From Acidobacteriaceae bacterium (GTDB lineage: Bacteria; Acidobacteriota; Terriglobia; Terriglobales; Acidobacteriaceae), in assembly GCA_003139095.1 (NCBI GenBank), contig PLHW01000051.1, positions 1 to 57,018 on the forward strand: a DNA stretch of 57,018 nt, given 5' to 3'. Position numbers and translations under genes: made by a program. Shown piece by piece: positions 1 through 57,018 of this stretch. Every line of letters starts with the position of its first letter. Position 1 is the first letter of the stretch. A model generated the notes under the pieces. That model did not search any database. It was not told the origin of the DNA and saw only the letters and a list, made by a program, of their open reading frames with translations.

Positions 1-1
1 T

Positions 2-1675
2 CTGCTCGCCGATGAGTGGGAGTACTCGCTCCGCACGCAGCCTGAATTTGCCACCCAGGTCGGGGACGATCGCTACAACGATCGGCTGAGCGATCTTTCG
101 GACAAGGCGATTGCCGATGATCTCGAACACACGCGGCAGGCGCTGGCGCGTTTTGAAGCGATCGATGTGGCGGGATTTCCGGAGCAGGAACGCCTCAATC
201 ACGCGCTGATGCTGCGCAACCTGCGCGAAGGGCTCGAAGACGCGCGCTTCAAGAACTGGGAGATGCCGGTGACGCAGTTTGGCGGCGTTCACCTGTGGTA
301 TGCGTCGCTCCCTTACGATTCGCCGTTTCGCAATGTGAAGGATTACGAAGACTACCTTTCCCGGCTGCATCAGATGCCGCGCGCGCTGGAGCAGGCGACG
401 GGTCACATGCGCGATGGATTGCGCGATCACCTGATGCCGCCGAAATATCTGCTGGAAAAAGTTTCGAGCCAGGCGCAGGGAATTGCGGATGACTCTCTTG
501 AGAAGAGTCCGTTTACCTCGCCCCTGAGAAAGTTTCCCGACTCAATTGGCGAGGGGGACCGGAAGCGGCTGCGGGCGGCAATCGAAGACGCCGTGAAAAG
601 CGAAGTGGCGCCGGCGTATGCGAAATTCGCGAAGTTTGTGCGCGAGGACTACGCGCCGCATGGGCGGATGGATCCGGGCGAATGGGCGCTGCCGGATGGC
701 GAGGCGCGCTACCGGTTTGCGGTGCGGCACCAGACCACGACCGAGATGCCAGCCGACCAGATTCATGAGCTGGGAGTGAAGAGCGTGGCGGAGATCGAAG
801 CGCAGATGCTGAAGATCGCGCAGGCGCAGGGCTTCCACGATCTGAAATCGTTCAATGAGCACATACGGCAGGATCCGGCGTTGCATGCGAAGTCGGGGCA
901 GCAACTGTTCGATTTGTACTCCCACTATCGCGACCAGATGTACGGCAAGCTGCCCGAGCTGTTTGGGCGGTTGCCGCAGAACAAGTTGAGCGTGGTGCCG
1001 ATGGAGGAATTTCGCGCGGCTTCCAGTCCGCCGGCGGATTATTCCATCGGAGCGGGAGACGGGTCGCGGCCGGGGCGAATCAACGTGAACGAATATGCTC
1101 CGGAGAAGCGGCTGCTGCTGAATGTGGAAGCGATCGCCTATCACGAGGGCGTGCCCGGGCATCACTTACAGTTTTCGATTGCCCAGGAACTTAGCGGCTT
1201 GCCGCCGTTTCGTAAGTTCGACTTAGACGTGAACGCGTACACGGAAGGCTGGGCTTTTTACTCGGAGCGACTGGGGAAGGAAATGGGCTTCTATCAGGAT
1301 CCATACAGCGAGTATGGGCGATTGCAGAATGAAATCTGGCGCGCGGTGCGGTGGGTGGTCGATACCGGCGTGCATTCGCAGCACTGGACGCGGCAACAGA
1401 TGGTGGATTACTTCCACGAGCACACTGCGATGGACGACGAAAACATCAATACAGAAGTCGATCGCTATATAGCATGGCCGGCACAGGCGCTTTCTTACAA
1501 AATGGGGCAAAGGAAGATACTGGAGTTACGGGCGCGTGCGCAAAAAGAGTTAGGGCCGAAGTTCGATCTGCGGGCGTTTCATGATGCGGTGCTCGATTCC
1601 GGTCCGCTGCCGCTGGATGTGCTGGAAGGGAAGATTGACCGGTGGATCAAGGAGAATCAGCAAGCCAATAAATAA
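2..1675 (+). CDS. DUF885 family peptidase-like protein (5' truncated)
   Basis: The reading frame is already open at the window edge, so the N-terminus is missing; 557 residues are visible. The hallmark HEGVPGHH (about residue 381 of the visible part) is the zinc-peptidase-like motif of the DUF885 family, followed by a downstream YTEGWAFYSERLG segment that is also typical. Members are mostly secreted or periplasmic proteins thought to be metallopeptidases, but few are characterised. A GTG at 167 could be mistaken for a start, but the upstream codons continue the same protein with family-like sequence. It is followed closely by a convergent hydrolase gene. The family call is firm; the substrate is unknown. 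Confidence 0.9.
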   Translation: MLADEWEYSLRTQPEFATQVGDDRYNDRLSDLSDKAIADDLEHTRQALARFEAIDVAGFPEQERLNHALMLRNLREGLEDARFKNWEMPVTQFGGVHLWYASLPYDSPFRNVKDYEDYLSRLHQMPRALEQATGHMRDGLRDHLMPPKYLLEKVSSQAQGIADDSLEKSPFTSPLRKFPDSIGEGDRKRLRAAIEDAVKSEVAPAYAKFAKFVREDYAPHGRMDPGEWALPDGEARYRFAVRHQTTTEMPADQIHELGVKSVAEIEAQMLKIAQAQGFHDLKSFNEHIRQDPALHAKSGQQLFDLYSHYRDQMYGKLPELFGRLPQNKLSVVPMEEFRAASSPPADYSIGAGDGSRPGRINVNEYAPEKRLLLNVEAIAYHEGVPGHHLQFSIAQELSGLPPFRKFDLDVNAYTEGWAFYSERLGKEMGFYQDPYSEYGRLQNEIWRAVRWVVDTGVHSQHWTRQQMVDYFHEHTAMDDENINTEVDRYIAWPAQALSYKMGQRKILELRARAQKELGPKFDLRAFHDAVLDSGPLPLDVLEGKIDRWIKENQQANK

Positions 1676-1694
1676 TTGGCGATGCCAGTGAAGT

Positions 1695-2879
1695 TCACCT
1701 CTTGTCCACCAGCTCCAGCATCTGAGCCATGAAGTGTACCAGCCGAAAATTGTCGGCGAGCGAAGGTTTGCCCTGCATTGAAACGTGGCTGAGGGCCGGA
1801 CTGATGAGCGCGTCTTTCACCAATCCGGATGGAATATCCTGTTGCAGCCAGAGCATCTCCGAGGGCGGGATCACGTTATCCGCGGCTCCGTGCAGGAGTA
1901 GAACCGGCAAGTGTAAAGACCCTAATTGCCCACGAGGAGAAGCGGGCGCCATCTCCGCGTGGTGGCGAGCGATGGCTTGCTGCATCTCGCCGTCCAGCGC
2001 TTCCACATCGTGTTTGTAAAGCAAATCCATCTTCTCGCGTGATGGTGGGCTCAGCGTCGCCGCAACTTTCTTCGATTCGTCGACCTTCTCCCATAGCAAA
2101 AGCCGGAGCGCTTCGTGGGCGGTGCTGATGTCGGCGGGAGGGAAGAAATCCTCCAGATGGGAATAGATGAGGATCAGCGGCCCATACTCATGTGCCTGCA
2201 TTTTTAGCGTGGTGCCGTCTGGCCGGGAGATCGTATTCGTGATCAGGAACTGGGACACGCGCTCCAGATCGTCATGCGCTCCGACTGAAACCACGAAGCC
2301 GATGTAAGGCGCGTATTGCGGGCGGGCGGCGGCGATGAGAGACAAACCTCCTCCGAAACTGATGCCGAGCACGCCGACCTTCTGACCGACCGAAACGGGA
2401 AGGCTGCGGACGGAGTATCCGATGAGATCGATCGAGTGGCTGTCGATCTGATAATCGGCGAGGGCGGCTAGTTCCGGCGTCAGCACGCGGATTCCACTGG
2501 CTGACATGGCGCGCGCAAATGCGACCAGGCGCGGCTCGTCAATGCCAAGGTGATGCACGCCGTGCACGATGACCATCGCGGGTGGGTTGGCGAGGCCCTG
2601 GGGAATGTACAGGCGCGCGCGGATCGCGCCTGTGGGCGTCGGCACCTCGGTCAGCTTCTCCTCGATGGGATAGGTGTCGAAGCTGGCGAGCGTGCTCCAG
2701 CGCTGCGGGTTCTGGATCCGCAGAAGCAACCCGACGGCGCGCAGATGAGTGAAGGCCGGGCGGGCGAGAAACAGGAAAACTACTAGCAGTAGGAAGAGTG
2801 CGACAAGCGTTCCGACTCGGCGAAGCCGGCGCTGAGAAGGCGACGGCGGTTTTGGCGGTTTGTGACCTGACAAGTTCAA
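1695..2879 (-). CDS. Membrane-anchored alpha/beta hydrolase
   Basis: A 394-residue protein with a basic N-terminus and one hydrophobic segment (about residues 23-43), so probably anchored to the inner membrane with the catalytic domain outside. The alpha/beta-hydrolase features are a strand ending in VIVHGVHH, a nucleophile elbow GISFGGG, an acid in LLLHGAADNVIPP and a late histidine in LSHVSM. This is the layout of dienelactone-hydrolase or esterase-like proteins; the substrate cannot be read from sequence. The best start is TTG at 2879 with a GAAGG Shine-Dalgarno sequence about 8 nt upstream. It ends convergently 19 nt after the DUF885 gene and lies downstream of the methyltransferase terminator, so it is probably its own unit. 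Confidence 0.8.
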   Translation of the reverse strand: MNLSGHKPPKPPSPSQRRLRRVGTLVALFLLLVVFLFLARPAFTHLRAVGLLLRIQNPQRWSTLASFDTYPIEEKLTEVPTPTGAIRARLYIPQGLANPPAMVIVHGVHHLGIDEPRLVAFARAMSASGIRVLTPELAALADYQIDSHSIDLIGYSVRSLPVSVGQKVGVLGISFGGGLSLIAAARPQYAPYIGFVVSVGAHDDLERVSQFLITNTISRPDGTTLKMQAHEYGPLILIYSHLEDFFPPADISTAHEALRLLLWEKVDESKKVAATLSPPSREKMDLLYKHDVEALDGEMQQAIARHHAEMAPASPRGQLGSLHLPVLLLHGAADNVIPPSEMLWLQQDIPSGLVKDALISPALSHVSMQGKPSLADNFRLVHFMAQMLELVDKR

Positions 2880-2973
2880 GGGTCGGCCTTCAAGTATGCA
2901 GCTTCTTCGAAAGCCCGGCCAGATGAATATTGAGACGTTGCCGGATTACGGGCGCAGCGACGTGGCCCATCAC

Positions 2974-2998
2974 AAAAAAAGGGAGCTTTGCGGCTCCC
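2974..2998 (-). terminator. Rho-independent terminator of the methyltransferase gene
   Basis: On the minus strand a perfect 6-bp stem (GGGAGC/GCTCCC, loop CGCAAA) is followed directly by seven T residues. It lies about 50 nt past the stop codon of the 3048-4121 gene. Confidence 0.85.
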
Positions 2999-3047
2999 CT
3001 CAGTTCATTTCTTTCGGTAATCCCGCTTAAGACCGCGACGGAAAAAG

Positions 3048-4121
3048 CTAAGGCCGAGCCTCGTAAACGATGTTGAAAGGCGTTTCTGTGGCTCGGCGGA
3101 ATCGGTTGAATCCGGCCGAGGTTACAACCTCCCGAATGCGCGTCTCTCCGGCTTGCGCACCCAGGCAGAGTCCGACTTCCTGGGAGCGAGAGCAAGGCGT
3201 GCACAACAGCGTTGAAAAAGAATAATAGACGCGACCGACGGGATTGAGATTGTCCTTCAGTTGGTCGTTGGCAAAGGGCTCAACGATCATCCACGTGCCA
3301 TCGTTCGCCAAGGACTGGCGGACGTGCGTGGCAGCGCCGATCGGGTCGCCCATGTCGTGCAGGCAATCAAACACGGCCACAAAGTCGTAGCCTTTGCCCG
3401 GGAAGTCTTTTGCCTTGGACACTTCGAACGTGACGCGATCCGCGACGCCGTCGCGCTCTGCCAGTTCGCGGGCCGCTGCAATGGATTTGTCATGGTAGTC
3501 GAATCCGGAGAATTGGGACTTGGGAAATGCCTTGGCCATTAATAGCGTGGAGGCCCCTTTTCCGCAGCCTACGTCGGCGACTCGCGCCCCGGCCTCGAGT
3601 TTCTCTTTCACATCATGCAGTGCGGGAATCCATGAGCTGACAAGATTGGCGGCATAGCCTGGACGAAAGAACTTTTCGCATCCGTGAAACACTCCGTCCA
3701 CATGTTCATGCCAGCCCATGCCGGCGCCCGTGCGGAACGAATCCGCGATGCGCGGGACCGCAGCGAGTGAGCCTAGGGCCAGCTCGAATGCTCCAGGCAG
3801 ATAGGCCGGGCTGTCTTCGTTCGCCAGCGTGAAGGCCTGCTCTTCCGTCAGGCTGAACTTGTTTGTCTTTTCGTCGTAGGTGATGTAGCCTCCGGCGGCT
3901 TGCGAGGCCAGCCATTCACGCAAATAGCGCTCATCCGTCTGCGTCTTGGCAGCGAGTTCCGCGGAATTCAGGGGACCGCCAGCGAGGGCCTTGTACAGTC
4001 CGAGTTTTTCACCGATGACGACCATGCCCGTGTGAACAGCCGCGCCGAGGTCGGTCACGAACCGTCCGATAAAAGCATTCAGTTTGTCCATGTCGAGCTG
4101 CGGAGCTTGCGTTGTGCTCAT
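3048..4121 (-). CDS. Class I SAM-dependent methyltransferase with N-terminal winged helix
   Basis: A 357-residue protein. Residues about 35-85 resemble the winged-helix dimerisation domain of small-molecule methyltransferases (SAELAAKTQTDERYLREWL). A Rossmann methyltransferase domain follows, with motif I VADVGCGKGAS, an acidic residue in FSGFDYHD and the post-motif YDFVAVFDCLHDMGDP. The architecture matches bacterial Rv2258c-like methyltransferases, whose substrates are mostly unknown. The start is well supported: AAGGAGG lies 7 nt upstream of ATG 4121. A rho-independent terminator follows the gene and about 250 nt separate it from ftsZ upstream, so it looks monocistronic. Confidence 0.88.
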   Translation of the reverse strand: MSTTQAPQLDMDKLNAFIGRFVTDLGAAVHTGMVVIGEKLGLYKALAGGPLNSAELAAKTQTDERYLREWLASQAAGGYITYDEKTNKFSLTEEQAFTLANEDSPAYLPGAFELALGSLAAVPRIADSFRTGAGMGWHEHVDGVFHGCEKFFRPGYAANLVSSWIPALHDVKEKLEAGARVADVGCGKGASTLLMAKAFPKSQFSGFDYHDKSIAAARELAERDGVADRVTFEVSKAKDFPGKGYDFVAVFDCLHDMGDPIGAATHVRQSLANDGTWMIVEPFANDQLKDNLNPVGRVYYSFSTLLCTPCSRSQEVGLCLGAQAGETRIREVVTSAGFNRFRRATETPFNIVYEARP

Positions 4122-4370
4122 GACGAATTCCTCCTTGGCCTGTGTGCTTCGCGGCTGAGAAAAGGAAGGCCTGACTTAAATCAGGAACCCAGCCACCCCA
4201 CTGGTAAGAGGAATTCTGCTACGCAGGAAACGGGAAGTCAATCGGGGCAACGGGAATAGGGGCGAACTGGAAATTGGGCCAAGCCGCAAGGTGGCTACAG
4301 TCGATCTCCTGCCCTCGCTGCAGGACGGCGGCGACTAGCCAAACGCTTGCGGGCTGACCCCAGTAACTCC

Positions 4371-5678
4371 CTACATCACATCGTTGCGCTTGCGCAGGAA
4401 GGCCGGGACGTCCAGATCCTCGGGCTGATACGCCTGCGCTGCTGATCTCATGCCGTCTAGCGAGATGACCTCCGCCTGCTGCGAGTTGAAACTGGGCGGT
4501 GGCATGGTTGACTCGAATGCCACGGGCGCGGGATCGGGTTCGAACGCGGGCTCGTGCTCGAAGGCGGGCTCACGCTCGGCGCTGCGCTCGGCCACCGGTT
4601 CATTTGCAAAATCATCGGCGTGGTCTGTCACGTGAAAATGATCGCGATGGCGCGGGACGATGACCGGGTCGAAGGCTTCGCTGTGACGCGGGTGGCGCAT
4701 TTCGGATTCTTTGAAGCCGGTGGCAATGACGGTGATCTTGACCGCGTCTTTCATTTTTTCGTCGAGCACGGCGCCGAAGATGATGTTGGCGTCTTCATGC
4801 GCGGCTCCCTGAATGATGGTGCAGGCCTGCTGCACTTCGGCGAGCTTCAGCGAACTGGAGCCGGTGATGTTGATGAGAATGCCGCGGGCTCCATCGATGG
4901 CTCCGGCCTCGAGCAGCGGAGAAGCGATCGAGCGCTGGGCGGCATCGACGGTGCGATTCGGGCCGGCGGCGGTGGCCGTGCCCATGACGGCGTAACCCAT
5001 GCCCGCCATGATCGCTTTCACGTCGGCGAAGTCGCGGTTGATGATGCCGGGGATGGTGATGATGTCGGAAATGCCTTGCACACCCTGGCGGAGAATGTCG
5101 TCGGCGATGCGGAAGGACTCGAAGAAGCCGGCGTTTTCGGCGACGGCGAGCAGCTTCTCGTTGGGGATGACGATGGTGGTGTCGACGGACTCCATGAGCT
5201 CGGAGACGCCGCGCTCGGCTTGCTGCATGCGGCGTTTGCCTTCGAAGGCGAATGGCTTGGTGACGACGGCTACCGTGAGCGCGCCCATTTCGCTGGCGAG
5301 CGACGCGATGATGGGTGTGGCACCAGTGCCCGTGCCTCCGCCGAGGCCGGCGGTGACGAAGATCATGTCGGCGCCTTCGAGCGCCTCGATGATTTTGTCG
5401 GAGTCTTCGAGCGCAGCTTTCCGGCCGATTTCAGGATTCGCTCCGGCGCCGAGCCCGTTGGTCAGCTTCACGCCGAGCTGAATCTTGGTGTTGGCGCGCG
5501 ACATGCGCAGAGCCTGCAGGTCGGTGTTGGCCACGATGAATTCGATGTGCTCCATGCCGGAGTCAATCATGCGGTTGACGGCGTTGTTGCCGCCGCCGCC
5601 GACACCGATGACCTTGATGCGGGCGTCGTTGCGGAATTCTTCGTTGAAGCTGATGCGGAGTCCGTTGTCTTCGATCAT
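4371..5678 (-). CDS. ftsZ: Cell division protein FtsZ
   Basis: Tubulin-like GTPase that polymerises into the cytokinetic Z-ring. The GTP-binding glycine-rich loop GGGTGTG is at about residues 113-119, preceded by the N-terminal [15 protein letters not shown] strand-turn. The T7-loop region and polymerisation domain continue to about residue 320. A variable acidic, proline-rich linker follows, and then the conserved C-terminal peptide DVPAFLRKR that docks on FtsA. ATG 5678 is preferred over an in-frame GTG at 5684 because GAGG sits 6 nt before the ATG. It is the last gene of the murG-murC-ftsQ-ftsA-ftsZ run, and its leader is made of 7-nt tandem repeats. Confidence 0.98.
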
Positions 5679-5685
5679 AAGCACC

Positions 5686-5734
5686 TCGTCGTTGGTCGTT
5701 CGCCATTCGCTGATAGCTCTCAGCTGTCAGCTCT
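5686..5734. repeat. Heptameric repeat tract in the ftsA-ftsZ gap
   Basis: Seven consecutive 7-nt units on the plus strand in one unbroken phase: TCGTCGT, TGGTCGT, TCGCCAT, TCGCTGA, TAGCTCT, CAGCTGT, CAGCTCT. The tract fills most of the space between the ftsA stop and the ftsZ start, and its first unit abuts the ftsZ Shine-Dalgarno sequence. The TGGTCGT units recur upstream of moaDE (49174-49208). Confidence 0.75.
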
Positions 5735-5799
5735 CCGTAAGAACTTTTGCCTCGCTTTGCTCGGCTGGACGGGTGAGACGCTCGTCCATATACAAAACT

Positions 5800-7020
5800 T
5801 CACGCGCCCTTCTTCGCGAATAACGCTTTCATTCTTGAGCCGAAGCCGGGCTCTTGCAGGCCTCGGGCTAATCGTGCGCGATGACCGTAATAGATCATGC
5901 CAAGCAGCGTGGAAAACTCGGGCTCGGCCAGAGAGGACGGCATCTTGGCCATTGCCGTCGGCCATGCTAAACGCGCGGCCTTGCGCAAAATTGATTCGGC
6001 CACATCTAACATGCCGGGCAAGCGCGATGCTCCGCCGCTGAGCACAAAGCCCGCGATGCAGTGATTGAGAACGCCCGCCTGGCGCAGGTTGTCGCGCATG
6101 AATTCAAAAAGCTCGCGGGCACGCGGGCCAAGGATTTCTCCGATCATGCGCTGCCGCATCATACGCGACGGGCGATCGCCGACCGACGGCACTTCGACCT
6201 CGTTGCCTTCGGGAATGAGCGTGGGTACGGCGTTGCCGAAAGTTTTCTTCAGCAGTTCGGCGTCGGCGAAGCCAGTGGTCATGCCAACCGAAAGATCGCT
6301 GGTGAAGTGATCGCCGCCGATGGGGATGACCGCGGTATGGGCGACTGCGCCTTGTTGAAAAACGATGAGGTCGCAACTTCCCGCGCCCAGATCGACGAGG
6401 CAGACGCCAAGCTCGCGCTCATCCGGGCGCAACACGGAGTCGGCGCAGGCAAGCGGCTCGAAAATCGTGTCGTCGACGTGGACGCCCGCTTTGTTCACTG
6501 CCGTGACCAAATTTTGCGTGGCACCGGAGAGCGCGGTCACGATGTGGACACGCACTTCAAGGCGCGTCGCCATCATGCCAGTCGGGTCTTGCACGCCCGC
6601 CTGATCGTCGAGGATGAACTCCTGCGGCAGCAGGTGAAGAATCTCGCGGTCGGCGGGAAGCGGCAGCGTGCGCGCCTTTTCGACCGCCTGCCGAATTTCA
6701 TCGCGCCCGATTTCGCGCGAGCGTGTGCCGAAGCTGATGCCGCCGTGGCTGTTCATGCCGCGGATGTGCGCCCCGGCGATGCCAATGACGGCGTGTTCGA
6801 TGGGAATGACGGCGACATCCTCGGCGGCCTCCACCGCTCTTTGAATGCTGCTCACGGCCTTGTCGAGTTCGGTGATCACGCCCTTGCGCAGACCGCGCGA
6901 TTCGGTGATGCCGTGTCCGCGATAGCGCAGGCCGTTCTCGCTCAGTTCGCCGACCAGCACGCTCGTTTTTGAGCTGCCTACGTCAATGGCGGTAATGAAG
7001 TTGGGCTCACGGCTGGGCAT
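5800..7020 (-). CDS. ftsA: Cell division protein FtsA
   Basis: Actin-fold ATPase that tethers FtsZ to the membrane. The phosphate-1 motif is TAIDVGSSKTSVLVGE near the N-terminus, the 1C subdomain (SHS2) follows at about residues 85-165, and a second nucleotide-binding strand reads VCLVDLGAGSCDL. The adenosine motif is VLSGGASRLPGM. The C-terminus ends in a short amphipathic segment (GSRMKALFAKKGA), as expected for the membrane-targeting helix. The 406-residue length is normal. It starts 8 nt after the ftsQ stop and is probably co-transcribed; the 121-nt gap to ftsZ holds the heptameric repeats. Confidence 0.97.
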   Translation of the reverse strand: MPSREPNFITAIDVGSSKTSVLVGELSENGLRYRGHGITESRGLRKGVITELDKAVSSIQRAVEAAEDVAVIPIEHAVIGIAGAHIRGMNSHGGISFGTRSREIGRDEIRQAVEKARTLPLPADREILHLLPQEFILDDQAGVQDPTGMMATRLEVRVHIVTALSGATQNLVTAVNKAGVHVDDTIFEPLACADSVLRPDERELGVCLVDLGAGSCDLIVFQQGAVAHTAVIPIGGDHFTSDLSVGMTTGFADAELLKKTFGNAVPTLIPEGNEVEVPSVGDRPSRMMRQRMIGEILGPRARELFEFMRDNLRQAGVLNHCIAGFVLSGGASRLPGMLDVAESILRKAARLAWPTAMAKMPSSLAEPEFSTLLGMIYYGHRARLARGLQEPGFGSRMKALFAKKGA

Positions 7021-7028
7021 GATGATCG

Positions 7029-8429
7029 CTAATTCTGCGGAGACTCCTTTGCAACTACGGGGCTGGGTTTCTTTTGATTGTTCTTCGCGCTTGCGGGCGC
7101 CAAAGCAGCTTGTGGCGCGGGCTTCGGGGCACTAACCGCAGCCGGCGATTGCGCAATGGGCAATGGAGCGGCCGGCACGATCGCAGTTTTGGGTGTCATG
7201 TTTGACGATGCCGCAGGCGATGGATGCGCAGCGGAGTTCTTCGCCGCGTTGGCGTTCGAATTTACTCGTGGGGTCGCCTTGCGATTGGCGGGCAGTGAGC
7301 TATTCTTCGCGGCGCCTTTCACCGCGGTTTTCGCTCCTGCTTTTTTCGGTTGTCCAGGTTTATTCACCGAAGTGGGGGCCGGATGATTCACAAACTTTTC
7401 ATAGTTGACGATTGCGGCGTTCTTAACTCCCGCAGCCACCGCGGCTTTCGCGGCGGAAGGCGTCAAGGCAGGCTGTCGCGCCAGCCCTTGCAGATCCGGA
7501 TTGACGATGATCTGTCCATCGAAGCGTAAATCCACCGATTCGAGCTTCTCGAACTGCTGCCGCCAGACTTCGACATGGGTCACATAGATTTTGTAGCGCT
7601 GAAGGTAATTGGCGTTGCCGAGGTGTACGAGCACCCCGCCCGAAGAATCGGCGGTCACAACCTTGACGTCATCGGGGTCCGCGAGATCGACCTCGCTGAG
7701 GTCCTGTGAATAATGCGCGCCGCCGGAGTCGAGCTGACCGATCAGTTCGTTGTAGTTCTTCATGCGCGCGGCACGCGTGGAGACTGGTTCGCTCGCGTTC
7801 ATGCCGCTGATGACGGGGAAGGAATATTTGTGTTTGCCTCCGGGCGCCAGATCCATCAGATTGCCGCCCGCGTCGATCAGGGAAATGTGGGAACCGATGC
7901 GCGCGAAGGCGACGGGCGTGCGCTCATGAATTTCGATGCGCAGGCGATTGGGCACAAAGCGCATCACGCTGGCCGATTCTACCCAGGGAATCTGCTCAAG
8001 TTGCTGTTTGCGAAGCGCCAGCGGGACAAAGAAGATGTTGCGGCCGATGTCGCCGCCCATCACGTCCATAATTTGCGCGTGCGGCACATGCTGCGCGCCA
8101 AGCACCTCGATCTGGTCGCTGGAGTCGATGCGGAAACGCCAGGAGCGGTTCCCATAGCGGTAGAGTGCGGCGCCAGTGACGGCCAGCAGGCCAACAATGA
8201 CGAGCGCCAGCCCCGCCCACTTCAGGCTGATGGCGGCTTTTTTCGGGATGGCTCCGCGCCGGGCGGAGACTCGCTTCTGTCCTCGCAGGAACGGGGATTC
8301 CTGCTCCGCTTCGAGATCGATGAGGCGTGCGTCATCAAACGGTTCGCGCTCGCGTGCGTCGCGCTCAGCATCGCGGGGAACCGGATACAACTCTTCCTGG
8401 ACGGCAGTGGAACTTGCTTTGCGCGCCAC
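7029..8429 (-). CDS. ftsQ: Cell division protein FtsQ/DivIB with long Ala/Pro/Lys-rich tail
   Basis: A 466-residue bitopic membrane protein. A charged cytoplasmic N-terminus leads to one transmembrane helix (about residues 68-90) and then a POTRA domain (IEVLGAQHVPHAQIMDVMG, RNIFFVPL). The FtsQ beta domain ends near VDLRFDGQIIVNPD. The last ~150 residues are low-complexity Ala/Pro/Lys/Ser sequence, far longer than in enterobacterial FtsQ (276 residues), and presumably a periplasmic wall-spanning tail. FtsQ recruits FtsL/FtsB to the divisome. The start is GTG 8429; no strong Shine-Dalgarno sequence is visible, so the start is moderately certain. Confidence 0.92.
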   Translation of the reverse strand: MARKASSTAVQEELYPVPRDAERDAREREPFDDARLIDLEAEQESPFLRGQKRVSARRGAIPKKAAISLKWAGLALVIVGLLAVTGAALYRYGNRSWRFRIDSSDQIEVLGAQHVPHAQIMDVMGGDIGRNIFFVPLALRKQQLEQIPWVESASVMRFVPNRLRIEIHERTPVAFARIGSHISLIDAGGNLMDLAPGGKHKYSFPVISGMNASEPVSTRAARMKNYNELIGQLDSGGAHYSQDLSEVDLADPDDVKVVTADSSGGVLVHLGNANYLQRYKIYVTHVEVWRQQFEKLESVDLRFDGQIIVNPDLQGLARQPALTPSAAKAAVAAGVKNAAIVNYEKFVNHPAPTSVNKPGQPKKAGAKTAVKGAAKNSSLPANRKATPRVNSNANAAKNSAAHPSPAASSNMTPKTAIVPAAPLPIAQSPAAVSAPKPAPQAALAPASAKNNQKKPSPVVAKESPQN

Positions 8430-8532
8430 GCGTCGGGTCAGTTGTCGACAGAAAACCGCTGAGCAAAATTACTATAACTTCTTTTTTCGAAATGAAACAG
8501 TGAAAAGTTGACCGCCCGAGTTGCGGCCCAGC

Positions 8533-9990
8533 TTACAGGTTGGTCACGAGAGTCCGCTTCGCAAGCCTTTCGAGAATGGCAGAGCCGAGTTGTGAAACGC
8601 TGCCTGCGCCGAGCGTTAGGATCAGATCGCCGGATTGGGCGATGGCCGCGGCTTTCTCGGCGGCAGCGGCAAAAGAAGCCGCATAGAATACTTCGATCTT
8701 TCCTGCGCCTGTAATTCGGTGTGCCAGCGCCTCGGTCGTGATGCCTTCAATCGGTTTCTCGCTGGCGGGATAGATATCGAGCAGGACCAGCGTGTCGGCG
8801 TCGGCGAAGGCGGTTGCGAACTCGTCCATCAGATCGCGAGTGCGTGTAAAGCGATGCGGCTGGAAGATGACGTGAACGCGGCGGAACCCGCACTGGCGGG
8901 CGGCGGCGAGCGTGGCGCGAATCTCGGTGGGGTGGTGGCCGTAGTCGTCGACGACGCTGACGCCGGCCGCTTTGCCCTTTAACTGGAAGCGGCGATCGAC
9001 GCCGCGGAAGCCGCCGAGCGCACTGCGAATCTGGTCGGGCGGAACATCGAGTGCGGTGCCAACCGCGATGGCGGCAGTGGCGTTCAGCACGTTGTGGACG
9101 CCTGGGACATGGAGCGTGAACGCGCCAAGACTCCTCTTCTTATATGTGACTTCGAATCGGCTGAGCGGACGCGGGTCCGCGGCGGCGACCGCCGGATCGT
9201 TAAACGGATATGGCTGTGCGGCACCGAACGGATATGCGTGCGGGACATCGAGGCGGATCAGGAAATCCGAACCCTCCCTGGTTCCATACGTCATGACGCG
9301 GCGATGCACGCGCGGCAGCATCCGCTGGAGAACGGGATCGTCGTGGCATCCTACGACCAGGCCGTAAAAGGGAACGCGCTCCATGAACTCGAGGAAGGTG
9401 CGGCGAATGTCGCGCATGTCGCGATAGCAGTCCATGTGCTCGCGGTCGATGTTAGTGACAACAGTGAGAATCGGCGAGAGCTTGAGGAAGGACCGGTCGC
9501 TCTCGTCGGCCTCGGCGACAAGATACTGCGACTTGCCGAGGCGTGCGTTCGAGCCCATGGCATCGACGCGTCCGCCAACCACAACCGTTGGGTCAAGGCC
9601 GCCCGCGGCGAGAACGGCGGCGACCATTGAGGTCGTGGTCGTTTTGCCGTGCATGCCCGCGATGGCGATGCCGTACTTCAGTCGCATCAATTCAGCCAGC
9701 ATTTCGGCGCGCTGGATCACGGGAATGTGCAGACGGCGCGCTTCGGCGACTTCGAGATTGTCGATGGAGATGGCGGAACTGGTGACGATTACGTCCGCGC
9801 CAGCAATGTTCGCCGCTTGATGGCCTTCGAAGGTCTGCGCGCCGAGGCTGGCGAGCCGCTCGGTGACCGCGGAACTCTTCAAGTCGGAGCCAGAAATCTC
9901 GTAGCCGAGATTCAGCAGGACTTCGGCGATGCCGCTCATGCCGATGCCGCCGATGCCTACGAAATGGATGCGTTGAATTTTGGCGAACAT
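8533..9990 (-). CDS. murC: UDP-N-acetylmuramate--L-alanine ligase MurC
   Basis: Cytoplasmic Mur ligase that adds L-alanine to UDP-MurNAc. The N-terminal Rossmann motif is [16 protein letters not shown], the ATP-binding P-loop is [11 protein letters not shown], and the ligase-family histidine region [12 protein letters not shown] and the C-terminal [10 protein letters not shown] are present. The frame opens further upstream at 10083, but the family begins just before the Rossmann motif, so ATG 9990 (485 residues) is the likely start; neither start has a clear Shine-Dalgarno sequence. No murB or ddl lies between murC and ftsQ. The gap to murG is unusually long and repeat-bearing. Confidence 0.96.
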
Positions 9991-10153
9991 ACTACTAGTG
10001 GAGAATTGCACACTTTTTTTGCGGCGGATGTGCGCATATGAACGCTGATGATAGAACATTTTCTGGCTGCTGACGAAGGCCATTCAATCGCGGGAGAGTC
10101 TGAGCGGAATCGGGTTTCTGTGTACCATTTAGTAACAGAGACCCCCCTTGGTC

Positions 10154-10283
10154 GGTCTTTTGGAATCAGTGGGTTAGGGGGAAATCTCCGCCAGGTCTTT
10201 GAGGAATAAGGACTTAGTATAATTCTTTAGAATCAATGACTTAGCTGAGACTCCAACGTGGTCTTTGAAAAATAAGGACTTAG
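10154..10283. repeat. Four degenerate 24-nt repeat units between murG and murC
   Basis: Four 24-nt units lie in the same orientation at 10154-10177, 10194-10217, 10221-10244 and 10260-10283. Their common pattern is GGTCTTTnGAATnAnnGACTTAG, written on the plus strand. Units 2 and 4 differ at only two positions. Start-to-start spacing is 40, 27 and 39 nt. They fill much of the 393-nt gap 9991-10383 and would be in the murC leader on the transcribed strand. No gene is supported in the gap. The spacers are too short and unequal for a CRISPR. Confidence 0.7.
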
Positions 10284-10383
10284 AAGTAAAGTATTTATTT
10301 TGCAATAAGATAGCGGCGGCTTCTGCATCGTGCCGAGTTTCTCTGGTGCTCTGTGCACTGAGCCTTATTTGGGGGTGCATGCT

Positions 10384-11535
10384 TCAGTCGGCGGCGGCGA
10401 GGCGCGCCACCATTTCCGCAATTTCTTCGACTGCTTTGGGATGGGCGAGCGACCTTGCGGCTTCCGACATGGCGACGAGCCGCCGCGGATCGCTGAGTAA
10501 GGCGGCGATGGTTTCGACCAAATACGCGGCTTCGAGATTCGATTCTTCGACCACGATGGCGGCGCCGGCGTTTTCGAGGGCGCGCGCGTTTTTGTTCTGG
10601 TGGTCGTCGGCGGCGTGCGGGAACGGAACGAAAATCGCCGGCTTGCCGGCGGCGGTAATTTCGCCGACCGTGCTAGCGCCCGAGCGGCAGACCAGCAAAT
10701 CGGCTTTGGCGAACATGGCGGGCATGTCGTCGATGAATTTGTGGACTTCGCCGGACATGGCGGCGGATCGCTCGCCCGTCAGTCGTTCGCCCGTGAACCC
10801 AAGCCGCTTGTATGCCGCAAGCACGGTTTCATAGTCGCGCTCGCCGGTTTGGTGGATGATGTGGAGCGCGGGAATTTTTGCGCGCAGCCCGGGCAGCGAT
10901 TCGATCATGGCCTGATTAATCGCGTGCGCGCCTTGACTGCCTCCAAAGACCAGAAGAGTGGGAACGCCTCTCGCGGCGACTTCGCCCTTCTTCAGCAGGT
11001 CGCGCGCGCCCGGCGCCGCCCCTTTTGCGGGAATTTTGAAGAACGCTTCGCGCACCGGAACGCCTGTGACTTTCGCACTCCGAAAGTATTCGCAGGTTTC
11101 TTCGAAATGAACCGCCGCGGCCGACACGAAGCGCGCGACCATGCGATTGGCAAATCCGGGAACGACATTGGGCTCGAAGGCGAGCGTCGGAATGCGGCGG
11201 CGAATGGCCGCGACCATGGCGGGCCCAGACGCGTATCCGCCGACGCCGATGACTACGTCGGGCCGGAAGTCGGAAACAATTCGCCCTGAGACCCACAGTG
11301 CCCGTGGCAGATCGAAGATCGTCTTTACGCGCGTTAGGAGGCTGACATTTTTCAATGCACCCACCTGGATCAACTCCAACGGAAATCCGGCTCGCGGCAC
11401 AAGACGGGTCTCAATGCCGCGCGGGGTGCCGATAAAGAGCACTTCGGCCGCGAACTGCTTTTTCAGTTGCTGGGCGATGGCCAGGGCGGGAATGACGTGT
11501 CCGCCGGTACCTCCGCCCGCGATGATGACGCGCAT
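10384..11535 (-). CDS. murG: UDP-GlcNAc:lipid I transferase MurG
   Basis: Peripheral inner-membrane GT-B glycosyltransferase that makes lipid II. The N-terminal diagnostic loop is [18 protein letters not shown], and further G-loops are [12 protein letters not shown] and [12 protein letters not shown]. The UDP-GlcNAc-binding [31 protein letters not shown] block is present, split here across normal family positions. ATG 11535 places the first G-loop 4 residues from the start, as in the family; the frame could extend to 11613 but that adds unrelated sequence. Length is 383 residues. ftsW, which usually precedes murG, is absent; instead a divergent Crp/Fnr gene lies upstream, so a promoter must sit in 11536-11728. 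Confidence 0.97.
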
Positions 11536-11728
11536 GGTTGGTTTAACACACGAATCTAACATGGAAGCCGGGCGCAGTTGCCCCCTGCCACCGCCGTTCG
11601 TACTTTCCCACAATCGGCGTATTCCGGTCGCCGGAAAAGTGGGACTCGCATGGTATGCGCTGCCTGCGGTGCCTGCTTTACCGAACTCCGGTAGAATGCT
11701 AGTATCCGGCAGTCAGTGTGAGGATCGC

Positions 11729-12445
11729 ATGAGCACGCCCTACGGGCTTCAGATCACCGAGAACTGCCTTATCTGCAAGTTGCGCCATTCCGGCTTCTTC
11801 TGCGATCTCCCCAAGCCTTCCCTCGAGCAGTTGGAAAAGATCAAGTACGCCAGCGCTTACCCGCAGGGCGCAGTGCTGTTCGTGGAAGGCCAAGCCCCGC
11901 GCGGCATCTACATTCTCTGCTCGGGACGCATTAAGCTGACCACGACATCGCGCGACGGCAAGACGCTGATCTTGCGCATCGCCCAGGCGGGCGAGGTTCT
12001 TGGCCTACACGGGACCGTTTCCGGCAAGCCCTACGAACTGACCGCGGAGACGTTGCAGCCCAGCCAGCTCGACTTCATCAAGCGCGACGATTTTCTCAAA
12101 TTTCTCCAGTCTCATGCCGACGCCTGCCTGAATGCAGCGCAGCATCTGAGCCAGAACTGCCAGACCGCGTATGAAATGATCCGCTCGCTTGGCCTGTCGC
12201 ATTCCGTCTCCGAGAAGCTGGCGCGCCTGTTGCTGGAATGGGCGAGCGACGGCGAGCAGACCAAGGACGGCATTCGAATCAAGATCGCCCTGACGCATGA
12301 AGAGATCGCGCAACTCATCGGCACGTCGCGCGAAACCGTGACTCGGGTGCTGGGCGAATTCCGCGACAAGGATATGGCCCAGCTTCGCGGCTCCACCCTC
12401 CTGATCCGCAACAAAGCCGCCTTACAAAAACTGATCGGCGCTTGA
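11729..12445 (+). CDS. Crp/Fnr-family transcriptional regulator with N-terminal cysteine cluster
   Basis: A 238-residue protein with a cyclic-nucleotide-like sensor domain (about residues 40-125) and a C-terminal helix-turn-helix (HEEIAQLIGTSRETVTRVL). The recognition helix carries the Crp-type RETxxR pattern. The N-terminus has Cys13-x2-Cys16-x8-Cys25, with further cysteines at 64, 133 and 142, reminiscent of the iron-sulfur ligands of FNR (Cys20, 23, 29, 122 in E. coli) but with different spacing. A redox or oxygen sensor is therefore plausible but not proven. ATG 11729 follows GAGGAT at about 7 nt. The frame runs far upstream, but that part is antisense to murG. Confidence 0.88.
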   Translation: MSTPYGLQITENCLICKLRHSGFFCDLPKPSLEQLEKIKYASAYPQGAVLFVEGQAPRGIYILCSGRIKLTTTSRDGKTLILRIAQAGEVLGLHGTVSGKPYELTAETLQPSQLDFIKRDDFLKFLQSHADACLNAAQHLSQNCQTAYEMIRSLGLSHSVSEKLARLLLEWASDGEQTKDGIRIKIALTHEEIAQLIGTSRETVTRVLGEFRDKDMAQLRGSTLLIRNKAALQKLIGA

Positions 12446-12449
12446 AAAG

Positions 12450-12491
12450 CAGTTGCCGGTTGCCAGTTGTCAGTTGCCAGTTGCCAGTTAA
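12450..12491. repeat. Heptameric repeat (CAGTTGC type)
   Basis: Six 7-nt units start 5 nt after the regulator's stop codon: CAGTTGC, CGGTTGC, CAGTTGT, CAGTTGC, CAGTTGC, CAGTTAA. Confidence 0.8.
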
Positions 12492-12593
12492 ATCCATCTC
12501 CACTCCAGTTCCTTCGCGCATGGGCGTTGCCTCATGTTTCTTTGCAAGGCTTGGGGCTATCAAGACGAGGCAGTTTCCAAGCATGGCGATCAC

Positions 12594-12609
12594 CGAGAAC
12601 TGAGAACTG
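12594..12609. repeat. Short heptameric repeat (GAGAACT type)
   Basis: Two GAGAACT units (reverse complement AGTTCTC, the same unit as at 47272-47327), about 100 nt upstream of the PpiD-like gene. Confidence 0.5.
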
Positions 12610-12709
12610 CACCACTGGTTTATAATCAAGAATTCGGCCTCCAGACCTATGCGATCGACCCGAATCGGTCAGTAGTCTGGCGCAGTAACCCTGACGGAGT
12701 AATCTCACT

Positions 12710-14692
12710 ATGATACGACAGCTGCAAAACGCCGGCCCCACTCTGAAAATCATCCTGGGTGCCCTGCTTGTCATCATCTGTGCCTCGATGGCCATCACGC
12801 TCATCCCCGGCGGCATCGGCAATAGCCTTGGCTTTGGTGCGCCGCCAGCCGGCGTGCTCGCCACCATCGGCGACGAAAAGGTGACCGTGGCCGAAGTGCA
12901 ACGCGAAGCGCATCAGATGATCCTGCGGCAGTTTCCCCGGGGCGGCGCTCAAATGGCTACCCTGATGCCCTTTTTCGCCGGGCAGGCTGCCCAGCAACTC
13001 ATTGACGAAAAAGCGATGGTTGCGGAAGCGCACCGCCTCGGCCTGCGCACCAACGACGACGAGCTGCGTGACGACCTTCAACATGGCCAACTCGGCGCGA
13101 CTTTATTTCCCGACGGCAAATTCGTCGGCCAGGAAGAATACGAGCAATTCATTCAGCGCAACAACATGACCATCCCCGAGTTCGAAGCGCTGGAGAAAGA
13201 TTACATTCTGATTCGCAAGCTCCAGGCGCTGGTCTCTGGTACTGTCTTTGTGACCGATTCGCAGGTGCGCGCGGAGTTCGAGCGGCGTGACACGAAGATC
13301 AAATTCAACTATGCCGTCATCACCCAGGGCGACATTCTCAACAGCCTGCATCCCACCGATGAGGAACTGAAGGCCTATTACGATCGCAACAAGGCCAGCT
13401 ACAACAATTCGATCCCGGAAAAACGCCAGATTAAATATGTCCTCGTGGATTCGGGGAAAATCGCGGCCTCGACCAACGTCTCTGACCAGGACCTTTTGGC
13501 CTATTACGATCAGCACCGCGATGAGTATCGTGTGCCTGAGCAAGTCAAAGTCCGCCACATTCTAATCAAGACGCCTTTGCCTACACCCGGCGGCAAAGAA
13601 GACGAGAAGGCAGTGGCTGACGCGCGCGCTAAAGCCGACGACGTTTTAAAGCAATTGAAGGCCGGCGGCGACTTCGCGAAACTGGCGGAGAAATATTCCG
13701 AAGATCCGGGCACCGCCAAGAAAGGCGGCGAACTGGACTGGATCGGCCGCGGGCGCACCGTCCCGGAATTCGAGAAAGCGGCATTTTCGCTTCCCAAGGG
13801 CCAGATCAGCGACCTGGTCAAATCCAGCTACGGTTACCACATCATTCAGGTGCTGGATAAGCAGGAAGCTCACGTCAAGTCGTTCGCCGAAGTGAAGAGC
13901 GAAATCTCCGAAAAAGTGAAGCTGCAAAAATCGGAGCGCGCGACAGAGGCGGCGTCGAACTCGCTGCTGAGCGCGGCCCGCAACGATGGGCTGGACAAGG
14001 CCGCCGCCAGGGGCGATCAGGTCATCACCACCGATTTCGTAAGCCACAACGATAGCTTGCCCGGCGTCGGCACCAGTCCCCAACTTATGGACGCGGTGTT
14101 CGGCGAGCCCGACAAATCACCGCCCGACGTCGTTCAAGTGCCACAGGGATATGTTGTTTTTCAACTGCTCGCGGTGCGGCCTCCGGCCACGCCTACGTTC
14201 GAAGAAATTCGCGGGCGTGTCGAAGCCGAGTTCAAGAATCAGCGTGCCGGTATTCTGCTTCAGCAGAAAACGCAGGAGCTTGCCGATCAGGCGAAAGCCG
14301 GCCACGACCTGAAAAAAGCCGCAAAGGAATTGGGCGCAACGTATCGCACGAGCGACCCCGTCGCGCCGGACGGACAGGTTCCGGGCATCGGTTCGTTAGC
14401 CGGTCCAGCGAGCGCAATCTTCTCCCTGAAACAGGGCGAAATGAGCGGCCCCATCGTAGCTGGCGCCGACGGCATCGTCGCCGAGTTACTCGAACGGCAA
14501 ATCCCCACCGATCAGGAATTCGCGGACAAGAAAGCCCAAATCCGCGAATCGCTGGTCGAGGCCAAGCAGGGTGAGATGTTCCAGCTCTTCGTCTCCAATC
14601 TGCGCAAAGAGATGGAGAAAAACAAGCAGATCAAGGTGAACCAGGAAGAGATGAAAAACCTGACCCGCCAGACTGCCGAAGAAGGCTCGTAA
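12710..14692 (+). CDS. PpiD/SurA-like membrane-anchored peptidyl-prolyl isomerase
   Basis: A 660-residue protein. An N-terminal membrane helix (about residues 15-33) is followed by a SurA/PpiD-type chaperone segment. A parvulin rotamase domain begins at about residue 280 (VKVRHILIKTP) and closes with SYGYHIIQVLDK, and contains the typical GGDFAKLAEKYSEDP. A second, degenerate parvulin-like region (about 540-610) precedes a charged C-terminal helix. Like PpiD, it would act at the outer face of the inner membrane on newly exported proteins. ATG 12710 has GGAG about 9 nt upstream. It lies downstream of the Crp/Fnr regulator, with heptameric repeats between them. Confidence 0.9.
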   Translation: MIRQLQNAGPTLKIILGALLVIICASMAITLIPGGIGNSLGFGAPPAGVLATIGDEKVTVAEVQREAHQMILRQFPRGGAQMATLMPFFAGQAAQQLIDEKAMVAEAHRLGLRTNDDELRDDLQHGQLGATLFPDGKFVGQEEYEQFIQRNNMTIPEFEALEKDYILIRKLQALVSGTVFVTDSQVRAEFERRDTKIKFNYAVITQGDILNSLHPTDEELKAYYDRNKASYNNSIPEKRQIKYVLVDSGKIAASTNVSDQDLLAYYDQHRDEYRVPEQVKVRHILIKTPLPTPGGKEDEKAVADARAKADDVLKQLKAGGDFAKLAEKYSEDPGTAKKGGELDWIGRGRTVPEFEKAAFSLPKGQISDLVKSSYGYHIIQVLDKQEAHVKSFAEVKSEISEKVKLQKSERATEAASNSLLSAARNDGLDKAAARGDQVITTDFVSHNDSLPGVGTSPQLMDAVFGEPDKSPPDVVQVPQGYVVFQLLAVRPPATPTFEEIRGRVEAEFKNQRAGILLQQKTQELADQAKAGHDLKKAAKELGATYRTSDPVAPDGQVPGIGSLAGPASAIFSLKQGEMSGPIVAGADGIVAELLERQIPTDQEFADKKAQIRESLVEAKQGEMFQLFVSNLRKEMEKNKQIKVNQEEMKNLTRQTAEEGS

Positions 14693-14817
14693 TGTTTTTG
14701 GAGCCTGGGTGGCCTAACATTCGAAGCGATTTTGCTCGGCGCCGAGTGTTGACGGAGCGCGCTGAAAAGGGAACCGCTGACAGCCGCGAACGAGTCTCCT
14801 GAAAGCCCAACACGGAG

Positions 14818-14837
14818 TAACCGAGAACCGAGAACTG
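14818..14837. repeat. Heptameric repeat just upstream of malQ
   Basis: Nearly three units of AACCGAG/AACTG phase (reverse complement CAGTTCT, CGGTTCT), ending 6 nt before the malQ ATG. No Shine-Dalgarno sequence is visible between the repeat and the start. Confidence 0.6.
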
Positions 14838-14843
14838 TTTTAA

Positions 14844-16373
14844 ATGCCTTGCCCCCGCTCCAGCGGAATCCTTCTTCATCCCACGTCGCTGCCCTCGCGC
14901 GGCGGCATCGGCGATTTCGGCCCAGCCGCCTATGCCTTCGCCGATTTCCTTGCCTCCGCCCGCCAGAGTGTCTGGCAGGTGTTGCCGCTGGGCCCGTTAG
15001 GCTATGGCGATTCGCCCTATTCTTCGACCTCCGCCTTCGCCGGAAATCCGTTGCTCATCAGTCTCGACCGCCTCGCCGAACGCGGCTGGATCGACCGCTC
15101 GCAACTTGATGCTCTACCTGCCGCGATCGAGCCGGTCGACTACTCGTCGGTCTTTCACCACAAACTGCCTCTCCTTTTTGAGGCAGCGCACAATTTTGTG
15201 GGCTCCGCTCCGCCCAACGCGCGGGCGCGCTTTGAGAACTTCCGACGCCAGAATCACTGGTGGCTCGACGATTTTGTGCTCTTCGATGCACTCCGTGCTC
15301 GGTTCAAGCTTAAGAGCTGGAATCAGTGGCCCCGCGAATTAACGCACCGCGAACCTGCAGCCATCGAAATATTCCGCACCGAGTTGGCCGAGGATCTTAA
15401 TACCCGCTCCGCCATCCAGTTCTTTTTCTATGAGCAATGGCAGGCCCTGCGCGCCTATTGCGCCCAGCACTCGATTTCCACGGCCGGCGATATCGCCATC
15501 TTTCTCAACTTCGACAGCGCCGACGTTTGGACTCATCCCGATCTCTTCCGCCTCACGCCAGAGCTCGAGCCCGAAGCGGTGTCCGGCGTTCCTCCCGATT
15601 TTTTCAGCAAGGACGGCCAGCGCTGGGGAAATCCTCTATATCGCTGGGATGTGATGAAGGAGCAAGGCTATACCTGGTGGATCGACCGCCTGCGCTGGGC
15701 GACGCGCAATTTCGAATACATTCGCCTCGATCACTTTCGCGGCTTCTCGCAGTTCTGGGAAATTCCGGCGGACGAGCCTACCGCGATTCATGGCCGCTGG
15801 GTTGATGGCCCGAAGGACGATCTATTCGTCAAGGTCCGCGAAGCGCTCGGCGGGCTGCCGTTTTTCGCCGAAGACCTGGGCTACATCACGCCCGATGTAC
15901 ACGCCCTCCGCGACCGCCTTCAGATCCCCGGCATGGCGGTGCTGCAATTCGGGTTTGGCAACGCCGGCGCGCACATTCACCTGCCCCACACCTTCAAGCC
16001 CGAGAAAGTCGTCTACACCGGCACGCATGACAACAACACGCTCCGCGGTTGGTGGGAACTGGACGCGACGAAAAATGAGCGCGAGTCTGTGCGCGCTTAC
16101 GTCGGTCCTTGCGATGACGGCATTTGCTGGGGCCTGATTCGCGCCGCCTCAACTTCAGTCGCCAATCTCTGCATCATTCCTTTGCAGGATGTGCTCGACC
16201 TCGGTAGCGAGGCTCGCATGAACGTCCCAAGCCTCGAAGGTGGCAACTGGCGCTGGCGTTTCGCGGCCGATCTCCTCCGCCCCGAAGTCGCGGCCAAGCT
16301 CTCCGCCCTCGCCGAAGTGTCCGACCGCCTCCCGCATGCCATGCCATCAACCGAGGAAGATTGGTCCGCCTGA
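14844..16373 (+). CDS. malQ: 4-alpha-glucanotransferase (amylomaltase)
   Basis: GH77 enzyme of 509 residues that transfers maltodextrin segments between alpha-1,4-glucans in the cytoplasm. Conserved blocks are the N-terminal SGILLHPTSLPS and GPLGYGDSPYSS, the nucleophile aspartate in YIRLDHFRG, the acid/base glutamate in FFAEDLGYI, and the transition-state aspartate in YTGTHDNNT. Length matches bacterial amylomaltases. ATG 14844 is the first in-frame start and places the family N-terminus correctly. No Shine-Dalgarno sequence is seen; instead a heptameric repeat ends 6 nt upstream. No other glycogen or maltose gene is adjacent. Confidence 0.96.
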   Translation: MPCPRSSGILLHPTSLPSRGGIGDFGPAAYAFADFLASARQSVWQVLPLGPLGYGDSPYSSTSAFAGNPLLISLDRLAERGWIDRSQLDALPAAIEPVDYSSVFHHKLPLLFEAAHNFVGSAPPNARARFENFRRQNHWWLDDFVLFDALRARFKLKSWNQWPRELTHREPAAIEIFRTELAEDLNTRSAIQFFFYEQWQALRAYCAQHSISTAGDIAIFLNFDSADVWTHPDLFRLTPELEPEAVSGVPPDFFSKDGQRWGNPLYRWDVMKEQGYTWWIDRLRWATRNFEYIRLDHFRGFSQFWEIPADEPTAIHGRWVDGPKDDLFVKVREALGGLPFFAEDLGYITPDVHALRDRLQIPGMAVLQFGFGNAGAHIHLPHTFKPEKVVYTGTHDNNTLRGWWELDATKNERESVRAYVGPCDDGICWGLIRAASTSVANLCIIPLQDVLDLGSEARMNVPSLEGGNWRWRFAADLLRPEVAAKLSALAEVSDRLPHAMPSTEEDWSA

Positions 16374-16545
16374 ACGCTTTCAAACCCGACCGAGCTGCCT
16401 TTTGATTTTGCGGTTAAAATTTTTCTCAGTGCCTCTGCGATTCTGTGTTGACCAAGCAAATCGGGACACTCCGCCGCCGCAGCCATTACTCTGAAATGTT
16501 CCTGGTGTATCCTCACAGTTCGAGAAAAGTTTCGGAGTTCTATTC

Positions 16546-17883
16546 GTGCCCGAACCCATCATCCGCGCCCAAGCCGTCGAAAAGTTCTACACGCAGCCCG
16601 ACGGCAGCCACATCGAAGTGATCGCGCCGGTCGACCTTGACATTGAGCCCGGCAAGATCATTGCCCTGCTTGGCCCCTCCGGCTGCGGAAAATCCACGCT
16701 CCTCCGCATCCTCACCGGCCTCAGCGAGCCATCCTCCGGCCATGTGCTCTGGCATAACAAGCCGCTCGCGGATCAAAATCCCGGGGTCGCCATCGTCTTC
16801 CAGAGCTTCGCGCTGTTCCCGTGGCTTACCGTTCTCGACAACGTCGAAGCTCCCCTGGAGGCCCGCGGAGTCCCCGCGGTCGAGCGCCACAAACGCGCGC
16901 TGCGCATCCTCGATACCGTCGGCCTCGACGGCTTCGAGAGCGCGTATCCCAAAGAACTCTCCGGCGGCATGAAGCAGCGCGTGGGCTTTGCCCGCGCCCT
17001 GGTCGTCGAGCCCGAAGTCCTCTTCATGGACGAGCCGTTCTCCGCCCTCGACGTCCTCACGGCCGAGAACCTGCGCAACGAACTCCTCGAACTCTGGCTC
17101 AGCAAAAAAATGCCGACCAGCGCCATCTTCATCGTCACGCACAATATCGAGGAGGCGATTCTTCTCGCCGATCGCGTCATCGTCATGGGCAGAAATCCCG
17201 CCCGCATTCGCGCCGATTTTCCCGTCGAACTCCCCCAGCCCCGCGACCGCAAATCCGCGCGCTTCGTCGAGTTGGTCGATTATGTTTACAAGATCATGAC
17301 GCAGCCCGACCTCGCTCTTGCCGTTCCTGGAGCCCGGGCCGCGGCGCAAAAGCCCGCCCGCCAGAAATATCAGATGCTTCCCCACGCCCGCGTCGGCGGC
17401 ATTGCCGGTCTCCTCGAACTCCTTCAGGATCGCGGCGGCCGCGAGGATCTCTATCGCCTCGCCGAAGTCCTCATCATGGATGCCGAAGATCTTCTCCCCA
17501 TTGTCGAAGCCTGCGTGCTTCTCGGTTTCGCCACACTCAAAGAAGGCGACGCCGAAATCACTCCTGACGGTGCTCGCCTTGCCGAAGCCGACATCCTTAC
17601 CCGCAAAATTCTCTTCCGCCACGCCGCTCTCAATCACGTCATGATCCTTCAGCAGATTGACAGCATCCTCCACGCCAAAACCGACCACTCCATCTCGGAA
17701 GAATTTTTCTACGACATTCTCGACGAACATTTCAGCCAGGACGAGGTCGAGCGCCAGTTTGAAACGGCGATGAACTGGGGCCGCTATGCCGAAATCTTCG
17801 ACTTCGATCGCGAGTCTCACCGCCTGGTTCTGGCCGAGCCCGTTTCCGAGCCGCATCCTCCCACCGCTCCGGTGCAGCCCTGA
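16546..17883 (+). CDS. Anion-type ABC transporter ATPase with C-terminal AAA-associated domain
   Basis: A 445-residue protein. The ABC ATPase domain (about residues 1-265) belongs to the nitrate/sulfonate/taurine class: Walker A GPSGCGKST (43-51), signature LSGGMKQRVG, Walker B VLFMDEPFSALD and H-loop IVTHNIEEA. The C-terminal ~150 residues form the AAA-associated domain found on a subset of these ATPases, whose function is not known. GTG 16546 has CGGAG about 9 nt upstream. Its stop overlaps the permease ATG by one base (TGATG), implying translational coupling. No substrate-binding protein gene is nearby. Confidence 0.92.
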   Translation: MPEPIIRAQAVEKFYTQPDGSHIEVIAPVDLDIEPGKIIALLGPSGCGKSTLLRILTGLSEPSSGHVLWHNKPLADQNPGVAIVFQSFALFPWLTVLDNVEAPLEARGVPAVERHKRALRILDTVGLDGFESAYPKELSGGMKQRVGFARALVVEPEVLFMDEPFSALDVLTAENLRNELLELWLSKKMPTSAIFIVTHNIEEAILLADRVIVMGRNPARIRADFPVELPQPRDRKSARFVELVDYVYKIMTQPDLALAVPGARAAAQKPARQKYQMLPHARVGGIAGLLELLQDRGGREDLYRLAEVLIMDAEDLLPIVEACVLLGFATLKEGDAEITPDGARLAEADILTRKILFRHAALNHVMILQQIDSILHAKTDHSISEEFFYDILDEHFSQDEVERQFETAMNWGRYAEIFDFDRESHRLVLAEPVSEPHPPTAPVQP

Positions 17884-19682
17884 TGAGCGCAACGTCATCC
17901 GGCGCAAGTTTGAAGAGCCCGAACTCAAAACGCCCTGAACGCGCCCCGCGACTCCGCCTGCGTACTCCACTGCGCATCTGGTCGATGCTGCCGCGCCCCA
18001 GCGCCGCCAGTTTGCCCGACGTGGTCATGTTCGCCGCCGGACTCGCGCTTTTTTATGGCATCGTCGAAATCGCCCGCCACTGGCTCGGTCCCTACCACCC
18101 ACAAGTCGAAATCAGCCGCAGTCCCGCCGCGCTTCCCGTCTATGCCGGCTATTCTCTGCTCCGCATCGCGCTCGCTTACGTTCTCAGCCTCATCTTCGCC
18201 CTCGTCTACGGTTACATCGCAGCCTACCGCCCGCGCGCCGAGCGCTTCATGATCCCGCTTCTCGACGTCCTGCAATCCATCCCCGTTCTCAGTTTTCTTC
18301 CGGGCGTCATGCTCGCCATGGCCGCGCTCTTTCCCGGACGTCAACTCGGGGTCGAACTCGGTGCCGTCCTTCTCATCTTCACCGGCCAAGTCTGGAACAT
18401 TGCCTTCAGCTTCTACGCCTCGCTGAAAAGCATTCCCCGCGAGATGCGGGAAGCCGCCACCATCTATCGCTTCAATGCATGGCAGCGTTTCTTTCAAATT
18501 GAATTGCCCTTCGCAACCATCGGCCTGGTCTGGAATTCGATGATGTCCGTCGCCGGCGCGTGGTTCTTCCTGATGGCCTGCGAACAATTCGGCGACTTCC
18601 GACTTCCCGGCCTCGGCTCCTACCTCCAGGCCGCCGCCGATAGCGGCGACAGCCGTTCGATCCTGCTCGGCATCGTCACGATGATCAGCGTGATCGTCCT
18701 CATGGACCAACTTATCTGGCGTCCCGTCATCGCGTGGGCCGAAAAATTTAAGTTCGAGCAAGTCGAAAGCGCCAGCGCTCCAACTTCCTGGGTGCTCGAA
18801 TTCCTGCGGCACTCGCGCGGCATCGCCTACCTTCGCAAGCGCGCGGTCCGCCCCGTCCGCGAGCAAATGATTCACTATTTCGCCCGCGCTGACGGCAACG
18901 AACCTCGTGCGCAATCGCCGGGTGAAAATGAAATGTCTGTTTGGATCTGGCGAGGGGTGGGAATCGTGATCCTCGCCGCGATCGGCTATGCCGTTGTTCG
19001 CGTCGTCATGATCATCACTGGCCTGCACAGCAGCGAGTTCCGCAATCTGGGCCTCGGTCTGGGCGCAACTTTCCTTCGCGTCAATGCCACGCTCGTCCTG
19101 GGCGCGCTCTGGACCATCCCCGTCGGCGTCGCCATCGGATTTAATCCACGCCTGGCGCGCATTGCGCAGCCGCTCGCGCAAATCGCCGCATCTGTGCCAG
19201 CCACCGCGCTGTTTCCAGTCGTGCTTCTAATCCTCATCCGCCTCGGCGGCGGACTCGGCTTCGGCTCTATCGTCCTGCTGCTTCTCGGCACGCAGTGGTA
19301 CATCCTGTTCAACGTGATCGCGGGCGCCATGGCCATTCCCAGCGACCTCAAAGAAGCCGCCGCGGTCTTCGGCCTTCGCGGCTGGGAGCGCTGGCAGAAG
19401 CTCATCCTCCCCGGCATCTTTCCTTTTCTTGTTACCGGTATGATCACGGCCTCCGGAGGCGCGTGGAACGCCAGCATTGTCGCCGAATATTTTAATTTCA
19501 AAGGTCAGACCTATTCGACGGTAGGCGTCGGCGCCATGATCTCCGCGGCCACCGCCGCCAAGAATTTCAATCTCCTACTCGCCAGCACCATCGCGTTGGC
19601 CGCCGTCGTCGTCACGACGAATCGCTTAGTGTGGCGCCGCCTCTACCGCCTGGCTGAAACCCGTTACAAACTTGAGAGCTAA
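17883..19682 (+). CDS. Duplicated ABC transporter permease (two fused permease domains)
   Basis: A 599-residue inner-membrane protein containing two binding-protein-dependent permease domains in tandem (about residues 75-290 and 365-590). Each carries an EAA loop that docks on the ATPase: REAATIYRFNAWQRFFQIELP-like in the first half and KEAAAVFGLRGWERWQKLILP-like in the second. This matches the duplicated permease class of anion ABC transporters (COG4986-like). One polypeptide could therefore form the whole pore with two copies of the upstream ATPase. The substrate is unknown; nitrate, sulfonate, phosphonate or related anions are possible. Confidence 0.9.
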   Translation: MSATSSGASLKSPNSKRPERAPRLRLRTPLRIWSMLPRPSAASLPDVVMFAAGLALFYGIVEIARHWLGPYHPQVEISRSPAALPVYAGYSLLRIALAYVLSLIFALVYGYIAAYRPRAERFMIPLLDVLQSIPVLSFLPGVMLAMAALFPGRQLGVELGAVLLIFTGQVWNIAFSFYASLKSIPREMREAATIYRFNAWQRFFQIELPFATIGLVWNSMMSVAGAWFFLMACEQFGDFRLPGLGSYLQAAADSGDSRSILLGIVTMISVIVLMDQLIWRPVIAWAEKFKFEQVESASAPTSWVLEFLRHSRGIAYLRKRAVRPVREQMIHYFARADGNEPRAQSPGENEMSVWIWRGVGIVILAAIGYAVVRVVMIITGLHSSEFRNLGLGLGATFLRVNATLVLGALWTIPVGVAIGFNPRLARIAQPLAQIAASVPATALFPVVLLILIRLGGGLGFGSIVLLLLGTQWYILFNVIAGAMAIPSDLKEAAAVFGLRGWERWQKLILPGIFPFLVTGMITASGGAWNASIVAEYFNFKGQTYSTVGVGAMISAATAAKNFNLLLASTIALAAVVVTTNRLVWRRLYRLAETRYKLES

Positions 19683-19796
19683 GGGTCCGCTCCCGCGAAT
19701 CCAGAATCCTCCAGTCGCCTCGTCCGCTTCGCCCCAGCATCCACTGAGTGCCAGCGCAATTGTTTCCCTCTGGCGCCGCTGATACCATTTCCACTC

Positions 19797-20279
19797 ATGG
19801 TCGAGGAAAAATATCGCCACCACTTCGAGGACTACACGCGCAAGGCTGAGGTCGGCATCTACGCCGTTCTTGCCGTGCTCCTCACCGTCACCGCCATCGC
19901 CTCTCTCGCCGACGGCGCGGTCATGCTGTGGAGTGGCATTCGCTCCTGGAGCATCTCCACCCAGACCTTGCAGGTTCTCGATCACCTGCTCGTCGTCCTC
20001 ATGCTCGTCGAGATTCTGCACACCGTGAGCATTTCCATCCGCTCTCACATCCTGGTCACCGAGCCTTTCCTCGTCGTCGGCCTGATCGCTTCCATCCGCC
20101 GCATCCTCGTCATCACCCTCGAGGCTTCCACGCTCACCAAAGGCGGCGCTTGGGCGGGAGAATCGGAGAGCATCTTCCACGCTTCCATGGTTGAACTGGG
20201 CCTGCTCGGCCTGCTGATCCTTATCCTTGTTTTTTCCATCACCCTGCTGCGCCGCTCCGCCCCCGCAAAAGAAGCATAA
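19797..20279 (+). CDS. PsiE-like (phosphate-starvation-inducible) membrane protein
   Basis: A 160-residue membrane protein with four predicted hydrophobic segments (about residues 20-45, 55-80, 85-110 and 130-150). The HTVSISIRSHILVTEPFLVVGLIASIRRIL region is typical of the PsiE family. PsiE is named for induction under phosphate starvation in E. coli; its biochemical role is unknown. It lies 114 nt after the ABC permease and 153 nt before the OlsF-like gene, all on the plus strand, which supports a phosphate-related reading of the locus. ATG 19797 is the first start of the open frame. Confidence 0.82.
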   Translation: MVEEKYRHHFEDYTRKAEVGIYAVLAVLLTVTAIASLADGAVMLWSGIRSWSISTQTLQVLDHLLVVLMLVEILHTVSISIRSHILVTEPFLVVGLIASIRRILVITLEASTLTKGGAWAGESESIFHASMVELGLLGLLILILVFSITLLRRSAPAKEA

Positions 20280-20432
20280 CTCGGCTCTGCTACTTCGTTT
20301 TGATTTTGACTATCCGTCACGCATCTCGAGGTCAACTACCCTGTTCCCTCCGTAACTACTTACGCAATACTCATTCACGAATTCTTAACCTCTTCTTCAT
20401 AATGTTGAAAAACAGAATTGCAACAATCGGTC

Positions 20433-22232
20433 ATGCATAAATTTCCACTTGCGGCAGACGACGACGCAAGTGTACTCACCTCCGCTCCGCTTCTCCCCGG
20501 GCTTCCGCAGTTCGCCGGAAAATTTATTCCCCTGCAGCAGGCCCGCGATCTCTATCGCCGCGTCAACTCCGCCCCACGGGGCTTCCGCCTCGAAGGTCTG
20601 CTCTCGGAGATGAAGATCGATCTCGACGTTCTGACGTCGGACTTCGACCGCATTCCCACTAAAGGTGCGCTCATCGCCGTCGCGAACCATCCCTTCGGCG
20701 TCCTGGATGGCGTCGTGCTCTCCGTGCTTCTCTCTCGCGTGCGCCCCGACGTCAAAGTCCTCGCAAACTCGCTCCTCGCCGGCATCCCCGGTCTTGAGCC
20801 GCACTGCTTCTTCGTCGATCCTTTTAACGCTCCGAACTCGGCCGACAAGAATTTAAAGTCCCTCAAGCTCGCGATCGAATGGCTCCGCCAGGGCGGCGCA
20901 CTTGCCGTATTCCCCGCCGGCGAAGTTTCGCAAATCGATGTCCGCCAGGCCCAGATCACCGATCCCGAGTGGAGCACCATCCCCGCCCGCCTCATCCGCA
21001 AAACCGGAGCCAGCGCGCTCCCCGTCTACTTCCACGGCCACAACAGCATGACCTTCCAGCTTCTCGGCCTCATTCATCCGCGACTGCGCACGCTCTTTCT
21101 TTTGCAGGAGTTTTTGCAGCAGCGCGCGAAACAGGTGCAGGTCCGCATCGGCAAGCCCATTCCCTCGGATCTCATCGTCAGCCTCGACAGCGACGAAGAA
21201 GCCACCGAGTATCTCCGCCTGCGCACTTACCTTCTTTCCCATCGCGGCCGTAAAGCCACCTCTATCCCCGCCCAATTTCGTTCCAAGCTTCCGCGCAAAC
21301 CGCAGGAGCCCATTGCCGACGCCGTTCCCCATCGCTTCGTCGTCGCCGACATCGCCGCCCTGCCCGCCGATCGCCTCCTCACCGAGAACGCCGAATTCGC
21401 CGTCTACGCCGCCCGCGGCTCCGAGCTTCCGCACGTCCTGGAAGAACTCGGCCGCCTGCGCGAGATCACCTTCCGCGCCTCCGGCGAAGGCACAGGCCGC
21501 AGCATCGACGTCGATGACTTCGATGCCTATTACTGGCACTTACTTTTGTGGAATAAGGATAAGCAGGAGTTAGCCGGCGCCTACCGCGCGGGCAATACAG
21601 ACGAGATCATCCGCGCGCACGGCTTCAAGGGCCTCTACACGCATACGCTCTTCCGCTACGACGAGCAGCTTTTTTTGAAGATCGGCTCCGCCCTCGAACT
21701 CGGGCGGTCGTTCATCCGCAGCGAGTACCAGCGCGCCTACGCTCCGCTACTTTTGTTGTGGAAGGGAATTGCCCGCTTCGTCGCCGCTCACCCGGAAACG
21801 CCCGTGCTCTTCGGCGCCGTCAGCATCAGCAACGACTACAGCAGCCTCTCGCGCGAAATGATCGTCCGCTACTTCGAGCAGCGCGAAGACGGCCGCGAGT
21901 TCACCGGCCTGATTCAGCCGCGCACACCCTTCCGCGCCCCCAAATTGCGCCGCTGGGATTGCGCCGCTCTCTGTGGTGCTCTCCGCGATCTCGACGAATT
22001 AGGCGAGCCCATCTCCGATCTCGAAGAGGACGGCAAAGGCATCCCCATCCTGATCCGACAGTACGCCAAAGTCGGAGGTAAGCTGATCGCCTTCAATCTT
22101 GATCGCAAATTTTCCGACGTCGTCGACGGCCTCGTCGTCGTCGATCTCCGCCAGACCGACTCCGCCGTCCTCGAGCGCTACATGGGCAAAGGCGGCTCTG
22201 CCGCCTTCCGCCGCTTCCACAAACTGGATTGA
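20433..22232 (+). CDS. OlsF-like bifunctional acyltransferase (PlsC-like + OlsB-like)
   Basis: A ~599-residue fusion. The N-terminal half is PlsC-like: acyltransferase motif NHPFGVLDG (His about residue 86; the spacing is H-x5-D instead of the usual H-x4-D) and a FPAGEVS motif. The C-terminal half (about residues 310-599) is an OlsB-type GNAT N-acyltransferase (LGRSFIRSEYQRAYAPLLLLW, FGAVSISNDYSS). This order is that of OlsF, which makes ornithine lipids by N-acylating and then O-acylating the amino acid. Such phosphorus-free lipids often replace phospholipids under phosphate limitation, consistent with psiE next door. ATG 20433 is preferred over TTG 20418; neither has a clear Shine-Dalgarno sequence. 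The head-group amino acid is not predictable. Confidence 0.85.
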   Translation: MHKFPLAADDDASVLTSAPLLPGLPQFAGKFIPLQQARDLYRRVNSAPRGFRLEGLLSEMKIDLDVLTSDFDRIPTKGALIAVANHPFGVLDGVVLSVLLSRVRPDVKVLANSLLAGIPGLEPHCFFVDPFNAPNSADKNLKSLKLAIEWLRQGGALAVFPAGEVSQIDVRQAQITDPEWSTIPARLIRKTGASALPVYFHGHNSMTFQLLGLIHPRLRTLFLLQEFLQQRAKQVQVRIGKPIPSDLIVSLDSDEEATEYLRLRTYLLSHRGRKATSIPAQFRSKLPRKPQEPIADAVPHRFVVADIAALPADRLLTENAEFAVYAARGSELPHVLEELGRLREITFRASGEGTGRSIDVDDFDAYYWHLLLWNKDKQELAGAYRAGNTDEIIRAHGFKGLYTHTLFRYDEQLFLKIGSALELGRSFIRSEYQRAYAPLLLLWKGIARFVAAHPETPVLFGAVSISNDYSSLSREMIVRYFEQREDGREFTGLIQPRTPFRAPKLRRWDCAALCGALRDLDELGEPISDLEEDGKGIPILIRQYAKVGGKLIAFNLDRKFSDVVDGLVVVDLRQTDSAVLERYMGKGGSAAFRRFHKLD

Positions 22233-22378
22233 CCGGAAGGCCGACTTGCCGCAAAAACCGGCTTGCCCCGAACTAGCTTCAACTCAGGCGCAAACCGCGC
22301 GTTACTCCGACCACACGAGGACCGAAAAGAACCGCATCGCGGTCCGTCCCGACCCCCGTTTGTTAGACGCTCAACTCC

Positions 22379-23014
22379 CTACGCCTTCGGCAGCACCCGG
22401 CGAAACATTGCCGCCATCGCCAGCAGTCCGCCCCCCAGCAGTCCGAGCGTGTTCGGCTCCGGAGTGTTCAGGTGGATCTGGCCAAGATGTACGCTGCCCT
22501 TGTTGTCGATCCGCTCCTGGTTCCAGTAGGTGTAGATCGTCTGCGTGGTATTTCCCGTGACCACTCGGCCCGTCCAGAGCGTTCCCTGAATGTCGCCGAT
22601 CAGCTGGTACTCGTGGAATTGCTTGTTGGAATTGACCAGGTTCCACTGAATCGTTCCGACAAACTCGCCGGTGAACAGTGGAACTTTGCCTTTCTCTCCC
22701 GACAATCCCGTTAGGGTTTTCATCCAATCGCCCTGGCCCACTACGTCAAAGATTGAGCCGGTGGACGAGAACGTTCCCCCGTTCCAGACGTCTCCGGTCA
22801 GAAGAGCGCCGGTCGCATAGCTCACCGTCCCCAAAGCGTGCCCCTTCGGCGCTACCACGCCGTTGAAGCTTCTCAACTGCGAGCCGTACGATGAAATCCC
22901 GGATGCCAGAATCGTGACCGTTCCGGCCTGGTTCGTGAGGTTAATCCCGTCTGCCCGCGCAGCAATTGGTAGTACGATCGCCAATAGCGCTAGGCCGAGC
23001 ATTACTCGTTTCAT
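22379..23014 (-). CDS. PEP-CTERM sorting-domain protein
   Basis: A 211-residue exported protein: signal peptide (MKRVMLGLALLAIVLPIAARA), a beta-rich body and a C-terminal sorting tag of TPEPNTLGLL, a hydrophobic helix and basic FRRVLPKA. The tag is recognised by exosortase/EpsH-type enzymes, which cut it and move the protein to the surface. The start is firm: GGAGGG lies 5 nt before ATG 23014, although the frame is open further upstream. No exosortase gene is in the window. Its function is unknown; such proteins are often linked to exopolysaccharide or biofilm. Confidence 0.88.
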   Translation of the reverse strand: MKRVMLGLALLAIVLPIAARADGINLTNQAGTVTILASGISSYGSQLRSFNGVVAPKGHALGTVSYATGALLTGDVWNGGTFSSTGSIFDVVGQGDWMKTLTGLSGEKGKVPLFTGEFVGTIQWNLVNSNKQFHEYQLIGDIQGTLWTGRVVTGNTTQTIYTYWNQERIDNKGSVHLGQIHLNTPEPNTLGLLGGGLLAMAAMFRRVLPKA

Positions 23015-23453
23015 TGTTCCCTCCACAGATTTAAAGTGATCCGTAACGCGCCGTTCGGGGGGACGGAATAAGCGGACCACAAAGGTTGAATCGTTAGAGT
23101 GCGATCCCTTTGCAACTAGCTTGCCTGGGTTTTTATGAACAACAGTCCGGGGGAGATGGACTTCGAGCGCTAGTCTGGCACTCACCACGTCAAATTGAAG
23201 TGACGCAAATCACGGTTCTGCGTGATAAGCCGGGTATAAAATGCATAAACCACATCAAGTAAGTAGAGATTGCCGAGTCGCCTGCGGCCTGCTCGCTAGC
23301 ATCCCGTGTCCGCCGGGTTTGAGGGCTTCAGCTTCCGCGGATATACTCGTTTTTTCAAAATCTCTACAATATTTCCCGCGCTCGCTCGTCTACCTATATC
23401 GGAGGGAAGCTGCCGAGAGAGTTCAACTGAGCCGCTGAGATGGGGAGAAACGT
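23015..23453. other. Divergent intergenic region, no gene seen
   Basis: A 439-bp gap between divergent genes that must hold promoters for both. No convincing gene, RNA or terminator was recognised. Base composition is more AT-rich than the flanking coding DNA around 23190-23400. Confidence 0.5.
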
Positions 23454-24188
23454 ATGACTAGCGACACAACGATGGAACGGGTTGCCGAAGCGTGGCCGAG
23501 TCCTCAGGCGAGGATTACCAGTGTCGTTTATCTCGCTTACTTTCTCACGGTAATGTCCGCCCAGTTCCTCATGAAAGGGCTTATTGTATCGACCGATGCC
23601 GCGGCTACAGCGAACAACATCCTGGCGCACGAATCGTTATTTCGGATGGGGTTCGCCATCAATCTCATCGCGACCGCACTCTATATCGCTCTAACGGCGC
23701 TCTTCTATAACTTGTTCAAGCCCGTCAACCGGCTCCTCGCTTTGCTCGCGGCCTTTTTCTCTCTCGTGGGATGCGCAGTTCAGGCGCTGAGCTACGTCGT
23801 CTATCTCGCCCCATTCATCCTCATGGGAGGCGCGCCGTACCTGAGCGCATTTAACTTGGGTCAGTCGCAGGCACTGGTGCTCATGCTTCTCAAATTGCGT
23901 TCTCAGGCTGAGCAGATTGACCTGGTATTTTTCGGATTCTTTGACCTCCTGATTGGCTGCCTCATTTTGAAGTCCACCTTCCTGCCTCGAATTCTGGGTG
24001 TGCTGATGGCGCTTGCCGGTTTGGGCTGGCTGATCTTTCTGTTCCCGCCGCTGGCCAACAATCTGTCTCGCTACATTCTGCCCCTCGGCTTCCTCGCGGA
24101 GCTCTTCCTGATGCTTTGGCTGCTGGTGAAGGGTGTGAATGTTCGACGATGGCAGGAGCAAGCCGGTGCCTCCGGCGCGCGTCAATGA
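23454..24188 (+). CDS. DUF4386 family membrane protein
   Basis: A 244-residue integral membrane protein with six hydrophobic segments and the DUF4386 pattern (an early LAYFLTVMSAQFL helix, a YNLFKPVN loop, and FFDLLIGCLILKSTFLPRILG near the end). The family is of unknown function. GGGGAG lies about 8 nt before ATG 23454. Its stop overlaps the start of the MDR oxidoreductase gene (ATGA at 24185-24188), so the two are translationally coupled. Confidence 0.85.
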   Translation: MTSDTTMERVAEAWPSPQARITSVVYLAYFLTVMSAQFLMKGLIVSTDAAATANNILAHESLFRMGFAINLIATALYIALTALFYNLFKPVNRLLALLAAFFSLVGCAVQALSYVVYLAPFILMGGAPYLSAFNLGQSQALVLMLLKLRSQAEQIDLVFFGFFDLLIGCLILKSTFLPRILGVLMALAGLGWLIFLFPPLANNLSRYILPLGFLAELFLMLWLLVKGVNVRRWQEQAGASGARQ

Positions 24189-25174
24189 AAGCGGCTATCC
24201 AGACCCGATACGGGCCTCCCGATGTTGTCCAACTCGCCGACGTGGCAGTGCCCGTCCCCGCGGACGGTGAAGTTCTGATCAGAGTTCGCGCCGTGTCGCT
24301 GAATCCAATCGACTGGCACTTCCTTCGCGGCGAGCCCTGGATGCTTCGCCTCATGGCCGGCCTGTTCAAACCGAAGCTCCCACAACTCGGCATCGACGTG
24401 GCCGGCCGGGTTCAGTCAGTCGGCCCAAATGTAAACCAGCTCAAGCCGGGCGACGAAGTCTTCGGCACTTGCCGCGGAGCCTGCGCCGAGTTCGCGTGCA
24501 CCACACAATCAAAGTTGACCCTCAAGCCAAACAACATCTCGTTTGAGCAGGCGGCCGCCGTTCCCATCGCCGCATACACGGCGTTGCAGGGCCTTCGTCT
24601 CGGCGGTCTGGGCGGCAAGTCCCGCGCTCAGTCCCCTCAAAAGGTTTTAATCAACGGCGCCGCAGGGGGCGTCGGTACGTTCGCCGTCCAGATCGCCAAG
24701 TCATTCGGCGCAGAGGTGACCGGCGTTTGCAGCGCGCACAACATGGAGATGGTTCGCTCGCTCGGCGCAGCTCGTGTCATCGATTACACCCGCGAAGATT
24801 TCACGCGGGGCAGTCAACATTACGACCTCGTCTTCGATTGCGTCGGCAACCACGCACTGTCCGCATACAGGTGCGTCCTGAATCCGCAGGGCACGTACAT
24901 TCCCATCGCAGGAGCGGCCGGCTGGTCGATGATCGGGCCTCTGGTTCTCGCCATCACCGCACTGGTATCTTCGTTGTTCGTCAGCCAGAAATTGGTCCCG
25001 TTCTTTTTGGCCAAAGTAAACCAGGACGACTTGCGCCTCATCTGCGAGCTCATCGAGACGGGAAAGGTCATGCCCGTCATCGACCGCCGCTACAAACTGA
25101 CCGAGGTTCCGGACGCCATCCGCTACCTCGAAGAAGGCCACGCGCGGGGCAAAGTCGTGATCGTCGTAGACTGA
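24185..25174 (+). CDS. MDR-superfamily NAD(P)-dependent oxidoreductase (quinone-reductase-like)
   Basis: A 329-residue cytoplasmic medium-chain dehydrogenase/reductase. The N-terminal GroES-like domain (VSLNPIDWHFLRG, GIDVAGRVQSVGPNVNQLKPG) is followed by a Rossmann domain with NGAAGGVGTFAVQIAK. It lacks the cysteine/histidine zinc sites of alcohol dehydrogenases, placing it with zeta-crystallin/quinone-oxidoreductase-like enzymes that reduce enones or quinones with NADPH. An unusual hydrophobic stretch (about residues 245-275) interrupts the Rossmann region. ATG 24185 overlaps the DUF4386 stop by four bases. Confidence 0.88.
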   Translation: MKAAIQTRYGPPDVVQLADVAVPVPADGEVLIRVRAVSLNPIDWHFLRGEPWMLRLMAGLFKPKLPQLGIDVAGRVQSVGPNVNQLKPGDEVFGTCRGACAEFACTTQSKLTLKPNNISFEQAAAVPIAAYTALQGLRLGGLGGKSRAQSPQKVLINGAAGGVGTFAVQIAKSFGAEVTGVCSAHNMEMVRSLGAARVIDYTREDFTRGSQHYDLVFDCVGNHALSAYRCVLNPQGTYIPIAGAAGWSMIGPLVLAITALVSSLFVSQKLVPFFLAKVNQDDLRLICELIETGKVMPVIDRRYKLTEVPDAIRYLEEGHARGKVVIVVD

Positions 25175-25318
25175 AATCCTCAGTTCCTCGCGGGGTTCAT
25201 TCGCGCTTATGACCAACGCGCGCAATTCGGGCCCGTGGCACTTTACTAAAGGGCGCCCGACCATTGACAATGATGTGTCAAGTCCTCAAACGAGGATGTG
25301 TTGAAGCAAGGAGCAATC

Positions 25319-25519
25319 ATGCCCGCTACTGGAGAACTCATCCGCATGATGAATTATGTGGATGACATTGCTGCGATTTTACGACGTGTCAATACCTCGC
25401 TGCCTTCCATGAGTGAAGAAGAGAGGGTGCGGCTGGCGGAATATATACGGAAATCCGACCCCAGTTTGGAGAGCGTTTTGAAGCAGCTCGACAAGCAGCT
25501 GGACAAGGTGACGAAGTAG
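25319..25519 (+). CDS. Small helical protein of unknown function
   Basis: A 66-residue soluble protein, mostly charged helices (SEEERVRLAEYIRKSDPSLE, then a heptad-like QLDKQLDK repeat). ATG 25319 is chosen because AAGGAG lies 6 nt upstream; an in-frame GTG at 25298 is an alternative. The stop codon overlaps the GTG of the dehydrogenase gene by one base, so it is translationally coupled to it. It resembles no family I can name. Confidence 0.65.
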   Translation: MPATGELIRMMNYVDDIAAILRRVNTSLPSMSEEERVRLAEYIRKSDPSLESVLKQLDKQLDKVTK

Positions 25520-26394
25520 TGGCCGAAGTTAAAACGGTGGCCGTGATCGGGGCGGGTATTATGGGACGAGGGATCGCCCACGCCGCCGCGCTCGCCGGTT
25601 GCCGAACCATTCTCGAAGATCTTCTTCCGAACGCGCTGAGGAAAGCCGAGACGGAAATTCGGGCGAACCTGGACAAGGCGGTCGAACTTGGAAAGGTGAG
25701 CGCGGGTGATGCGGAGGCGGCGTTCTCGCGAATCGAATTTGCGGGGTCGATCGACGAAGCGGCGCGGCAAGCGGATCTCGTCATCGAAGCGGTTCCGGAA
25801 GAAATGGAATCGAAGATCGAGATCTTCACGCTGCTCGACAAGATCTGCAAGCCGACAACGATTCTCGCATCGAACACTTCTTCACTCAGCGTGACGGAGA
25901 TTGCGAGCGTGACGTATCGCGCGAAAAGGTGCGTGGGCATGCACTTTTTCAACCCTGTACACAAAATGAAACTGCTGGAAGTGGTGCGGGCGCTGGAGAC
26001 GGATGACGAAACTTTGGCGGCCGCGGTCGACCTCGGGAAGCGCATGGGGAAAGAAGTGGTGGTGGTGAGAGAGGCACCGGGATTCATCACGAGCCGCATG
26101 AACGCGATGATCGGCAACGAAGCGTTCTACATGCTGCAAGAGGGAATTGCGACGGCGGAAGATATCGACAAGGCGATGAAGCTTGGGTTGAATCATCCGA
26201 TGGGTCCATTTGAACTGGTGGACCTGGTGGGACTGGACACGCGTTTGCATATTCTTGAATACCTGCACAAAACTCTGGGAGAAAAATTTCGACCGTGCCC
26301 GCTGCTGGCGCAATATGTGAAGGCGGGACGGCTGGGAAGAAAATCGGGGCGGGGCGTTTTCGAGTATCCGGACGCGGCGAAAACAGCTAACTGA
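25519..26394 (+). CDS. 3-hydroxyacyl-CoA (3-hydroxybutyryl-CoA) dehydrogenase
   Basis: A 291-residue NAD(P)-dependent enzyme that oxidises or reduces the 3-hydroxy/3-oxo group of short acyl-CoAs (Hbd/PaaH family). The dinucleotide fold is VAVIGAGIMGRGIAHAAALAG. The catalytic region reads SNTSSLSVTEIA, then GMHFFNPVHKMKLLEVV (catalytic histidine). The C-terminal dimerisation domain includes GFITSRMNAMIGNEAF and NHPMGPFELVDLVGLD. Length and motifs are complete. GTG 25519 overlaps the preceding stop. No other beta-oxidation gene is adjacent, so its pathway cannot be fixed from context. Confidence 0.94.
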   Translation: MAEVKTVAVIGAGIMGRGIAHAAALAGCRTILEDLLPNALRKAETEIRANLDKAVELGKVSAGDAEAAFSRIEFAGSIDEAARQADLVIEAVPEEMESKIEIFTLLDKICKPTTILASNTSSLSVTEIASVTYRAKRCVGMHFFNPVHKMKLLEVVRALETDDETLAAAVDLGKRMGKEVVVVREAPGFITSRMNAMIGNEAFYMLQEGIATAEDIDKAMKLGLNHPMGPFELVDLVGLDTRLHILEYLHKTLGEKFRPCPLLAQYVKAGRLGRKSGRGVFEYPDAAKTAN

Positions 26395-26519
26395 TAAGGC
26401 ATCTTTTTTTGGACGAGTTTTTATTTTTCTAGTTATTGAACATCTAATTACTTCCATCCTCGTACGATTTAACCACTTAAATAACACCTGGACCCTGCGA
26501 AATGTGATATAGGCGGAAA

Positions 26520-26575
26520 AGTTGCCAGTTGCCGGCTGTCAGTAGCCAGTTTTCAGTTTTCAGCTGTCGGTTTGG
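26520..26575. repeat. Heptameric repeat tract
   Basis: Seven clear units and one weak one in phase: AGTTGCC, AGTTGCC, GGCTGTC, AGTAGCC, AGTTTTC, AGTTTTC, AGCTGTC, GGTTTGG. It starts about 125 nt past the dehydrogenase stop. It shows several unit types drifting within one tract. Confidence 0.75.
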
Positions 26576-27077
26576 CGAATGAAAGGTGAAGAAAGCCGTG
26601 TTTTTGGGGTCACCGGGCTCCGGTTTTGACGAACAAAAGGCGATAGTAAGGACGAGGAGCACGGGTGGGCCGATCATGGGTGGTGACCCGTCTGTATCGA
26701 GGCCGGACGGCAAACCCTAACTCATGCTGCGTGGACCGGAGGCAGCGCCGGTTCCCGCAAATGGATGTCTGGCCAGGCTGCGGCCTTGGCCGCGCGCAAC
26801 GATCGCAGGTTGTTGTCTAACTTAGCCGCTGTGTCCACGCTTCGAGAGTTGTCTCTTCCAAGTGAAAGGAGACCTCCGTCTCCCCTTGACTTTTGCTTAT
26901 CATGGATGTCCCCGGGTTCCGCGACTTCGGGTTGACCGAGTGCAAGTCCTACGCGGATGGATCGGTCGGGCTACGCTGCGAGCGGATGCGGGGGAAGACG
27001 GGGCGATAATCCGGGGCGGGTACCCTCGGTGGGCACCTCAAAACCGCGGGAAGCGTGGGGACAGAGGCGCTCCGACT
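26576..27077. other. Unexplained GC-rich intergenic DNA
   Basis: About 500 bp without a gene I can support, at the edge of the AT-richer island. A 36-codon open stretch from ATG 26902 and a 99-codon frame at 26862 show no recognisable family. The 26700-27080 part is strikingly GC-rich compared with the next gene. It could be a decayed mobile element or a structured RNA, but I see no diagnostic motif. Confidence 0.35.
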
Positions 27078-27992
27078 CTAGACTCCAGCCAGCAAATTCT
27101 CGTACCTGTACTGAATCATTTCCTTCGCCTCTGCCGAGTAATCGGAAAAGACATTCCATAAGTACGCGGCAGCGGCAGCATTGCCAAGTTTGAAGTGGTT
27201 ATCAATCTCCGTCGCAATGGCGAGGGTGACAATTGCGGTTCGTGAGAAATGCTTGTAGTGATACTGGAGGATAATTCTGTTCTTGACCCACTCTTCATCT
27301 TGTCCGCCGACGATGTCTGCGACTAAGAAGGGTCCGACCATCGCAAGTCCACCGAAACTCAGATGTGCTTGGGCAGATGTATCGCCATAAAGCCACTTTT
27401 CGAGGTACCGAAGATATTCCCGGCTCTTCGTCTTTTCGTCCTTCAACTCGAACGGATGTTTCCAAAATGGAATGAGTCTTGGGTCTTTCTGCTCATCCTC
27501 CGTGACGCCGTAGAGGCGAATCATGTTGTCCAGGACGCCTTTGACGTTCTTGAAGTGCTGTCTCCACTCGGCGTCCTTGGAGAACTGCGTTTTGAACATC
27601 CGGTACTCTTGGTCAAGTTCCCGCCAGCCTGCACGCTGGTACTGAAGTGACCGTGGACTGAGGTCGTCGAGCATGTAAACGAGACTAAATAGCAAATCTA
27701 GCAACTGGCGGTTGATCGCCGGGACAACCATGACGTAGTTCGGCCGTCGCCTGTCATCTTCGGGTATATTCCCTGCAACGTATCGGACGGCATCATAAGA
27801 GTTGCGTGCGAAACGAATGAAGACATTGAGCAGGAGGATGCATCGCTCGAAGTCGGCCTGTTGTCGTTGAAGCGCCCGATTTCCCAGTCGTTGCAAGTCA
27901 CGGTCGATGTTGATGAGCAATCCATCCATCTTTTCCGCAACAAGTTGGTAGTTGAACTCTCTGAGCGGTTTGGGAATGTGCCTCTTCGTCAT
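27078..27992 (-). CDS. Uncharacterised helical protein in AT-richer island
   Basis: A 304-residue protein, rich in charged and aromatic residues and predicted mostly alpha-helical, with no signal peptide. A hydrophobic patch (QLLDLLFSLVYMLDDL) and LSFGGLAMVGPFLVADIVGG suggest a buried core or membrane association. It loosely recalls DUF5677-like helical proteins, but I cannot assign it firmly. Codons use more A and T than the neighbours. It lies 178 nt downstream of the deoxyribosyltransferase-like gene on the same strand, with a strong hairpin between them. Role unknown; possible partner in a two-gene system. Confidence 0.7.
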   Translation of the reverse strand: MTKRHIPKPLREFNYQLVAEKMDGLLINIDRDLQRLGNRALQRQQADFERCILLLNVFIRFARNSYDAVRYVAGNIPEDDRRRPNYVMVVPAINRQLLDLLFSLVYMLDDLSPRSLQYQRAGWRELDQEYRMFKTQFSKDAEWRQHFKNVKGVLDNMIRLYGVTEDEQKDPRLIPFWKHPFELKDEKTKSREYLRYLEKWLYGDTSAQAHLSFGGLAMVGPFLVADIVGGQDEEWVKNRIILQYHYKHFSRTAIVTLAIATEIDNHFKLGNAAAAAYLWNVFSDYSAEAKEMIQYRYENLLAGV

Positions 27993-28074
27993 CGATTCAC
28001 TCTCGCGAACACAGCAACTTTCGAGTGCGTTGAAGTATACAGACAGGACATTCGCTAGTTTGTGATTGATTGAC

Positions 28075-28124
28075 CGCGCAGAAAGAACGGGGAACGTCCC
28101 GTCCCCGGTTTTCCTGTCTGCGCG
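28075..28124. repeat. Long imperfect palindrome between the two island genes
   Basis: CGCGCAGA (28075-28082) pairs with TCTGCGCG (28117-28124); inside, ACGGGG pairs with CCCC plus flanking T-rich sequence. It is followed by ATTTTAGG on the plus strand and by no T-run on the minus strand, so it is a weak terminator at best. It may be a processing site or repeat element. Confidence 0.55.
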
Positions 28125-28170
28125 ATTTTAGGCTGGCCCATCCGTCCGTTCGTACGAGCTACGAAAACCG

Positions 28171-29112
28171 TCAGTCCGGAGACGTATCCGTTCCCATCAT
28201 TGCGGACAGACGTAATCGGAGTTTGCTTTTCAAGTCGGTGACGTTTTTGTACGCCGGTACATTGTGTACGGACAAATCAAAATGAAGTTGTGTGCCCTCT
28301 TCCCTGAATAGAATTGGCCTTTGCCCTACTGCATGTGCGTAGCCTACTTCGTAGTAGACGCTCGGGCGTTCTCCGGTCAGGTCTGCAATCAAGAATTCGG
28401 ATGTCCTAATCTCATCTAATATCCTCTGGGTAATCACGTCTGCGTGTTCAATCTCGTCAGAGCGAATCGCATCGATGTCAAATTCCTTGAACACTTCCTT
28501 TATGCAGTTCTTAACATCCTCAAGCTTAGGCTGCTTCTCGTCTATTTGCATCATGATGAATGCAGTGTCGGACCTGGTTTTGCGAATCGTTGGAGTCTGT
28601 GTCGCCACGATGGCTTGTGCGAGTGCATGAGGGGCAGGCGCAATCAGTGGAAGTTTTTCCCGTATCCGATTGCAGCACGCAACAAAGCTCTGGCGGCTCT
28701 GCTTCACCGAAGAGATGTCCTCCTGTTGTTCGGCGGGTGCCATTCCGAAGACTCGATCCTCTTCTGTCACGGGGTATGGGGCCTGATAAGAATAACTCTT
28801 GAGGGTAAGAGAAGATGACATTTTACGTAAGAGTGTTCTTGTCTCTATTTCATCGGCTTGCTCCATAAGAGGAGCTGTCTTCACTGCGGTAAGCATTCGA
28901 ACACCGAACGCCGCAATCTTGCCCCTGATCGCGGCTGAATCAGCCCGCTGTTTGTCGTCTAGAAGATTCCATATGGGGGTCGCGAAGTGTTCCCTCACGA
29001 CGTGACTTTGCGTCTCATCGGCATATGGACCGAGGCTCTTAAACCAGTCAACACCTTCCTTGCCGATGCTCTTTAGCTCTGAGACAAGTTCGTCCGTTGG
29101 ATTTGATTCCAT
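28171..29112 (-). CDS. Protein with C-terminal nucleoside-2-deoxyribosyltransferase/TIR-like domain
   Basis: About 313 residues. The N-terminal ~180 residues are helical and unlike anything I recognise. The C-terminal ~125 residues form an alpha/beta domain: first strand AFIMMQID, then RSDEIEHADVITQRILDEI, IADLTGERPSVYYEVG and YAHAVGQRPILF. That pattern, with the glutamate in YYEVG, belongs to the nucleoside-2-deoxyribosyltransferase-like fold, related to TIR-like NAD- or nucleotide-cleaving effectors. Such domains often occur in bacterial immune proteins; that role here is inference. ATG 29112 is chosen; a GTG at 29172 would add 20 residues. Codon use is AT-richer than the flanks, suggesting transfer. 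Confidence 0.72.
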   Translation of the reverse strand: MESNPTDELVSELKSIGKEGVDWFKSLGPYADETQSHVVREHFATPIWNLLDDKQRADSAAIRGKIAAFGVRMLTAVKTAPLMEQADEIETRTLLRKMSSSLTLKSYSYQAPYPVTEEDRVFGMAPAEQQEDISSVKQSRQSFVACCNRIREKLPLIAPAPHALAQAIVATQTPTIRKTRSDTAFIMMQIDEKQPKLEDVKNCIKEVFKEFDIDAIRSDEIEHADVITQRILDEIRTSEFLIADLTGERPSVYYEVGYAHAVGQRPILFREEGTQLHFDLSVHNVPAYKNVTDLKSKLRLRLSAMMGTDTSPD

Positions 29113-29352
29113 GATGACCAATGTCCTGACAACGATTGAAATGGTCGTTCCACCGGAAAGAGTATAGCTCACACCCTAGTGCCTAACTCGGTAGAATCTG
29201 CCTCTGCATTCATCAACGAGAAAATCAGAGAGAACCGCAGGGCGGCACACACTTCATTCATCATTCGTCATTTATTCGAGCGGCACTGAGCTGGGCTGGG
29301 CGTCTTCCTGAGCGCTGGAAGACGGCATGAGGGCGCCTTGCGCGGTGGAGCT

Positions 29353-29611
29353 GCACGGCGCGGTTGCTGTGTCTCACATTTTGCGAGAGGTTTGCCTGCG
29401 GGGAGAGGGTGCGGGGGACTCGGTCGTCCCTCCGGGACTTGAATCATTTTGTTGCTTTACCCCGGCGCTGAAGCGCTGGGCTACTTTTGCGCGCCCCTCC
29501 GGGGCTGGGTCTCGATAAACCGCAGCCAGTCCCCCTTGCGCAGAAGTCCCACCCTTGCCAAGAACGCAAGGGTGGGGCAGCCTCAGAAAGGTAGTGCGGG
29601 AAAGAAAGGGT
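29353..29611. repeat. ~260-bp dispersed repeat, copy 1
   Basis: Nearly identical in order and sequence to 31308-31569 and in the same orientation, with scattered substitutions and small indels. Contained modules are CTCACATTTTGCGAGAGGTT, ACTCGGTCGTCCCTCC, an AGCGCTGAAGCGCT-type palindrome before GGGCTAC, CTCCGGGGCTGGGTCTC, and the 11-bp stem-loop listed at 29548. It contains no gene. With the 29662 stem-loop it accounts for most of the 700-bp gap 29113-29813. Confidence 0.85.
29548..29576. repeat. Perfect 11+7+11 stem-loop (CCCACCCTTGC)
   Basis: CCCACCCTTGC, loop CAAGAAC, then GCAAGGGTGGG: an 11-bp perfect stem followed by GCAG. It lies inside repeat copy 1. No T-run follows, so it is not a standard terminator. 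Confidence 0.8.
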
Positions 29612-29661
29612 GGCAGGCCCCTGGCTGCGTAGAAGACATCATGGTACCGGCAGCATCGTAG

Positions 29662-29690
29662 CCCACGTCTCGAAAAGCACGAGACGTGGG
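29662..29690. repeat. Perfect 11+7+11 stem-loop (CCCACGTCTCG)
   Basis: CCCACGTCTCG, loop AAAAGCA, then CGAGACGTGGG, followed by GCAC. The geometry and outer CCCAC/GTGGG match the stem-loops at 29548 and 31504, but the inner arm and loop differ completely. Confidence 0.8.
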
Positions 29691-29813
29691 GCACGCACAG
29701 TTTTTTGACTCCATGTTCGCGCAATAATTTTCGGCGGGAGATCCGGGCCACCCGCCAAGCGCCCACTCAATCGCAAAAAGCGCGATTGAATCGGCACCCG
29801 CCCAATGTGATGG

Positions 29814-31046
29814 TTATGGGGTCAGTTTGTAGACCGTACCGTGGCCGTAAATGCCGCCGCCCGCGGTCATGCCGTAGAGATTGCCCTGGGCATCAAAGAC
29901 CAGTGCGCCGCTTGGATTTGCGCCCACGCCTGGGTGTTTGCGCGGGTTGAAAGCGTAGAGCAAGTCTATTGTCCCGGAAGCAGTGATCTCAAACACAGTT
30001 CCTTGGCCGTCATTGCCGCCTTTCCAGGCTGTGCCATAGAGATTACCCATCGCATCCCGGAGCAAACGCGATTGGGGGTCGTTTCCGACCTTCTGCGAGT
30101 GGAATCGGGCGAGCAGTACTCCCGTGCCAGTCGAAGTCACCTCAAACACGGTGCCGTGGGGCGGTTGCGTGCCGGTGCCGTAGAAGTTACCCTGCGCATC
30201 TACGATGAGACCGGCTGCCGGCCAAGTCACTCCTATAGATTGCAAATTTAAAATGACCGTTTCTGTGCCATCTGGGCTCACCTTAAAAACTGTGCCGCAG
30301 CCCACGGAGGTGTGGTGAGGGCAAGATCCGAGAGGACCACCATCCATTGTTGTGCCGTATAGGTTGCCTTGGGAATCAATTACCAAGCCACCGTTGGGTC
30401 CCTGTCCAGTCCCATTGCGTAACGGAGGGAAGGTGTAAACGACACTGAATACTCCCGAGGCAGTCAGCTTGAACAGCGTATTGACTGTACAGCCGTAAAG
30501 ACTGCCCTGCGCATCCGATACGAGGGCGCCTTTGGGGTATGCTCCGTCATTTCCGCCGGTGAAGCTGTAGAGTACGGTTTCCACGCCGGACGGAGTAACC
30601 TGAAAGACCGTGCCGTAGTTATAAGCGCCGCCACTGTAGGTGGTGCCGTAGAGATTGCCTTGCGCGTCGCGGATCAGGTCGCCGTTTGGCTCAGACCCGT
30701 CCGCACCGCCCGCGAAACTGTACAGTACCTTCTCCACACCGGCCGCGGTGATCTCGAATACGGTCCCATTGCCATGTGCACCCCCGGCGCCGGTTACACC
30801 ATAGAGGTTACCCTGCGGGTCGAAGACCATGCCGCCGCCGGGATTGGCTCCATCTGTGCCTCCGGTGAAAGAGTAGAGCGTCGTCAGCGTTTGTGCCTGC
30901 GCTGGCTGACCAGCAGCGAGCGCGAGCACGGAAAAAAGAGCCAATGCCAGTGCAGGTGTGGCCGCCGCTTTCCAAAACCGATTGCAGCAGAAACCAGAAG
31001 TGCGGACTCTATCGTTGATTGCAGTATGTGGTTTCGATGAATTCAT
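29814..31046 (-). CDS. Secreted Gloeo/Verruco-repeat (GloVer) protein
   Basis: A 410-residue protein with a long basic N-terminus and signal peptide (hydrophobic core about residues 31-50, cleavage near AQAQ). About nine tandem repeats follow, of the type LYSFTGGTDG...PxGGLVxDxQGNLYGTTxxGGxxxxGTVFxxTPxG (TIGR03803 family). They probably fold as a beta-propeller-like array. The ligand is unknown; such proteins are abundant in Acidobacteria and Verrucomicrobia. The start is firm: AGGAGG is 6 nt upstream of ATG 31046. The gene is bracketed by two copies of a ~260-bp direct repeat. A second family member is at 41841. Confidence 0.9.
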   Translation of the reverse strand: MNSSKPHTAINDRVRTSGFCCNRFWKAAATPALALALFSVLALAAGQPAQAQTLTTLYSFTGGTDGANPGGGMVFDPQGNLYGVTGAGGAHGNGTVFEITAAGVEKVLYSFAGGADGSEPNGDLIRDAQGNLYGTTYSGGAYNYGTVFQVTPSGVETVLYSFTGGNDGAYPKGALVSDAQGSLYGCTVNTLFKLTASGVFSVVYTFPPLRNGTGQGPNGGLVIDSQGNLYGTTMDGGPLGSCPHHTSVGCGTVFKVSPDGTETVILNLQSIGVTWPAAGLIVDAQGNFYGTGTQPPHGTVFEVTSTGTGVLLARFHSQKVGNDPQSRLLRDAMGNLYGTAWKGGNDGQGTVFEITASGTIDLLYAFNPRKHPGVGANPSGALVFDAQGNLYGMTAGGGIYGHGTVYKLTP

Positions 31047-31307
31047 AGTGTCCTCCTATCCTGTTTTTATGCGTTCGAAAATCCCGCACGATGCAAGACC
31101 GTTACAAGCTATCGCAGGCATGACGTGTGGAGACTCGTTTTGGCTCCGGGAGGTAGCCATAAGGAAAACAAACTACGAGCGCGTCCAGTTTAGTCCGCCG
31201 CCGTACTAAGTCAAGAGTCAGGAATTTGCAACATGGCAAGAAAAGCCCATTCCGGCTAAGGATTAGGCTGTCGCGAACGAGTGGGGTACGAAGGAGTGGG
31301 GCACGCG

Positions 31308-31569
31308 GCACGGCGCGGTCACTGTGTCTCACATTTTGCGAGAGGTTTGCCCGCGGGGAGAGTGTGGAGGGGACTCGGTCGTCCCTCCCGGACTTGAAAC
31401 ATTTTGGTTGCGTTACCCAGCGCTGAAGCGCTGGGCTACTAATGGGCGCGCCTCCGGGGCTGGGTCTCACATAAATCGCAGCGTGTCCCCCTTGCGCAGA
31501 ATTCCCACCCTTGCCAAGAACGCAAGGGTGGGGCAGCCATCAGAAAGGTGGTGCGGGAAGGAAAGGGTG
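31308..31569. repeat. ~260-bp dispersed repeat, copy 2
   Basis: Same orientation and module order as copy 1 at 29353-29611, so the two form direct repeats around the GloVer gene. It lies in the 537-bp gap 31047-31583, which holds no supported gene. A half-motif GAGTGGGGTACGAAGGAGTG precedes it. Confidence 0.85.
31504..31532. repeat. Perfect 11+7+11 stem-loop (second copy of CCCACCCTTGC)
   Basis: Identical to the 29548-29576 stem-loop in both arms and in the CAAGAAC loop, while the repeat around it has drifted; this suggests the hairpin is the conserved core. Confidence 0.8.
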
Positions 31570-31583
31570 AGTCGGCCTCGAGA

Positions 31584-32591
31584 TTAGTGCGTGGGTGGGG
31601 TTTTGGGGAGCGCGTGGGTGGGTGCGCGGCCGAAGGTTAGGCCGGTTTCTACTTCGGAGGGATGGAAGTTTTGGAGGTAGGGCTTGAAGGTCCATTGGGA
31701 GAGGGCGTCGGAGATGGCTTTGGCCTGGCCGGGAAATGCGCTTAGGAAGTGAATGTGTTTTACCTTGCCGCTGGGGCCAATGATGATGCGCACGGGGATG
31801 GAGTTGGACTTGTTCTCGGTGAAGACGGGATCGACGCGTGCGATTACGTTTTCAGCGGTGGCGTAATCCTTGAGGCAGACGGGAACTACGGCGGCGGGCG
31901 AGTCGTGGTCGAGACTGGCGAAGTTCATTTTGTTGAGGTCGAGCAGCAGGCTGTCCAGCGTGTGGCGGTCGCGACTGCTGAGGACGAATTGCAGGGCGTG
32001 GCAGCGGAGCTGGGTGGTTAGAACATACCAATGCAGTTCTGCGACCGGAGACCAATAGGAAAAGAAAGTGAAGTCGCGAGCGGCGATGGTGGTGGGGTGG
32101 GGCGGCGCTTCGATTCTGTAGTCGGACTGCAAATGGTGTTGGGTGTAGTCGACGAGTTCGGTGGCGCTGGCGACGGGCAGAGGGGTGAAGAACAGGTCCT
32201 GAGCGGTGATCAGGATGCTGGCGCTGGCGGACGCTTTGGCGGCGTCGGCGGGGGCGAGTTCCGCGAGGACATAGCGGCCGCTCTCGGATGGAGGCGGCCC
32301 TTTATATTTTTCGGCCCAGCCTGACGGCAGAGGGAAGGTGATTCCAAAATACTGGTTGTGGAAGACGTGGTTGGTGACGGTGCTGTCTTCGGGGAGGGGA
32401 GTTACGGAGTCGCTGGCGCTCGACCATGCGCCTTTGACCAGGATGACGCCTTTGGGGACTTTGGTGAGGGACTGCGGGTTGGAAGAGGCGGGTGGCGTCG
32501 GAATGCTCTGCTCTTTCGCGGCTTGGCTCCAAATCGGAGGCGATGCGAATAAGGTCAACATAAGCAGCGAGGCGGCGAAGCTAGAGTGCAT
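31584..32591 (-). CDS. Secreted protein with TonB-C-like domain
   Basis: A 335-residue exported protein with a signal peptide (about residues 1-24, ending near IWSQA). The middle (about 65-215) is an uncharacterised domain. The C-terminal ~110 residues (SIPVRIIIGPSGKVKHIHFL, then ISDALSQWTFKPYL) resemble the TonB C-terminal fold used by energy-transducer-like proteins, but there is no N-terminal TonB anchor plus proline-rich span, so it is probably not a true TonB. It is co-oriented with the di-haem oxidoreductase gene, 116 nt downstream of it. No clear Shine-Dalgarno sequence precedes ATG 32591. Confidence 0.7.
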   Translation of the reverse strand: MHSSFAASLLMLTLFASPPIWSQAAKEQSIPTPPASSNPQSLTKVPKGVILVKGAWSSASDSVTPLPEDSTVTNHVFHNQYFGITFPLPSGWAEKYKGPPPSESGRYVLAELAPADAAKASASASILITAQDLFFTPLPVASATELVDYTQHHLQSDYRIEAPPHPTTIAARDFTFFSYWSPVAELHWYVLTTQLRCHALQFVLSSRDRHTLDSLLLDLNKMNFASLDHDSPAAVVPVCLKDYATAENVIARVDPVFTENKSNSIPVRIIIGPSGKVKHIHFLSAFPGQAKAISDALSQWTFKPYLQNFHPSEVETGLTFGRAPTHALPKTPPTH

Positions 32592-32707
32592 AAGAATCTC
32601 GAATGCAAGCGACTTGGGTAAGGCTCAAGGGACTCGCATCTCAACTACGGGCTTTGACTAACTTGCTTTGACCAACGGGCTTTGACCGACGGGCTTTAGC
32701 CAAAAGA

Positions 32708-34117
32708 TCATAGGGAGCGCAGGAAGTCGAGGATTTGCTGCTGCTGCGTGGGAGTGAGGGCGGTGAAATTGCCGATGACGGTGTTGGCCTCGCTGCCATC
32801 GCTGGCGTGATCGAGGATGGCAGAGAGGAGGTCGGTGGTGCGGCCATCGTGGAGCAGGAAGAGGCGCTGACCGAGGCCCCACAAGGGAGCAGTGCGGAAC
32901 TGGTCGCCACCGGCGCCGCCCTGGGAGATGTTATCGGCGAGGGTGGCACCCATGTGATGGATCTCGAAATCGGAGTAGGCGGGGACGGGAGCGTTGCTCA
33001 AGGCGGGAGCGAAGTTCGACACCTGAGTGTTGCCGGGCGAAGGGTTGTGGCAGGTGGAGCATCCGACGGAGTTAAAGAGGTGGGAGCCGGTGGTGATGAA
33101 CTGGGCCGGGACGCCTAGACCGTTGAGGACGACGGAACCGGGACGCGGGGGAGCGAGGAGGCGCATGAAGTTGGAGAGGGCTGAAACGTCGTCGAGAACA
33201 GCGGTGTTGGGCGTGGCGAGGGGATTGGACCGGTCTTCGGGGTAACCGGTGCCGGTGAGATTGAGGCAGGCGGGGGGCAGGCCGAGACCGAACTGATCTT
33301 CTTCGGGAGTGGGGCGCTCTTGCGGGAAAAGTTCGTTGGTGATGCCCATCTCAACGTTGAAAGCCTCGCCGGTAAAAACCTGGAGGGACTTGTTCTGGGC
33401 CTTCCAGCCGAAACGGCTGATGGTGCCGTCATTGCCATTGTGGTTGAAGGTGCCGGCGATGCCGAAGTTGTTGTTGAGATTGGCGAGCTGATTATTGAGG
33501 AGGGTGGAGTCGTCGAGGTTCTCAACGAGGCCAGCGCCGAAGGTGGGCGGAGGGATGCGGAAGATGATGTTATTGGCGGCCTGGGCGGCGGCGAAGTCAG
33601 GCTGAGGCAGGATGGTGGCGCTGTTGCAAGTGCCGGCATCGGGGCGGCCGGTGACGGTGAAAATGTCTTCGACGCCGCCGTTTTGAGCGTTAGTGTTGAC
33701 GGTGCCGTCGGAGTTGAGGAAGAAGGGGAAGCGGACTTCAAGGGTGGGGCCATGCTGCGTAAGGAACGAAGGAATGATGTTGCCGAGAGCGATGCCGCCG
33801 GTGAACAGGAACTGGGGATTGATAAAAGCGCCGCTGCCGCCGGGCGCGGGCTCGCCGTGACAGGAATTGCAATTGTCGGAATTAAAGCGGGGCCCGAGGC
33901 CGGGGTGGTTGGTGGAAACGTGGCGGACGTCCTGGAAGCGGAGGAGACCGTCCTGGAAAAAGGCGTAGAAGCCGTAGGGGTCATTCTTGGGGTCGATGAG
34001 AGTTGCGCCGGTGCCGCGCTTGTCTTTCTGAACGCCAGGGTCGGTTTGGGCCGATGGCATCGCGGCGGTCAGCAACATGGCCAATGTTAGAAGGGAAGCG
34101 AGTCGCGCCTTGGTCAC
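32708..34117 (-). CDS. Di-haem oxidoreductase (DHOR-family c-type cytochrome)
   Basis: About 469 residues with a signal peptide ending near MPSAQ. Two haem-c motifs are visible: CNSCH, in the N-terminal part, and CSTCH, about 120 residues from the end. The family features DGLLRFQDV and the C-terminal RTAPLWGLGQRLFLLHDGR block match DHOR/thiol-oxidoreductase-like di-haem proteins, which act in the periplasm; substrates are mostly undefined. The frame opens at 34339, but GTG 34117, with GGAGGA 3-4 nt upstream and the signal peptide directly after, is the best start; ATG 34135 is an alternative. Confidence 0.88.
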   Translation of the reverse strand: MTKARLASLLTLAMLLTAAMPSAQTDPGVQKDKRGTGATLIDPKNDPYGFYAFFQDGLLRFQDVRHVSTNHPGLGPRFNSDNCNSCHGEPAPGGSGAFINPQFLFTGGIALGNIIPSFLTQHGPTLEVRFPFFLNSDGTVNTNAQNGGVEDIFTVTGRPDAGTCNSATILPQPDFAAAQAANNIIFRIPPPTFGAGLVENLDDSTLLNNQLANLNNNFGIAGTFNHNGNDGTISRFGWKAQNKSLQVFTGEAFNVEMGITNELFPQERPTPEEDQFGLGLPPACLNLTGTGYPEDRSNPLATPNTAVLDDVSALSNFMRLLAPPRPGSVVLNGLGVPAQFITTGSHLFNSVGCSTCHNPSPGNTQVSNFAPALSNAPVPAYSDFEIHHMGATLADNISQGGAGGDQFRTAPLWGLGQRLFLLHDGRTTDLLSAILDHASDGSEANTVIGNFTALTPTQQQQILDFLRSL

Positions 34118-34279
34118 GATTCCTCCACAAGTCATGGGTCGTTCTGGGGGCAGAAGGCTGAATGGGGGAGCAACCTTGCGGGGCATAATAGCACTTTCTT
34201 GGGCGATGTCAAGGCAAACGGGCAGGCCGGGGCGGGGGCGAGCTAAGGAGCCGGAGCGGCATCGTGGGTGGAGTAGGGG

Positions 34280-34326
34280 TCCTTCGACTCCGCTCGGCCT
34301 GCGCCTCTCTGCGCTCAGGAAGACAG
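34280..34326. repeat. Dispersed CTTCGACTCCG...CTCAGGA repeat
   Basis: GTCCTTCGACTCCGCTCGGC and GCGCTCAGGAAGACAG flank a short variable centre. Related copies are at 43196-43256 and 53517-53542, all intergenic. Confidence 0.6.
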
Positions 34327-34357
34327 CTAAGAAAGTCACACACTCAACAACTAGTAG

Positions 34358-35149
34358 CTAGGGGGTGGTTTTCTTTTGCTTGAGGAGTTGGGCTTTCTTT
34401 TGCCAGTCGTCGGCGGACTTGAGGTCGGCTTTGCGGGCGGCGGGGTCGTCACACTGAATGTCGGCGCGCTCGAGATATGACAGGTTCATGTAGGTCATGG
34501 CGGCGACATATTGAGGATCGAGTTCGAGGGCCTGGTTGAGGTTGTCGATGCCTTCCGACAAATAGCCGAGATTTTTACCCCTGACCTCGGCACAGACTTT
34601 GGGGTCCTTGGCGGCGAGGGAATCTTCGGGCTTGAGGCTGAGTTTGGCGCGTTGTTGTTTGCGGAATTCGGAGGCGAGGGTGGTGTCAATGACACCGATG
34701 AAATAGAAGGGTTCGGGATCCATGGGATCGAGTTCCTTGGCCTTACCGTAGGAAAGCTTGGACTCGTCGAATTTGTTCATCTGGGCCTGGAGATAGGCGA
34801 TACCCTTGGCGGCTTTGAGGGAGGCGCTCCTGGAAGTATCGAGATCAATCACCTTTTGGTAGTGGTTGATGGCTTGCTCGGCGAGCGCGGTATTTTCTTC
34901 CTTGTCGACACCGGGGACATACTTTTGGGCGAATGCGGTGGCAAGATCCAGATGCATGTAAACGTTCATGGGATTGGCGTCGATGGCTTTTTGAAAATGC
35001 TCGATGGCCTCATCGTATTTTCCCTGACTGAGCGCTTGCTTTCCCAGTTGGATCTCCTGGGCTGCAGTGTTCGACTGGGCGGCAGCGGCCGAGACCAAGA
35101 AGGCTACGAACATGGTGGCTACGAAACAAAACAGAAGACGTCGTTGCAT
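34358..35149 (-). CDS. Secreted TPR-repeat protein
   Basis: A 263-residue exported protein: signal peptide MQRRLLFCFVATMFVAFLVS and then tetratricopeptide repeats (QALSQGKYDEAIEHFQKAID; QAINHYQKVIDLDTSRSASL; SEGIDNLNQALELDP). TPRs mediate protein-protein contacts. ATG 35149 has GGGAGAG about 8 nt upstream; an upstream extension to 35197 would run into a 128-bp inverted-repeat element and is unlikely to be native. It is co-oriented with the two sulfatase-like genes upstream, which also carry TPRs. Confidence 0.85.
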   Translation of the reverse strand: MQRRLLFCFVATMFVAFLVSAAAAQSNTAAQEIQLGKQALSQGKYDEAIEHFQKAIDANPMNVYMHLDLATAFAQKYVPGVDKEENTALAEQAINHYQKVIDLDTSRSASLKAAKGIAYLQAQMNKFDESKLSYGKAKELDPMDPEPFYFIGVIDTTLASEFRKQQRAKLSLKPEDSLAAKDPKVCAEVRGKNLGYLSEGIDNLNQALELDPQYVAAMTYMNLSYLERADIQCDDPAARKADLKSADDWQKKAQLLKQKKTTP

Positions 35150-35184
35150 GGTTACTCTCTCCCTGAATGCAATTCGGATGACTC

Positions 35185-35312
35185 GAACTGGTCTCATAAA
35201 TGGTCTTAGCGGAGAAAGCGTTGGCCCTCAGGGGCTAAAGCCCGCAGTTTTATTGGCCCTGAACGGCCCGGCTGAAGCCGGGCCCTACCAAAACCATTTA
35301 TGAAACCAGTTC
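35185..35312. mobile_element. MITE-like 128-bp element with 20-bp terminal inverted repeats
   Basis: The left end GAACTGGTCTCATAAATGGT (35185-35204) and the right end ACCATTTATGAAACCAGTTC (35293-35312) are inverted repeats matching at 19 of 20 positions. Inside are two smaller palindromes, GGGGCTAAAGCCC (35231-35243) and GGCCCGGCTGAAGCCGGGCC (around 35265-35284). There is no coding capacity and no clear target-site duplication. It sits 36 nt upstream of the TPR gene's start. Confidence 0.7.
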
Positions 35313-35322
35313 TCAACTTCAA

Positions 35323-37479
35323 TCAGTGCGGCTCGGACTTACCCTCGCCTGGCGGCATCGGGCCGCGGGCCGTGGCCAGGCGCTTTGCTTCGGCGCGTTC
35401 GCGAGCCGCATCAGACTTGCGTCCCAGGTGTTCGTAAACGTCGGCGAGGGAGGCATGGGGGTCGGGTTGGTTGGGCTCGAGAGCCGCGGCTTTCTTTAAA
35501 TTCGGTATGGCCCCGTCGTAATCGCCCGACTGCGCCAGAAACTTGCCCAGAAGAAAGTAACTGGGAGCATGATCGGGGGCGAACGAGAGCACCATTTGGC
35601 ACTCTCGGATTGTATCGGGCACGCGGTTGAGACCGGAATAGGCGATTTCGAGGAGAAAGTGAACGTCGGCAAGCTGGGGCATACGGGCCTCGGTGATCTC
35701 CAACTCTTCGGTCGCGTTCTCCAGATCGTCGGTCGCCATTAGAGCCTTGGCCAGTTGAAAATGCGCCATGGGAGAATCGCGATCCATTTCCATGGCCTTG
35801 CGCAGCGCGGGCAGCGCTTTTTGATATTGCTTCTGCCGCATGTACCACTCGCCCAGTTTGCCATATAACGAGAGCTCGGGTTCTTTCGCGATGAGTTGCT
35901 CAAGCATGGCAATTGCCTCATCGGAGTGTTGGCCTGTTTGTTCGAGGACTTCAGCGCGATGAAGGAGGTTGGCGACTTCGACTTTGTCTTTAGGATCGGG
36001 CTCCCCGGTGGAGGCAGTTTTGGAGGAGGAGTTGTTGGACGCGAGATATCCGAGGGCGCCAAGTTTTTCCTGGGCGGATGGGTCGGCCGCCATCGTCGGG
36101 GCTTCGCGCAGGCTGGCGGTTTTCTGGCGGAAGGTGGAGAGCTGGCCGGCGAGCGTGTCGGCGACCGCCGATGACTGGGGCGCGAGGTTGTGCTCGGCGG
36201 TGGGGTCCGCCAGTTCGTCATACAACTCGCGGCGGGGAGCCTGAACGTAAAGGTACTTTCCGGTGCGCAGCGACTGAAGCGCGCTCCAGTGAAATTCGTT
36301 GTGGGGATAGTCGGACTCCGCGTAGGCGGGGCGGTCGGTCCAAGCGTCGGCCGGATTGGCGGCGGACTTTGCGGTCATCAAGCCGAGCAGGGAATGGCCT
36401 TGCACTTCGCCGGGGACCGCGATGGCAGCGGCTTGCAGGATGGTGGGCAAGACGTCGACGAGTTCGACGCGATTTTCAATTTGTATTGGCGATGCGGAGG
36501 GGCGAGGGAGCTTGATGACGAGGGGGACGCGGATGGTTTCGTCGTAGAGGAAGATGCCGTGGGTATCCTCGCCGTGTGCGCCGAGCGACTCGCCGTGATC
36601 GGCGGTTACGGCCATGATGGTGTTGTCATAAAGGCCGCGGGATTTCAACTCGCGCATGAATTTGCCGACTACCTCGTCTTCATAGGCGATGGTTCCGTCG
36701 TAAGGTTGGGAGGCGTATTTGCTTTTGTAGGGCTCGGGAGGATCGTAAGGGTCGTGGGCGTCGTAGAGATGGACCCAGAGGAAGAACGGGCCGCTGGGAT
36801 GCTTGCTGAGCCAGGCGAGGGCACGGGCGACGACCTCGCTGCCGCGCCTTTGGACGGTGGAGTAACGATCTTCGCCCGGGCCCTCATTATGAAACGCGGC
36901 ATCGTAGGTATCGAAGCCGCGATCAAAGCCGGGAGCATAGGGCGGGCGCGGCTCGAGGATGATGGAACCGATGATGGCGGCGGTGTGATAACCGTGGGCT
37001 TTTAGAATGGCTGGGGCGTAGGGAAGGTCGTCGGCCAATTCGACGCGGAACTCGTTGACGTGGTGGAACTGGGGATAAGTGCCGGTGAGAATGGTTGCGT
37101 GCGAGGCGGGAGTGAGCGGAAATTGCGCATAGGCGCGGGTGAAAACGGCAGACTGGCGGGCGAGAGCATCCAGATTTGGAGTCAAGCCGCGGTCGGAGCC
37201 GAGAAAGCCCATGCGGTCGGCGCGGGTGGTGTCGAGGGTGATGAGGAGAATGTTCGGAGGATGCGAGGCGGGATGAGCAGCCGCCTTCGCGGCGACGGGA
37301 GGGTTGGCCGCTCCCATCGCGGTGGCCGCGAGACATACAACGCAGACCAGAATGCAGGCCAGGAGAAGACGAGCGGTGCAGCGGATCGGATGATCGGCGG
37401 AGCGGGCCGCTGGAGGATTGAAGGTCAGGTGGCGGAGCTTCTTTTGCTTTAGTTTTAGTTTTAGTGCCTCGTTCGCCAT
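35323..37479 (-). CDS. Sulfatase-like hydrolase fused to TPR repeats (A)
   Basis: About 718 residues: N-terminal membrane/signal segment (LLLACILVCVVCLAA), alkaline-phosphatase-superfamily sulfatase domain (about residues 75-480) and C-terminal TPRs. Metal-site motifs are ITLDTTRADRMGFLG and TADHGESLGAHGE. At the nucleophile position it reads LTPASHATILTG, with no C/S-x-P-x-R formylglycine motif, so ordinary sulfatase maturation is impossible; a Thr/Ser nucleophile, as in LtaS-like or phosphodiesterase relatives, is possible. ATG 37479 is chosen; an ATG at 37554 is in frame and would add 25 residues encoded by 15-nt repeats. Confidence 0.85.
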   Translation of the reverse strand: MANEALKLKLKQKKLRHLTFNPPAARSADHPIRCTARLLLACILVCVVCLAATAMGAANPPVAAKAAAHPASHPPNILLITLDTTRADRMGFLGSDRGLTPNLDALARQSAVFTRAYAQFPLTPASHATILTGTYPQFHHVNEFRVELADDLPYAPAILKAHGYHTAAIIGSIILEPRPPYAPGFDRGFDTYDAAFHNEGPGEDRYSTVQRRGSEVVARALAWLSKHPSGPFFLWVHLYDAHDPYDPPEPYKSKYASQPYDGTIAYEDEVVGKFMRELKSRGLYDNTIMAVTADHGESLGAHGEDTHGIFLYDETIRVPLVIKLPRPSASPIQIENRVELVDVLPTILQAAAIAVPGEVQGHSLLGLMTAKSAANPADAWTDRPAYAESDYPHNEFHWSALQSLRTGKYLYVQAPRRELYDELADPTAEHNLAPQSSAVADTLAGQLSTFRQKTASLREAPTMAADPSAQEKLGALGYLASNNSSSKTASTGEPDPKDKVEVANLLHRAEVLEQTGQHSDEAIAMLEQLIAKEPELSLYGKLGEWYMRQKQYQKALPALRKAMEMDRDSPMAHFQLAKALMATDDLENATEELEITEARMPQLADVHFLLEIAYSGLNRVPDTIRECQMVLSFAPDHAPSYFLLGKFLAQSGDYDGAIPNLKKAAALEPNQPDPHASLADVYEHLGRKSDAARERAEAKRLATARGPMPPGEGKSEPH

Positions 37480-37556
37480 TACCTCGCTCGCTCTCGCCTC
37501 GCTCACTCTCGCCTCGCTCACTATTACCTCGCGCAGTATCGCCTCGCTTACCATCG
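37467..37556. repeat. Six tandem 15-nt units at the start of sulfatase-like gene A
   Basis: Plus-strand units of the type CCTCGCTCACTCTCG at 37467, 37482, 37497, 37512, 37527 and 37542. Read on the minus strand each unit ends in GCGAGG, and two contain TAATGG or TAATAG. Translated in the gene's frame they give five-residue VSEAR-like repeats. A shorter 6-nt repeat (TTTTAG) abuts at 37445-37466. Confidence 0.8.
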
Positions 37557-37562
37557 GCTGGT

Positions 37563-39623
37563 TCAGTGTTTGTCGGTGGTGTCGGGAGCCGAGTTGGGAG
37601 GGATGAGCGAATCTCTGGAGACCGCGCCCAGGCGCTCGGCCTCGGCGCGCTCGCGGGCGGCATCGTCATTGCGACCCAACTTCTCGTAAACATCGGCCAG
37701 ATAGATGTGGGGAACGGGGACGCTGGGGCGAATGGAGGCGGCCTTCTGAAGGCTCGGAATCGCAGCTTCCAAGTCGCCCGACTGTGCGAGGAAGCGGCCG
37801 AGGTTGAGGTTGCTGCCATAGTGCTCGGGTTCGGCATTGAGCACGAAGCGGCACTGGGCGATCTCGTCCTGGACGCGGTTCAAGCGGGCGTAGACGACTT
37901 CGAGGAAAACGTGGGCATCCATTAGATGGGGCGAGGACTTGGCAACGTGCTCGAAGGCGACAGCCGCAGCTTCGTAATCTTTGATTTCCAGCTCGGCGCG
38001 ACCGAGGTTGAGTTCGGCGTGGGTGAACCCGGGATCGAGCTTGACGGTCTGGCGCAATTCCGGAACTGCTTTTGCGTAATCTTTGCTCTCCATGTAGCAG
38101 CCGCCGAGAAAGAAATGCAGAGTGGAGATAGTGGGAAACTTGGCCACGGCTTTCTTGAGCTCGGGTACAGCTTTCTGGCAACGGAAATCCTCGAGGAGGC
38201 GGTTGACGCGAAGGAGCTCGTTGGCGACGGCGATTTTGTCCTTGGGGTCAGCGCCTTCTTCCGAGGCTGGGGCGACAAGAGCTTCGCCGCGAGCGGCCTG
38301 GTATCCGAGGGCGGCTAGTTTCTTTATGGTAGCGGCATCGAGAACAGCCTTGGGGGTCTCTCCGGTATTGGTGGTTTTCTGTTGAAAATCCTTGAGCCGG
38401 GTGGACAGGGTGTCAGCGACGGCGGGAGAAGCGGGGGCGAGGTTGTGTGCGGCTTTGGGGTCAGCGACATCGTCATAGAGTTCGCGACGAGGGGCCTCGA
38501 CGAACAAATACTTCCCGGTGCGCAAGGACTGGAGGGCGCTCCAGCCATAGGAGACGTGGGCGTAGTCGGCCTGGGAATAAGCGCCGCGATCATGCCAGGC
38601 GGCGGCGGCCGCATCGCCAGCAATGGTGCCGGGCTTGAGGAAACCGAGAAGCGACTGGCCCTGCACTTTTTCGGGCACGTCAATGCCGAGGGCTCCGAGG
38701 ATTGTGGGCATGATGTCAGCGAGCTCGACGCGATCATCGACGCGCTTGCCGGCGGTGGCGCCCTGGGGCAGCTTGATCAGCAGCGGCACATGGATGGTTT
38801 CGTCATAAAGGAAGATGCCGTGCTGGTCTTCTCCATGAGCTCCGAGAGATTCGCCGTGATCGGCGGTCATGGCAATGATCGCGCCGTCGTAGAGGCCGCG
38901 CGACTTCAATTGATTGAAAAAGTTGCCCAGGGCGAAATCCGTGTAGGCGATTTCGCCATCGTAGAGTGCTTTGGCGTACTTGGTTTTGTAGGGCTCGGGC
39001 GGTTCGTACGGATCGTGGGGATCGAAGACATGAATCCAGAGGAAAAATGGAGACTTCTGATGACCGTCCAGCCAGTCGAGAGCATGCTGGACGACGACGC
39101 CTGCGCGACGTTCGGTTGTGCTCTCGCGGTTCTCGGGCGTGTAGTCAGCCTGATTGAAGTGGGCATCGTAAGAGTCAAAGCCGCGGTCGAAGCCGGGGAC
39201 GCCCCAGTTGGGGTCGAGGGCGAGAGAACCGACGACGGCGGCGGTGGCGTAACCGTGGTTCTTCAGGATCTCGGGGAGGAAGGGAATGTCCCTGCCCAGC
39301 GGAATGGGGAAGGTGAGAACCTGATGATACTGGGGGTAGGTCCCGGTCAGAATGGTGGCGTGGGAGGTGGGCGTGAGCGGAGCCTGGGAGTAGGCGCGAG
39401 TGAAGACGGCGGATTGCTGGGCGAGTTTATCGAGGTTCGGAGTCAAGCCGCGTTTGGAACCGAGAAAGCCCATGCGATCGGCGCGGGTGGTATCCATGGT
39501 GATCAAAATAATATTGGGAATTGCGGGAGCCGGGTTGGGGGCGTCGGGCTGGTCTGCCGCGAAAGCGGATGCGGCCAAGACCGCGAGACAGGCGAGGCAA
39601 CGAATGATGAACATGCTTAACAT
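37563..39623 (-). CDS. Sulfatase-like hydrolase fused to TPR repeats (B)
   Basis: A 686-residue paralogue of the downstream gene: signal peptide (MFIIRCLACLAVLAASAFAA), sulfatase-like domain and at least four C-terminal TPRs. It keeps ITMDTTRADRMGFLG and TADHGESLGAHGE for metal binding but, like A, reads PLTPTSHATILTG where sulfatases have C/S-x-P-x-R. Active as something other than a formylglycine sulfatase is the likeliest reading. ATG 39623 is used; the ATG 9 nt later fits the AAGGTAGG sequence better. It ends 83 nt before gene A, so they form a pair by duplication. Confidence 0.87.
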   Translation of the reverse strand: MLSMFIIRCLACLAVLAASAFAADQPDAPNPAPAIPNIILITMDTTRADRMGFLGSKRGLTPNLDKLAQQSAVFTRAYSQAPLTPTSHATILTGTYPQYHQVLTFPIPLGRDIPFLPEILKNHGYATAAVVGSLALDPNWGVPGFDRGFDSYDAHFNQADYTPENRESTTERRAGVVVQHALDWLDGHQKSPFFLWIHVFDPHDPYEPPEPYKTKYAKALYDGEIAYTDFALGNFFNQLKSRGLYDGAIIAMTADHGESLGAHGEDQHGIFLYDETIHVPLLIKLPQGATAGKRVDDRVELADIMPTILGALGIDVPEKVQGQSLLGFLKPGTIAGDAAAAAWHDRGAYSQADYAHVSYGWSALQSLRTGKYLFVEAPRRELYDDVADPKAAHNLAPASPAVADTLSTRLKDFQQKTTNTGETPKAVLDAATIKKLAALGYQAARGEALVAPASEEGADPKDKIAVANELLRVNRLLEDFRCQKAVPELKKAVAKFPTISTLHFFLGGCYMESKDYAKAVPELRQTVKLDPGFTHAELNLGRAELEIKDYEAAAVAFEHVAKSSPHLMDAHVFLEVVYARLNRVQDEIAQCRFVLNAEPEHYGSNLNLGRFLAQSGDLEAAIPSLQKAASIRPSVPVPHIYLADVYEKLGRNDDAARERAEAERLGAVSRDSLIPPNSAPDTTDKH

Positions 39624-39790
39624 CCTACCTTGAAATTTTTCGAGGCGAAACAGATCGCGTAAGACTTTGGTTTGGCGCCGGACGGCCCGAACGCCGGTCG
39701 CCAGTACTGTTCTTCAGGGCCACTGGGCGGGGGAGCAGAGGGCCAATATCACCCTGCCGGGTGGGCCAATCGCAGGCGGGAAGCGGGCGC

Positions 39791-40525
39791 TCATTGGTTT
39801 GGAGTGGAGGGCTTCGGAGTGGCGGGACGCGCCTTTTTTGATTTTGTGGATTTGGGAGGGCCAATTTCCTCTCCCGACTGGCACTCGTCGGGATAAATGA
39901 AAAGAGTGCGGTCCTGGGGGCCGAGAACCACTTTGTCGTAGAAAATGTCCCGATGCATGGGGCCGCCGCGCGTCTCAATTTTGATGGGAAAACCCTGCAG
40001 GTCTTCCGCCTCCCACAAGCGTATCATTGCGGGTTTTTCGCGTTTGGGGATGTAAATGGAGAGATCCTCCACCCGGCAGGAATGGCCATTCACCGTTTCA
40101 GTGCCAACGGGAGTGCGCTGGTACTTGTAGTCAGGCCCGGAAAGCGAAAAGGGATAAGAGCGGACATAAGGGACGGTTAGCTTCAGGCATCCGTTCCTGG
40201 CGATACCATGGGTCTCATGCTTCACCAAATCGGTGATCTGGTAGGAGACTCCTTCATTGGATTCCATCCTCAGCAGGTTACCGGAGCGGTAGATATGGAT
40301 GGAGTCGTCGGTGCCGGGAACGGGACCGCCAGTCATAATGGCGGAAAACTCCTTGAACTGATCGAGGGGAGACTGGGATGCGTCGGGCGCGGAAAGAGGC
40401 GAGCCCGCAGGCGCCGGTTCGGTTGGGGAGGGTGGTTGGGCGGCGGGGGGCTGAGAAGGCGGCGTCTGGGCCCAGAGCTGGAACGTGAGGCAGCCGAACA
40501 ACAAGGCTGTGATTGTTCTACACAT
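39791..40525 (-). CDS. Secreted protein of unknown function (DUF4412-like)
   Basis: A 244-residue exported protein: signal peptide MCRTITALLFGCLTFQLWAQ, then a ~30-residue Pro/Ala/Ser-rich linker. The globular part (about residues 55-220) has a beta-rich pattern (IHIYRSGNLLRMES, VNGHSCRVEDLSIYIP, KIETRGGP), loosely like DUF4412 proteins that resemble outer-membrane lipoprotein carriers. A basic Lys/Pro tail ends it. The start is firm: GAGGAG lies about 9 nt before ATG 40525. Function unknown. Confidence 0.72.
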   Translation of the reverse strand: MCRTITALLFGCLTFQLWAQTPPSQPPAAQPPSPTEPAPAGSPLSAPDASQSPLDQFKEFSAIMTGGPVPGTDDSIHIYRSGNLLRMESNEGVSYQITDLVKHETHGIARNGCLKLTVPYVRSYPFSLSGPDYKYQRTPVGTETVNGHSCRVEDLSIYIPKREKPAMIRLWEAEDLQGFPIKIETRGGPMHRDIFYDKVVLGPQDRTLFIYPDECQSGEEIGPPKSTKSKKARPATPKPSTPNQ

Positions 40526-40653
40526 TCTGCGATCTCCTCAAACTAAGTTGTCGTTGGTCCGTTCGGCAGGTCGCTGGCGGGCCGGGAGGCGCTTTGGGTC
40601 TTTTGCCAATCAGGCTGACGGCGGAACGACCATCGACGGATTCAGGATACAAG

Positions 40654-40684
40654 AAAAAGGCCACGCCGTGAAGCAGCGTGGCCT
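40654..40684 (-). terminator. Rho-independent terminator of the 40711-41202 gene
   Basis: On the minus strand AGGCCACGC, a 9-nt loop, GCGTGGCCT and then a run of T residues, starting about 26 nt past the stop codon. Confidence 0.85.
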
Positions 40685-40710
40685 GAGTCTAAAGCTCTAC
40701 GAGAAAAACG

Positions 40711-41202
40711 TTACCGTCTCGCGGGAGCCTTCGCGTTGCCGATCGAGAGACCCTTGCTCGGCGAAGCGCCCTTGCCAGGGATATTGCAGGACAGGTAGCC
40801 ATAGTTGTCGCCGAAGATGAAGCTGCTGACGCTGGCGAAACCGATCCATCCATATTTCTTTTCGCTGCACTTCAGGTTGGAGGTTACGTCCCACTGCGCG
40901 CCCGTGTAGTCGAGGGAGAACGCGTCGTAAATGTTGTCAGCATAGGTGACGCCGCTAACGGCGAAACCAGCCGGGTTGCCAGTCTTGGCCAATTTGCCAG
41001 CGATGCCGGCAACGGTGGCGTTGTAGCTGGCGCCGCAAGTGGTCAGGATGTCATCACCCTGCCAAACGGTTCCACCATATACGCTGATGACTTCGTAGTT
41101 GCAATACAGCCCGTGACCGGTCGACTCAAAGCCAAAGGTCACGGCGGACGACATACCGCACGCAACGACGAGAATCGCGATTACCAACAAGCTCTTTTTC
41201 AC
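40711..41202 (-). CDS. Small secreted protein of unknown function
   Basis: A 163-residue protein with a signal peptide (KKSLLVIAILVVACGMSSA) and a beta-rich mature part with four cysteines (LYCNYEV, TTCGAS, LKCSEKK, LSCNIPG), which could form two disulfides. GTG 41202 is the start because AGGAGG lies 8 nt upstream; an ATG at 41250 lacks such a site. The gene has its own terminator and a structured leader. No family was recognised. It may be an abundant extracellular protein given its strong ribosome-binding site and terminator, but that is inference. Confidence 0.8.
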   Translation of the reverse strand: MKKSLLVIAILVVACGMSSAVTFGFESTGHGLYCNYEVISVYGGTVWQGDDILTTCGASYNATVAGIAGKLAKTGNPAGFAVSGVTYADNIYDAFSLDYTGAQWDVTSNLKCSEKKYGWIGFASVSSFIFGDNYGYLSCNIPGKGASPSKGLSIGNAKAPARR

Positions 41203-41254
41203 TGAATTTCCTCCTGGAAGTTTTGTGAATCTAACGTTAGAGATCAACAACCGA

Positions 41255-41293
41255 CCAGTGAACCCCTGCGGGGAAGCAGAAGACTCTCACTGG
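41255..41293 (-). promoter_or_regulatory. Nested hairpin in the leader of the 40711-41202 gene
   Basis: CCAGTGA (41255-41261) pairs with TCACTGG (41287-41293), enclosing CCCCTGCGGGG. It lies about 50 nt upstream of the GTG start. It is not a riboswitch class I recognise. The rest of the 638-bp gap 41203-41840 holds an A/T-rich tract near 41348-41380 and a 19-nt duplication, but no gene. Confidence 0.4.
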
Positions 41294-41790
41294 ACTGCTC
41301 GTCAATCTAGCGCATCCAGAAATTAAGTCAAGCTAATAGTGGGCCGCGTACAAAAAAAAAATTTAAAAGATAAAAAGTTTGCGACATTGCGGCAAGAGAT
41401 GAGTCAATCGAGTGAAAGCCGCTTTCACAGCGGCGAAAGAACGGGTTAGCGGAGGCCGATTTGGAGGTTCCGGGGCCTGCGCCGAGGCTGGCCGAAACGC
41501 GGAGGATGGACCCAATTGTGGGATGTCATGCGGAGCCGATGCCGTGTCCTGGTGATAACGCAGCTATTGCCGTCGCGCCACGCGTAATTCCTTGACACCT
41601 CACCTCCGGGTGGACAATTATTGTGGCCTAGGTATCGCCGACTCCTTCCGTATCAGGCCGCTTCCCCCCGGACAAATGCGATGGAAGAATGACGACTTGC
41701 TCTCGAGGCAATCGCGGGTATTCGAGTTCCCTAGAACGGGTCAGCGAAAAACAGTTGGCCGAGCCGGCATCGAGGGCGAGGGTTCGAGGC

Positions 41791-41828
41791 AGAGAACAAA
41801 GGCCGTTCCAGAGAACAAAGGCCGTTCC
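41791..41828. repeat. Perfect 19-nt tandem duplication
   Basis: AGAGAACAAAGGCCGTTCC occurs twice back to back (41791-41809 and 41810-41828), ending 12 nt before the start of the GloVer gene. Confidence 0.9.
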
Positions 41829-41840
41829 AAGGGAGGGACT

Positions 41841-43145
41841 ATGCATCCAGCAGCTACGAACCGTGAGAGAGAATGTGGCTTGAAGATTTGCAGAGTGGGG
41901 CGGAGGGTTGGTGGGGTGAAGTTGGCGGCCGCGAGCCGGGGCGCGCTGGCGATGGCTCTGATTTCCGCGCTGCTGGTCATGGCGGGCCCGGCGCAGGGTC
42001 AGACCGGGAGCGCACTCTACAGTTTCGCAGGCGGGAGCGATGGTGCCAATCCGCTGGCCAGCCTGGTGGCAGATGGGGCCGGGAACCTGTATGGGACGAC
42101 CTTTTTGGGAGGCGCGGGAGTGGGGCGGGGGCATGGAACGGTATTTGAGCTTTCGCCGAACGGCGGCGGAGGCTGGAACGAGACGGTGCTATACAGCTTC
42201 ACGGGAGGGGCGGATGGCGGGTATCCGCTGTATGCGAATCTTACGCTCGACGGCCAGGGAAACCTCTACGGAACGGCGTCGGCAGGCGGGGCGCATGGAA
42301 TGGGCGTGGTGTTCGAACTGAGTCCGGCGGGAGGAAGTTGGACAGAGACGGTGCTCTACAGCTTCGCAGGTGGGACGGATGGAGCCAGTCCGATCAGCGG
42401 ACTGGTGAAGGACGCGGCGGGAAATTATTACGGGGCGACGAATGCGGGCGGGGCGGCGACGTGGGGAGTGATCTACGAACTGAGCCCGTCGGGAGGCGGC
42501 TGGACGGAGCAGGTGATTTACACGTTTGTAAACCAGGTCGACATCAACTATGACGGGTTGGCCATGGATAGCGCGGGGAATATTTTTACGGCGACGTATG
42601 CTCCGGGAACAATCCTCGAGGTGTCACCGAACGGGCAGGGGGGTTGGAGCGGGACGGTGATTCACACGTACGCGGGGCCGCCAAAGGACGGGGCCCAGCC
42701 GAGCGGGACACCGGTGGTGGGCAAAGACGGAAGCCTATACGGGACGACGCGGAGTGGGGGCGCCAATAACTTTGGAACCGTGTACCGGCTGACGCCGATC
42801 ACGAAAGGGAAAAAGAAGGGAACGTGGAAAGAGAAGATTCTGTATTCTTTTAAGGGCGGGACAAAGGATGGCAGTTCGCCGTTCGCGGGGATTACATTCG
42901 ACGCGGCGGGGAATATTTACGGCACGACCATCACGGGCGGCACGACGGGGGTAGGAACGGTCTACGAGTTAGTGGCCCCGGTTGGCAAGGGGGGCTACAA
43001 AGAGAAAGTACTGTGGAGCCTGGCGCGCAAGACGGGATCGAGTCCGTTCGACAGCGTGATTCTGGACAGCGCCGGGAACGTCTACGGGACGGCCTACCAA
43101 GGCGGAGCGAACGGAGACGGCGGGGTGTTTGAAGTAAGTCCGTAG
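41841..43145 (+). CDS. Secreted Gloeo/Verruco-repeat (GloVer) protein, second copy
   Basis: A 434-residue protein with a basic N-terminus, a signal peptide (GALAMALISALLVMAGPAQG) and about nine repeats of the LYSFAGGSDGANP...GNLYGTTFLGG type, some extended with NGGGGWNETV inserts that the 29814 protein lacks. ATG 41841 has GGGAGGG 4-5 nt upstream; the open frame back to 41592 lacks signals and contains the 19-nt duplication. Its function is unknown; location is outside the cytoplasm. It stands alone, convergent with the TonB-dependent receptor. Confidence 0.9.
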   Translation: MHPAATNRERECGLKICRVGRRVGGVKLAAASRGALAMALISALLVMAGPAQGQTGSALYSFAGGSDGANPLASLVADGAGNLYGTTFLGGAGVGRGHGTVFELSPNGGGGWNETVLYSFTGGADGGYPLYANLTLDGQGNLYGTASAGGAHGMGVVFELSPAGGSWTETVLYSFAGGTDGASPISGLVKDAAGNYYGATNAGGAATWGVIYELSPSGGGWTEQVIYTFVNQVDINYDGLAMDSAGNIFTATYAPGTILEVSPNGQGGWSGTVIHTYAGPPKDGAQPSGTPVVGKDGSLYGTTRSGGANNFGTVYRLTPITKGKKKGTWKEKILYSFKGGTKDGSSPFAGITFDAAGNIYGTTITGGTTGVGTVYELVAPVGKGGYKEKVLWSLARKTGSSPFDSVILDSAGNVYGTAYQGGANGDGGVFEVSP

Positions 43146-43195
43146 TATCACGACCGGATGAAAGTGTACGGCGGGGAGGGCGCGGGGAAGGTAGA

Positions 43196-43256
43196 GATCC
43201 TTCGACTCCGCATGGTCATCGCTTCGCGATGATCATGCTACGCTCAGGATGACAGT
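43196..43256. repeat. Dispersed CTTCGACTCCG...CTCAGGATGACA repeat with 13-bp hairpin
   Basis: The outer parts match 34280-34326. The centre is a hairpin at 43210-43238 (GCATGGTCATCGC, loop TTC, GCGATGATCATGC; one G-T pair). It lies between convergent genes and could also stop transcription, though there is no T-run. Confidence 0.7.
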
Positions 43257-43430
43257 GGGAGATTTTATGCGGTCAGGGTACTAGTCTAGTGCTGTGACCG
43301 CGAGATGTTTTCTACGAGTGGCGGGACAGCCGGCGCTACGCTTGGTGGCTGCCCGATTTGAAATCTAAAATTTCGAAATCAAAAATTGAAATCAAAAAAA
43401 GGAGTCGGAGTGCGGAGCTATGCTCTGGGG

Positions 43431-46400
43431 TCAGAATGTGACGCGCAGGCCGAACTCCATCTGGCGGGGTGCGCCGTTGGCGTAGGTGCCGGAGCCGGGG
43501 AGAACGCGGTCGAGGCGCGAGGTGCAGAAACCGGCGCTGCTGCCGCAGACGCCGGGCGAAGAGGCGTTGTTGAGGGAGGAGCCGGGAGCGCCGTTGAGGA
43601 TGCCGCTGAGCTGGCCTCCGGGGCCACCGAAGTTGGCGAGGTTGAAGACGTTGAAGGCGGAGAAGCTGGGCTCGAGTTTGAAGCGCTCGCCGATGGCGAA
43701 GGGCCAGGTGAGGCGGAGGTCGATGGTCTTGAGCCAGGTTTCCTCGGCGGGGCGGCCGGGCAGACCGCAACTGGGCGTCGGAGGATAGCAGGAGGAGACG
43801 AGGGGCGCGTAGGCACCGAGAGCGAGGAGCTGCTGCGGGCTCATGAGGCCGATGCCGGCGAGGGCGCGACCGGCGGGGGTGAGTTGGCCGGCGATGTTTT
43901 TGTTGTAGTAGGCGATGGCTTGATCGATCTTGCTGCTGGTGTATTTGCCGGTGGTGCCGATGAAGGAGCCGGTGAGGAGATCGCCGACGGTGCCGTCGCC
44001 GCTGACGTCGCTGCGGAAGATTTCGCCGGGGACGCCGCCGCCATCGGCTTGCGGGATGTAGGCGCTCAGCGGAATGGGCGAGGCGAGGAGCATGAGCATG
44101 GAGATGCGGGGGCCGTGGGGAGTTTCGATGGTGGGTGTAAATACAATCTGGTGCGTACGATCGAGTCCGGACGAACCGAGATGGCGGAAGTGGGGACGGT
44201 TGTAATCCTCGGCGGGGGTGAGGGTGGAGTAGTCGCCGCCGCTGCCATCGGGAGCGGAGACGTTGGTGCGATAACGGGAGAGCGTGTAGGAGAGCGCGAG
44301 GTCGATTTTTTCGACGCGGCGCATGGGATTGAGGGCACTGGAAGTGTGATAGGTGGCGTGAATGGCCTGATAGGCGGAGCGTCCGGCGGGGAAGTACATG
44401 AGGTTCGAGCCGACGGCGGGATTGATGCCACCGAAGGCGGCCTGGGGCTTGCCGAGAACGGAGCAGGGGAAGGGTCCGCAGAAGGCGGAGGAGGAATCGA
44501 GGCCGTTGCGGGCGAAGTCGACGATGCTGGCGGTGGGAACGTTGGCGAGATAGCAGGTGACGGCGGCTTGAGAACTGCCACCGGAGGAGTTGGCGACAGG
44601 ACAAATGCCGTTGGTGCGGGGATTGGCAGCGATGGTGGCGTTGACGGCGTTGATTTCAGCGGCGTAGGTGTTGAGGCCGGGATTGGGATTGGCGCCATCG
44701 GTGAGGAAGCCGGCGTCGCCGACGTGATTGGAGTCAATGCCAAGAGGAAACTGAGTGCCGAGTTCGCGGACGTAATCGATGGAGAACATGCTGCGGATGC
44801 CCATCTGACGCTCGATGCCGGCGGCGATGTGGACTACGCGCGGAGTGCGGAAAGTGGGAGCGAGCAGGCCACCGAAGTTGGCCATGCTTCCGGCGAGGGA
44901 ATAGACATTGGGGCCGGAGGTAACGGCGGACTGAGCGTTTTGGAATTGCTGCTGGAGATCCTGAATGGCGGTGGAGACGACGACGGGACCCTGGGTGCCG
45001 GTGACGGTGGCGCCGATGGGTTGGCCGCAGATCTGGCTGGCGATGTCGAGGCCATCGACGGAATTAACGACGGAGCCGCTCGGGAAAAGCGTGGAGCCGG
45101 TGGGACAGAAGGTGAGGCTGCGATTGAATTGGCCGGTGGAGAGGCGGTTGATGCGATCCTGATACGTATTCTGGAGAAGGAAATTGTCGTAGAAGATTCC
45201 GGTGCTGGCGCGGATGACGGTGCGGCCGCTGTGACCGGGATCCCAGGCAAGACCGACCTGCGGAGAGAGATTGTTATGCGGATTGTTGACGCGATTGCCG
45301 AGGGGTTGATAGATGCCTTTGCTGAAGGGGGCGAAAAATCCGTATTGATTGAGGATTAAGCTGGCGCCGGTGCAGGGCGCGCTGGAGACGACGGTGGTGT
45401 CGATGGCGGAACAGGGAATGGGCGCGAGGTCGCTATCGGTGCGGCCAGTGTCGTAGATGTAATTGAGGCCGAAGCTGAGATTGAGGTTGGGGATGACGTT
45501 GATGGAGTCGCCGGCATAGCCTTCGAGGCGGGTATCGAAATGGCCGCCGGTGGAGCGGTTGAAGGCGGATTGAGAGCTGAAGTTTCCGAGTCCGTTATAG
45601 ATGGTGAAAGTGCCGACGGGATAGTTGAGGGGGTTGGTGGCGCCGCCGGAGAGAAGCGGATTGCCGTCGATGGAACCGATGGTGTCGAGGCCATTGGAAC
45701 TGGTGATGGAGGGACCGAAGATGGCGGGATTGATGTAATCGCCCTGCCAGATGCGGTGTACGGCGCCGCCGTAGCGGAGATGATGACGGACGCGGAAGGC
45801 GGTGCTGCTGTCATAACGGCCAAAGAGATCGCGTTGGAGGGTCTGGCGCGGACCAGCGGTGGATGGGCCGAGGGAAAAGGAGCCGAGTTGGATGTGGAAG
45901 GGAGCGAGGGGATCGACGACGGAAGCGGCGAGGTAGGGATTGATGGAGTTGACCATCTTCTGGAAGCCGACGCGGGCGCTGCGGCTGACATTGCCGCGAT
46001 TCCAGTCGAGACCGAAGGCGACGGCGGGGACATCGACCTGGTTGCGAAACATGGAAAGGCTGTTGGGCGGGCCGATCTGGTTTAAGTTGTCGTAATCGAG
46101 GCGGAGGAACAATTTGGTGTTTTCGCCGAGGTTGTAGTCGAAGCGGGCGAGGAGGAGGTTCTCGCGCAGGGAGGCGTCGCGGAGGGCGGTGCCATTGGGC
46201 GCGGGGTAGGCGATGTTGGCGGGGAGAAGGCCATCCTGCTTGAAGCGCTCGCCGCCGAGGAAGAGGAAGGCTTTGTCTTTGATGACAGCGCCGCCGACGC
46301 CGAAGCCAAGCTGCTGGCGGCTGTAATCGGAGTTGTCAGGAAAGCCGGCGAGACCGAGAGACTGGTCGCGGAGGATGCCGAAGAGATCGCCATGCCAGTA

Positions 46401-47141
46401 TTCGGCGCCGGAGCGAGTGGAGACGCGAACGGAGCCGGCGGCGTTGAGGGACTGGAAGAATTCGGGAGTCACGCGAGAGACGGTGACTTCGCGGACGCCT
46501 TCGGCGGGAAGGTTCATGGTCGCCGCGCCGTTGGTCTCGTCCATTTCTTCGATCTCGTCGAAATCGTAGTGGGTGGTGCGGCCGAGATTGCTGCCGATGG
46601 AGAGCGATTGAACGCCGTTTTTGGCGGTGCCGTAGAGTGCGCCGTCGACGGGTTGAACAGCGGGAAAGAATTCGCCGGGCGTGAGATAGTTGCGGCCGTT
46701 GATGGGTTCGGTATCGACGGCGTCGCCAGGGTAATGGCTTTCGAGGCGGACGGGGCCGGGATTAATCCATTCGAGGTGGAAGTTGGCTTTCGAGGGAGTG
46801 CCGGGGGAGAGGGTGACAGTGGTCTCGGCAGGCAGCATGTCGCGGGCATCGGCGCGAACGGAGTAGGGGCCGGGAGCGAGGACTTCGGTGGTGTAGGAAC
46901 CGTCCTTATTGGAGCGCGTGGAGCCGCGGGTATCGCCGGACTGGGAAGTGTAGGAGATGCGCGCGCCTTCGACGGGAGCGCCGTCGTCATCGAATACGGC
47001 GCCCTGGATGGTGCTGGTGGAGACGGTTTCGGAGGGTTCCTGGGCGCGCGCGGGAGCGGATGCGATGAAGGCGAGGGAAATGAGAAGAGCAAAAAAAACG
47101 GACGGAGACCGCCGACGGCACAAGCGAAGCCAATGGGACAA
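43431..47141 (-). CDS. Oar-like TonB-dependent outer-membrane receptor
   Basis: A 1236-residue protein: signal peptide (FFALLISLAFIASAPARA), carboxypeptidase-regulatory-like beta-sandwich (about residues 44-130; IQGAVFDDDGAPVEGARISY), a plug region (NGRNYLTPGEFFPAVQPVDG, then EVTVSRVTPEFFQSLNAAGS) and a ~22-strand beta-barrel ending in an aromatic C-terminus (MEFGLRVTF). These Oar-type receptors are expanded in Acidobacteria and probably import large glycans or other polymers; the substrate is unknown. The start is TTG 47141 with GGAG about 8 nt upstream. No partner SusD-like gene is present. Confidence 0.93.
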   Translation of the reverse strand: MSHWLRLCRRRSPSVFFALLISLAFIASAPARAQEPSETVSTSTIQGAVFDDDGAPVEGARISYTSQSGDTRGSTRSNKDGSYTTEVLAPGPYSVRADARDMLPAETTVTLSPGTPSKANFHLEWINPGPVRLESHYPGDAVDTEPINGRNYLTPGEFFPAVQPVDGALYGTAKNGVQSLSIGSNLGRTTHYDFDEIEEMDETNGAATMNLPAEGVREVTVSRVTPEFFQSLNAAGSVRVSTRSGAEYWHGDLFGILRDQSLGLAGFPDNSDYSRQQLGFGVGGAVIKDKAFLFLGGERFKQDGLLPANIAYPAPNGTALRDASLRENLLLARFDYNLGENTKLFLRLDYDNLNQIGPPNSLSMFRNQVDVPAVAFGLDWNRGNVSRSARVGFQKMVNSINPYLAASVVDPLAPFHIQLGSFSLGPSTAGPRQTLQRDLFGRYDSSTAFRVRHHLRYGGAVHRIWQGDYINPAIFGPSITSSNGLDTIGSIDGNPLLSGGATNPLNYPVGTFTIYNGLGNFSSQSAFNRSTGGHFDTRLEGYAGDSINVIPNLNLSFGLNYIYDTGRTDSDLAPIPCSAIDTTVVSSAPCTGASLILNQYGFFAPFSKGIYQPLGNRVNNPHNNLSPQVGLAWDPGHSGRTVIRASTGIFYDNFLLQNTYQDRINRLSTGQFNRSLTFCPTGSTLFPSGSVVNSVDGLDIASQICGQPIGATVTGTQGPVVVSTAIQDLQQQFQNAQSAVTSGPNVYSLAGSMANFGGLLAPTFRTPRVVHIAAGIERQMGIRSMFSIDYVRELGTQFPLGIDSNHVGDAGFLTDGANPNPGLNTYAAEINAVNATIAANPRTNGICPVANSSGGSSQAAVTCYLANVPTASIVDFARNGLDSSSAFCGPFPCSVLGKPQAAFGGINPAVGSNLMYFPAGRSAYQAIHATYHTSSALNPMRRVEKIDLALSYTLSRYRTNVSAPDGSGGDYSTLTPAEDYNRPHFRHLGSSGLDRTHQIVFTPTIETPHGPRISMLMLLASPIPLSAYIPQADGGGVPGEIFRSDVSGDGTVGDLLTGSFIGTTGKYTSSKIDQAIAYYNKNIAGQLTPAGRALAGIGLMSPQQLLALGAYAPLVSSCYPPTPSCGLPGRPAEETWLKTIDLRLTWPFAIGERFKLEPSFSAFNVFNLANFGGPGGQLSGILNGAPGSSLNNASSPGVCGSSAGFCTSRLDRVLPGSGTYANGAPRQMEFGLRVTF

Positions 47142-47271
47142 AGCGCCACTCCTCTGATCAGAATCGGACCTGGAGAAACGATTCTGCGGGTAAGGTCTTA
47201 GCTTTCCACTGAAATGGAATAGAACAGTTTACTAGATGCGGCCGCGGAAGCGGGGCGATGCATGGAAAAAA

Positions 47272-47327
47272 CAGTTCCCAGTTCTCAGTTCTCAGTTCTC
47301 AGTTCTCAGTTCTCAGTTCTCAGTTGT
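47272..47327. repeat. Heptameric repeat, the most regular tract
   Basis: Eight units: CAGTTCC, six identical CAGTTCT copies, then CAGTTGT. It lies between the VWFA gene's stop and the TonB receptor's start, on the 3' side of the former. Confidence 0.9.
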
Positions 47328-47435
47328 TCGTGGATGGCTGCGGGTGCGCGATTGGTTGCAGTGCGGCAGTTTTTCTTTTTCCCCGCCGCTTCGCGGACTG
47401 GAAGTTGTTTGCGTGCCTGAAGGTTGGTTGCGTAA

Positions 47436-48416
47436 TCAGAAGGTGCCTTTTCTGGTGTAGTAGCCGGCGCGGTTGTGGACCTGGAAGGGGCCGCCGGGCG
47501 GGGGATTTGAGAGATTGATCTGGACGCGGCGGAAATCGGAATCGGAATAACGGTCGGAGGGATAGTAGGCGAGGAGATATTGGGTGCGGAGTTCGTCGCT
47601 GATTTTGCGGAAGGCGTCGTCGAGTTGGGGCATGGAAGTGGCGTAGTAATATTTGCCGCCGGTATCGGAGGAGATCTGAATGAGAGCGTGTTCGCCGCCG
47701 GTGTCGCGGCCGGCGCTGGCTTCGATGGGAACGATGATGATGCTGTAGATGATGGCCTCGGCTTCCTGCGCGGCGCGGAGAGCCTCCTTGTAATTGACCT
47801 GGCTGATGGTGTCGCCGCCGTCGGTGATGACGACCATGACCTTGCGGCCAAGGCGCTTGTTGAGGGCCTGTGAGCCAAGAAAGATGGCGTCGTAGAGAGC
47901 GGTGGCGGAGCCGTTGCGGATGCGGTCGATGCCGGCGTCAATTTTTTTCAGGTCGGCGGTGAAGGGGACAACCTCGCTGACCTCCTCGCTGAATTTGTAG
48001 AGGGACAAGCCATCCTGCGGGCGGAGGATGGTGTGGGCGAATTTGCGGGCGGAGGAAAGTTCGAGCGGAAGGTCTTTGCGCGTGCTGAGACTGGTATCGA
48101 CGGAGAGGACGATGGAGAGTGGGAGCGCGGACTCGCGGGAGAAGACAGCGATCTTCTGATCCTTGCCGTTTTCCTGGAGTTGAAAATTTTCCTTGTTGAG
48201 GCTGGCGACGGGCGCGCCGCGGGAATCGGTGACGGTGACGAAGACGTTGACGAGTTTGACGTCGACGCGGAGGGTGGTGGTCGGGTCCTGGGCGAGCGTT
48301 GGGAGAGTAGCGAGAAGTAGCAGAGTGAAAGCTACGAGCTTCGAGATACGAGCTAGGAGCTTGGAACCATGATCGGCGAACACACTTAGATGTTTTTTCA
48401 TTTTAGGGACATTCAT
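47436..48416 (-). CDS. VWFA-related Acidobacterial-type protein
   Basis: A 326-residue exported protein (signal peptide about residues 18-43). A short N-terminal beta domain (VDVKLVNVFVTVTDSRGAPV) precedes a von Willebrand A domain with a degenerate MIDAS, VLSVDTSLSTRK (D-x-S-x-S) plus VVITDGGDT. This is the TIGR03436-type family abundant in Acidobacteria; function is unknown, probably adhesion or envelope assembly. Its ATG overlaps the moaDE stop (ATGA, 48413-48416), so it is translated with it, an unexpected pairing. Part of its signal peptide is encoded by a 7-nt tandem repeat. Confidence 0.92.
   Translation of the reverse strand: MNVPKMKKHLSVFADHGSKLLARISKLVAFTLLLLATLPTLAQDPTTTLRVDVKLVNVFVTVTDSRGAPVASLNKENFQLQENGKDQKIAVFSRESALPLSIVLSVDTSLSTRKDLPLELSSARKFAHTILRPQDGLSLYKFSEEVSEVVPFTADLKKIDAGIDRIRNGSATALYDAIFLGSQALNKRLGRKVMVVITDGGDTISQVNYKEALRAAQEAEAIIYSIIIVPIEASAGRDTGGEHALIQISSDTGGKYYYATSMPQLDDAFRKISDELRTQYLLAYYPSDRYSDSDFRRVQINLSNPPPGGPFQVHNRAGYYTRKGTF
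48329..48363. repeat. Heptameric repeat inside the VWFA signal-peptide coding region
   Basis: Plus-strand units GAGCTTC, GAGATAC, GAGCTAG, GAGCTTG preceded by a partial GCTAC. Because it is coding, it gives the SKLLARISKLVAF segment. The unit is the same as at 53477-53518 upstream of atpB. Confidence 0.75.
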
Positions 48417-49171
48417 TTGGATGCGGGGTCGCGGCTTTCTGGGGCGGGGTGGGGGTGAATTTCCGGGGGGAAGGGCTCGCCGTCGGCCCAGACCGCGCCG
48501 TCCTCGAAATATTCCTTCTTCCAGATGGGGACGGTTTTCTTGAGCGTGTCGATGAGCCAGCGGCAGGCTTGAAAGGCGGCATCGCGATGGGCGGAGGCGA
48601 CGGCAATGAGGACGCTGGTTTCGCCGATTTCGAGGTGGCCGAGGCGGTGCACGATGGCGACGGCGCGCACGTCGAACTGGGCGCGGGCCTGGGTGGCGAG
48701 CGCTTCCATTTGCTTTTGGGCCATGGATTCGTAGGCCTCGTAGTGGAGGTAGAGGGTGCGGCGAGCGCGAGTGTGGTTGCGCACGACGCCTTCAAAGATG
48801 ACGGCGGCGCCATCTTCGGGACGCTTCAGTTGAGCGAGGACGGCGTCGGCTGCGATGGGAGCGCGGACGATGCGGACGTGGTCGCGGTTTGCGGCCTTGG
48901 CATCGGACTGGGACTGGGGCTGGGGCGCGCCGCCGCTGACAGGAGGGAGCAGAGCGACTTCGTCGCCGGAATGCAGCGGGCGATCGGCAGTGGCGTATTC
49001 CTGATTTACAGACAGCGCGAGCGAGGGAAGAAGTTTTTCAAGCCGGGGAGTGCGACGGACGTAATGAGAAAGCACGTCGTGGAGGCAGGCGCCTTCGGGC
49101 AGATCGATGAGTTCGGTGGAGTGGCCGAACAGATCTTGGAGAAGGCCGAAGAATAGGATGCGGATTTGCAT
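48413..49171 (-). CDS. MoaD-MoaE fusion (molybdopterin synthase)
   Basis: A 252-residue protein joining both subunits of molybdopterin synthase, which inserts sulfur into precursor Z. Residues 1-81 are MoaD, a ubiquitin-like sulfur carrier ending LLPPVSGG; about residues 98-240 are MoaE, with GVVRNHTRARRTLYLHYEAY and the catalytic lysines in KKTVPIWKKEYFEDG. The MoaD diglycine (80-81) is followed by AP and a Gln/Ser linker instead of a free C-terminus, so cleavage is needed before sulfur loading, as reported for mycobacterial MoaX. No other moa gene is nearby. ATG 49171 follows a heptameric repeat without a clear Shine-Dalgarno sequence. Confidence 0.93.
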   Translation of the reverse strand: MQIRILFFGLLQDLFGHSTELIDLPEGACLHDVLSHYVRRTPRLEKLLPSLALSVNQEYATADRPLHSGDEVALLPPVSGGAPQPQSQSDAKAANRDHVRIVRAPIAADAVLAQLKRPEDGAAVIFEGVVRNHTRARRTLYLHYEAYESMAQKQMEALATQARAQFDVRAVAIVHRLGHLEIGETSVLIAVASAHRDAAFQACRWLIDTLKKTVPIWKKEYFEDGAVWADGEPFPPEIHPHPAPESRDPASK

Positions 49172-49173
49172 GT

Positions 49174-49208
49174 TGGTCGTCGGTCGTGAATCGTTGGTCG
49201 TTCGGTTG
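49174..49208. repeat. Heptameric repeat abutting the moaDE start
   Basis: Five units: TGGTCGT, CGGTCGT, GAATCGT, TGGTCGT, TCGGTTG. It ends 2 nt from the ATG on the minus strand, where a ribosome-binding site would lie. TGGTCGT is also found upstream of ftsZ. Confidence 0.8.
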
Positions 49209-49309
49209 GCTCGCCCCAGTGTATCGCTTTGAGGAACCGGTGGGGCATGTACCAGAGTGACGGGAGTAGTGGAGTGAAGGCAAAGATTCTATTACCAGCG
49301 TAATCGTGC

Positions 49310-52096
49310 GTGAGGTCACGTTCCGGCATAGGCTTGTTGGTGACGCTCCGCCACGAGGAGGCTGCCATCCCGAAGGCCATTCAAGTCGACCCAGGCTGTA
49401 GCGCGTCTGCGCGGGCGTTCCTTCACAGTCTCAATATTCTGATTAAGTACACGCGGTTGTATGGGGCGAACCACAAGCGCACCGACTCGCAATTCGAAAC
49501 CGCCTGGCATGAGCTGCAACAGGCGCTGCCGAAGAATGGAGACACCGGCTTTGTGCTGGGAGTCTCGGACGAAAAGCTGCTGCTGGATGGGATCCCGCTG
49601 GAGGCGGGGCAGGCGGAGCGCAGCTTTGCGCAACTGCTGAATGCGGCGGGATTGTCGAGCATTCTGTTCTCGAGCAAAGTGAATCTGGACGACTTCACGC
49701 GGCTGGTGCGGGCGTTTGCGATGGGCGGGTCGAAGGCGCAGGACTTCGCCAAGCAAATTAAGGAGACTCTGGGCGACAACAAGACGAGCTCGATCCGGAT
49801 CAACGAAGTGAAGTTTGTTGCGGCCGATCCAGCGACGGGAGAGTTGTCGATCGCGGCGCAACTGGCGGCGCAGTCGATTGGGCCAGAGTTCAAGGAGTGG
49901 CTGAACGATCCGCAAAAGTTGTTGCAATTGATTGCGGCCGCGCAGGGTGCGAGCGCGGGAACGGGCGGCTCGGTTGGGCCGCTGGGCACGGTTCCGACGG
50001 GAATGGCGGGCGGGGACGGGACGGCGGGTGCAGGAAGCGGGGCTGGTTCCGGGCAAGCGTGGAGCGGCGGGGTGGTGCCGCTGCAAGAAGAGGAAGTGAT
50101 CCGAACGATTCGGCTGCTGACGCATTTTGGACAAGCGATGGAGGATCCGAATCTGCCGCCGGAGAGCTTGAAGACGGAACTGGTGGACCTTTCCGAGAAC
50201 ACGAAAGTGAACCTGGCGCAACTGCTGGAGGGACTGGCGGCGCAGACGTCGCTGAATACTTCGGGGGCGAACAACGACACGCCGCTGCTGATGAAAGCGG
50301 CGGAGAGCATGGCGATCAAGTTCGCGCTGGACCGTTATCAGAAGGGCGACATGAAGGTGAATGCCGTCCACGAGATGATGGAGCACCTGAGCCGGCAGAT
50401 GGAAACGCTGCGGCAGATTCTGCGGGTGCAGGAAGACAAGATGTCGAAGGCGGGCATTCTGGTGGAGTCGCATGCGGACATCCTGGACCGCATGTTCTGG
50501 GCGGAAGTGCCGGAAACAGGGAAGAAAAGCGTATTGCTGTCAAGCGAAGCGGCGTGCGTGCCGCCGCGGAACATCCGGCAGTTTTTGGAGCTGCTGTTTG
50601 AGCGGGAAGACGCGGAGCTGGCCGGAAGAATTCTTTCGAATTATTGCAATTGCCTGGAGCAGAAAGAGCCGGAGCCGCGGCGGAAGACGGCAGTGGGGGT
50701 GGCGCAACTGGCGGATCTGTACGCGGACGCGCCGGTCGAGGTGATGCCGGAGGCAATCGCGCTAATTGGGACGAAGATGGCAGGCGAGGAGGACTCGGAA
50801 ATTCAGAGCCTGCTGAGCGCGTCGATTACGCGGTTGGGGCAGGAGGCGTGCGCTCGCAAGAAATATAAAGCGATCGCGCAGTTGTGCTCGTCATTCGACC
50901 ATGTGGGCCGGGAACGGCCGGCGCTGGCGGCGGATTTGAGGTCGCGGGTGGGAGTGGAGAACCGGCTGCCGGAGATGATCGAGGAAGCGATCGGCAGTGG
51001 AGAGACGCACGAGGAAGTGACGCTGGTGCTGCGGCAACTGCCGAAGCATTCGGTGGAACATCTGGCGGAGCGTTTTTTCCGTTCGCAGAAGCGGGAAGAG
51101 TGCGACCGGATCATGGAGCTGGTGGGCGAACTGGGGGCGAGCGCGCTGTCGGATTTGCGCGAGATTTTGCGGATGGGACAGCCGCGGCAAGCGGCTTCGA
51201 CGGTTGGGCTGTTGAGCCGACTGGATCCGGAGGCTCTGCTGGACCTGCTGCCGGGACGGATGGGCGACTTCAATCGTTTTTATCAGGACGTGATTGTGCG
51301 GCAGATCGCGTATGCGGCGGCGCCGGATCGCGGGCGAACGCTGCTGGAGTTGCTGGAACTGCTGGATCCGCTGATTCTGCCGGAGGCGATTGACGAGATC
51401 GGGATGAGCCAGGACCGGAGCGCGAGCGCGAGTTTGATCACGCTGGCGTCGAGCGGGGAGGCGCATTCGCGGTCAGCTTTCGTGCAACTGAAGGCGGTGG
51501 AGTGCCTGGGACGGTTGCGCGAGATGGATGCGGTGCCGATTTTGCGGAGCATTGTGGAAGAGAAGAAATTTCTGGGCTACACGCAAAACCGGGAGTTGCG
51601 GATTGCGGCGATTCAATCGTTGTCGAAGATCGATCCGCGGTACGGGACGCAGGCGCTGGCGGAGAGCGGTCTGCAGACGGGAGAGATCGCGGTAGCCCCG
51701 CTGGATTCGGCGCTGGGCTGTCCGTGGGTGAGGCAGCGGCGGTACGAGCGGATTGTGTTGCCGCGGACGCTGTCAGCGACGCTGTCGAGTTCGTGGGGGA
51801 AGTCGAACCTGGTGATGCGGGAGATGAGCCTGGGCGGAGGCATGGGGACGCGGAACGATAATCTGCGGGTGGGTTCGGAAGCGCTGGTGGAGATTTCGAC
51901 GGGGGTGAAGAAGATTCGGGCGCAGGTGCTGCTGCGGCGGGCGCGCGTGAACGAGATCGGATTCGAGTTTGTGCAGATGGACCTGGACAGCCGCTACCGG
52001 CTGCGGCGGATTCTGATGGAGGCGCTGGAGAAGGCCGGGAATGCGCGGTTGTCGGAGTGGAACGGGGAGCGGAAGGTCGAACCCAAGGGGCACTGA
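49310..52096 (+). CDS. Large HEAT-like protein with C-terminal PilZ domain
   Basis: Up to 928 residues, soluble, no signal peptide. A mainly helical N-terminal and middle region (about 20-800) includes Gly-rich linkers near residue 225-260 and leucine-rich helical repeats recalling HEAT/ARM arrays. The C-terminal ~110 residues form a PilZ domain, with RRYER (R-x-x-x-R-like) and MSLGGG (x-S-x-x-G) as the c-di-GMP-binding motifs. It may couple c-di-GMP to motility or secretion, by analogy only. The start is uncertain: GTG 49310 opens the frame, but the best ribosome-binding site (GAGGAGG) lies 5 nt before an ATC at 49369. It converges on atpE through a shared terminator. Confidence 0.8.
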   Translation: MRSRSGIGLLVTLRHEEAAIPKAIQVDPGCSASARAFLHSLNILIKYTRLYGANHKRTDSQFETAWHELQQALPKNGDTGFVLGVSDEKLLLDGIPLEAGQAERSFAQLLNAAGLSSILFSSKVNLDDFTRLVRAFAMGGSKAQDFAKQIKETLGDNKTSSIRINEVKFVAADPATGELSIAAQLAAQSIGPEFKEWLNDPQKLLQLIAAAQGASAGTGGSVGPLGTVPTGMAGGDGTAGAGSGAGSGQAWSGGVVPLQEEEVIRTIRLLTHFGQAMEDPNLPPESLKTELVDLSENTKVNLAQLLEGLAAQTSLNTSGANNDTPLLMKAAESMAIKFALDRYQKGDMKVNAVHEMMEHLSRQMETLRQILRVQEDKMSKAGILVESHADILDRMFWAEVPETGKKSVLLSSEAACVPPRNIRQFLELLFEREDAELAGRILSNYCNCLEQKEPEPRRKTAVGVAQLADLYADAPVEVMPEAIALIGTKMAGEEDSEIQSLLSASITRLGQEACARKKYKAIAQLCSSFDHVGRERPALAADLRSRVGVENRLPEMIEEAIGSGETHEEVTLVLRQLPKHSVEHLAERFFRSQKREECDRIMELVGELGASALSDLREILRMGQPRQAASTVGLLSRLDPEALLDLLPGRMGDFNRFYQDVIVRQIAYAAAPDRGRTLLELLELLDPLILPEAIDEIGMSQDRSASASLITLASSGEAHSRSAFVQLKAVECLGRLREMDAVPILRSIVEEKKFLGYTQNRELRIAAIQSLSKIDPRYGTQALAESGLQTGEIAVAPLDSALGCPWVRQRRYERIVLPRTLSATLSSSWGKSNLVMREMSLGGGMGTRNDNLRVGSEALVEISTGVKKIRAQVLLRRARVNEIGFEFVQMDLDSRYRLRRILMEALEKAGNARLSEWNGERKVEPKGH

Positions 52097-52147
52097 ACAT
52101 AGAGAGCCGGCGCGGCGTTGCTCATGTGAGGCGCCGATAGGAAATAG

Positions 52148-52176
52148 AAAAGCCTCCACTTGCGTGGAGGCTTTTT
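52148..52176. terminator. Bidirectional rho-independent terminator
   Basis: AGCCTCCAC, loop TTGC, GTGGAGGCT, flanked by A residues on one side and T residues on the other, between the convergent PilZ gene and atpE. It should serve both. Confidence 0.9.
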
Positions 52177-52239
52177 CGTTTGAGACTTTTCGGGTGAAAA
52201 ACTTTCTGCTGCAAATCTCCCCGCTCAAACCTTCGAGGG

Positions 52240-52551
52240 CTAGGCTACTTTCACGAAGATGATAACGAGCGTGAAGAGCACGAGGGACTCGATGAAGGCG
52301 AGGCCGAGAATCAGGGCGACCTGAATTCCGGCGCGGGCAGCGGGATTGCGGCCGAGGGCTTCGCAGGCCGAAGAGGCGGCGCGACCCTGACCCTGGGCGG
52401 CGAGGCCGGCGGCGATGGCGATGGCGAAGCCGGAGGTGATGGCGACCCAGTTGGTGCCACCGGGGGCGGCTGCACCGGTCTGAGCGAAGGCGGGAACGGC
52501 GAAGATGGAACAGAAGAGCAAGAGCAGAAGCAACATCATGGTTTTGCGCAT
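52240..52551 (-). CDS. atpE: F0F1 ATP synthase subunit c (with N-terminal signal-like extension)
   Basis: A 103-residue proteolipid whose two helices build the rotor ring. Helix 1 ends in the polar loop GRNPAA (family RQP-like), and helix 2 carries the ion-binding glutamate in GLAFIESLVLF. A very hydrophobic N-terminus, MRKTMMLLLLLLFCSIFAVPAFA, looks like a cleavable signal peptide, absent from E. coli subunit c (79 residues). The binding site keeps Gln (GQG), Glu and Ser, three of the Na+-site residues of Ilyobacter subunit c, but has Leu and Phe where that has Thr and Tyr. It is the last gene of the F0 group, followed by a terminator. Confidence 0.96.
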   Translation of the reverse strand: MRKTMMLLLLLLFCSIFAVPAFAQTGAAAPGGTNWVAITSGFAIAIAAGLAAQGQGRAASSACEALGRNPAARAGIQVALILGLAFIESLVLFTLVIIFVKVA

Positions 52552-52632
52552 TTTTGTTTTCTCCTTTTATAAACTGCCGCCAGTGGGTGGTTGACGCCGT
52601 GCTGCTGGAGCCGGCGCCCTCACGCTGGAGGG

Positions 52633-52714
52633 CAGGTGTCAGGTCTCAGGTCTTAGGTCTCAGGAAAACCGGAGTTGACTTTCCTGAGACCTAAGACCTG
52701 ACACCTAAGACCTG
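52633..52714. repeat. Heptameric repeats forming a ~35-bp hairpin between atpB and atpE
   Basis: Left arm 52633-52667: CAGGTGT, CAGGTCT, CAGGTCT, TAGGTCT, CAGGAAA. Right arm 52680-52714 is its reverse complement with about three mismatches; the loop is the 12 nt ACCGGAGTTGAC. In the atp mRNA it would begin 4 nt after the atpB stop codon and precede atpE. Confidence 0.85.
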
Positions 52715-52718
52715 AACT

Positions 52719-53474
52719 CTAATGTTCGTGCGCCATGGCTTCGCCTAGATACACGGCAGGCAGAAGCACGAAAATATATGTCTGGATAAGAGACACGCCG
52801 ACGTGCAGCCCTTCAAAGATGATGGGGATGCCGATCGGCACAAGCGAAAAGAAAACAAGCGTCACCATTTCGCCGGCGAACATGTTTGCGAAAAGACGAA
52901 CGCTGAGCGAGAGGATGCGGGCCAGATGACTGAAAACTTCGATCGGGAAAATCAGGATAGGAAGGATGATGCGCACGGCTAAGGGCATTCCCTCCTGGGG
53001 TCCGATGAAGTGCTTCAGATAGCCTCCAACGCCATTTTCACGCAGGCCCGCGAAGTGGTAGTAGAACCAAGTTAAGAGCGCCGCGCCAAGGGGCACAGTT
53101 TCGACGGCTGTGGGCGATTCGAGGCCTGGAACCAGGCTGAGCAGATTGCAGGTAAGAATGAACATTCCCAGGACGGTGAGGTAGGGAACGAATTTCGATG
53201 AGTTATGGCCAATGATCTCGTCCGCCAGGTTTGAGATGAAACCGTGAATGCCTTCCATGGTGAGCTGGAGGCCGCCGGGATTTTCGACAGAAAGGCGGAG
53301 GCGCACGGCGATGAAGAAGGCGGTGAGCAGCAGGACGACGAGGACTTCCATCGCCACCGAGTTGGGAATGGGGGCGGCGGGATGCGCGGGCTGAATGTGG
53401 AGCGCCTGGAGCAGGGCGTTGACGGCCGGGCCGAGGAGATGATTGAGGAATTTAGTAAAAGTAAGTTGTTCCAT
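52719..53474 (-). CDS. atpB: F0F1 ATP synthase subunit a
   Basis: A 251-residue membrane protein forming the ion half-channels against the c-ring. The essential arginine is in LSLSVRLFANMFAGE, which matches the LRLFGNM block of other subunits a. Hydrophobic helices and the HLARILSLS lead-in are normal. It lies between atpI and atpE. ATG 53474 is preceded by six heptameric repeat units and no obvious Shine-Dalgarno sequence; a hairpin of related heptamers follows its stop. Confidence 0.97.
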   Translation of the reverse strand: MEQLTFTKFLNHLLGPAVNALLQALHIQPAHPAAPIPNSVAMEVLVVLLLTAFFIAVRLRLSVENPGGLQLTMEGIHGFISNLADEIIGHNSSKFVPYLTVLGMFILTCNLLSLVPGLESPTAVETVPLGAALLTWFYYHFAGLRENGVGGYLKHFIGPQEGMPLAVRIILPILIFPIEVFSHLARILSLSVRLFANMFAGEMVTLVFFSLVPIGIPIIFEGLHVGVSLIQTYIFVLLPAVYLGEAMAHEH

Positions 53475-53476
53475 AG

Positions 53477-53518
53477 GAGCTTCGAGCTACGAGCCGCGAG
53501 CTACGAGCTTAGAGCAGA
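53477..53518. repeat. Heptameric repeat immediately upstream of atpB
   Basis: Six units on the plus strand: GAGCTTC, GAGCTAC, GAGCCGC, GAGCTAC, GAGCTTA, GAGCAGA. It ends 2 nt from the atpB start codon, occupying the ribosome-binding region. Confidence 0.85.
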
Positions 53519-53542
53519 TTCCTCGCTGCGCTCGGAATGACA
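53517..53542. repeat. Short dispersed repeat fragment
   Basis: GATTCCTCGCTGCGCTCGGAATGACA resembles the ends of the 34280 and 43196 repeats with the centre missing; it abuts the heptameric tract. Confidence 0.45.
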
Positions 53543-53586
53543 AACTTTAAAAAAAGCAGACTAAGTTGGAGCGCTTGGCCTGACGC

Positions 53587-54087
53587 TTATTCCTTGCGGA
53601 AGGCTGCGTACGCTTCCCATGCCGCTTCGATCATCATGGCGGCTACGGGCAGACAAAGTCCCCAGAGGAAGCCACGGAAGGCCAAAACGGAACCCTTGAA
53701 TATAGCATAGGCAGCGGCTCCGACCAATGCGTAGCGGACGAGAAAACGGAGGACGATGCGGCCGCCTTTTTCGGAGCTGTGCTGGTTGACGATGCGGGCT
53801 GCGAGGGACTCGACGCTGCGCTGGAGGGCGCGGAAGTTGATGCAGGAGACGGCGGCTCCGGCGGCAAAACCGATGGCGCCTGGGGCGCGGTATTTGATGA
53901 AGGCGGGAACGAGGAGAACGACGTTGACCGCGAGCATGGTTTTGAACATGCGAGCGAGAGCGAGGTCGTTGAAGGCCTGGAGGCGGAGATCGGCAGGAGA
54001 GAGATGGTTGTTAGCAAGAGCGTTGGTAGCAGGAGCGTCTTTCGAAGGATCGTCTTCAGGGAGATTCGCGACGGGAGGGTCAGTCAT
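53587..54087 (-). CDS. ATP synthase subunit I-like protein
   Basis: A 166-residue protein: a disordered acidic N-terminus, then four hydrophobic helices (AVNVVLLVPAFIKY; GFAAGAAVSCINFRAL; ALVGAAAYAIFKGSVLAFRG; CLPVAAMMIEAAWEA) with the arrangement of the AtpI family, which helps c-ring assembly or Mg2+ handling. ATG 54087 overlaps the end of the preceding atpZ-like gene by 8 nt, showing translational coupling; the frame's extension to 54153 would lie inside that gene. The pairing with atpB and atpE supports the assignment. Confidence 0.83.
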   Translation of the reverse strand: MTDPPVANLPEDDPSKDAPATNALANNHLSPADLRLQAFNDLALARMFKTMLAVNVVLLVPAFIKYRAPGAIGFAAGAAVSCINFRALQRSVESLAARIVNQHSSEKGGRIVLRFLVRYALVGAAAYAIFKGSVLAFRGFLWGLCLPVAAMMIEAAWEAYAAFRKE

Positions 54088-54367
54088 GTTTAGAGGGCGA
54101 GTCGGAGGAGTTGTGTGGATCAGGAGTGGGTTTAGAGGCGGTTCCGGAACCATTACCGAAGGCGGCGAATGCCATGCGGATGACTTGCCAGAAGCCGACG
54201 ACCGAGCCGAAAAGAAGGCCGACGAGATAGAGCCATTTGGTGTGCAGGTAGTAGTCGAGGACCTTGCCGAAGAAGAAGCCGAGGAGAACGGCCGCTGGAA
54301 TGATGAATCCGATTTCGGAGTAGCGAGCCAGCGAGACGATGGGATCCTTACCGGAAGGCTTCGGCAT
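54080..54367 (-). CDS. AtpZ/AtpI-family small membrane protein
   Basis: A 95-residue protein with two transmembrane helices (IGFIIPAAVLLGFFFGKVLD and LVGLLFGSVVGFWQVIRMAF), the layout of the F0F1-ATPase gene-1/AtpZ family, and a polar Ser/Pro tail. AtpZ with AtpI has been linked to Mg2+/Ca2+ transport and c-ring assembly. ATG 54367 matches family length; ATG 54406 is possible. The open frame back to 54784 runs antisense to other sequence and is not supported. It is the first gene of the four-gene F0 cluster. Confidence 0.82.
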   Translation of the reverse strand: MPKPSGKDPIVSLARYSEIGFIIPAAVLLGFFFGKVLDYYLHTKWLYLVGLLFGSVVGFWQVIRMAFAAFGNGSGTASKPTPDPHNSSDSPSKHD

Positions 54368-54406
54368 GCGGGAATTGTAATCCAGTTGGGAAATCTCGCG
54401 CTGCAT

Positions 54407-54678
54407 AGCTGACGAAGTCGGGCGTGGGTGTTGAAAAACTATTTTCCCGAAAATCTGACAAAACTGATTTGCGTCAGGATGACTTATGAGCGACTTTTTC
54501 GACGCGGGTAGACATTTTCTATTCCCAAATTTTAAGGTGTTTTTCTCGCAGATCGACTTTTCAACAGCCACAGGCGTTCTCGCAAGGGTGCGCTGTTTGT
54601 TCGCCTTTTGGCGTGTCAATGAGCGTAATCGGGATATTTCAACAATTAGCGAGGATGGTAGTTCCTTCACGCTTGCAG
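54407..54678. other. AT-rich leader region of the F0 cluster
   Basis: About 270-310 bp upstream of atpZ with no supported gene and visibly lower GC than its neighbours. It must contain the atp promoter; a TTGACA lies on the minus strand at 54619-54614 but no good -10 follows at 17 nt. No convincing DnaA box was seen. Confidence 0.4.
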
Positions 54679-55062
54679 TCAGTAGGAAAAGGCGGTCGCA
54701 GCAAACCACAGAAGCATCCAGACTGCCGCGGCTAAACCAAGTGGCCAATACCGATGCAGGTGCTTGTCGCGCGTTGAGAAGCATAGAACGAGACTCATGA
54801 CAGAGAGTAAGAGCCCTGACGCCTCCGTCCTATAATCGTGCCGTGCGATAGGTCGGACAAAAACCTGCCAGAACAGAGAGCCGATGGCAACAAGCGTCGA
54901 GGCTGATGCGAACGCGAGGCACGCTGTTCCGGCAGTACTCTGGGCAATTCCGTTTCGCCAATCGCTAACGAGCCTATTCCACGCCACTGCCAACATGACG
55001 GTTGGAACGGCGAGGATGAGCAAGTTTATTGCGAAAACAACCACAACGGTAGTAGTCGTCAT
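54679..55062 (-). CDS. Small four-helix membrane protein of unknown function
   Basis: A 127-residue protein with four hydrophobic segments (about residues 5-25, 42-65, 80-95 and 103-122) separated by short polar loops. It has no recognisable family. ATG 55062 is used, without a clear Shine-Dalgarno sequence. A 22-bp sequence copied from the start of the next gene lies 41 nt upstream. It may be a small accessory or immunity-like gene, but no function can be assigned. Confidence 0.6.
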   Translation of the reverse strand: MTTTTVVVVFAINLLILAVPTVMLAVAWNRLVSDWRNGIAQSTAGTACLAFASASTLVAIGSLFWQVFVRPIARHDYRTEASGLLLSVMSLVLCFSTRDKHLHRYWPLGLAAAVWMLLWFAATAFSY

Positions 55063-55102
55063 TGTCGCATCTGCGTGGTGCCAGACTATTGGGACGATAG
55101 TA

Positions 55103-55124
55103 TCAGTTGGCGAAACCAGGCGAT
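55103..55124. repeat. 22-bp direct repeat, copy 1
   Basis: TCAGTTGGCGAAACCAGGCG followed by AT, identical to 55471-55492 and in the same orientation. It lies upstream of the 54679 gene. Confidence 0.9.
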
Positions 55125-55139
55125 TTCACTCAGAACCCA

Positions 55140-55499
55140 CTACTGTGCCATGAAAGTTTCCCAAATATCTTGGGCGATGCCGCCGTATGCGGATTCGGGA
55201 CCAGCGGTTCCTTCCCCATCAAACCAGTGTAGAAACTCCTCATGTACGATTCGCCGCACGTCCTCGACGGTCGTGGCGTTCTTCAAGCGCGGAATGATTG
55301 TACTGACCTCTGGCTCGTATTCGTCCTTCGGGCAACCAGCGGCAGCCAAACCAATGGGGTCGTGTCGGTATAGGAGTGCCGTAAGGCCGCGATGAAGGTT
55401 CTGGTAATGCAGCCGGGATGTAAGCCTGAGAGGCACGATGTCATTATCGCCCACAGCGGCGTAGAGTTCCTCAGTTGGCGAAACCAGGCGATGTCGCAA
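55140..55499 (-). CDS. Small DUF1871-like protein, possibly immunity-like
   Basis: A 119-residue soluble protein. The central HDPIGLAAAGCPKDEYEPE and late VHEEFLHWFD pattern recalls the DUF1871 family, small proteins sometimes found as immunity proteins. The resemblance is by eye only. The start is uncertain: TTG 55499 is the only start available near the frame's beginning and lacks a Shine-Dalgarno sequence. The first codons contain copy 2 of the 22-bp repeat. It is co-oriented with, and 77 nt upstream of, the 127-residue membrane protein. Confidence 0.6.
   Translation of the reverse strand: MRHRLVSPTEELYAAVGDNDIVPLRLTSRLHYQNLHRGLTALLYRHDPIGLAAAGCPKDEYEPEVSTIIPRLKNATTVEDVRRIVHEEFLHWFDGEGTAGPESAYGGIAQDIWETFMAQ
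55471..55492. repeat. 22-bp direct repeat, copy 2
   Basis: Identical to 55103-55124; here it encodes the HRLVSPTE region at the start of the DUF1871-like protein. Confidence 0.9.
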
Positions 55500-55844
55500 G
55501 CTTGCGCTTTTGTTTCGCCTCTTTGAAGGTCGATTGGTGAAATCGGATATTACACCAATTGGGCTCGTGCACAGCCGGCGCCCCGTCCCTTGGCTGCGCC
55601 CCGCCCTGAGGCTCGTGCCGAGAGCGCGCTCCTCTCAGCATTCTTCGTAGCGGACGTGCGACCCGGTGTGGTGATGCCTGCATCGCGGAGGTGCGGTCTA
55701 CCCGCCGTCATCGCCAACAATTGCCCCGTAAATTCAACAAGAAAATTGATCTGCTATTCCTTTTGTCAGTGAGCGGTTTTGATCATTAAAAAACCGGCGG
55801 AACATCTATAAGTGAAGCTGGCCCGCAGAAAACGAGGAGTCAAT
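55500..55844. other. Divergent intergenic region, no gene seen
   Basis: A 345-bp gap. A weak inverted repeat (GCGGTTTT ... AAAACCGGC, about 55773-55796) lies before the DUF3309 gene. No supported gene or RNA. Confidence 0.4.
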
Positions 55845-56000
55845 ATGCTTGGAACCATACTGATCGTGATTTTGCTTTTAGCTCTGTTTGGTGCCCTACC
55901 ACGGTGGTCGCACAGTCGAGACTGGGGATACGCTCCGACCGGAGGGTTAGGACTGATCCTTGTGATCGTCGTCATTCTGGTAGTCATCGGTCGCATTTGA
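55845..56000 (+). CDS. DUF3309 family small membrane protein
   Basis: A 51-residue protein with two hydrophobic helices (MLGTILIVILLLALFGALP and GGLGLILVIVVILVVIGRI) joined by the family's WSHSRDWGYAPTG loop. This is DUF3309, a very small inner-membrane protein of unknown function, common across bacteria. ATG 55845 has GAGGAG about 6 nt upstream; an in-frame start at 55812 would add a basic extension without a ribosome-binding site. Confidence 0.9.
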   Translation: MLGTILIVILLLALFGALPRWSHSRDWGYAPTGGLGLILVIVVILVVIGRI

Positions 56001-56366
56001 ACCATGCGTCAGTGGACAAGCTCGTCAGGCGCCATGAACGATTCAGAGATACACACCTTGCGGCTCCCGATAGCAATTCCAGTAGGTTGTGATGCCGCTT
56101 TGAGACAAACAATGAAAAAAGACAACAAACGATGACGACTAATGAGCAGCATAAGTGCGCGCACCTTCCTTGCCCGAGGCCGGTGCAAGCTGGCGACAAA
56201 TAGTGCAGTCACGCCTGTAAGGAGGCGGGATCCGAGGAGGCTGAAGTTGCTTGTCAGTGCGACCACGGGACTCGTCCACTTACCGTCTGAAGAACAAGGA
56301 CCCTTATTGGCGTACTCGCTGGGCCTAGACCGAGCAAAGAAAGATTGACGACGGAGATTCTCGATA
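56001..56366. other. Intergenic region, nothing recognised
   Basis: A 366-bp gap between the DUF3309 gene and the last gene. It contains short A-rich stretches near 56100-56130 and the leader of the last gene, but no supported gene or RNA. Confidence 0.4.
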
Positions 56367-57018
56367 TGAAAATACGCCGAATTGTGATCTTGCTGTCAGT
56401 GATCGCGGACCTCGCCGCCCTGCCAGCGCTGGCAAGGGCGCAAGCGCTGGCCGGTTCGGAGGACTTCTCTGGTGCTGCTGTCTTATCAGTGAGCACGACG
56501 AACCCGCCACTGGATCTTACATACATACGCCCGACCGAGACGACGAAGGTCCACAACTACTTATTCGACGCGTTCGGCCCGTATCCCATCTTCGGTGCAG
56601 GGCTGACGGCGGGCATCAACCAAGCGTACAACACGCCGCCGGAGTGGAAGCAAGGCGCTGGGGGCTATGGCAGGCGTATAGGCTCGGACTTCGGCATCGC
56701 AGCGGTTTCTACAACGACACGCTATGCGCTCTCGGAAGCCCTGCGCGAAGACACGCTGTATTACCGCTGCGAGTGTAAAGGCGTGTTGCCGCGGCTGAGA
56801 CATGCCGTGATTTCTACCTTTACAGCACGGCGCGGCGTCGATGGCCATCGCGTTTTTTCTTTCCCTGATCTGATTGCTCCCTATGCCGGCACGATGACGG
56901 CCGTTTATGGCTGGTATCCGGGCCGCTACGATTACAAGGACGCCTTTCGAATGGGCAACGACAGCATACTGGTATATGCAGGCGCAAACATCTCGCTTGA
57001 ATTTCTCTATAGCGGACC
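56367..57018 (+). CDS. Conserved acidobacterial-type envelope protein (3' truncated)
   Basis: The frame is open to the window end; 217 residues are visible. A signal peptide (MKIRRIVILLSVIADLAALP, cleavage near ARAQA) is followed by NYLFDAFGPYPIFGAGLTAG, NTPPEWKQGAGGYGRRIGSD, TRYALSEALREDTLYYRCEC and MTAVYGWYPGRYDYKDAFRMG. I recall this pattern from hypothetical Acidobacteria proteins, probably outer-membrane or periplasmic, with no known function. ATG 56367 has GGAG about 9 nt upstream. The C-terminus lies beyond the window. Confidence 0.8.

Follow-up and report, generated by a model that had tools for sequence, protein, structure and literature searches.

The 7-nt tracts of this contig are examples of intergenic heptamer arrays, a class found in one acidobacterial clade. 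Many of these arrays face an inverted partner, which allows both the DNA and its transcript to form a stem-loop, and arrays, paired or not, occupy most of the longer spacers in the ribosomal-protein operon of the clade. Species differ in the heptamer used at a given junction, while both arms change together. We see about an even chance that the arrays are made by 7-nt slippage, rewritten by exchange between their arms, and transcribed as intercistronic hairpins.

Heptamer arrays in the window and across the clade

The window, positions 1–57,018 of contig PLHW01000051.1, had been described in an earlier note as carrying a family of 7-nt repeats at the ribosome-binding regions of several essential genes. 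When lag-7 identity was compared with 1000 shuffles of each tract's own neighbourhood, 10 of 12 stretches (52633–52714 being counted as two arms) exceeded the shuffled values (p from 0 to 0.019), so most of these tracts are real; the one at 49174–49208 is borderline, and the weaker one reported near 40550–40577 is not 7-nt periodic at all (p = 0.967). Tandem Repeats Finder (TRF) returned period-7 rows at every tract except 49174 and 40550, the row for the tract at 5686–5734 covering 5715–5735 only. The tracts are as follows, with strand where one is assigned:

5686..5734, minus strand: lone array before ftsZ whose AGAGCTG/ACAGCTG units pass gradually into ACGACCA; lag-7 identity 0.69, shuffle p = 0; no inverted partner
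12450..12491: CAGTTGC array, 4 nt past the stop of a cNMP-binding/Crp-like gene; supported by TRF and local shuffle
12594..12609: short GAGAACT array; local shuffle p = 0.019
14818..14837, plus strand: short AACCGAG array ending 6 nt before malQ; shuffle p = 0.003; no partner
26520..26575: AGTTGCC/AGTTTTC array, intergenic; lag-7 identity 0.65, p = 0; no partner
47272..47327: cleanest array, 8 CAGTTCT-type units; lag-7 identity 0.96, p = 0; TRF 7.7 copies, 97%; no partner
48329..48363: GAGCTAC-type array at the 5' end of a VWA-domain ORF; lag-7 identity 0.75, p = 0
49174..49208, minus strand: borderline tract before a moaD-moaE fusion gene; shuffle p = 0.062
52633..52714, minus strand: hairpin of two inverted arrays, CAGGTCT/AGACCTG type, in the atpB-atpE spacer, 4 nt past the atpB stop
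53477..53518, minus strand: GTAGCTC-type array before atpB; lag-7 identity 0.74, p = 0; no partner

The tracts at 12594–12609 and 14818–14837 hold 2.1–2.4 units each, and at 49174–49208 another lag scores 0.50 against 0.57. The array at 48329–48363 lies within ORF 47436–48416, whose true start is uncertain, and the product of the moaD-moaE fusion gene has MoaE and ThiS domains.

Two inverted pairs in the window had gone unnoticed. The arms of 52633–52714 have a partner score of 49 (shuffled 95th percentile, 16), and the hairpin has a minimum free energy of −64 kcal/mol (z = −12.1). It gave only sub-threshold matches to known RNA families, nearly all of them to microRNA hairpin models. An intrinsic terminator seems unlikely, the T-run lying by eye inside the apex. 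The atpB-atpE junction folds with z < −3 in 20 of 23 readable genomes of the genus, the source genome included; one further locus (L220) lacks atpE. The other pair is weak, with 12594–12609 as the partner of 12450–12491 about 100 nt away (score 19 vs. a shuffled 95th percentile of 14–16).

That the tracts form one class with a strict 7-nt period holds genome-wide and in intergenic DNA. Within 732 kb of the source genome (N ignored, and loci with at least 100 N left out), strict period-7 arrays numbered 25 in intergenic and 2 in coding DNA, against none in one Markov shuffle; the other intergenic periods with more than five arrays were 8 (9 arrays), 14 (24), 16 (7) and 21 (7). Period 7 was the commonest intergenic period in all three genomes sampled, and CAGTTCT arrays (up to 2 mismatches) occurred in 23 of 24 genomes of the genus, in none of which the reversed pattern was found. 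The arrays thus have a period of exactly 7, are intergenic and exceed chance, as bacterial intergenic heptameric tandem repeats do. At least 120 array stretches were found in named records, 80 listed records among these being used further, and the relatives carrying them are named as Terriglobia, Acidobacteriaceae, Ca. Sulfotelmatobacter and gp1 metagenome-assembled genomes. Units within 2 mismatches of GAACTGA make up 71 of 118 arrays, the remainder having other units, and unit number differs among the arrays at one junction across relatives more distant than close strains. Our search of the literature, mostly of non-subscription papers, turned up neither heptamer arrays described for Acidobacteria nor array hairpins described for ribosomal-protein operons.

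Position of the arrays relative to start and stop codons

Some arrays do adjoin housekeeping genes at their start codons: ftsZ, malQ, moaDE and atpB had been called correctly, with tracts ending within about 8 nt of their starts. The accompanying statement on missing Shine-Dalgarno sequences is partly wrong: by eye none is present at malQ, moaDE and atpB, but ftsZ has a GAGG 5 nt before ATG 5678 (if this codon, and not GTG 5684, is the start). In these genomes a start without a Shine-Dalgarno sequence is the commoner state. Loss of this sequence is not a special feature of array starts, for a Shine-Dalgarno sequence is present at 25 of 69 starts flush with array hairpins and at 137 of 374 other starts.

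A special association with ribosome-binding sites did not survive a control for spacer length. By a crude count in the source genome, 24 of 88 arrays lie within 20 nt before a start, as compared with 13% of random intergenic positions, but this excess vanished once arrays were placed at random within their own spacers: in two genomes, with the ribosomal operon contig excluded, 17 of 92 arrays were near starts where 16.8 were expected. Stops were enriched instead (34 seen vs. 17.0 expected in the same set). A third genome (G014; 27 arrays) gave 7 vs. 4.8 for starts (p = 0.16) and 12 vs. 4.5 for stops (p = 0), and only the ribosomal contig, taken alone, had more arrays at starts than expected (10 seen vs. 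5.4, p = 0.017; 22 arrays). After removal of the 4 of 118 arrays that lacked a called gene on both sides, 27 of 114 lay within 15 nt of a start and 42 within 15 nt of a stop. Near starts, arrays read GAACTGA on the mRNA in 16 cases and in the opposite orientation in one.

In relatives the two tracts differ: the ftsZ one persists throughout the genus, the atpB one does not. Upstream of ftsZ, the source genome and its relatives provide 22 spacers, of which 15 have at least 13 lag-7 matches out of 18, and by eye all 22 contain at least two units; upstream of atpB, where 22 genomes including the source are readable, an array is visible by eye in about 7, two others (L235 and L239) having no readable region there. 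The neutral repeat class that the earlier note had named as its own alternative is among the points supported.

Inverted arms and their joint turnover

An inverted partner within 130 nt was found for 46 of 118 intergenic arrays in two genomes (null expectation, 0), leaving 72 without one, and for 15 of 27 arrays in the third genome. The arms have a fixed polarity. Stems formed by arrays occur in 16 of 371 co-directional, 2 of 76 divergent and 1 of 85 convergent regions, and arrays are enriched in the ribosomal-protein operon relative to other co-directional spacers (11/16 vs. 31/193, p = 1e-5). Considering only operon spacers of 45–300 nt free of N, arrays are present in 16 of 19 in the source genome and 176 of 286 in the genus (62–84% in the clade), although one member of the genus (G021) has them in 1 of 22. 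Limits on spacer length and N also applied to the counts of stems by gene orientation, to the comparison of arms between genomes and to the G-U count below. Stems in this operon are mostly 18–33 bp with loops of 11–41 nt and begin no more than about 11 nt past the stop; across 136 array hairpins the median distance to the stop codon is 5 nt and that to the start codon 15 nt. Only 26–33% of ribosomal spacers in the clade fold with z < −3. Spacers total about 3 kb per ribosomal-protein operon in the clade, whereas in 10 of 11 sampled genomes from elsewhere in the phylum they are 8–32 nt; four members of the family that have no array between S13 and S11 have spacers of 3–20 nt there.

At a given junction, the two arms of a spacer match each other better than they match arms from other genomes. 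This held for 244 of the 309 spacers compared, with mean scores of 24.7 for own and 14.8 for foreign arms; 2 of the 19 junctions covered showed no such advantage. Three loci where the hairpin is absent or weak (L222, L240 and L241) were excluded from the atp part of this test and from the strand comparison below. At the S13-S11 junction in 23 genomes, 15 of 17 pairs have changed on both sides, with 58 double-changed cells against 14.1 after shuffling, and 90.5% were paired against 28–44% in slid controls, the structure being derived from the same alignment as these counts. In three spacers of this junction (L260, L264 and L266), a changed unit occurs in one arm only, and the S13-S11 spacer of L276 has 37 bp in its predicted fold.

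In the ribosomal-protein operon, 45 heptamers are used among the 128 hairpins scored. These are not separate families: at one-mismatch linkage, 42 of the 45 fall into one cluster that covers 123 hairpins, and the units therefore grade into one another more than they fall into distinct groups. The arms match by unit, but a match at the level of single bases is not clear. When 10 pairs near the apex set the register and the next 14 were scored, pairing in register was 0.596 as against 0.578 when shifted by one unit (p = 0.08; 133 of 136 hairpins), and fixing it by 12 or 14 pairs gave p = 0.29 and 0.30, so that exact register has no clear advantage. Choosing the best-scoring register gave 0.85 vs. 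0.76 in 29 hairpins, a comparison biased by that choice, and setting it from the outer ends gave 0.35 vs. 0.38 in a poorly set up version that the apex-near one supersedes. Inside 190 stems there were 165 G-U and 157 A-C oppositions, and isolated ones numbered 88 and 71 in 136 array stems (p = 0.20). The sense strand folds slightly more stably than its complement in 80 vs. 54 of 136 hairpins (p = 0.002, the sequences being related).

Origin of the arrays and comparison with known repeats

What we observed is the 7-nt period, the intergenic location, the inverted pairing, the placement on the stop side, the abundance in ribosomal-protein operons, and the turnover of units in both arms; these facts need no selected role, though such a role for the hairpins is possible. 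If arrays grow by replication slippage in steps of 7 nt, they would do so in DNA free of coding constraint just past stops, because the start side would bear the constraints of ribosome binding and leaders. Inverted partners and their shared unit could then come from a polymerase that switches template from one arm to the other, which strong transcription of the DNA perhaps favours, and later slippage would blur the base-by-base register. Template switching is described as able to create and maintain hairpins (PMC8794818), and quasi-palindrome mutations under high transcription are described in yeast (PMC3820800). The long operon spacers of the family would provide room for arrays, and hairpins within operons are predicted to be transcribed, where they may be passive mRNA structures that protect 3' ends, serve as RNase III substrates or separate cistrons.

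The near equality of G-U and A-C is the strand symmetry expected of a process at the DNA level, and the one-arm changes also count for slippage and arm exchange. Against this origin, arm copying predicts exact mirroring, which is unclear; enrichment in ribosomal-protein operons is not predicted by slippage alone; and the greater stability of the sense strand hints at an effect at the RNA level. The fixed polarity of arms, the partnerless majority of arrays, the low fraction of strongly folding spacers and the two junctions without arm matching count against it as well. Loss of the palindrome nuclease SbcCD, judged from SbcD only, does not explain the arrays: SbcD was above cut-off in none of 22 genomes (weak matches in 7), array-free ones included, so that its loss would be at most permissive.

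A tentative alternative is that selection maintains the hairpins as RNA elements within operon mRNAs, their letters being free as long as the arms pair. It is as tentatively that we consider a stem-loop at the stop that folds the spacer away and couples or separates translation of the cistrons, or that provides an RNase III cut or 3' protection. The hairpins span from stop to start at the median offsets given above, arrays fill most operon spacers, the arms covary, array-free S13-S11 junctions are short, the sense strand is slightly more stable, and a single RNase III match is present in the source genome. A spacer of about 20 nt is described as almost abolishing coupling by reinitiation in E. 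coli and H. volcanii (PMC10666635), so a folded spacer could matter. However, G-U is not favoured over A-C, the near absence of arrays from G021 makes the trait dispensable, some array stems lie between divergent or convergent genes, and exact register pairs no better than a one-unit shift.

A combined reading, which we place on the unlikely side, is that this clade equips its operons, and the ribosomal-protein operon in particular, with intercistronic hairpins of no fixed sequence. Selection would keep only self-complementarity and the stop-to-start fit, and the letters would be rewritten continually by slippage and template switching. If so, a folded spacer would act as a short one for ribosome transfer or would mark a processing site, and there would exist a class of RNA structure defined by how it is built and not by sequence. 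An RNA stem is usually accepted as functional once compensatory changes are seen in it. In these genomes such changes are found at many junctions, yet G-U is not preferred as it should be under selection at the RNA level, making the clade a natural test of whether mutation alone (i.e., slippage and template switching) can produce covariation, as well as of the part played by long hairpins in the spacers of ribosomal-protein genes. This calls for caution in covariation-based searches for new RNAs in such genomes.

It is improbable that single-stranded GAACTGA-type arrays before starts are sites for a translational regulator or substitute for the Shine-Dalgarno sequence. The 16-to-1 orientation near starts, the conservation of the ftsZ array and the start-side excess on the ribosomal contig would agree with this, and the orientation is that of TAACTGA repeats, for which these roles were proposed in Beggiatoaceae (PMC4679880). 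But starts elsewhere show no excess, Shine-Dalgarno sequences are equally frequent with and without arrays, 45 heptamers at like sites are many for one sequence-specific protein, and the polarity also follows from the position of the 3' hairpin arm.

Very improbable is an origin as remnants or copies of a mobile REP/MITE-like palindrome spread by a Y1 transposase. The arrays are palindromic, dispersed and stop-adjacent as REPs are, GTAG-type palindromes are present in the same kind of spacer, and 21 of 22 genomes have Y1 transposase matches. Their number, though, shows no visible relation to arrays (G163 has 7 matches and arrays in 0 of 19 spacers; G155, 1 match and 8 of 16), which led us to reject this transposase as the spreader. 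Nor is there a single sequence, heptamers, loops and arm lengths all being variable, and occupation of the same junctions across the genus argues for long residence. In the available text of PMC3733652, GTAG/CGTC REP palindromes are likewise intergenic and adjoin or supply stops, but they are short defined sequences with stems of 5–13 bp, the GTAG ones tied to transposases, and heptamers go unmentioned; a common palindrome with a tag tetranucleotide, as in REP/RAYT systems, is not what the 128 hairpins share. Chance or an assembly artefact, conceivable for draft metagenome-assembled genomes and short window tracts, has practically no standing given the empty shuffle and reversed-pattern controls and the arrays in three sampled genomes and in named records.

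Cyanobacterial STRR heptanucleotides are intergenic heptamer arrays with embedded small dispersed repeats or hairpin elements. Closest to the acidobacterial arrays are the TAACTGA repeats of Beggiatoaceae and the GGGAATC heptamers of Xanthomonas. TAACTGA direct repeats, described from marine Beggiatoaceae, Cyanobacteria and Bacteroidetes (MacGregor 2015, PMC4679880), differ by one letter from GAACTGA, share its orientation to starts, and also occur at some essential genes, ribosomal-protein genes included, often without a Shine-Dalgarno sequence. They comprise 169 sets of one exact unit, one of them indirect, mostly at starts, whereas TAACTGA is the consensus of only 2 of our 118 arrays, and no majority of these stands directly before a start, though the forward orientation near starts is shared. 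In the text available, GAACTGA direct repeats are absent from Table 3 of that paper and Acidobacteria are unmentioned.

The Xanthomonas heptamers (Rehm et al. 2015, PMC4692102) are one G-rich unit family, studied for quadruplexes, and the acidobacterial units do not follow their GGGANTN form; unit turnover with arm covariation and the filling of ribosomal-protein operons are acidobacterial, with none seen for GGGAATC in the available text. Both systems consist of intergenic heptamers with inverted pairs, closeness to the upstream stop, and variation in length and sequence among relatives: GGGAATC arrays have 2–26 units, lie on average 28 nt from the upstream ORF and 160 nt from the downstream one, and form 70 and 75 inverted pairs capable of stem-loops in two genomes (PMC4692102).

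Abundance and placement of heptamer arrays

In the draft genome that contains the window (G000; 5.53 Mb in 75 contigs, the window being contig C24), local shuffling bore out the 7-nt tracts described in the earlier note in 10 of 12 stretches, left 49174-49208 borderline and did not support 40550-40577; the genes named there as ftsZ, malQ, moaDE and atpB are correctly identified. Across 732 kb of G000, window included, 25 strict period-7 arrays are intergenic and 2 coding, and the only other periods with more than five intergenic arrays are 8 (9 arrays), 14 (24), 16 (7) and 21 (7); a single Markov shuffle of this sample gave no arrays. Two further sampled genomes yielded 9 intergenic and 3 coding arrays (G018) and, when the threshold was relaxed, 28 and 6 (G014), the latter with 15 intergenic arrays of period 14 and none of period 8, the second basic period of G000. 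At the looser threshold G000 and G018 together hold 118 intergenic arrays, 71 of which are built of units that differ from GAACTGA at no more than two positions, whatever the rotation or strand; some 12% of random heptamers would qualify.

Of 24 genus genomes, 23 have CAGTTCT arrays (reversed-pattern control, 0 in all 24), and the genus member G021 has no match to the pattern. Among the matches listed, the same arrays are carried by MAGs named Terriglobia, Acidobacteriaceae and Ca. Sulfotelmatobacter, and in the nine genomes behind these records SecY is 82-85% identical to that of G000 in five and 69-70% in two. These relatives place G000 probably among the acidobacterial Terriglobia. Octamer arrays (TTGAAACC/GGTTTCAA) are a parallel class, likewise hairpin-forming, and in some genomes spacers of this kind are filled by GTAG-type palindromes (GTAGAGACGGGGC...GCCCCGTCTCTAC):

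Locus L020, 7677-7716, 13307-13368 and 13951-14006: octamer arrays
Locus L029, 15758-15954: octamer array
Locus L180, 10054-10115: GTAG-type palindrome
Locus L181, 17746-17886: GTAG-type palindrome
Loci L262, L264 and L272, spacers: GTAG-type palindromes

The family had been noted for its proximity to start codons. A crude count for G000 put the end of 24 of 88 arrays no more than 20 nt upstream of a start, where chance predicts 13%, and the beginning of 34 of 88 no more than 20 nt downstream of a stop, where chance predicts 12%; start positions are approximate, since genes were called with a simple in-house script. When the arrays of G000 and G018 were placed at random inside their own spacers (limit 15 nt), the excess at starts vanished (17 seen, 16.8 expected) and that at stops stayed (34 against 17.0) for the 92 arrays outside the ribosomal contig; the 27 arrays of G014 gave 7 against 4.8 at starts and 12 against 4.5 at stops. 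What stands of the proposed concentration is an excess at starts within the ribosomal contig alone (10 against 5.4, p = 0.017; 22 arrays), where stops gave 8 against 5.5 (p = 0.17). In co-directional spacers of G000 and G018, 16 arrays near starts have GAACTGA as the mRNA-sense unit and one has its complement, the corresponding counts near stops being 6 and 15; only three G014 arrays were informative for orientation. Nor is a scarcity of Shine-Dalgarno sequences special to array starts: they occur at 25 of 69 starts with array hairpins and at 137 of 374 others (56 of 125 starts in other family members).

Paired arms and unit turnover

By reading, the spacers run from the stop codon through a TCAGTTC-type array, an apex and a GAACTGA-type array to the start codon. 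An inverted partner lies within 130 nt of 46 of the 118 arrays of G000 and G018 (null, 0) and accompanies 15 of 27 in G014; many arrays have no such partner, and the sole full hairpin in the window is at 52633-52714. Among the matches listed, whose taxa were read manually off the record titles, 11 of 40 CAGTTCT arrays in named acidobacterial records are followed by a partner downstream and 0 of 40 are preceded by one upstream; the count for other phyla is 2 of 44.

At the S13-S11 junction the unit is GAACTGA in one genome and elsewhere CTAACGG-type, the TTGAAACC octamer, AGACCTG, ACTGGCC or CCGAGAA; in four family members this junction lacks an array and its spacer measures 3-20 nt. Double changes affect 15 of 17 pairs, 90.5% of cells are paired (28-44% in slid controls) and 58 cells are double-changed (14.1 when shuffled), figures favoured by the derivation of the structure from the tested alignment itself. 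A strong hairpin, built of CAGGTCT, CAGTACC or other units, lies between atpB and atpE in 20 of the 23 genomes that were readable there. The 128 scored hairpins comprise 45 heptamers, which form a continuous cloud, and at ten junctions the unit differs by at least two letters in 57-89% of genome pairs. Arms pair better with their own partners than with those of other genomes in 244 of 309 spacers from 19 junctions (mean score 24.7 vs 14.8), cases so related to one another that no true probability attaches; two of the 19 junctions showed no difference. The arms match at the level of the unit, but no clear base-by-base mirroring emerged once the register was set independently: pairing was 0.596 in register and 0.578 one unit out of it (p = 0.08), an earlier figure (0.85 vs 0.76) having been biased by the choice of register.

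The ribosomal-protein operon

Contig C27 of G000 (L029), in which 20 genes were checked, encodes L3, L4, L2, S3, L5, S8, L6, L18, S5, L30, L15, SecY, Adk, an M24 peptidase, IF-1, S13, S11, S4, RpoA and L17. In G000 and G018, arrays occupy 11 of 16 operon spacers of 40-160 nt, as against 31 of 193 other co-directional spacers. We compared the operon in 16 genus genomes, seven near relatives (three given as belonging to the family, four of unstated kinship), six more members of the family and 11 from elsewhere in the phylum. With some operons incomplete, operon spacers have a median of 70-128 nt in every one of the first 30 genomes (G000 included; L029 and L259-L287) and 8-32 nt in 10 of the 11 other phylum members, the exception having 85 nt. 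Family operon spacers are about 95 nt throughout, arrays present or not. Among spacers of 45-300 nt, arrays occur in 16/19 of G000, 176/286 of the genus, 92/140 of near relatives, 20/106 of other family members and 12/75 of other phylum members; G021 has them in 1 of 22. Because the folding z-score falls below -3 in a minority of operon spacers (5/19 in G000, 75/286 in the genus, 46/140 in near relatives), an array spacer is not always a strong hairpin.

Before S4 and RpoA (L029 15758-15954 and 16564-16752, and the matching spacers of relatives), conserved stretches adjoin the starts and the array part is variable; these are possible autoregulatory leaders, and L029 15700-18010 had no plausible Rfam match.

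Origin of the hairpins

We rank first a DNA-level explanation, 7-nt slippage together with template switching between the arms, which would both make and uphold matched stems. Template switching can create and maintain hairpins, according to PMC8794818, and slippage has been proposed as the source of heptamer abundance (in part of PMC4692102). In yeast, PMC3820800 reports, quasi-palindrome mutations arose only under high transcription; template switching favoured by transcription might likewise cause the enrichment of arrays in the ribosomal operon. The weak register signal argues against simple arm copying, unless slippage comes after, which would blur the base register. SbcD (TIGR00619) scored above cut-off in none of 22 genomes (21 of the family and G041; weak matches in seven), and was matched in 13 of 14 control genomes, eight above cut-off.

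Ranked second is selection for hairpins in the operon mRNAs, for which their fit between stop and start (medians of 5 and 15 nt, n = 136), the operon enrichment and the slightly greater stability of the sense strand (80 vs 54 of 136 hairpins; 13 of 20 atp hairpins) all speak. Covariation on its own would also suggest a selected RNA. However, G-U is not ahead of A-C among mismatches within stems (165 and 157), G021 is nearly devoid of arrays, and array stems also lie in divergent and convergent regions, so that covariation should be equated with RNA selection only with caution.

Xanthomonas heptamer arrays, as described in part of PMC4692102, resemble the acidobacterial ones in forming inverted pairs close to the upstream ORF, and in Beggiatoaceae a GAACTGA-like heptamer sits at start codons (passages of PMC4679880). 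As far as the literature searched shows, the acidobacterial clade itself, its large number of units, ribosomal-protein operon spacers filled with arrays, and unit turnover in which both arms change together are new.

Several other features were observed. Upstream of atpE, a leader some 75 nt long (window 52552-52628, minus strand) is strongly conserved, with 30 invariant columns in 23 genus genomes; its one predicted structure has 17 pairs, double changes affecting two, and a full-length match to Rfam freshwater-2 scored far below threshold (18.2 bits in the window and 13.5 at locus L229; gathering 49.9). A second ftsZ (G000:C63:174632-175864), 91% identical to that of the window, may derive from another strain, since bin contamination is 2.56%. 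A perfect 19-nt tandem duplication in the window (41790-41829) lies near the 5' end of an SGL-like gene (script-called start 41916), and two Acido-Lenti-1 RNAs (RF01687) occur at 29461-29506 and 31416-31461.
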